Origin: a virus
Virus record (IMG/VR): IMGVR_UViG_3300021957_000244
Span: 1 to 26,609 of that record
DNA length: 26,609 bases
Direction: 5' to 3' (one strand)
Shown here: positions 1-26,609 of the stretch, piece by piece
Numbering within the stretch: position 1 is the stretch's first letter
Layout of the letters: each line of letters opens with the position of its first letter
Notes under the pieces: model-generated
What the model was told of the DNA's origin: nothing
Databases searched by the model: none
The model's input: only the letters and a program-made list of their open reading frames with translations
Program-made: the position numbers and the translations under genes

Positions 1-1
1 A

Positions 2-1375
2 AGTAGTTCTACTGCTGCTTCGACTGGAGAGTTCTTCAAAGGTAATACTTACATCGTAGGTGTTTGCTCTTCTGGTGGTAGTCAAGTTACCATGGCCATT
101 GTTGCTGGTGGTAGTCAAGGTAACACAACGGTTCTTAACACAACATCATTACGCAATTCTACTGCTGCATTCTTAGAAGTAACAGGTTCAGGTAATAATA
201 TTAGAGCTGCCTTTGGACGTAATGGATCTAATGGTGTTACTGCTGGTTCTGAGAGCACCACTACTTATGGTAACTGGCTTAGTTATAAAGGACAGACAGG
301 TGAGCAAGGATATGGTATAACTAACCTTGATGTTGTAATGAGCTTCTGGACTTTCGATGGAGGTGATATTGATGGTGATGAGATTGATTGGACAGCCCTC
401 ACAGAGATATCAATTCCAACCGCTGCTGCATTGACTACATCATGGACAAAGGCTCTGGACTTCAGCGGCTCGAATGAGAGGACCGAACAGAAGCTCGATG
501 GGTCCTTCTACAGTCCCGTTATGATGGCTGGTATTGCTAATACAACCACAGGTGGCTCGAACACCGGCAATGCGTCAGGCGATGCTAATGCTCGTCCATG
601 GACAACATCAATCGTGTTCTCTTCTGACAATAACTCCTCCAACCAACACGTTTGGAACGTTGGTGAAGGGGCTGGTTCTACTGATGACAACATCAACCTA
701 CGAATTGATTCCAGCCGCGGTTTGTGGTTTGAATGGGGTCGTACCGGAGCGCTGAACGCGTGCTATCTTGGTTCACTATCCTCAACGGCAGGCACATGGT
801 ATGGAGTCTACATCGGTCATACCGGTAAGCGTCTGGGTAGTGGACATAGTGCCTCAGATATAGCTAATTGCTTCGACATTCGTATTGTGAACTTGACATC
901 GGGTGCAACAGGTACCAACCTCTCAACGTCCGGCAATTGGACCTCAGGTAGCTTCGGAGCTCGAATGAACCGTGAGATATCAGGTGATACGACCATCGGT
1001 GGTCGAGGATCGAACCGCAACTTCCACGGTAAGGTTGCTGCTATGACAATTGCTACCTTGAGACGAAGCCAAACAATGCCATCGGACACTGAGATCAGCA
1101 TGATGGTACGTGACCCGGAGCAGTGGCTCGTAGACTACAAAGTTGGTGAAGCATGGCGTCCACCGAATCAGTCGGGTAACTACTCCAGCTGGCAGCTAAA
1201 CAACCAATCAGCGGGATATGCCGCGCAGTTATGGTTGATGGGTGATGGTACCGGTGACGGCTACGCTCAAATCAGAAACCAAGCTAACTGGGGTGATTAT
1301 CAGGTAACCCCAATGGACATGATCAGCATGGTGTCGAACGACATTGAAACTGTAAATATCCCAGGTCTTACATAA
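2..1375 (+). CDS. Large tail/virion structural protein, ConA/LamG-like C-terminal part (5' end outside window)
   Basis: The frame is open from the first bases of the window, so this is the 3' portion of a longer gene; the ATG at 92 is internal. The visible part holds about 457 residues rich in Gly, Ser, Thr and Asn with no membrane segment. The region encoded by about 560-1130 reads as a concanavalin A/LamG-like beta-sandwich: short strands ending in a 'GSNRNFHGKVAAM' stretch and a 'MPSDTEISMMVRDPEQW' close, a pattern I associate with marine phage structural proteins. It probably forms part of a tail fibre or decoration protein with a carbohydrate-binding module. The DNA from about 440 to 1350 is visibly richer in G+C and uses more CCG, CGG, ATC and GTC codons than the rest of the window, which suggests a separately acquired module. 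It ends just before a strong terminator. Confidence 0.75.
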   Translation, partial: SSSTAASTGEFFKGNTYIVGVCSSGGSQVTMAIVAGGSQGNTTVLNTTSLRNSTAAFLEVTGSGNNIRAAFGRNGSNGVTAGSESTTTYGNWLSYKGQTGEQGYGITNLDVVMSFWTFDGGDIDGDEIDWTALTEISIPTAAALTTSWTKALDFSGSNERTEQKLDGSFYSPVMMAGIANTTTGGSNTGNASGDANARPWTTSIVFSSDNNSSNQHVWNVGEGAGSTDDNINLRIDSSRGLWFEWGRTGALNACYLGSLSSTAGTWYGVYIGHTGKRLGSGHSASDIANCFDIRIVNLTSGATGTNLSTSGNWTSGSFGARMNREISGDTTIGGRGSNRNFHGKVAAMTIATLRRSQTMPSDTEISMMVRDPEQWLVDYKVGEAWRPPNQSGNYSSWQLNNQSAGYAAQLWLMGDGTGDGYAQIRNQANWGDYQVTPMDMISMVSNDIETVNIPGLT

Positions 1376-1400
1376 GAGACCTTTAACCCTTAACAAAAGG

Positions 1401-1424
1401 AAAGCCGCTCTTCGGAGCGGCTTT
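1401..1424. terminator. Bidirectional intrinsic terminator with UUCG tetraloop
   Basis: A perfect 10-bp stem (AAAGCCGCTC / GAGCGGCTTT) closes on a TTCG loop, followed on the + strand by TTTTCT. It lies between the convergent ends of the structural gene ending at 1375 and the leftward gene ending at 1429, so it can stop transcription from both sides. Confidence 0.93.
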
Positions 1425-1428
1425 TCTA

Positions 1429-1755
1429 TTATTTCTTTTTGGCTTTTTTAACTGCTTTCTTACGAGGCTTTTTTCTATTCTCTATAAGAACAACCTTCTT
1501 ATCAGGTTTTCGTTTAGCAGCTTTCTTAGTAGTCTTTTTAACAATCCTTTTAGGCTTCTTAACTTCTACTACTACTTTGTCCTTAGGTATAAAATGTCCA
1601 GATTCGGTTCTAATATATTTACTTGTAATATACTTAGGTAGATCCATAGTAGGATCACCCTTCTCTTTAACACAATGCTTACACCTAAAAGACTTAAACT
1701 TTTTGGCCTCACTGAAGCAACCGCATTCAGGACACCATTTTTCGTCTTTAGGCAT
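1429..1755 (-). CDS. Zinc-ribbon protein with Lys-rich histone H1-like tail
   Basis: 108 residues. The N-terminus carries CPEC at residues 8-11 (followed by Cys13) and CKHC at 25-28, a four-cysteine zinc ribbon. From about residue 65 the protein is dominated by Lys, Arg, Ala and Pro in KKAAKRK and KKAVKKAKKK runs, like histone H1 tails. Nucleic acid binding is the natural inference; the target is unknown. Its ATG overlaps the stop of the preceding leftward gene by one base (TAATG), so translation is probably coupled. The pair shares a late promoter near 2268, so it is likely made together with the structural proteins. A role in DNA condensation or late transcription is possible but unproven. 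Confidence 0.8.
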   Translation of the reverse strand: MPKDEKWCPECGCFSEAKKFKSFRCKHCVKEKGDPTMDLPKYITSKYIRTESGHFIPKDKVVVEVKKPKRIVKKTTKKAAKRKPDKKVVLIENRKKPRKKAVKKAKKK

Positions 1756-2258
1756 TAGAGATACTGCTGAGTGTATGACTCTTCAACAACCTCTTCATCT
1801 TCATCTTTAAGATAAGGGTTGGTGTCATTACCACCTTCAGTAGGAACCTCTGAGCCCATGTCAGTAGCATCAGTAGGAAGTGCTGGAACTTCAACTGGCT
1901 TAATGTCTATCTTTGTCTCACGACGTTGTGCATCAGGAATAGGAGCAAGATTGTCACCGAAGTCAACTGGTGAAATGAATGAAGTTGGAATAGTAACTTT
2001 ACCTACGAAACGACCACCACCGTGATCTTGTGCAACTACAATATCATTACCACCATCTGCATTGGTGACACGAATGTGAAGACCAGAGTCGATATAAGAG
2101 TCGATAAGCTCTTTAACATTATCACCCATGCTCTTATAAGAATCGTGACTCTTAAAGTCTTTATCAAACTTAACTACATCACCAACAAGGAAACCCTTCT
2201 GTTCGAAGCGTGATTGATACTTCTCGAGAAGTTTAAGAAATTTATTGTCTTTAGCCAT
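1755..2258 (-). CDS. Conserved-looking phage protein of unknown function, acidic C-terminus
   Basis: 167 residues. The N-terminal two thirds include a 'FLVGDVVKF' strand and 'HIRVTNADGGNDIVVAQDH', suggesting a small SH3/KOW-like beta barrel. The C-terminal third is low-complexity and acidic, rich in Pro, Asp and Glu, and looks disordered. I do not recognise a named family, although proteins of this type occur near the tail genes of T4-like marine phages. The ATG at 2258 lies five bases downstream of a GACTAAATA late promoter on the same strand, with no Shine-Dalgarno sequence. The stop overlaps the start of the zinc-ribbon gene, so the two form a leftward operon embedded in rightward structural genes. 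Confidence 0.75.
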   Translation of the reverse strand: MAKDNKFLKLLEKYQSRFEQKGFLVGDVVKFDKDFKSHDSYKSMGDNVKELIDSYIDSGLHIRVTNADGGNDIVVAQDHGGGRFVGKVTIPTSFISPVDFGDNLAPIPDAQRRETKIDIKPVEVPALPTDATDMGSEVPTEGGNDTNPYLKDEDEEVVEESYTQQYL

Positions 2259-2263
2259 ACTAT

Positions 2264-2272
2264 TATTTAGTC
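2264..2272 (-). promoter_or_regulatory. Late promoter for the leftward zinc-ribbon operon
   Basis: The minus strand reads GACTAAATA, then five bases (ATAGT), then the ATG at 2258. This resembles the T4 late octamer TATAAATA. By the T4 spacing rule, transcription would start on the A of the start codon. A second minus-strand match, TATAAATA, lies upstream at 2291-2284. Confidence 0.65.
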
Positions 2273-2276
2273 ACGA

Positions 2277-2285
2277 GACTAAATA
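2277..2285 (+). promoter_or_regulatory. Late promoter for gp25
   Basis: GACTAAATA lies 13 bases before the ATG at 2299, predicting a leader of about 7-8 nt. That short A-rich leader (ending ACAAAAAA) contains no Shine-Dalgarno sequence. Confidence 0.6.
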
Positions 2286-2298
2286 TTTATACAAAAAA

Positions 2299-2784
2299 AT
2301 GGCAGTAAGATTAGATAACCTTAAATTGACCTCTATAGAGGAAAAGTCCCTCGAAAGTGGTTACTTGTATAAAGATATCAAGTTTGACTTGGATATGACT
2401 CGTTTTGGTAAGCCTGAGCTATACTCTAAGCAGACCCTTAAAGATCTTGATGAGTTACAAGACGGTCAATCTGTTATAAATGCTGTTAAGAATATACTTA
2501 CAACTACACCTGGTCAGAAGCTCCTTAACCCTACATTTGGTTTAGACTTTAGAAGCTATCTATTTGAGCCTATTAATACCACCACTGCATACTTCTTAGG
2601 TCAGTTTATCTATGGTAACTTAGGTGTACAAGAGCCTCGCGTTACATTAGAGGGAGTAACTATTGAGGGTATAGAAGATCAGAATCAATACAATATTGAG
2701 ATATCATTTAGTATTCCTAAACTTGATATCTATGATCTATCACTAAACGCCACCTTGAACAAAGATGGCTATGTTTTGGTTTGA
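2299..2784 (+). CDS. gp25: Baseplate wedge protein, T4 gp25-like
   Basis: 161 residues from the chosen start; T4 gp25 is 132. The core 'NAVKNILTTTPGQKLLNPTFGLDFRSYLFEP' region (quoted here only as its landmarks TTTPGQKLL, GLDFR and LFEP) is the signature of the GPW/gp25 family: repeat entry of an N-terminal helix, the Gly-x-Asp/Phe turn and the 'FEP' motif. gp25 joins the wedge to the tail tube/sheath initiation complex at the inner baseplate. An upstream in-frame ATG at 2245 exists, but it would overlap the divergent leftward gene and its promoter and add an unlikely N-terminus, so 2299 (MAVRLDN) is preferred. The next gene is gp6, the classic partner. Confidence 0.9.
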   Translation: MAVRLDNLKLTSIEEKSLESGYLYKDIKFDLDMTRFGKPELYSKQTLKDLDELQDGQSVINAVKNILTTTPGQKLLNPTFGLDFRSYLFEPINTTTAYFLGQFIYGNLGVQEPRVTLEGVTIEGIEDQNQYNIEISFSIPKLDIYDLSLNATLNKDGYVLV

Positions 2785-2794
2785 TAACTAAGGC

Positions 2795-2815
2795 TTATAG
2801 ATTAAATATCTATAA
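2795..2815 (+). repeat. Inverted repeat enclosing the late promoter and first base of the gp6 start codon
   Basis: TTATAGAT and ATCTATAA form a perfect 8-bp stem with the 5-base loop TAAAT. The last base of the 3' arm is the A of the ATG at 2815. An outer GC/GC pairing (2793-2794 with 2819-2820) could close over the rest of the codon as a bulge. RNA begun upstream could fold this; RNA begun at the local promoter could not. Confidence 0.75.
2801..2808 (+). promoter_or_regulatory. Late promoter for gp6
   Basis: ATTAAATA is followed by six bases (TCTATA) and then the ATG at 2815. T4-type spacing would place the transcription start one base before, or on, the start codon. Confidence 0.75.
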
Positions 2816-4656
2816 TGAGCTTAGAAGACTTCACAGACTACAAACTTCCTAAGAACGCATACCTTACGTTCGATGCAGATTCTCTTAAGAGTCTCATTAT
2901 TGAGCGTTTGAATGAGAACGAGACGTTTACGGATCAGAACTTCGAGGGTTCTAACTTTAGTGCGTTTATTGATGTTGTAGCATACATGTATCACGTTCTT
3001 CTCTTCCAGCTCAATACTACTTCGAACGAGTCTACCTTCGATACAGCTACTATCTATGAGAATATGAATAAGCTTGTATCTAACATTGGTTATAAGCCTC
3101 TTGGTGATCAAACCTCTCTTGTTAATATCTCTCTTTCAGCGGCTAACTTAGCTTCTAATGTTTATACACTTCCTCGTTACTCTACTATCACTGCTGATGG
3201 TACTACATTTGTAGCTACAGAAGATATTACATTTGAGAAGACTCTTGATACTACTATTGAAGAAGTTGCTGCATCAAACACTACTTTATATCAAGGTACC
3301 CTTACTGAAGCTACATTTAATGCTACCGGTGAGCCATATGAGAATATCATTCTTGTTGATAGCTTCACGTCTAAGCAATTTACGCAAAGTACTAAGAATC
3401 TTAACAGTACTAAGTTCATTAGTGATAACACCTTTAGTATATTTGTACAGAACAATGTAACTAGTGTATGGGATGAGTATACTGAGACTGCTTCTCTCTT
3501 CCTTGAGAATGCTGATGCTAAGAAGTTTGAGAAACGTCTTAATGCTTCTGGTAACTACGAGTTCAAGTTTGGTAATAATCTTAATGGTAAGCAGCTTAAC
3601 GGCAATGATACAGTTTTAATATTCTACGTTATATCTGATAACGAAGCTGGTGATGTTGGTCCAGGTGCATTCGTTGGTTCTACCTTTACTCTATATAGTT
3701 CAAAGGACTTCCTCGAAGTTAAAGACATTCTTTTTGACAATGATCAGACTATTGTAACAGCTGCTCAACTTACTGACCTTACTATTAACAATCCTACTGC
3801 ATCATCACCTACTAAGAAAGCAGAAACGGTTGATGATATTAGAACAAGTGCTCCGAAGGTATTTGCTTCTCAGAACCGTCTTGTAACTAAGGATGATTAC
3901 AGATATCAGATCAATAGAAACTTCAATAACATTACACGTGATGTTAAGATCCTCTCTAACGAAGATTACACATCCAAGGTACTTGCTTACTACAATGACT
4001 TAGGTCTCGCTAATGGTAACGATGATGCTCGTGTTCTTTACTCACAAGTTCAGTTCTCTACATCAACAAGCTTTAACAACGTATATGTATATACTGTACC
4101 TAATGGTAATCCTACATTGAATGGGTCTATTCCAAACTTCCTTAATGCTGCTCAAAAACAGCTTATCTCGGACTTCTGTGATAATAAGAAAGACATTACA
4201 CAAAACGTTGTTGTTACTGATCCAATCTTTAAGGCCTTTGCTTTCGGTGCTACTAGCCTTGGTAGTTCTTTTGCTACTGATGATACAATTGATGATATTG
4301 TTAATAACTCTAAGTTACGTATTACATTAGATAGAAACCAAGCAATCAACGATGGTGCTGTTAAGACTGCAGTATTCAATACATTTAACACATACTTTAA
4401 CAACGTACAGTTGGGTGATGTTATTGATGTAGCTGCTCTTACTAACGATGTTCTTAACATTCCAGGTGTTACAGCTCTTCACACAGTTAATGGTGATTCA
4501 GAGATAGCTAACCTTAGCTTTGCTGTATGGAATCCAGACTATAAAGATGAAGATCGTGTTATCCAATCTCTCAACTATCAGCTTGAAGATTTCCAGTTCG
4601 CTTATTTCTACAATCCACAGGATATAGCTAATAAGATTGAACTTCGTCGCTTGTAA
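2815..4656 (+). CDS. gp6: Baseplate wedge protein, T4 gp6/J-like
   Basis: 613 residues; T4 gp6 is 660. The N-terminus has the pattern expected of gp6/baseplate-J proteins. A helix 'SAFIDVVAYMYHVLLFQLN' is followed by a second, 'TIYENMNKLVSNIGYKP', where wedge proteins pack around the tube. The C-terminus has the 'LTNDVLNIPGVTALHT' turn typical of the family. In T4, gp6 dimers form the continuous inner ring of the baseplate. Position directly after gp25 supports the call. There is no Shine-Dalgarno sequence; initiation appears to be leaderless or nearly so from the promoter at 2801. Divergence from T4 is large, so the call rests on motif pattern and gene order rather than strong identity. Confidence 0.8.
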   Translation: MSLEDFTDYKLPKNAYLTFDADSLKSLIIERLNENETFTDQNFEGSNFSAFIDVVAYMYHVLLFQLNTTSNESTFDTATIYENMNKLVSNIGYKPLGDQTSLVNISLSAANLASNVYTLPRYSTITADGTTFVATEDITFEKTLDTTIEEVAASNTTLYQGTLTEATFNATGEPYENIILVDSFTSKQFTQSTKNLNSTKFISDNTFSIFVQNNVTSVWDEYTETASLFLENADAKKFEKRLNASGNYEFKFGNNLNGKQLNGNDTVLIFYVISDNEAGDVGPGAFVGSTFTLYSSKDFLEVKDILFDNDQTIVTAAQLTDLTINNPTASSPTKKAETVDDIRTSAPKVFASQNRLVTKDDYRYQINRNFNNITRDVKILSNEDYTSKVLAYYNDLGLANGNDDARVLYSQVQFSTSTSFNNVYVYTVPNGNPTLNGSIPNFLNAAQKQLISDFCDNKKDITQNVVVTDPIFKAFAFGATSLGSSFATDDTIDDIVNNSKLRITLDRNQAINDGAVKTAVFNTFNTYFNNVQLGDVIDVAALTNDVLNIPGVTALHTVNGDSEIANLSFAVWNPDYKDEDRVIQSLNYQLEDFQFAYFYNPQDIANKIELRRL

Positions 4657-4683
4657 ACACTTGCTCGGCGATTAAATAAGTGT
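4657..4683 (+). repeat. Short inverted repeat flanking the late promoter, abutting the ATG at 4684
   Basis: ACACTT and AAGTGT are perfect 6-bp arms with a 15-base loop that contains most of ATTAAATA. The 3' arm ends on the base before the ATG. It is weaker than the elements at 2795, 10251 and 18799. Confidence 0.45.
4671..4678 (+). promoter_or_regulatory. Late promoter for the 741-932-173 aa unit
   Basis: ATTAAATA, five bases (AGTGT), then the ATG at 4684. Predicted transcription start is the A of the ATG. The 36-bp block 4651-4686 is partly duplicated at 18790-18825. Confidence 0.75.
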
Positions 4684-6909
4684 ATGTCGCTAAGCTCTCT
4701 ACAACTTGATCAATCTGGTGAGTTTGATCTCTTGTACAATTTCTTCTATGTCAGAGATTATACTGGCACAGAGACCTATGAGTCTTATGCATTACCCTTC
4801 ACTCCTCTTACATTTGCACCTAACTTAGAGGATGGTATTGCTGACTTCGTTTCTAATAAGAGAGTAGTATGGGACTTTGGTGATGGTAGTACAACATCAG
4901 AAACGGTAACTGCTCAACATGCTTATGATAAGCCTGGTAGATATAAGGTTACTTGTTATCTCTATGATGAAGATGGTACGGGATACTTTGATACTTTTCA
5001 CTCTAAGGTAGAAATTAAAGACTTTATTGAAGATAAGCTTATCATTGATTCACCTACTGACATTGTTCACAATACAGGGGAGATTATCAATCCTATCACT
5101 ATTGAGAGATATAACTCTTTTCGTGTTGGTACACCTACTATTGTTGCTTACTCTTCTGGTGCTACTGATACAGATTTCTTTAGTAATGGTTATGATAAAG
5201 AGACTTATGGTCACCTTAAGCCATCTTCTTCCTTTGTACAAATCATAACTAGTAATGCAGTTGAGACATTAGATACTAATGTTATAACTACCATTGATAA
5301 GAAGATCTACATTAAGTTGGATGCTAATAACCAGATTGTTTATACAGATAAGAATGATGAAGATGCTTTCTTTGCTGGGTTAACTGGTACTGATGAAGTT
5401 TACTTTAGGAGTGATATTGTTGGTGACTATAACCTACTATTTGGCTTTGAACAAGGTAGTATATTTGATAATACTAATACTACAACTTATGGTGCTAATG
5501 CTTCTATCAATGAAAGTAATACGTATGCTAACTTAACTATTACATCAAATGGTATTGATAGTGAAGGTTACGATGGTAATACAATCTTTGATATTGGTAA
5601 GACTAAGTTTGCTGGTTCTAAAATTGCTTTTGTTGTTAAGGTCAAGGATGACTATAACAATACCCAGAAGAATATGCCATTGCTTAGCACTACAAATGCT
5701 TCTCTGGACTTAAGTCTTACTGATGGTATAACTTCTTATGATATTGAAGTAACCTCAAACTTCCAAGAACTCTCAACATTAAGTAAGGGTGGTTTCTATA
5801 AGGGATACTTCACTACTGATAATCAAACTACTTTAGAGAATGTTTACTTAAGTGCACATTCAGTTATTTCTGATTCGTTCAGACCATTCCATGAAGGTGT
5901 TAGTAATACATTTACTATCTATCCTTCTTCTTTCTATACAGTATCAAAGCAGAATGAGCAAATTGACTTTGAGGCAACATTTAAGGATATAGCTATACAA
6001 CCTCTCTTTAGTGATGCAAGAGTATTGATGAGTGACTTCTTAGGTTCTATCTTTGGTGATCTTTCCTCTACTCAAGACTCTGTTGGTAAAGCTACTTACG
6101 AGAAGATTCAAAACTTCTTCGATAACAACTCTACTATTGATGAGTCGAATATCGATCAACTTGATGGTATTCTTCAGTTACTTGATCTACCGGAACTTAA
6201 CAAATACTCACTTCCACCCAAGCTTGCGAGAGTTATGGATCTCCTTAGTATCTCCAAGTCTAAGCTGTTTGGACGAAGAAATAGAGACAATACACACTAT
6301 CAATCTTACGGATATAGGTTTAATGATTGTTATGGTGAAAACCTAGGAGATGCTCTATCAGCAGGTAGTAAAATTATTGTTGGTGAGCCTATTGTAGCTC
6401 ACGAAAAGTATAGTGGTGAGTTTATTACACTCAATACTAACCTACCTCTTAGTGCTTCAATAACACCAACCATCCAAACCACATCTGGATACATTTACGT
6501 TACTACATCTGGTGAGCTCTTATCTGCTGAGTCAGTTGAGTTGGATGAAGGTACTCAGATTGTACAGGAGCAACTTCCTAACTGTGATATCATTACTGAG
6601 AATGGATTACAGATTCTTACAGATGCTCTTTCATCACACTCTACTTTCTACTCATTAAGTGATTACAGCTCTACTTGGGGTTGGCCATTACTCTCAGGGG
6701 GTGGTAGAGATATCATGGACATCTACAACTTCTACTACCAGAGAGAAACTGTAGGTGACATTTCCGATTCTATCATTGATTGGACCGATCCTAATACAAC
6801 CATTTCTTATACTATGACCTCTTACGAAGATTGGTCTAAGAATAATGGTACAATGTCAAACATTTTTGCTCAAAGCCTTTACGAGGGCTTAGAACTCTTC
6901 GAAGATTAA
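4684..6909 (+). CDS. Large PKD-domain tail/baseplate structural protein
   Basis: 741 residues. Around residues 55-115 there is a PKD-type Ig fold, shown by 'VVWDFGDGSTTSE', 'HAYDKPGRYKVTCYLYD' and a closing strand. A middle beta-rich section is followed by a helical stretch near residues 440-540 with 'LPELNKYSLPPKLARVMDLLSI'. The C-terminus (about 640-741) is aromatic-rich. I cannot assign it to a numbered T4 protein; position after gp6 suggests a wedge or wedge-associated protein in the role of gp7 or gp8. It heads a unit whose later members have minimal gaps (4 bp and a 1-bp overlap) and no promoter of their own. Confidence 0.7.
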   Translation: MSLSSLQLDQSGEFDLLYNFFYVRDYTGTETYESYALPFTPLTFAPNLEDGIADFVSNKRVVWDFGDGSTTSETVTAQHAYDKPGRYKVTCYLYDEDGTGYFDTFHSKVEIKDFIEDKLIIDSPTDIVHNTGEIINPITIERYNSFRVGTPTIVAYSSGATDTDFFSNGYDKETYGHLKPSSSFVQIITSNAVETLDTNVITTIDKKIYIKLDANNQIVYTDKNDEDAFFAGLTGTDEVYFRSDIVGDYNLLFGFEQGSIFDNTNTTTYGANASINESNTYANLTITSNGIDSEGYDGNTIFDIGKTKFAGSKIAFVVKVKDDYNNTQKNMPLLSTTNASLDLSLTDGITSYDIEVTSNFQELSTLSKGGFYKGYFTTDNQTTLENVYLSAHSVISDSFRPFHEGVSNTFTIYPSSFYTVSKQNEQIDFEATFKDIAIQPLFSDARVLMSDFLGSIFGDLSSTQDSVGKATYEKIQNFFDNNSTIDESNIDQLDGILQLLDLPELNKYSLPPKLARVMDLLSISKSKLFGRRNRDNTHYQSYGYRFNDCYGENLGDALSAGSKIIVGEPIVAHEKYSGEFITLNTNLPLSASITPTIQTTSGYIYVTTSGELLSAESVELDEGTQIVQEQLPNCDIITENGLQILTDALSSHSTFYSLSDYSSTWGWPLLSGGGRDIMDIYNFYYQRETVGDISDSIIDWTDPNTTISYTMTSYEDWSKNNGTMSNIFAQSLYEGLELFED

Positions 6910-6913
6910 TACT

Positions 6914-9712
6914 ATGTCAGATACATCATTAAGAACAGTACTTGTTAAATATTCTATAACAAACTCTAACGAGATTGATTATAAGGATACTGTAGCTCCA
7001 TTCTCCTTCTTGGACTTCATTAACAATACTCAAGCTGACTACTCACCTGAAGAGTATAGTTCATTCTACTCTTCTTATCTTCAAGCATGGCATGCTAACC
7101 AAGGTGGTTCTGAGGAAGAACAAAAGACTCAGTTCAAAGATTACTACAGACAGTTCATTAAAGAGATTGTCGTTAACTATACTACAGAGACAGAGAAGAG
7201 ATTCCTTGAGAAGATAGACTTTAACGATCCAGCTGACTTGGATGTTGCTATTCCTTTCTTTGCTAACAGACTTAAAGACATTGCTCTATTCTATAAGAAG
7301 AAGCGTGATGAAGGTAAGTATGTTATTGATAGAAACAAGATGAAGGGTTCACAAACTGGACTCGAAAAGGCTATCTTTGATAACATTTACAACTTTATCT
7401 TTAACTCCGAAGATGCACTTGATACAGAGAATGATGAAGTGTTTAAAGCAGTTCAAGGTCTTGGTGTTGAGATTGAAGAGTTTGTTGATGTATATGGTGA
7501 CTACTTTGATGCTCCATCTACTGCTAATGGTAATAACATTAACGAGATAGATACCAAGTACTGGTTAGATCCAGAAGGTATTAAAGCCATTACTGGTGAT
7601 GAGAACTTTATTGGAGCTATTAGAACCTTTACAATCAACCCACCAGCTATTACTCCAGAAGAGTATGATGCTATTTGTAATCCAGATAACGACTTAGTTC
7701 AACTTTACAATCAATACAAAAAAGGTGGAATTCCTCTTAACGAGTTTTATGCATTAAAGAGAGCTCTTGTACAAAAGTATATTGGTACTGATGTATACTA
7801 TATTGATACATCAACTACACCTGCTACTTCAGGTTTAATGCTTGCTGCAGACAATCCTGCTGCTAATGCTCTTAACTTACAAGGTGCTGATACTGCAACT
7901 GTTCCAAGTAACGAGCAAAAGCTTCTACGTGATGTTGGTCTTAACTTCCAACCAGATGATATTGGTCTATTCAAGCTACAAGCTGAGACTTATAACTACG
8001 AGATTGACTCTGCTACATTAGCTAACAATACAGTTTACATTTTCCCTGATCCAGCTAAGTTTGGTAACGTATCAACTAATCCACAATCTAACTACCCTGT
8101 ATATTACAAGTTTGATCATCGTGGTAATACAAGAAACGTTTCTAGTGGTTATGCTGCTGGTGATCCAAAGACTACTAATAAGGTAACTACCTTTGAGTCT
8201 TATACTACAAAGGAACGTAACTCTACACAACTTAAAGATCTTAATGACATCAGTTATAAGATTAACTTTACTGATCTCTATAATGAAGGTCTTGTTGATA
8301 AGCATCAGACCGATGTATATGGTAATGAGTATGCTTTGTTCAAGTATGACCCTCTTAAGCCAAGAGAAGAAGATGTATCTAATACAGTTAAGAACCTTCT
8401 ACTCAATGGTCACTTATTCTTCGACCCATTTGAAGGTACCTCTTTCGATTATAGCTTAACTGGTCAAAATGGTAATACAGTTAGATCTGGTATGAGTACA
8501 CATACTAATGGATACTCTGCTCTTGAGGCATATGACCCACTTTGGTTGTATATGAGAGAGTTCTACCCTTACCAAGATCTCATCCAAGATTCAAGAAACC
8601 TAATTCCATTGTATAGAGATGGTGGTGCTCTTACTTTCCTTGATGGTAGAGAACTTCCTGATAATGCTAATGGAAACTCACATTACACAATCCTTGCTGA
8701 TGGTACCGTAGATCAAAGTGGAGCATTCTTCCCAGATGTTAAGTACTACCTTTCTGCTGGTATTGGTTATAAGGATTACGATGGTGGTTTCTTTACAGAC
8801 GATGTGCAACTTGCAAATGACTTTCTCTATGGTGATAACTTAAGATATGTTGACTCTACTGATGCAAGAGGAAGTACAATTCTCTCTAATCTCTCTTCAA
8901 GTGCTACATCTCTTACTACTGAAGAGAAAGCTACTTTAGATGGTACTCTATATGTTAAGAATGGTACATATTCTACATCAGAGAAACTCTCAGCTGCTCT
9001 CGAGCCTACAATCAGTAAATACTCTACTGCAGTTCAAGGGCAACTTAATCATGAGCTTGTAGATTTCGATATTATACAAAATACAATTTTCCTTGAGACA
9101 AGATCAGGTCTTCTTGTTGATAAGATTAAGTATGAAGGTGGTAAGTTCAACAAGCCATCAACAGTCAATACTTACTACCCAGCAAGTAGTGCAGATAACA
9201 CCGATTCCTTCACTAATAGATTCTACGTAGAAAAGACCGGTAAGATCTACTTCGGTAAGTTTAAGCAGGATGGTGAGTGCACAAATGATGCCGACAACTA
9301 CAAAGCTTACTACCCTGAGATTTACGAATACTCAATTGATACCAATAAGTCACGTTTGATCTACCCTCGTAAGGATGTTGGTAACTCCGTTAGTGACTTT
9401 GAGCTTAACGATGTTGATAATAGAATACGTAACTATGTTCCTACTTCTATTCATACTCCTAACATTGCATACAATAGCAGAAATGACATCTTCAAGTTGA
9501 CATACATTGCTAACGATATGAACGACTTTACTCACCTTGTTGATGTTACATTCAAGTTAATCGATAATACTTTAAGTGCTATTGACTCTAATAGGTATGA
9601 GACACTAAATAATATTGTACGTACAACTACATTTGGTGATGAGTCAAACTTCGGTTCTATCTCAGCTAATGGTGGTACCTTTACAAGGGATAACTTTACA
9701 CTTACAATCTAA
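6914..9712 (+). CDS. Large tail structural protein of unknown role, helical N-terminus
   Basis: 932 residues. The first 190 are helical and charged ('TETEKRFLEKIDFNDPADL', 'IPFFANRLKDIALFYKKKRD', 'KMKGSQTGLEKAIFDNIYNF'). This pattern I associate with long structural proteins next to gp6 in T4-like marine phages. The remainder is beta-rich with many Tyr, Asn and Asp residues, and the last 200 residues ('GKIYFGKFKQDGE', 'KLTYIANDMNDFTHLVDV') look like propeller or sandwich repeats. No catalytic motif is seen. The ATG lies four bases after the previous stop with no Shine-Dalgarno sequence. The stop overlaps the next start as TAATG, implying coupled translation. Confidence 0.7.
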   Translation: MSDTSLRTVLVKYSITNSNEIDYKDTVAPFSFLDFINNTQADYSPEEYSSFYSSYLQAWHANQGGSEEEQKTQFKDYYRQFIKEIVVNYTTETEKRFLEKIDFNDPADLDVAIPFFANRLKDIALFYKKKRDEGKYVIDRNKMKGSQTGLEKAIFDNIYNFIFNSEDALDTENDEVFKAVQGLGVEIEEFVDVYGDYFDAPSTANGNNINEIDTKYWLDPEGIKAITGDENFIGAIRTFTINPPAITPEEYDAICNPDNDLVQLYNQYKKGGIPLNEFYALKRALVQKYIGTDVYYIDTSTTPATSGLMLAADNPAANALNLQGADTATVPSNEQKLLRDVGLNFQPDDIGLFKLQAETYNYEIDSATLANNTVYIFPDPAKFGNVSTNPQSNYPVYYKFDHRGNTRNVSSGYAAGDPKTTNKVTTFESYTTKERNSTQLKDLNDISYKINFTDLYNEGLVDKHQTDVYGNEYALFKYDPLKPREEDVSNTVKNLLLNGHLFFDPFEGTSFDYSLTGQNGNTVRSGMSTHTNGYSALEAYDPLWLYMREFYPYQDLIQDSRNLIPLYRDGGALTFLDGRELPDNANGNSHYTILADGTVDQSGAFFPDVKYYLSAGIGYKDYDGGFFTDDVQLANDFLYGDNLRYVDSTDARGSTILSNLSSSATSLTTEEKATLDGTLYVKNGTYSTSEKLSAALEPTISKYSTAVQGQLNHELVDFDIIQNTIFLETRSGLLVDKIKYEGGKFNKPSTVNTYYPASSADNTDSFTNRFYVEKTGKIYFGKFKQDGECTNDADNYKAYYPEIYEYSIDTNKSRLIYPRKDVGNSVSDFELNDVDNRIRNYVPTSIHTPNIAYNSRNDIFKLTYIANDMNDFTHLVDVTFKLIDNTLSAIDSNRYETLNNIVRTTTFGDESNFGSISANGGTFTRDNFTLTI

Positions 9713-10233
9713 TGAGCAACATCTATATTAACCTTTCAGCTACTACAGCAAACACAGACGTTCTTAAAGATGAGATCACCTTTAAAAGTGACCCTACTAT
9801 TACGTTTGTTTTAACTGGTATTGATGAAGCTGCTAACCAGGCACTTACATTGGACATTAACTGGGGTGATGGATCTGATATTAGCTTCAATCAGAAAGAT
9901 CTTGTATTTAACTACAAGAAAGAGTCTATCTTCAATGAGATGCTTTATGGTAAAGTTGGTGGTACTATTCTTGATAGCTATGAACATACATTTGTTCCTT
10001 CTACAAGCTCCTTTGCTACTTCACTAACTGCTCAGTTCTTAATTCATTACAATAATGGATTCTATGCTAATATCTTCCAACCTATTAAGCTAGTAAGAGA
10101 GAGCTACTACGATAACATTAAGAAGCTTGGTATTCAATCTACTCAAATGGTAGGTACTTCTGGTTCTAATACAGTTGCTAACTTAGAGAGTAAATTTGAC
10201 CATCGTACATACGTAACTTATCTAAATAACTGA
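9712..10233 (+). CDS. Small PKD-like structural protein
   Basis: 173 residues. The segment 'TLDINWGDGSDISFNQ' followed by 'DSYEHTFVP' and a late strand matches the conserved WGDGS and Y-x-HTF landmarks of PKD/Ig-like folds, so most of the protein is probably one such domain. It starts inside the previous stop codon (TAATG), is the last gene of its unit, and probably joins its neighbours in the baseplate or fibre base. No enzyme motif is seen. Confidence 0.7.
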   Translation: MSNIYINLSATTANTDVLKDEITFKSDPTITFVLTGIDEAANQALTLDINWGDGSDISFNQKDLVFNYKKESIFNEMLYGKVGGTILDSYEHTFVPSTSSFATSLTAQFLIHYNNGFYANIFQPIKLVRESYYDNIKKLGIQSTQMVGTSGSNTVANLESKFDHRTYVTYLNN

Positions 10234-10236
10234 TTG

Positions 10237-10244
10237 TATAAATA
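10237..10244 (+). promoter_or_regulatory. Upstream late promoter of the 1103 aa gene (exact consensus)
   Basis: TATAAATA matches the T4 late consensus exactly. Predicted transcription start is near 10250, one base before the 5' arm of the hairpin at 10251. This RNA would carry the whole hairpin. Confidence 0.65.
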
Positions 10245-10250
10245 GACTTT

Positions 10251-10272
10251 GCCATTAAATATGTATAATGGC
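10251..10272 (+). repeat. Inverted repeat containing the start codon of the 1103 aa gene
   Basis: GCCATT and AATGGC are perfect 6-bp arms with a 10-base AT-rich loop. The ATG at 10268-10270 lies wholly within the 3' arm, and the proximal late promoter spans the 5' arm and loop. Confidence 0.75.
10254..10261 (+). promoter_or_regulatory. Proximal late promoter of the 1103 aa gene
   Basis: ATTAAATA, six bases (TGTATA), then the ATG at 10268. Predicted transcription start is on or one base before the ATG, so its RNA lacks the hairpin's 5' arm. Confidence 0.75.
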
Positions 10273-13200
10273 TAACATTTATACTCACTCTACAAGTGCT
10301 GTTGCGTTCCCTACTGCAGAGTATCAGGATAGGTATATCTCTGTCAATCAGTCACAATCCAACTTAGAGCAGGGATTCTTAGTTAACAAGATTGATGCAC
10401 TTTCTGGTGCTAAAGATAGCTCTATTAACAACTATAGTTCATACTATATCACAAATAGAGATAAGCTCACAAATTTCATATCCATCTCCTCATTAGAGGA
10501 AGATCAATCAACATCATTAGTTACAAGACTTGGTTTTGAGAGACCTGGTGATGCACCTGCTGAATACTTCTACATCTTCAAGAGCAACGAAGATGCTACA
10601 GATCAGCAAAAAGCACTTGGTATTCAACCATTAGAAAAGACAGGATTCTTCGAGAATAACTATTTCTTCGAGATTGAGGGTCTTAACAATAACCTTTGCC
10701 GCATTAAGCATAACAACGGTGTTTTTGACTTCTACTTAAACTTCAATGATACAAATGATACCAAATTTGTATTCTATCAGAACACGGATGATTATAAGAA
10801 CATTGATAGAGAGCAAGCTGATGTATTCCGCTACATTCTCGATGATGATGGTTATCTACAACTTTACAAGTTTCATGATTCCAAGCTTCAAGTTGTTGCT
10901 TTAAGTGGTAGTGAACTAACCTTACAACCTCTTTTATCTGGTGATCTTAACCGTGGTATTAATAACCTTATTCACGTTGACTATAACTTAGATCAAAACA
11001 AAGAGTTTATTAATAAGAGCTTTGCAAGTTACAATAGCTTTAAAACAACTAACCTTATACTCGATGGTGAGAATAGTAGTACTGATGAAGATGGTCAGTA
11101 TATGTTAGTTGCTAACTACAATTCTATCTCAGCTGATAGTTTTCCAGTTAACTACTTTGCTTTAGATACTAACCGCTCTGAGTTTAACTACGTTAAGCGT
11201 GGTTCTAATATGGTTGATAGTAAAGTTGGTCTTGGTGTTGATCCAAGAGAATACTACAATCTTGAGACTGGTGTTGATCAAGAAAAAGGTCTTAATAAGA
11301 TCAACCTTAACTATAGCTTTTATGATAAAGACGTGTACGTGGAAAATGGCAGTGATACTTACTTCACTGCTCCCTCTTCAATTTACCCCTATGCTAAGCT
11401 CAACATCAACGATTCCACTTTCGCTTTTAATGGTGCTTTCGCTGGTCCTACTCCTGTTTTAGCCGATAAGGTATTTGTTAAACGTAAGAATACTACCCAA
11501 TATGACAATGGTCGTTTTCTTTGTACTTGGTTAAGTGGTGGTACTCTTGGTGAGAAGGGATTATGGGTTGATCGTTACTATTACCCAGATAAGATTTCTA
11601 AGGAAGCTGCTCTTTCCGCTACTTCCTACTTTGATGCTTCTTTCATTGATAGTGTAGATGGTATTGATCTTGATGTATCTGACGCTGTTCTTAATAAAGA
11701 GAAGTTCTTCGATAAGAAGAGTGATGCTGCTATCACACCTAATACACGTGTTAAGTATGAGCGTATTGGTAATGCTGACATTCGTAAGATTGTAGAAAGC
11801 TCTACACCATTAGTATCAAGCTTTGATAGCTATACTACATCAAAGGTTGTTAGAGGTGAGACTGAGAATGTTTGTAATGAGTTTAATGGTACAGAGTTTA
11901 CCTTTGATGGTACTAACTTTGCATGCTTTGAGGTAGCTAAGCAAGTAGATGAGACTAAGAACTTCACTACAAGCTTTAACATGTATCTTGACCCTAACCA
12001 TAAGTATGGTTTTGCTCTTCTTGGTAATAACACTAACAGAGGATTTGGTATATTCCAAGACCAGACCGTTACACCATTTGTACATGTTGTTAGTGAGAAT
12101 ACCTTATACATTTACAACACCGACTTTACACTACGTAATAAGGTTGACTTCAAGACTAAGATTAAGAACGTATTTAAGAGAAGTGCACTTGATGACTATA
12201 TTGTTACTACAGCTGGTAACCTATTCTATAAGGTTAACTCACAAGGTAACAAGATTAAGTTAGAGTGTGGTACAGAGATTCTTGATTACTATGGATTCTA
12301 CGAAACCTATGATCATATTGACTTTATCTCTTCTGATCAAAAGGTAAGACGTTTCGATGTTGATACTTTCGATGTTACAGATCTTTCTGCAAGAGAGTTT
12401 GATGTTTATGAGAAAGAGTTTTGCTTATATGACAACGTTCTTGAGTATAACAATAACACGTATAAGCTTGTAGGTAAGAATAAGAACTGGGAGAATGACA
12501 ATACAGTATTCTACCAAGTATCTTCTTATATTGTTAAGCACAACCTCGATGATGCACCTGAGGCATTCCTTAAGGGTGACATTAAAGACTTTGTTGTAGC
12601 TGGTGATAAGATCTACGCTGTTAAGACTGATGAATATCACGTGTTCAATACTAGTGGTGTGTTTGAGCTTTCTGGTTCTCTTGCCAATGTAACAATACCA
12701 ACACAAGTAAGTGATATTACTACACTTTCAGGTGGTCAGTTTATTTCGGTTGATTGGGTTAACGAGTATGTTAATGGTAATCAAGTAACTTACCCAATCT
12801 TCCTTGCTGAAGGCTCTGATAAGAACTTGTATGGTATTAAAGGTTCACTTCCTACTTTATCAGCTACTGGTATTGATGGTATTCTTGCAAGTAACACTAC
12901 TGGTAAGAAGCTTACTAATTACAATACACTTACTCATAACTATGATGCTAAGTCTATTGACTTTAAGCTTACCTTAAGGAACTATCTTAATACCGAAGAT
13001 GTCCTTTCACAGAATATTGCCTTTGACCCATCTTCCTTCGAACCAGGTTTCTATAACTTTACTTATAGACTTGATACTAAACAAGGTAATGCTACTCTCT
13101 ATGTAAATGGCGTATTGTATGAGAACCAAACCTTCTCTCCAGGTAAGTACCTTATCCAAGATATCTTTAGTGATGAGTTCTTTATTGGTTCTGCTGGTTT

Positions 13201-13579
13201 CCAGAGTAACATGGATCTTTCTACTTACTTAAAGCAACCAGGATACTACTACAGTAAAGACCTTACAATAGCTAACCCATATATCTACAATGAAGCTATT
13301 GACACAGAACTCGTTTATGCTCTTTTCTTACTTGAGAAGAAGATAGATGATATTGTACTTTCTATACCTGCTGGTCAAAGAACATCCAAGACAGAGATTC
13401 AGCAGTTCTTCAAGTTTAACAGAACTAACTCTTCTAAGAACATCGATATTGTTGTTCGTAACCTTAAGATAACAGATGAGGTTGTTAGAGAGCAGATTAA
13501 GACCTCTATACTTGCTGAAGCTAATAGCTTTGCACCAGTTGGTGTTAAGATCAATGATGTAATTTTCAAAACGTATTAA
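10268..13579 (+). CDS. Giant beta-rich tail/fibre structural protein with LamG-like domain
   Basis: 1103 residues. About 560-640 looks like a ConA-like strand set ('FTTSFNMYLDPNHKYGFALLG'). About 640-870 has repeated short strands of propeller type ('IVTTAGNLFYKVN', 'FVVAGDKIYAVKTDEYHVFN'). About 890-1020 is a clearer LamG-like domain ('FYNFTYRLDTKQGNATLYVNG', trimmed here to its landmarks YRLDT and LYVNGVLY, then 'EFFIGSAGF'). The last 80 residues are helical and close with 'APVGVKINDVIF'. Family unknown; a baseplate-peripheral or fibre role is inferred from size, composition and neighbours. Translation probably starts on leaderless RNA from the promoter at 10254. Confidence 0.7.
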   Translation: MANIYTHSTSAVAFPTAEYQDRYISVNQSQSNLEQGFLVNKIDALSGAKDSSINNYSSYYITNRDKLTNFISISSLEEDQSTSLVTRLGFERPGDAPAEYFYIFKSNEDATDQQKALGIQPLEKTGFFENNYFFEIEGLNNNLCRIKHNNGVFDFYLNFNDTNDTKFVFYQNTDDYKNIDREQADVFRYILDDDGYLQLYKFHDSKLQVVALSGSELTLQPLLSGDLNRGINNLIHVDYNLDQNKEFINKSFASYNSFKTTNLILDGENSSTDEDGQYMLVANYNSISADSFPVNYFALDTNRSEFNYVKRGSNMVDSKVGLGVDPREYYNLETGVDQEKGLNKINLNYSFYDKDVYVENGSDTYFTAPSSIYPYAKLNINDSTFAFNGAFAGPTPVLADKVFVKRKNTTQYDNGRFLCTWLSGGTLGEKGLWVDRYYYPDKISKEAALSATSYFDASFIDSVDGIDLDVSDAVLNKEKFFDKKSDAAITPNTRVKYERIGNADIRKIVESSTPLVSSFDSYTTSKVVRGETENVCNEFNGTEFTFDGTNFACFEVAKQVDETKNFTTSFNMYLDPNHKYGFALLGNNTNRGFGIFQDQTVTPFVHVVSENTLYIYNTDFTLRNKVDFKTKIKNVFKRSALDDYIVTTAGNLFYKVNSQGNKIKLECGTEILDYYGFYETYDHIDFISSDQKVRRFDVDTFDVTDLSAREFDVYEKEFCLYDNVLEYNNNTYKLVGKNKNWENDNTVFYQVSSYIVKHNLDDAPEAFLKGDIKDFVVAGDKIYAVKTDEYHVFNTSGVFELSGSLANVTIPTQVSDITTLSGGQFISVDWVNEYVNGNQVTYPIFLAEGSDKNLYGIKGSLPTLSATGIDGILASNTTGKKLTNYNTLTHNYDAKSIDFKLTLRNYLNTEDVLSQNIAFDPSSFEPGFYNFTYRLDTKQGNATLYVNGVLYENQTFSPGKYLIQDIFSDEFFIGSAGFQSNMDLSTYLKQPGYYYSKDLTIANPYIYNEAIDTELVYALFLLEKKIDDIVLSIPAGQRTSKTEIQQFFKFNRTNSSKNIDIVVRNLKITDEVVREQIKTSILAEANSFAPVGVKINDVIFKTY

Positions 13580-13580
13580 G

Positions 13581-15521
13581 ATGATAGACTATACAACATA
13601 TAAAAAGATCCATACCGATGGTAGCTTATTCACTTTAACGGGTGCTGACTTTAGTGGTTATGCCCAGTTAAAAGGTGGTGTTGCTACTGAGGTAAGTACA
13701 GGTAAGACTCTATCACCGAAGTCTACTTATGCTACAGATCTCTTTTACACTAACTACTTTCAAGATAGAGTTATTGATGATGTTGAGCTAACTCTACCAA
13801 ATAAGGAAAACGATTGTCTATTCAACCTTAATGACAACTTCAACTTCGATCTATTCAAGTTCAAGTTAGATAAACTTAGAGAGAACAATACTTATGTTTA
13901 CTCTCGTTTGTTTATCTCCTCTAACAAACTTCCTGCTACTGAAACAATCACATACGCTTCAGTACCTAATAGCTACTCTACTGGTTTTGAGATTAACGTA
14001 AGTGATGAGAACAATCCAGAGTTTAAGTCTAACGTTAGATTTGCTGATAACAACTTTCTAAGTGCTTTTGGTTATATTGTAGATGCTACTGCACAAGTTG
14101 ACTATGATGATACCGATCAATTCTCTTTATTCTGTTGTACATCTTCAAGCCTTATATCCTTAACTGGTTCAGGTACATCCATTGCTATTATTGAAGATTC
14201 TACTGGGTATGAGACTAAAGAGAATGACTTAGCATTTGCTGAACTTGGTGGACTTGCTTCTACAAGTAAGTTCTTGTATGTTTCCGATACAGGTAACAAT
14301 GTTGTTCTTAAGTATGATATTGAAGGATATCAGAACAATGATTCCGCTCTTAAGAACAAGAGAAACTACCTCGAACTTGTAGGTGGCTTTGGTGGTGAGA
14401 CAAGACAAACAAAGTTCTTACGTCCTACTAAACTTGCAGCACATGGTGATAAAGTTGCTGTACTCGATTCGGGTAACTTCTGTGTTAAGTTGTTTGATGG
14501 TGACTTTAACTTTACTACTCGTATCACTTCAATTGATCTTAGAACTGAGACATTTGGTGGTATGGCATTTGACCCAGACTTTGGTACTTTCTATGTTGTA
14601 ACTTATAAAGATGTTGTTACTAATAACGTATCTAATAGAACTGCTTTCCTATATCGCTTTGATGGTGATAAGTTTGAGAATAAAGAGAAAGTAACCCTTA
14701 ATGATAAGCTTGGAGATACTGAAGAGATTAACGATGTTACATTTTCTGGTGTTGATAGTAACTATTGGTACTTCTCAAGTAACCTAACCGTATATAAGAA
14801 GTTCAAGACTCGTCCTACTGAGGTTATTGGTAAGTTTAGAACTGAGAGACTATACCTTCTTCGTCCAAGTGAGGTAGTTGTTAATACCCCAGTTATTAAT
14901 AACAGATGGAACTTCACTAACGTTAACTTTTCTGATTGTGACTTCTTATGGAATCTCAATACTGGTGGTTCTGATGGTCAAACAGAGGTTGATGGTCTTC
15001 TTGACTATAGCATTAGTAACTTTAACATCTTCCCAACGCAAGATGGTACTGATAGAGCAATCATGCTTACTGATGGTAGATTGTACTTCTTTAATGAGCC
15101 AACTCATACAGCATATCAACGAGTAATCAAAGATGTGAACTATGCTAACTACGGTAGTGCTGCATTCTCTTTGAATACCGATTCATTCATTCAGCAATCT
15201 GTTGTTAATACAGAGCTCTTTAAGATTGTTAATGATACTCTTACTCTTAAGAATAACGTTATTGGTAGATTCACTGGTAAGTTTGTAGATGATGTTCTCG
15301 AGCTTGATAACTACGATTACAACGTTGAGTTTGATAAGTTCTTAATCCAAGAGCTTGAGAATCTCTATGTACATGGTAATGAAGAGAACCTTACTGGTGT
15401 GCTTAATCGTTGCTTTGCGCTTGTGTATGAACTACAAGAGAGATTAATGAACTTTGTACAACCTGGTATTGGATCAGAGGTACAACCATCATATACTTCT
15501 GCTGGAATTATAGAAATCTAA
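13581..15521 (+). CDS. NHL/beta-propeller-containing structural protein
   Basis: 646 residues. Around residues 215-335 there are NHL-repeat-like blades: 'KFLYVSDTGNNVVLKYDIEG' and then 'RPTKLAAHGDKVAVLDSGNF'. Further strands continue to about 480, so a propeller is likely. The C-terminal 60 residues form a helical segment ('NRCFALVYELQERLMNF') that could anchor it to a partner. The ATG comes one base after the preceding stop with no Shine-Dalgarno sequence, so it is probably translated by re-initiation. It pairs with the 1103 aa gene in one unit. Binding to sugar or to a neighbouring tail protein is inferred only. Confidence 0.7.
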   Translation: MIDYTTYKKIHTDGSLFTLTGADFSGYAQLKGGVATEVSTGKTLSPKSTYATDLFYTNYFQDRVIDDVELTLPNKENDCLFNLNDNFNFDLFKFKLDKLRENNTYVYSRLFISSNKLPATETITYASVPNSYSTGFEINVSDENNPEFKSNVRFADNNFLSAFGYIVDATAQVDYDDTDQFSLFCCTSSSLISLTGSGTSIAIIEDSTGYETKENDLAFAELGGLASTSKFLYVSDTGNNVVLKYDIEGYQNNDSALKNKRNYLELVGGFGGETRQTKFLRPTKLAAHGDKVAVLDSGNFCVKLFDGDFNFTTRITSIDLRTETFGGMAFDPDFGTFYVVTYKDVVTNNVSNRTAFLYRFDGDKFENKEKVTLNDKLGDTEEINDVTFSGVDSNYWYFSSNLTVYKKFKTRPTEVIGKFRTERLYLLRPSEVVVNTPVINNRWNFTNVNFSDCDFLWNLNTGGSDGQTEVDGLLDYSISNFNIFPTQDGTDRAIMLTDGRLYFFNEPTHTAYQRVIKDVNYANYGSAAFSLNTDSFIQQSVVNTELFKIVNDTLTLKNNVIGRFTGKFVDDVLELDNYDYNVEFDKFLIQELENLYVHGNEENLTGVLNRCFALVYELQERLMNFVQPGIGSEVQPSYTSAGIIEI

Positions 15522-15533
15522 TGGCTTAATCAG

Positions 15534-15562
15534 CTTGTCCTTATAAATATATGTATGGCAAG
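15534..15562 (+). repeat. Imperfect inverted repeat around the late promoter and ATG at 15555
   Basis: CTTGTCC can pair with GGCAAG with one bulged T, enclosing TATAAATA and ending on the G of the ATG. It is a weak candidate for the start-codon-masking arrangement seen more clearly elsewhere. Confidence 0.35.
15542..15549 (+). promoter_or_regulatory. Late promoter for the collar/fibre unit (exact consensus)
   Basis: TATAAATA, five bases (TATGT), then the ATG at 15555. Predicted transcription start is the A of the ATG. Confidence 0.8.
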
Positions 15563-16169
15563 TAAATCATTAACTAATACCAACGTCTCAGAGACTTATG
15601 TTGGTGTTCTTCATGCTGAGGGTGCTCCTCTTCCAGCTTCTGGTAAAGCCGACATCTACGATGGATTTGGTAATAAGAGTGCTCTACAAGTAGGACGAGA
15701 AGGTAATGGGGTAGAAGTAAGTGGTACACTTGGTCCTAACTTTGCTGCAGCAATTGCAGATGTCATATATCCTGTAGGTTCATTGTTCTTCTCTAAAGAC
15801 AATAACAACCCAGGTTCTCGTATGGCTGGTACATCATGGACACAAGTTGCAGAAGGTCAATTTGTTGCTGGTGTTGGTACTGGTACAGACATTAATGGTA
15901 CTTCTCATACAGTAACAGCTGGTGATACAGATACATCAGGAGAGTATGGCCATACATTAACAGTTTCCGAGCTTCCAGCTCACACCCACCCCATTAAGAA
16001 CTCTTCTAAGCTTGGTAATGACGATAACATTAACTACTATGGTGATCATGGTAGTCCAAGTGGCTATCCTCAAAGTACGGATCTCTTACCTGACAATACA
16101 GGTGGTAATCAACCTCATAACAACCTTCCTCCAGCATTCGGTATGTATGTCTGGGAACGAACAGCTTAA
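15555..16169 (+). CDS. T4 gp10 C-terminal-like baseplate/fibre protein
   Basis: 204 residues. The N-terminal 60 residues ('GVLHAEGAPLPASGKADIYDG') resemble a virion-attachment segment. From about residue 73 the protein follows the gp10 C-terminal domain pattern: 'IYPVGSLFFS', 'NPGSRMAGTSW', 'GQFVAGVG', 'ELPAHTHP', then 'HNNLPPAFGMYVWERTA' at the very end. In T4, gp10 sits in the baseplate arm near the short fibres; in many phages this domain caps fibre or baseplate trimers. The His residues of 'PAHTH' are typical of the family and can bind metal at a trimer axis in related collar folds. First gene of a three-gene fibre unit. Confidence 0.85.
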   Translation: MASKSLTNTNVSETYVGVLHAEGAPLPASGKADIYDGFGNKSALQVGREGNGVEVSGTLGPNFAAAIADVIYPVGSLFFSKDNNNPGSRMAGTSWTQVAEGQFVAGVGTGTDINGTSHTVTAGDTDTSGEYGHTLTVSELPAHTHPIKNSSKLGNDDNINYYGDHGSPSGYPQSTDLLPDNTGGNQPHNNLPPAFGMYVWERTA

Positions 16170-16181
16170 CATTTTAGAACA

Positions 16182-17183
16182 ATGCCAGATATCGAAATCG
16201 TAAAACTTAAATTAAGAAGGGGTACAGATGCTCAACGTGAGAGTGTAGTCCTTGAACAAGGTGAACTTGGTTATACAACAGACTCAAAAAGAGTATTTGT
16301 TGGTGACGGTTTCCTTTCAGGTGGTAATGTCTTAGGAGCTAAGAATCACCCACCAATGTATGTTGGTACAAGAACAGACCTTGCAGAGGCAGTTACTGGT
16401 GATATGGTGTATGAAGATAACCTTCTATATCAGCTTTCTGGTACTGATGCTACAATGCTTAGTGCTTGGACATTTGTTGGTACTCGTACTGATGGTACTA
16501 CACTTGACTATACAGGTGGTTTACTTGAACTTAAGGATGGTGGTATTACCATCGATAAGGTTTCTTCCGATTTCGTAGTACCTAATGGTGGTATTGAACT
16601 TACTTCAACAGGTCTTTCAGCTGCTATTGATAACTCAACCATTACAATTAATGGTTCAGGTAAAATGGAATCAACAAGAGTTAATATCAGTGCAGGTGAT
16701 ATTGGCTTAGGTCTTAGTGGTGGTGCTGGTGATCCGATTGGCGTTGATGTTACTGAAGCGTTTACATTTGCAGGTGGTAAGCTTGAGTTTGCTGCTGCAG
16801 GTACAGATACAGTTGATGGTGATGCTATTCAAGCAGCTGCTTTAGGTGAAGGTCTTGAGAAGAGTGGTTCTACTATTCGACTTGAGACAATTGGTGGTGG
16901 TACAATAAGCCCATTCAATACATCAGAGTTCGACTCAAAGGGTCGTGTAACATCTAGTAATAGTACTATTGAACAAAACCTTTCCGGTACATCTACAACA
17001 GGTGGTGGTGAGATCTTCTTCGGTTCTATGGATGCTGCTGATCCAGGTAATGAAGTAGTTGTTACTGCTCTATCAGGTAATGGTGCTGGAGGTGCTGTTA
17101 CAATATCTCTTTCATCAGCAGGCTTTATGCAAATAGCATCAGGCACTAATGGTAACTTTGCAATTCCAGTCTTTAAATTCTAA
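16182..17183 (+). CDS. Tail fibre protein with Mtd_N-like N-terminal domain
   Basis: 333 residues. Residues 6-50 ('KLKLRRGTDAQRES', 'EQGELGYTTDSKRVFVGDG') match the N-terminal domain named after the Bordetella phage major tropism determinant, a common anchor at the base of phage fibres. The rest is Gly/Ser/Thr-rich beta structure ('ISAGDIGLGLSGGAGDP'), as expected of a trimeric shaft. The end has no obvious receptor-binding tip. The N-terminus is paralogous to that of the next gene. There is a 12-base gap from the previous stop, no promoter and no Shine-Dalgarno sequence. Confidence 0.8.
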   Translation: MPDIEIVKLKLRRGTDAQRESVVLEQGELGYTTDSKRVFVGDGFLSGGNVLGAKNHPPMYVGTRTDLAEAVTGDMVYEDNLLYQLSGTDATMLSAWTFVGTRTDGTTLDYTGGLLELKDGGITIDKVSSDFVVPNGGIELTSTGLSAAIDNSTITINGSGKMESTRVNISAGDIGLGLSGGAGDPIGVDVTEAFTFAGGKLEFAAAGTDTVDGDAIQAAALGEGLEKSGSTIRLETIGGGTISPFNTSEFDSKGRVTSSNSTIEQNLSGTSTTGGGEIFFGSMDAADPGNEVVVTALSGNGAGGAVTISLSSAGFMQIASGTNGNFAIPVFKF

Positions 17184-17188
17184 TAATC

Positions 17189-18781
17189 ATGTCAAAGAAA
17201 ATCGAAATCCTCGAAAACACTCTTCTTAAACTTCTTGTACGTAGAGGTACAGATGCTGATCGTCAGCTTATAACCCTTGATCAAGGTGAGCTTGGCTTTA
17301 CTACAGATAGTAAAAGACTATTTGTTGGTGATGGTTCTACTCAAGGTGGTACGATAGCAGGTAATAAGTTCCTCGGTTCTTCTGCTAACCATGAGACGAT
17401 AACAGAAGGTGCTGATGGTGACTTTGCTTTTAACACCACAACCAATACCTTATATTCTAAGAATGGTAGTAATTGGGATCGTATTGCAGTTATCTTTGAA
17501 GCTGCTGATGGTTCAATCATTGTTGATGATGCTACTGGTACACTTAGAGTTGGTACTTTATCAGCTTCCAACTTTGCTGGTTCAACCGACCTTACTGGTA
17601 ACTCCATCGAGATGGTTGGTGGTAAGATTTCTTTGAGTGCTACTCAAATTAAGACTAATAGAGTTACTCCTAATACAACTTCACACCTTTACTTACCTCA
17701 GAACTTAAATATCAATGCTGTTGACTATCAGTTCCCTACTGGTGGTCTTGGTGCTTCAAATGCTTTCCTAAGAGCTGATGGTGCTGGTAACCTTAAGTGG
17801 TCAGCTCCAGAATCTAATGCTACTCTCTTCTTTAACTCTTCTGCAGCTGCTATTCCAGTAGGTACAGTTGTTGCTGCTGCAAGTGGTGCTCATATGCCTT
17901 CAGGATGGTTGCTTTGTAATGGTCAATCCGTTGCAGGTGCTGATTACCCAACTCTATCAGCTGTTATTGGTAAAACATATGGTGGTGGTTCAGTTAACTT
18001 TACTCTTCCAGACTATACAGATAGTGTTCATGTAGGTACTACAGACATTAGCTCCTTTACAGATGGTAACCTTACTAATGCAGGTGGTGACTATACAACA
18101 AAAGGAGTTGCTTACTTTATTAAAGCTCTTCCAGATAGTGTTTCTAACCCATCCTTTAGTGTTGAAGGTCTTAATGCTACTGTAAATGGTTCTGCTATTG
18201 GTGAAGGTGATTCATTCTCTCCAATTGCTGATGATGTTGTTATTGCTGCTCCAGTTCCTGGTTTAGAAGCTAACGATACAGCTGGTTCTGGTACATTTAC
18301 AACACAAGCTACTTACACTAAGTTCTGGGTAACAGGTTCCGGTTCTACTGGTGGTAGTGTTGCTGGTGGTGCTGCTTCTACAGTATATGGAGTTCTTTCA
18401 GCTCCAATCGGCACTTCAATTGCTTATACAGTTGGTGCTGGTCCTACTACAGCTCGTACAAATGGTAATGCTTCATTCTTATCTGTTGGCGGTACTGAAC
18501 TTGCTCGCTCATTTGGTGCTATTGCTCCAGCAAGAGACTCATGGGCAAGTGGACTTACTGCTAATGGTGGTTCTTCTCTTCCTACAAATGATTATGTCTT
18601 AAGTGTGCATATGCTTTCAGGTGCTTGGGGTGGTATGGATACCTCCTCTGGTGATGAAGAAGTGAATGGTAATGCTTCATTCTGGGGTGGTGCAGGTGCT
18701 CCTGGTGCTGCTAATCATAGTGTTGGTGGTTCTTATGAGAACTCAGCTGATGGTATGGTTAAGTTTGAGTGGGGAATGTAA
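17189..18781 (+). CDS. Tail fibre/adhesin: Mtd_N-like, tail-collar and Gly-rich tip
   Basis: 530 residues. Residues 10-60 repeat the Mtd_N-like anchor of its neighbour ('VRRGTDADRQL', 'DQGELGFTTDSKRLFVGDG'). Residues 220-288 form a tail-collar domain ('PVGTVVAAASG', 'MPSGWLLCNGQSV', 'DYPTLSAVIGKTYGG', 'NFTLPDY'). From about 350 to the end the protein is Gly/Ala/Ser-rich and closes with 'DGMVKFEWGM', like the Gly-rich beta-sandwich tips of phage adhesins. The order anchor-collar-tip suggests the receptor-contacting fibre. It is the last member of the unit started at 15555 and lies five bases after the previous stop. Confidence 0.82.
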   Translation: MSKKIEILENTLLKLLVRRGTDADRQLITLDQGELGFTTDSKRLFVGDGSTQGGTIAGNKFLGSSANHETITEGADGDFAFNTTTNTLYSKNGSNWDRIAVIFEAADGSIIVDDATGTLRVGTLSASNFAGSTDLTGNSIEMVGGKISLSATQIKTNRVTPNTTSHLYLPQNLNINAVDYQFPTGGLGASNAFLRADGAGNLKWSAPESNATLFFNSSAAAIPVGTVVAAASGAHMPSGWLLCNGQSVAGADYPTLSAVIGKTYGGGSVNFTLPDYTDSVHVGTTDISSFTDGNLTNAGGDYTTKGVAYFIKALPDSVSNPSFSVEGLNATVNGSAIGEGDSFSPIADDVVIAAPVPGLEANDTAGSGTFTTQATYTKFWVTGSGSTGGSVAGGAASTVYGVLSAPIGTSIAYTVGAGPTTARTNGNASFLSVGGTELARSFGAIAPARDSWASGLTANGGSSLPTNDYVLSVHMLSGAWGGMDTSSGDEEVNGNASFWGGAGAPGAANHSVGGSYENSADGMVKFEWGM

Positions 18782-18798
18782 TTTATCTCTTGTAAACG

Positions 18799-18826
18799 CC
18801 ATACACACGATTAAATAAGTGTATGG
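18799..18826 (+). repeat. Inverted repeat containing the start codon of the lectin-like gene
   Basis: CCATACAC and GTGTATGG are perfect 8-bp arms with a 12-base loop (ACGATTAAATAA). The ATG at 18823 lies inside the 3' arm and the late promoter lies in the loop. RNA from the local promoter would lack the 5' arm. Confidence 0.8.
18810..18817 (+). promoter_or_regulatory. Late promoter for the lectin/mucin-protease unit
   Basis: ATTAAATA, five bases (AGTGT), then the ATG at 18823. Predicted transcription start is the A of the ATG. The 18 bases CGATTAAATAAGTGTATG are identical to those at the 4684 promoter. Confidence 0.8.
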
Positions 18827-20157
18827 TATATCCAACTGGTCTCCCTGCCGATGCAGCTTCTATAGCTGTATTCGATGAAGGTATGTCTCCTGAATATGAT
18901 ATTACATGGTCATTTACTTATGAACTATCTAATACTACACCAGGTGATGAGATTGGCTTCTGCTTATTCCTTCAAGATGCTCTATCAGCATTAGTTGGTG
19001 GTGGTGTTGGTCCTGATGTTGGTTATACAGGTACAGATGATCTTGGTCTTAATGCCGAGCCTTTGCAAGGTAAAGTAGTTGGTGTAGGATTTGATACTTT
19101 AGGTGCATTTGGTTTACCTATCGATGATTATGGTAGTGGTGATACGAGAGATGGTCTTTCAGCTGTTAGTTTAAATGGTGTACATGTTAGAGATGCTGCT
19201 GGTAGTATTGTTTCTACTGAATCGGTATCAGCATTTGACCTTATTGAAGCAGGTAAGAAGACAGTTAGAGCAAGACTTGGTAACTATGGTAGGACATTAA
19301 CTGTAGACTATAAGTTACAAGGTCAAGAGTTCTTTACTCATATCCTTACTCAAGATGTTACTCTTACCTTTGATAGTTCTACAAGATATAGACCAGGTGT
19401 TTCCTTCGTTAAGCCTATTACTGCTGCTTCTGTAACTGGAGAGATTGTTGTTGATGGTTTTCACGTTGAAGGTAATCAAAATAGCATCAATGATGAAGAG
19501 TTAGCATTTACTCCAATTGTACCATTCACTAATAACACAGATGTTCTTGGTCCTGTACCTCAAGGTGTACCAGAGCAAGAAGATAAACCAGTACTCCCAT
19601 TCTTAGGTATGGAGCCTCATGTAGGTTGCCCAGATGGTTCTTGTGATATAGCTGTTAGTACAGCAGATGGCTTCTACCCTTCTACTTTCTTATACCAGAT
19701 GTCAGCATTTATTGGTGATGTTGAGACTTCTTGGTCAACTACCGGCGACCCATACCGCTTTATTATCACTCTTGATGGAGAAACTAAGCTTGATACAGGG
19801 TTTGTTGGTAATGCAGCATTCGATTACGAAGGTGCATCAAGATCTACATTCATTACCGGTATACTTTCATCAGCTAATCACGGTAGTTACCCAACTACCT
19901 CACTTGCTCCTGATGGTTACCCATATGTTAGTAGTACATTAACTACTGCTACAAGTTCATTCTATAAAGACTCTGATACATCAAGAGCTCTTGTTGAGGT
20001 ATACGAGCCTCTTTCATCATCTAACTGGGGCATTACTGTAGGTTGCCCATACTACACTCTCTCTTGCGGTGTTGAAGATGAGTACCTCTGCAGCTTAACC
20101 CAACAACATGAAACCCTTCGTAAGATTGTATTTACGAACTTAGATACCCTATATTAA
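18823..20157 (+). CDS. Legume-lectin-like (ConA-fold) protein with DTGFVGNAA domain
   Basis: 444 residues. Residues 20-215 resemble an L-type lectin: 'WSFTYELSN', '[14 protein letters not shown]', a Gly-rich turn, '[18 protein letters not shown]' and later strands. Residues 308-415 form a second module with landmarks '[10 protein letters not shown]', 'APDGYPYV', 'CPYYTLSC'. The next gene carries a diverged copy of this module. Several cysteines ([17 protein letters not shown]) suggest metal binding or disulfides in the particle. Probable virion-surface carbohydrate binding, inferred from fold pattern only. The stop is followed one base later by the next ATG, so the pair is probably made together. 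Confidence 0.75.
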
Positions 20158-20158
20158 A

Positions 20159-23100
20159 ATGGCCAGAGACTTAGTAACAGCACTTAATGATTCCGCATTC
20201 GCAGTAATTAACGGATATGATGCATCGACGGATAAGCCGATGTATAATAACTTTCCGGATGTTGATACATTAGAGAGAAATGAAGATAACTGGATGCATG
20301 ACCTCGTTGGTGCTACTGGTATTCCTCCTCTCAACAATAAAACCTTTCCAGGTTATGTTGATGGTGCTATCTATGGTGGTATTCTCTTAACACCAAGGCA
20401 TATGATGTTCACACGTCATGCTTTTGTCCAACCTAACTCGGTTATCTACTTCTACGGTAGAGACAATACTAAGTATACACGTACAATTACTCACACTGCT
20501 TCACCAGCTCCTACAGCTTCGAGTGGTGGTTATTCTCAAGCATATGGTGACTACTATATTGCACTTCTTGATAGTGATCTTCCTTCTGACATTGAGCCTC
20601 TCAAAGTTTTCCCACCTGATCTTTACAAGTACTTTAAACCATCAGAGTTTATCTCCAATACTAAGTGGTTTGGTTATCCTAATGATTGTACTTTTGTATC
20701 AACTGATCAAGAGGAGAAGTCTATACTACATAGAATCTCTACAATCGAATTTGGTGTAGCTACTGGAATGGGATTTGATTCTCACCCTGACGAGTTTAAT
20801 CAAGATGGTAATAGTAGCATCAACTTCTCTGCTCCATATGATAGCGACTTACAAGCTTGGTACGAGAATAAGATTGCTGGTGACTCAGGTTCACCTAACA
20901 TGGCTCTTATCGATGATGAGCTTATCTTCTTAGGTGTTACTTCAACTACAGGTGACTTTGATAGTATTACTAACCTTCGTTCTTATAATGATGTCAATAG
21001 AATGATTGTTAATGCTGATGCTTCAGCAGGTATTAGCACCGGTTATTCTCTTACTCAGTACAACATGGCTGGCTTTAAGCAATACAATATTACTGATAGA
21101 GAGTATACTTATATTGGTAATGATATTAGTAATGGAACGCTAATTCAATATCGTGGTAGTGTAACTGATCATAACAGCTATCACTACTCTATTCCTTATG
21201 CTGCTTCTTCTATTGTACGTACAGATCCTCGAGATAACTCACAGACATTCCTTAATGTAAATAGTATCTCTACAAGTACTCAAAAATGGGTTGGAGCTGC
21301 TTATGCATCTAACAAGCGTATCTATGCTGCACCGCATGCTGCTTACGGACCACTTATTATTGATACCACAGACCCAAGTAACGTTACTGTTGATACTATT
21401 AACGTGGGTTATGGTTTACAGACAAGAGGTATTGGTCTTCTTGATAACGGTAATGGTGTTGGTGCTGCATACTTAGCATCTTATAGTGGATCTGAGTCTA
21501 CTAAGAAGTTTACTTTCGATGCTGATGGTAATGAGTCAGCAGTTACTACTATTCCTTATACAGTACCTGAATCGGAGTTTGAAGATGATCGTTCAAATCA
21601 GTATGCAAATGATATAGCCAACTATCCTTTCATCTATCGTTCGTTCTGGGGTGCAGTTAATGGTGGTAACAATAAGATGTACGTTATACCTTATGGTTCA
21701 AGTCGTGTACAGGTTATTGACCTTAACGATGACTCGGTTTCCTTTATTAGTACAGAGCTTACAGGTCTTGCTGATATGGATACTTCTACTCCAGCAACAA
21801 CAGACTTCTTTTTCTTACGTTGTCCTCAATGGAACAAGTACAAAGGTGGTGTTCTTGCTTCTAATGGTTGTATCTACACACATGGTACTCATGCTCGTGG
21901 TGTTCTTAAGATTGATACGTCAAATGATACAGTAACTGAGGTACCTTATCCACATACTCTTGTACATTACATGACTGCTGGTTATACCGGTGCTGAAGAA
22001 GTACGAGGTGCATCATGGGGTAGACAATCAGCAAGTTTGTTCTCCGTATTAGGACCAGATGGTAAAGTTTATAACACACCTTGGAACCTTCCTTTCCAGA
22101 TCTCGATTGATCCTACGAATGACTCTATTGCTTACCAGGCTCTTAGTTCTGTTCTTGACGAAGATGCTTCTGGAGCTGACTTAGCTTGGTATACAGATGG
22201 TTCATTAATGAATCAGCAAATCTTTATGGCACCTGGTGAAGCAGATCGTGTTCTTGAGATTGGCTTTGATGGTTATTCACCAGCTGCTTACTCATCAGTT
22301 ACTCCATATAGTCCACCTGCTGTATCACCATCACAAACCGGTACACCAACTCCTACCGGTACAGGTACACCAACTCCTACACAGACTAATACACCAACAC
22401 AAACACCTACTAATGGTAATGTTGGTGTAACACCTACTCCTACAGCTTCTAATACTCAGACACCTACTCCACAAGCTACTAATCCAGTAACACCAACTGC
22501 TACACCGAGTAGTTCAAGAATTGTTTCACCTTCTCCAACACAGACAGGTACACCAACTAACACTCCTACAGGTACTGGTACTCCAACACCTACTCAAACG
22601 AAGCCAAACACTACTGGCACTCCTACTCCTACCATCTCACATACACAGACCGGTACTCCTACACCAACTCAGACACCAACAGTTACTCCTACTAACAACA
22701 ATGATCGTTGTGTAAGACTTACTTACGATGTTGAAGATGGACCAGATCGTTTCATTGTTAAGTATAAAGGTACTACTATTATCGATACTGGTTTTGTTGG
22801 TAACGCTGCTTATGTCTATGGTGGTTATAAGAGACAAGTCTTTGTTGATGCATTAGTTAAAGAAGGACTTGATTTCACTGGTACTACTCTTGCTGATGAT
22901 GGATATCCAGTTGTTGACACTGTTACAGAAGGGTTCAAAGAGTCTATTCAATCAATCTTTAATGAGACAGATGCTTATGTAACTATTCAATCACCTGTTC
23001 ATGATAAACCAGGTTGGACATATACTCTTAACTGTCCTATGATGTGTGTATCACCTACACCTACACAGACAGCTACACCTACTGGTACAAGTACACCAAC

Positions 23101-24733
23101 TCCTACACAGACATCAACTACAGCGTATGTAGCACCGTCTAATCCATCAGCTACTCCTACAGGTACAGCTACTCCGACCCCTACTCCAACGAGTACCCCT
23201 CAAGCTACTGTAACCTTTACACCGTCTCAGACATCTACTCCTACACCTACAGGTACTGCTACTCCAACAGCATCACCAAGTGTATCTCCTTCAATAAGTA
23301 ATACTCCAAGTGGTACTCCAAGTCCAAGTGTTACACCATCCCCGAGTGGTACACCTGCTTCTTCTTACTCTCCTTGCCCAAGTCCTTCGGTAACATCAAG
23401 TGTTACTCCATCTCCTACACCTTCACCGAGTAAGACACCAAGTCCGAGTCCTACTCCAAGTAGTAGTGGCTCTCCTTCACCTTCACCACCACCTTCACCA
23501 AGTGTGACACCAAGTGGTAGTGGTTCACCCTCACCAAGTAGCACTCCAGCTCCCTCACCATCAGGTACTCCTGCAGCAAGCAGCTCGCCTGATCCAAGTA
23601 GCACTCCAGCCCCGTCACCAAGTGGTACTCCAGCTGCAAGTAGTTCACCTGATCCAAGTAGTACACCGGCTCCTTCTCCGAGCGGTACACCTGCAGCAAG
23701 TAGCTCTCCTGATCCAAGTAGCACCCCGGCGCCATCACCATCAGGTACTCCAGCTGCGAGTAGTTCACCAGATCCTAGTAGTACACCAGCACCATCCCCG
23801 AGTGGTACGCCAGCGGCTAGCAGCTCTCCTGACCCTAGTAGTACGCCAGCACCATCTCCTAGTGGTACACCTGCGGCAAGTAGTTCGCCAGATCCAAGTA
23901 GTACGCCAGCACCATCTCCGACACCTACCCCATCACCAAGTCAGACTCCAACATATAGTCTTGTTAGTAACTTCTTTGCTATTAATGAAGGTGAGACGGT
24001 TGTTATAACTCTTACAACAACAGCTGTTGCTGATGGTACATTAGTTCCATATACAATCACTGGTATTGATGCAGATGACATTGCACAACCTTTAACTGGT
24101 AACTTTACAGTCAATAATAATCAAGGTGCGCGTTTCATTACAGCAGTTGAAGATAGTAAAACAGAAGGTACTGAGACAATGCTCTTAACTCTTGATGGTC
24201 CAGGTACGACTATTAGTGTTGCTATTATTGACTCATCAAGAGACCCATCACCTACACCTACTTCTTCACCTACACCGAGTGTTACTCCATCGGTTACACC
24301 AAGTAAGTCTCCGACACCAACTCCTACTCCAAGTACTTCAGCTCCAGGTTCAACAACATATAGTCTTACTTCTGACTTTAACGTTATCTACGAAGGTAAT
24401 AGTGTTACTGTTACCCTTAATACTACAAATGTTGCAGATGGAACAAACGTACCGTATGCAGTAAGTGGTATTAGCAGTGGTGATATTACTCAAGCTTCAA
24501 CAGGTAACTTTACCATTAATGGTGGTACAGATTCAGCTATCTTCTCTGCTGTTGATGATGGTATTGTTGAAGGTACTGAGACAATGAGAGTACAAATTAA
24601 TGGAGCGTTTGGTGACTTTATCGATATTTCTATTCTCGATAATCCAGTTGATCCAAGTCCTACACCGAGTCCTACACCAAGTGTTACTCCAAGTGCTTCA
24701 CTACCAGGTGGCACTCCTACACCTACTCCATAA
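20159..24733 (+). CDS. Giant mosaic virion protein: trypsin-like protease, propeller, mucin-like tracts, Calx-beta-like domains
   Basis: 1524 residues. Residues 1-290 read as a trypsin/chymotrypsin-fold domain: '[17 protein letters not shown]' with candidate His87, '[13 protein letters not shown]' with candidate Asp131, and GDSGSP at 241-246 with Ser243 followed by 'LIFLGVTST'. Residues 320-720 look like a beta-propeller ('[12 protein letters not shown]', '[13 protein letters not shown]'). About 718-848 is Thr/Pro-rich (GTPTPTQT repeats). Residues 851-963 repeat the DTGFVGNAA module of the previous gene. About 965-1264 is Ser/Pro/Thr-rich with a 20-residue repeat at 1127-1254. Two Calx-beta-like modules start at 1265 and 1400, each with 'EGTETM', and the tail ends in PTPTP. 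There is no signal peptide or membrane segment, so it is probably a particle protein. It could be a host-surface protease, a self-processing adhesin, or an inactive fold. Confidence 0.8.
22310..22700 (+). repeat. Degenerate Thr/Pro minisatellite (GTPTPTQT-type)
   Basis: Repeated ACACCAACTCCTAC-like and ACAGAC/GGTACA blocks encode GTPTPT and TPTQT units in an irregular order. The tract joins the propeller to the DTGFVGNAA module and is likely an extended, possibly O-glycosylated linker. Confidence 0.85.
23537..23920 (+). repeat. 60-bp in-frame tandem repeat encoding [20 protein letters not shown]
   Basis: Six full units and a 24-bp seventh. All full units encode exactly the same 20 residues, yet the DNA differs between units at many synonymous positions, including TCN/AGY serine switches (TCA versus AGT or AGC) that need more than one change. 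It lies in the Ser/Pro-rich stalk of the 1524 aa protein. Confidence 0.95.
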
Positions 24734-24736
24734 ATA
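24729..24736 (+). promoter_or_regulatory. Late promoter for the glycosyltransferase gene, overlapping the previous stop codon
   Basis: CATAAATA contains the TAA stop (24731-24733) of the 1524 aa gene. It is followed by six bases (TAAGGG) and the ATG at 24743. Predicted transcription start is on or next to the ATG. Confidence 0.7.
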
Positions 24737-24742
24737 TAAGGG

Positions 24743-25615
24743 ATGACTCCTATCGTTACTCTAACGACTATACCGTCGAGGCTTTCGTATGAAGGCAATG
24801 CGTGTAGTTTAAAAGACACAATTGCTTCGTTATTGAACCAATCTCATTCAGATCTTGAGGTGTGGTTGAATGTACCTTGGGTAATGGCAAGGGATGATGT
24901 TAGGTATGTTATACCTGAATGGGCATCTGAGCTTACAGAGAGTGATCCAAGGTTTAAGATCAATAGATGTGATGATCAAGGTAGTGCTACTAAGCTTCTA
25001 CCTACTCTTACCCTTGTTGATACCCCAGGTCAAGTCATTATTGTTGTAGATGATGACCATATATACCATGTAGACATGGTTAAAGAGCATCTTAGGCATA
25101 GAGAAACATGGCCAGAGTTTGCTATTGGTTATGATGGTCAACGATCACGTGATCCAGAGCATTCTGGTAGAGCATGTATCTTTGATGATCCTCGAGACCA
25201 TTGGTGTAGTGCACACGGCTTGAATATATACGTTGATATACTTCAGCATTACAAGTCAGTATCGTATACCCGTGGTATGTTTAGGAGAGACTTTAATGAC
25301 TTCTGGAGAGAGTATAAAATATGGTGTGATGATACAGTTATTGCTGCTTATATGAGTAAGCATAGAATACCAAGAGTAGTTCCTGCTGTTGAGAGTGAGA
25401 GACATCACAAAGACTTTACTCACGAAGAATGGCAACAAGCTTGTTGTAGTCCTACCTTTCCAGTTGATGGTAATACCTCTCATGAGCGTGAAGAAGGTTG
25501 TACAATACCAAGAGATCTTAATGAAGAAGATGATCTAAAGACTTTACTATACAAAGAGTATATTGATAAAGGGTATGATGATGTTGAACTTGCATCCATT
25601 GATGATGCATACTAA
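24743..25615 (+). CDS. GT-A-type glycosyltransferase with DxD motif
   Basis: 290 residues. The N-terminal strand 'PIVTLTTIPSRL' opens a GT-A nucleotide-sugar fold. 'DQGSATKLLPTL' (78-89) and 'QVIIVVDDDHIY' with Asp103-Asp105 (the metal/nucleotide DxD) match a family with 'GPATKLL' and 'VDDD-IY' landmarks that I recall from marine phages and microbes. 'WCDDTVIAAYMSKHRIP' (194-210) fits the later acidic motif. It probably transfers a sugar from a nucleotide donor in the infected cell. The acceptor is unknown; the Ser/Thr/Pro-rich protein encoded directly upstream is an attractive candidate, and lipopolysaccharide or another virion protein are alternatives. It has its own late promoter and a hairpin beyond its stop. 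Confidence 0.85.
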   Translation: MTPIVTLTTIPSRLSYEGNACSLKDTIASLLNQSHSDLEVWLNVPWVMARDDVRYVIPEWASELTESDPRFKINRCDDQGSATKLLPTLTLVDTPGQVIIVVDDDHIYHVDMVKEHLRHRETWPEFAIGYDGQRSRDPEHSGRACIFDDPRDHWCSAHGLNIYVDILQHYKSVSYTRGMFRRDFNDFWREYKIWCDDTVIAAYMSKHRIPRVVPAVESERHHKDFTHEEWQQACCSPTFPVDGNTSHEREEGCTIPRDLNEEDDLKTLLYKEYIDKGYDDVELASIDDAY

Positions 25616-25649
25616 GAGAGAGCCGGCCCAACAACAAGCCGACTCTCTT
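25616..25649. terminator. Hairpin between convergent genes, putative bidirectional terminator
   Basis: CGGC/GCCG pairs above a C/A mismatch and then GAGAGA/TCTCTC, with a 10-base loop (CCAACAACAA). It begins directly after the stop of the glycosyltransferase gene, and the leftward gene ends at 25673. The T-tracts are poor, so strength is uncertain. Confidence 0.65.
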
Positions 25650-25672
25650 AGTTATGAACAACAACGTAAAGT

Positions 25673-25921
25673 TTAAATGTTACCGAGTCTATGCTCTACT
25701 TCAGTATCTTTGAGCATTGAATGAAAGCGCTCTTGAATATACTTCTCAAAGGCTAATGGCTTAATCCACTTAGTATCGGTTTCTGGTACATTAGCATCTT
25801 GAAGCTTTTGATCTACGGTTTGAATACCCTCAATAAGGGAAGCCCAACGAGCGAAGGTTTGATGATCCCAGTGCTCAGTAGTACCGTCTTTGAGTTGCAT
25901 TTCGATTTTATTATCTGTCAT
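25673..25921 (-). CDS. Small acidic protein of unknown function
   Basis: 82 residues, with helix-favouring, charged sequence and several Trp residues ('EHWDHQTFARWASLIEG', 'TKWIKPLAFEKYIQERF'). No motif is recognised. A TACAAT -10-like box lies seven bases before the ATG, part of the repeated box shared with the genes to its right. It is the last gene of the leftward cluster. Confidence 0.7.
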   Translation of the reverse strand: MTDNKIEMQLKDGTTEHWDHQTFARWASLIEGIQTVDQKLQDANVPETDTKWIKPLAFEKYIQERFHSMLKDTEVEHRLGNI

Positions 25922-25926
25922 AATAT

Positions 25927-25944
25927 TAATTGTAGTAGAGTTCC
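25927..25944 (-). promoter_or_regulatory. GGAACTC-N3-TAYAATTA box, copy A
   Basis: On the minus strand GGAACTC is followed by three bases and TACAATTA. TACAAT resembles a sigma70 -10 element, and the ATG at 25921 follows after seven bases. The same arrangement occurs at 26211 and 26415. Confidence 0.6.
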
Positions 25945-25950
25945 TATCGA

Positions 25951-26175
25951 TTAGCTGCGTGCCCAGTCACGTAGGTTCACCAGCATCTTCATCTCCTCAG
26001 CACTATAGGATAGTCCAAGTAAGTATTTAACTTGCGTCATACTTGTGAAGTCAATCGCAACTCCTGCTTCACCAAGCACCTCAATGCGTTGGTTGAATGT
26101 TAGGACCCAAAATACGGTTAGGGCTAATGCTACGATTTTGGCGTAATGTACTGGCTTTAGTTTAATGTTTTTCAT
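25951..26175 (-). CDS. Small membrane-anchored protein
   Basis: 74 residues. A Lys-rich start (MKNIKLK) precedes a hydrophobic stretch at about 11-27 ('YAKIVALALTVFWVLTF') that would span the membrane once or act as an uncleaved signal anchor. The remaining 45 residues, mildly amphipathic, would face the periplasm under the positive-inside rule. Function unknown; small inner-membrane proteins of phages often affect lysis timing or exclusion, but nothing specific is seen. Translation would begin after an unusual A/C-rich leader. Confidence 0.7.
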   Translation of the reverse strand: MKNIKLKPVHYAKIVALALTVFWVLTFNQRIEVLGEAGVAIDFTSMTQVKYLLGLSYSAEEMKMLVNLRDWARS

Positions 26176-26199
26176 TTGTTTGTTTGTTTAGTTTGTTTC
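26176..26199 (-). promoter_or_regulatory. Unstructured (CAAA)n leader before the membrane-protein gene
   Basis: The minus strand immediately before the ATG at 26175 is a run of AAAC/CAAA units containing no T except one and no G except its first base. There is no Shine-Dalgarno sequence, so this may be an A-rich, structure-free ribosome landing site. Confidence 0.5.
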
Positions 26200-26210
26200 T
26201 TTCTTCTCTT

Positions 26211-26228
26211 TAATTGTATGAGAGTTCC
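26211..26228 (-). promoter_or_regulatory. GGAACTC-N3-TAYAATTA box, copy B
   Basis: Minus strand: GGAACTC, three bases, TACAATTA, starting directly after the stop of the gene to its right. A start about seven bases past TACAAT would give a leader of roughly 30 nt to the ATG at 26175. Confidence 0.6.
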
Positions 26229-26411
26229 TTATAGAGTCTTCTTAAGGCGGTTCTTTTTGAGCTCTTCTAACTTCTTCGTCAAGTGAACGACGTAGGCATT
26301 AGACTCTTCGTTAATGAGAGCATTTGCAATCTTAGTTGCAAGCTCAATCTCTTCAGCTTCTACGAAGCTCTTAATGTTGGTTTTCTTGGTGTAGCTATTA
26401 TCTTTGCTCAT
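26229..26411 (-). CDS. Small charged helical protein of unknown function
   Basis: 60 residues, with a predicted helical middle ('EAEEIELATKIANALINEE') and a basic C-terminus ('KKLEELKKNRLKKTL') that could form a coiled coil or bind nucleic acid. No family is recognised. The start at 26411 is five bases downstream of a TATAAT box. The stop lies directly against the next GGAACTC box. Confidence 0.65.
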   Translation of the reverse strand: MSKDNSYTKKTNIKSFVEAEEIELATKIANALINEESNAYVVHLTKKLEELKKNRLKKTL

Positions 26412-26414
26412 ACC

Positions 26415-26432
26415 TAATTATAACGGAGTTCC
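26415..26432 (-). promoter_or_regulatory. GGAACTC-N3-TAYAATTA box, copy C
   Basis: Minus strand: GGAACTC, three bases, TATAATTA; TATAAT is a perfect sigma70 -10. The ATG at 26411 follows TATAAT by five bases. The 14-bp palindrome TTCCTTATAAGGAA (26429-26442) overlaps the upstream edge and the stop of the preceding gene. Confidence 0.65.
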
Positions 26433-26606
26433 TTATAAGGAATCCGTAACCTCACCTGGATCTGTGAGGAGAACTGCACGAATAGGGCAGTCTAGCTTAA
26501 TCTGATTCTTACACTTAGGGCATCTATGGGTATTATCACCATTTACAAAGACTTCCTCTTCAAATACATGTTGATTACAAGGACAATCTACTGCAACACG
26601 AGACAT
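26433..26606 (-). CDS. Small zinc-ribbon protein
   Basis: 57 residues. I read this directly on the minus strand: ATG at 26606 and TAA at 26433-26435. Cysteine pairs CPC (8-10) and CPKC (29-32) make a zinc ribbon, with an extra Cys40. The spacing is that of small treble-clef or ribbon proteins that bind nucleic acid or protein partners. Function unknown. It may begin further right only if an earlier start exists outside the window, because just three bases precede this ATG here. It is followed by the promoter-like box C. Confidence 0.7.
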   Translation of the reverse strand: MSRVAVDCPCNQHVFEEEVFVNGDNTHRCPKCKNQIKLDCPIRAVLLTDPGEVTDSL

Positions 26607-26609
26607 ATT

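Follow-up and report, generated by a model that had tools for sequence, protein, structure and literature searches.

In an uncultured marine relative of phage T4, promoters of the T4 late type lie directly before the start codons of the genes behind them, and we put at about 0.86 the probability that these are gp55-dependent late promoters that would yield leaderless mRNAs. The DNA analyzed, called the window here, is a 26,609-nt (26.6-kb) fragment of an uncultured virus (IMG/VR record IMGVR_UViG_3300021957_000244). It encodes two baseplate proteins of the T4 superfamily, gp25 and gp6, as identified by Pfam and PHROG profile matches, with its gp6 sharing only ~28% identity with cyanophage gp6. 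The genes concerned are:

1755..2258, minus strand: late-type gene, 167 aa, without family match; start codon at 2258
2299..2784, plus strand: gp25-like baseplate wedge subunit (Pfam GPW_gp25, 2.4e-9; phrog_261, 5.1e-22)
2815..4656, plus strand: gp6-like baseplate wedge subunit (phrog_219, 3e-39)
4684..6909, plus strand: large late gene, 741 aa, without family match
10268..13579, plus strand: large late gene, 1103 aa, without family match
15555..16169, plus strand: tail/fibre-type protein (phrog_6465, 3.1e-19)
18823..20157, plus strand: late gene, 444 aa, without family match
24743..25615, plus strand: gene, 290 aa, with a weak glycosyltransferase-2 match (PF00535, 1.3e-4) just below the Pfam cut-off

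Between the last two genes lies an open reading frame of 1524 aa (20159-24733) without Pfam or PHROG match, in a region where local GC reaches 51% and GC skew is strongly negative at 23-24 kb.

A sequence-only reading of this stretch had reported octamers of the T4 late type 5 or 6 nt before the ATG of seven genes, and these distances proved exact on recount. The TAAATA core, which corresponds to positions -11 to -6 in the late octamer of T4, is perfect at all seven, and all seven start codons are ATG. The gap between core and ATG is 5 nt at 2258 (minus strand), 4684, 15555 and 18823, and 6 nt at 2815, 10268 and 24743. The full TATAAATA consensus is found only at 15555, the other six sites deviating at -13 and/or -12:

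2264..2271, minus strand: late octamer ACTAAATA, 5 nt before the ATG of gene 1755-2258
2801..2808, plus strand: late octamer ATTAAATA, 6 nt before the ATG at 2815
4671..4678, plus strand: late octamer ATTAAATA, 5 nt before the ATG at 4684
10254..10261, plus strand: late octamer ATTAAATA, 6 nt before the ATG at 10268
15542..15549, plus strand: late octamer TATAAATA, perfect, 5 nt before the ATG at 15555
18810..18817, plus strand: late octamer ATTAAATA, 5 nt before the ATG at 18823
24729..24736, plus strand: late octamer CATAAATA, 6 nt before the ATG at 24743, overlapping the stop codon of the preceding gene

Of 18 gene starts in the window, 7 follow the core at a distance of 5 or 6 nt, against 0.054 expected and a maximum of 2 in 20,000 shuffles. 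The number of octamers in the whole window does not exceed chance (3 exact copies, 2.4 expected) and so carries no weight by itself; what departs from chance is their position. Virion genes behind late octamers include gp6 and the tail/fibre gene in the window, and tail sheath and tail tube genes in a related contig (G003).

In T4, the late octamer spans -13 to -6 (PMC1524935), about one helical turn upstream of the start and without a -35 element (PMC2988020). With the octamer at -13 to -6, +1 would therefore fall on the A of the ATG when the gap is 5 nt and on the base preceding that A when it is 6 nt, and the same prediction in the sequence-only reading agrees with the published T4 position (PMC1524935). 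From this promoter geometry, the 5' UTR of the late mRNAs is predicted to be 0-1 nt. Bacterial polymerases favor a pyrimidine at -1 and a purine at +1, and 103 of 105 sites with the 5-nt gap combine T or C at -1 with A at +1 (background pyrimidine-purine frequency, 26%); the initiator dinucleotide therefore points independently to transcription starting at the A of the ATG. The initiator is mixed at the 39 sites with the 6-nt gap: 19 are compatible with transcription from the base preceding the ATG, and 15 carry a pyrimidine immediately upstream of the ATG, consistent with a start on the ATG itself.

Relatives of the window were collected as 80 contigs fetched with gp6 and 80 fetched with gp55 (the best 80 of 471 stretches), and spacings in the clade were counted in ten contigs, comprising the window and nine related contigs. 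A scan of octamer-to-ATG distances had been proposed earlier, with random spacing as the outcome that would speak against the idea; run on these relatives, it was not random. Counted without gene calling, TAAATA stands 5 nt before an ATG at 134 places versus 17 in the reversed-sequence control, and 6 nt before at 58 versus 24; all other spacings from 0 to 40 nt are near or under the control, none being comparably raised. With gene calls, 94 genes have the core at 5 nt, 39 at 6 nt, 17 at 7 nt, and at most 10 at any other distance. The gp55-centered contig set, whose origin partly overlaps that of the gp6-based set, gives 110 versus 23 at 5 nt. Among orthologues of gene 1755-2258, the 5-nt gap is kept in 62 of 64; a comparison of 31 non-redundant orthologues shows no variation in the six bases of the core or in the T at -1, and sites upstream of the octamer mostly differ, at 0.5-0.75. 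This invariance of the core, together with the -1 pyrimidine at 103/105 sites, supports the selection on spacing that had been suggested from the window. No strong -35 signal was found upstream of 144 aligned sites, which show a weak A/T bias at about -29 to -26.

Shine-Dalgarno (SD) 4-mers precede 5 of 144 late genes in the clade, against 7.1 expected, and no SD signal was detected in any of its gene classes. The earlier statement that the seven genes have no usable SD sequence thus holds near all seven, but the absence is nothing special to them, and we rejected it as particular evidence for leaderless initiation at these genes.

In the proposed mechanism, the host RNA polymerase, equipped with a gp55-like sigma factor of the phage, would read T4-type late promoters whose -10 octamer has been shifted next to the start codon. 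Transcription would begin on the A of the ATG where the gap is 5 nt, and on that A or the preceding base where it is 6 nt. The first gene of each late unit would then be translated from a leaderless mRNA with a 5'-terminal AUG, on which we infer that ribosomes load directly, while downstream genes in the unit would presumably be reached by reinitiation; many of them start at, or at most 12 nt from, the previous stop. Promoter element and start codon appear to have merged, such that a single short sequence would set both the RNA start and the protein start, and the layout offers a means of establishing the correct start codons in marine phages of this kind.

A gp55 homologue (phrog_234, 4.6e-23) is present in the related contig G009, where its gene adjoins gp47-like and helicase genes (assessed by eye). 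Relatives of gp55 occur in 471 candidate contig stretches and are ~70-100% conserved in the best 80 of these. No gp55 gene (phrog_234) was found on the window fragment or on 19 of the 20 sister fragments searched, the latter being partial, and their incompleteness could explain this absence.

Promoters of an early type are also found in the window:

26417..26432, minus strand: early-type GGAACT-N4-TATAAT, 5 nt before the ATG at 26411
25929..25944, minus strand: early-type GGAACT-N4-TACAAT, 7 nt before the ATG at 25921
26213..26228, minus strand: early-type GGAACT-N4-TACAAT, 37 nt before the ATG at 26175, a leadered early gene

This GGAACT/TATAAT cassette has a gap of 4 in 31 of 32 cases, with many copies in a set of related loci (L081-L088), and the small genes that it serves, including 26411 and 25921 (both minus strand), look early by position and size. 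Among 97 loose matches, 55 have an ATG 5-7 nt past the -10 element, with a peak at 5-6 nt; the early-type promoters are thus mostly placed as the late ones are, close to the ATG. A third layout, with TTGA ~18 nt before TATAAT, is found at a few genes. In addition, many gp55 genes (L187-L266) have TTGAT at ~35 nt and a TATAAT-like -10 element a few nt before the ATG, a third layout near the AUG.

Leaderless spacing is dominant in the window and not universal, because the gp25 gene, second octamers at two genes, and the early gene at 26175 (minus strand) deviate from it. The octamers in question, none of which the sequence-only reading had listed, are:

2278..2285, plus strand: octamer ACTAAATA, 13 nt before the gp25 ATG at 2299
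2284..2291, minus strand: second octamer, perfect TATAAATA, 25 nt before the ATG at 2258
10237..10244, plus strand: second octamer, perfect TATAAATA, 23 nt before the ATG at 10268

The 13-nt distance at gp25 predicts a leader of ~8 nt, and the gp25 octamer lies at 12-14 nt in 43 of 66 orthologues. Positions 2278-2291 form a palindromic TAAATATTTA, made of the overlapping divergent octamers of gp25 and of the leftward gene 1755-2258.

The second octamers at 2258 (minus strand) and 10268 could yield a leadered transcript, and some genes might accordingly have dual promoters, an upstream octamer for a leadered mRNA and a near octamer for a leaderless one, differing in timing or proportion. Octamers at 5 and 25 nt for the former gene and at 6 and 23 nt for the latter fit such an arrangement, and the upstream octamer is kept in many close orthologues of 1755-2258. 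It is seen, however, at only two of the seven genes; distances of 23-26 nt are not enriched across the clade when counted without gene calls; and the upstream copy at 2258 overlaps the opposite-strand gp25 promoter within the palindromic TAAATATTTA, which can itself account for its retention. We consider dual promoters rather unlikely, although they remain the best placed of the alternatives.

Another explanation is that TAAATA-N5-ATG is a translation-initiation context, in which an A/T-rich sequence recruits ribosomes in an SD-free host and the true promoters lie further upstream. The clade has no SD signal, so another initiation signal could exist, and at two of the seven genes a perfect octamer also lies 23-25 nt from the ATG. 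A ribosome signal would be needed just as much by packed genes, which follow closely on the previous stop, yet the motif precedes only 17 of 210 such genes in the clade, compared to 99 of the 244 genes whose upstream region is free (1.4 expected). Because it marks free-upstream genes far more than packed ones, the motif is better read as a promoter than as a ribosome signal, while about one third of the clade genes with their own upstream region have no recognized promoter at these positions. The early-type genes, moreover, have TATAAT at nearly the same place, and the common factor is therefore a -10 element; distant orthologues (e.g., L045 and L079) keep the 5-nt octamer without an upstream one. 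A translational role for the motif is thus very improbable. Misassigned start codons, with a downstream codon in use and the octamer serving an ordinary leadered mRNA, deserve hardly any credence: the start codons are predictions, but protein similarity and codon-pattern divergence set in right after the ATG in gp6, 4684 and 10268, where divergence in codons 2-15 is biased to third positions as expected of real starts, and the independently deposited starts of phage HTVC008M show an equal 5-nt spacing.

Late promoters abutting the start codon differ in layout from those of the best-known relative. In the textbook case, late transcription in T4, the mRNAs carry leaders and SD sites. The clade shares with T4 the TAAATA core at -10, the lack of a -35 element, virion genes downstream and a gp55-like sigma factor, but the octamer of T4 peaks 23-29 nt before the ATG with an SD sequence in between (65% of T4 genes have one), whereas that of the clade lies at 5-6 nt without an SD. 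Cyanophages S-PM2 and Syn9 also differ from the clade, having no octamer at 5-6 nt and most at least 15 nt away, and these whole-genome, gene-level counts for T4, S-PM2 and Syn9 led us to reject the 5-6-nt layout as a general property of T4-like phages. Among the remaining reference records, where counts are small, most do not show the 5-nt pattern clearly above the reversed control.

Two cultured phages do share TAAATA at 5 nt. In the Pelagibacter (SAR11) phage HTVC008M, 11 starts have it at exactly 5 nt, compared to 0.38 expected, and none at 6 nt; in the annotated stretch these genes include tape measure, DNA end protector, head closure, tail tube cap and baseplate genes, and the deposited starts match. 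The genes at 6280, 7562, 11972, 18943, 19456, 31132 and 49760 are examples with the 5-nt octamer. An SD-like sequence precedes 18% of the 5-nt genes of HTVC008M versus 55% of its other genes. In pelagiphage Mosig, TAAATA lies 5 nt from an ATG at 11 places versus 3 in the control. Both phages encode ribosomal protein bS21, which a search of the clade's contigs did not find, and HTVC008M also differs from the clade in its use of SD sequences elsewhere (55%). The bS21 genes found (L268 and L269) are those of HTVC008M and Mosig, the two cultured phages with 5-nt late spacing. As a general cause of the layout, phage bS21 was rejected, having not been found on 29 contigs of the clade and gp55 relatives. 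Leaderless translation in infection is testable in the culturable pair of HTVC008M, which carries bS21, and Pelagibacter HTCC1062. A 2020 study using cyanophage methods failed to find late promoters in pelagimyophages (PMC7029224), and the layout described here may explain why such cyanophage-modeled searches failed.

We propose, tentatively and at less than even odds, a widespread uncultured lineage of the T4 superfamily whose genes are largely expressed without leaders or SD sequences, with early- and late-type promoters abutting the AUG; pelagiphages would have reached the late layout separately, with bS21 maybe tuning ribosomes to leaderless late mRNAs.

Leaderless phage mRNAs and -10 motifs adjacent to open reading frames are already known. 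The host phylum of Thermus phage phiYS40 is rich in leaderless genes, and the late promoters of this phage are, to our knowledge, not of the gp55/octamer type. Its middle and late transcripts are mostly leaderless, as summarized in a review (PMC3594737, citing Sevostyanova 2007), and late mRNAs of the present clade are predicted to resemble them in this. In Deinococcus-Thermus, a -10 motif a few bp before the open reading frame drives leaderless genes and its spacing is required (PMC12340547), but that system differs in using a host sigma factor, a TANNNT motif and cellular genes. Our literature search, outside which most subscription papers lay, returned no description of T4-type late promoters on start codons.

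As for the host, contig G003 encodes a DUF1549/DUF1553 protein and a DUF1501 protein as a gene pair (L086:12151-15094), the first member of which is preceded by a late octamer at 5 nt. Cellular matches to DUF1501 are mostly from Verrucomicrobia and Planctomycetes metagenome-assembled genomes (MAGs), at ~30%, and some Verrucomicrobia are SD-scarce (PMC10783764). From this one contig, a host in the Planctomycetes/Verrucomicrobia superphylum may reasonably be inferred. In MAG fragments of these two groups, cellular genes are too few and too GC-rich for a -10-adjacent pattern to show.

Two further observations concern the related 80-kb contig G001. Near its end is a gene for a full-length, RpoD-like sigma-70 with regions 1.2-4 (L097, G001:77823-78725), either a phage gene or an assembly join. 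Its terminase region (G001:38032-43737) contains several extra open reading frames, the terminase frame being seemingly interrupted after a Walker A-like motif, and may hold an intein or a homing insertion.
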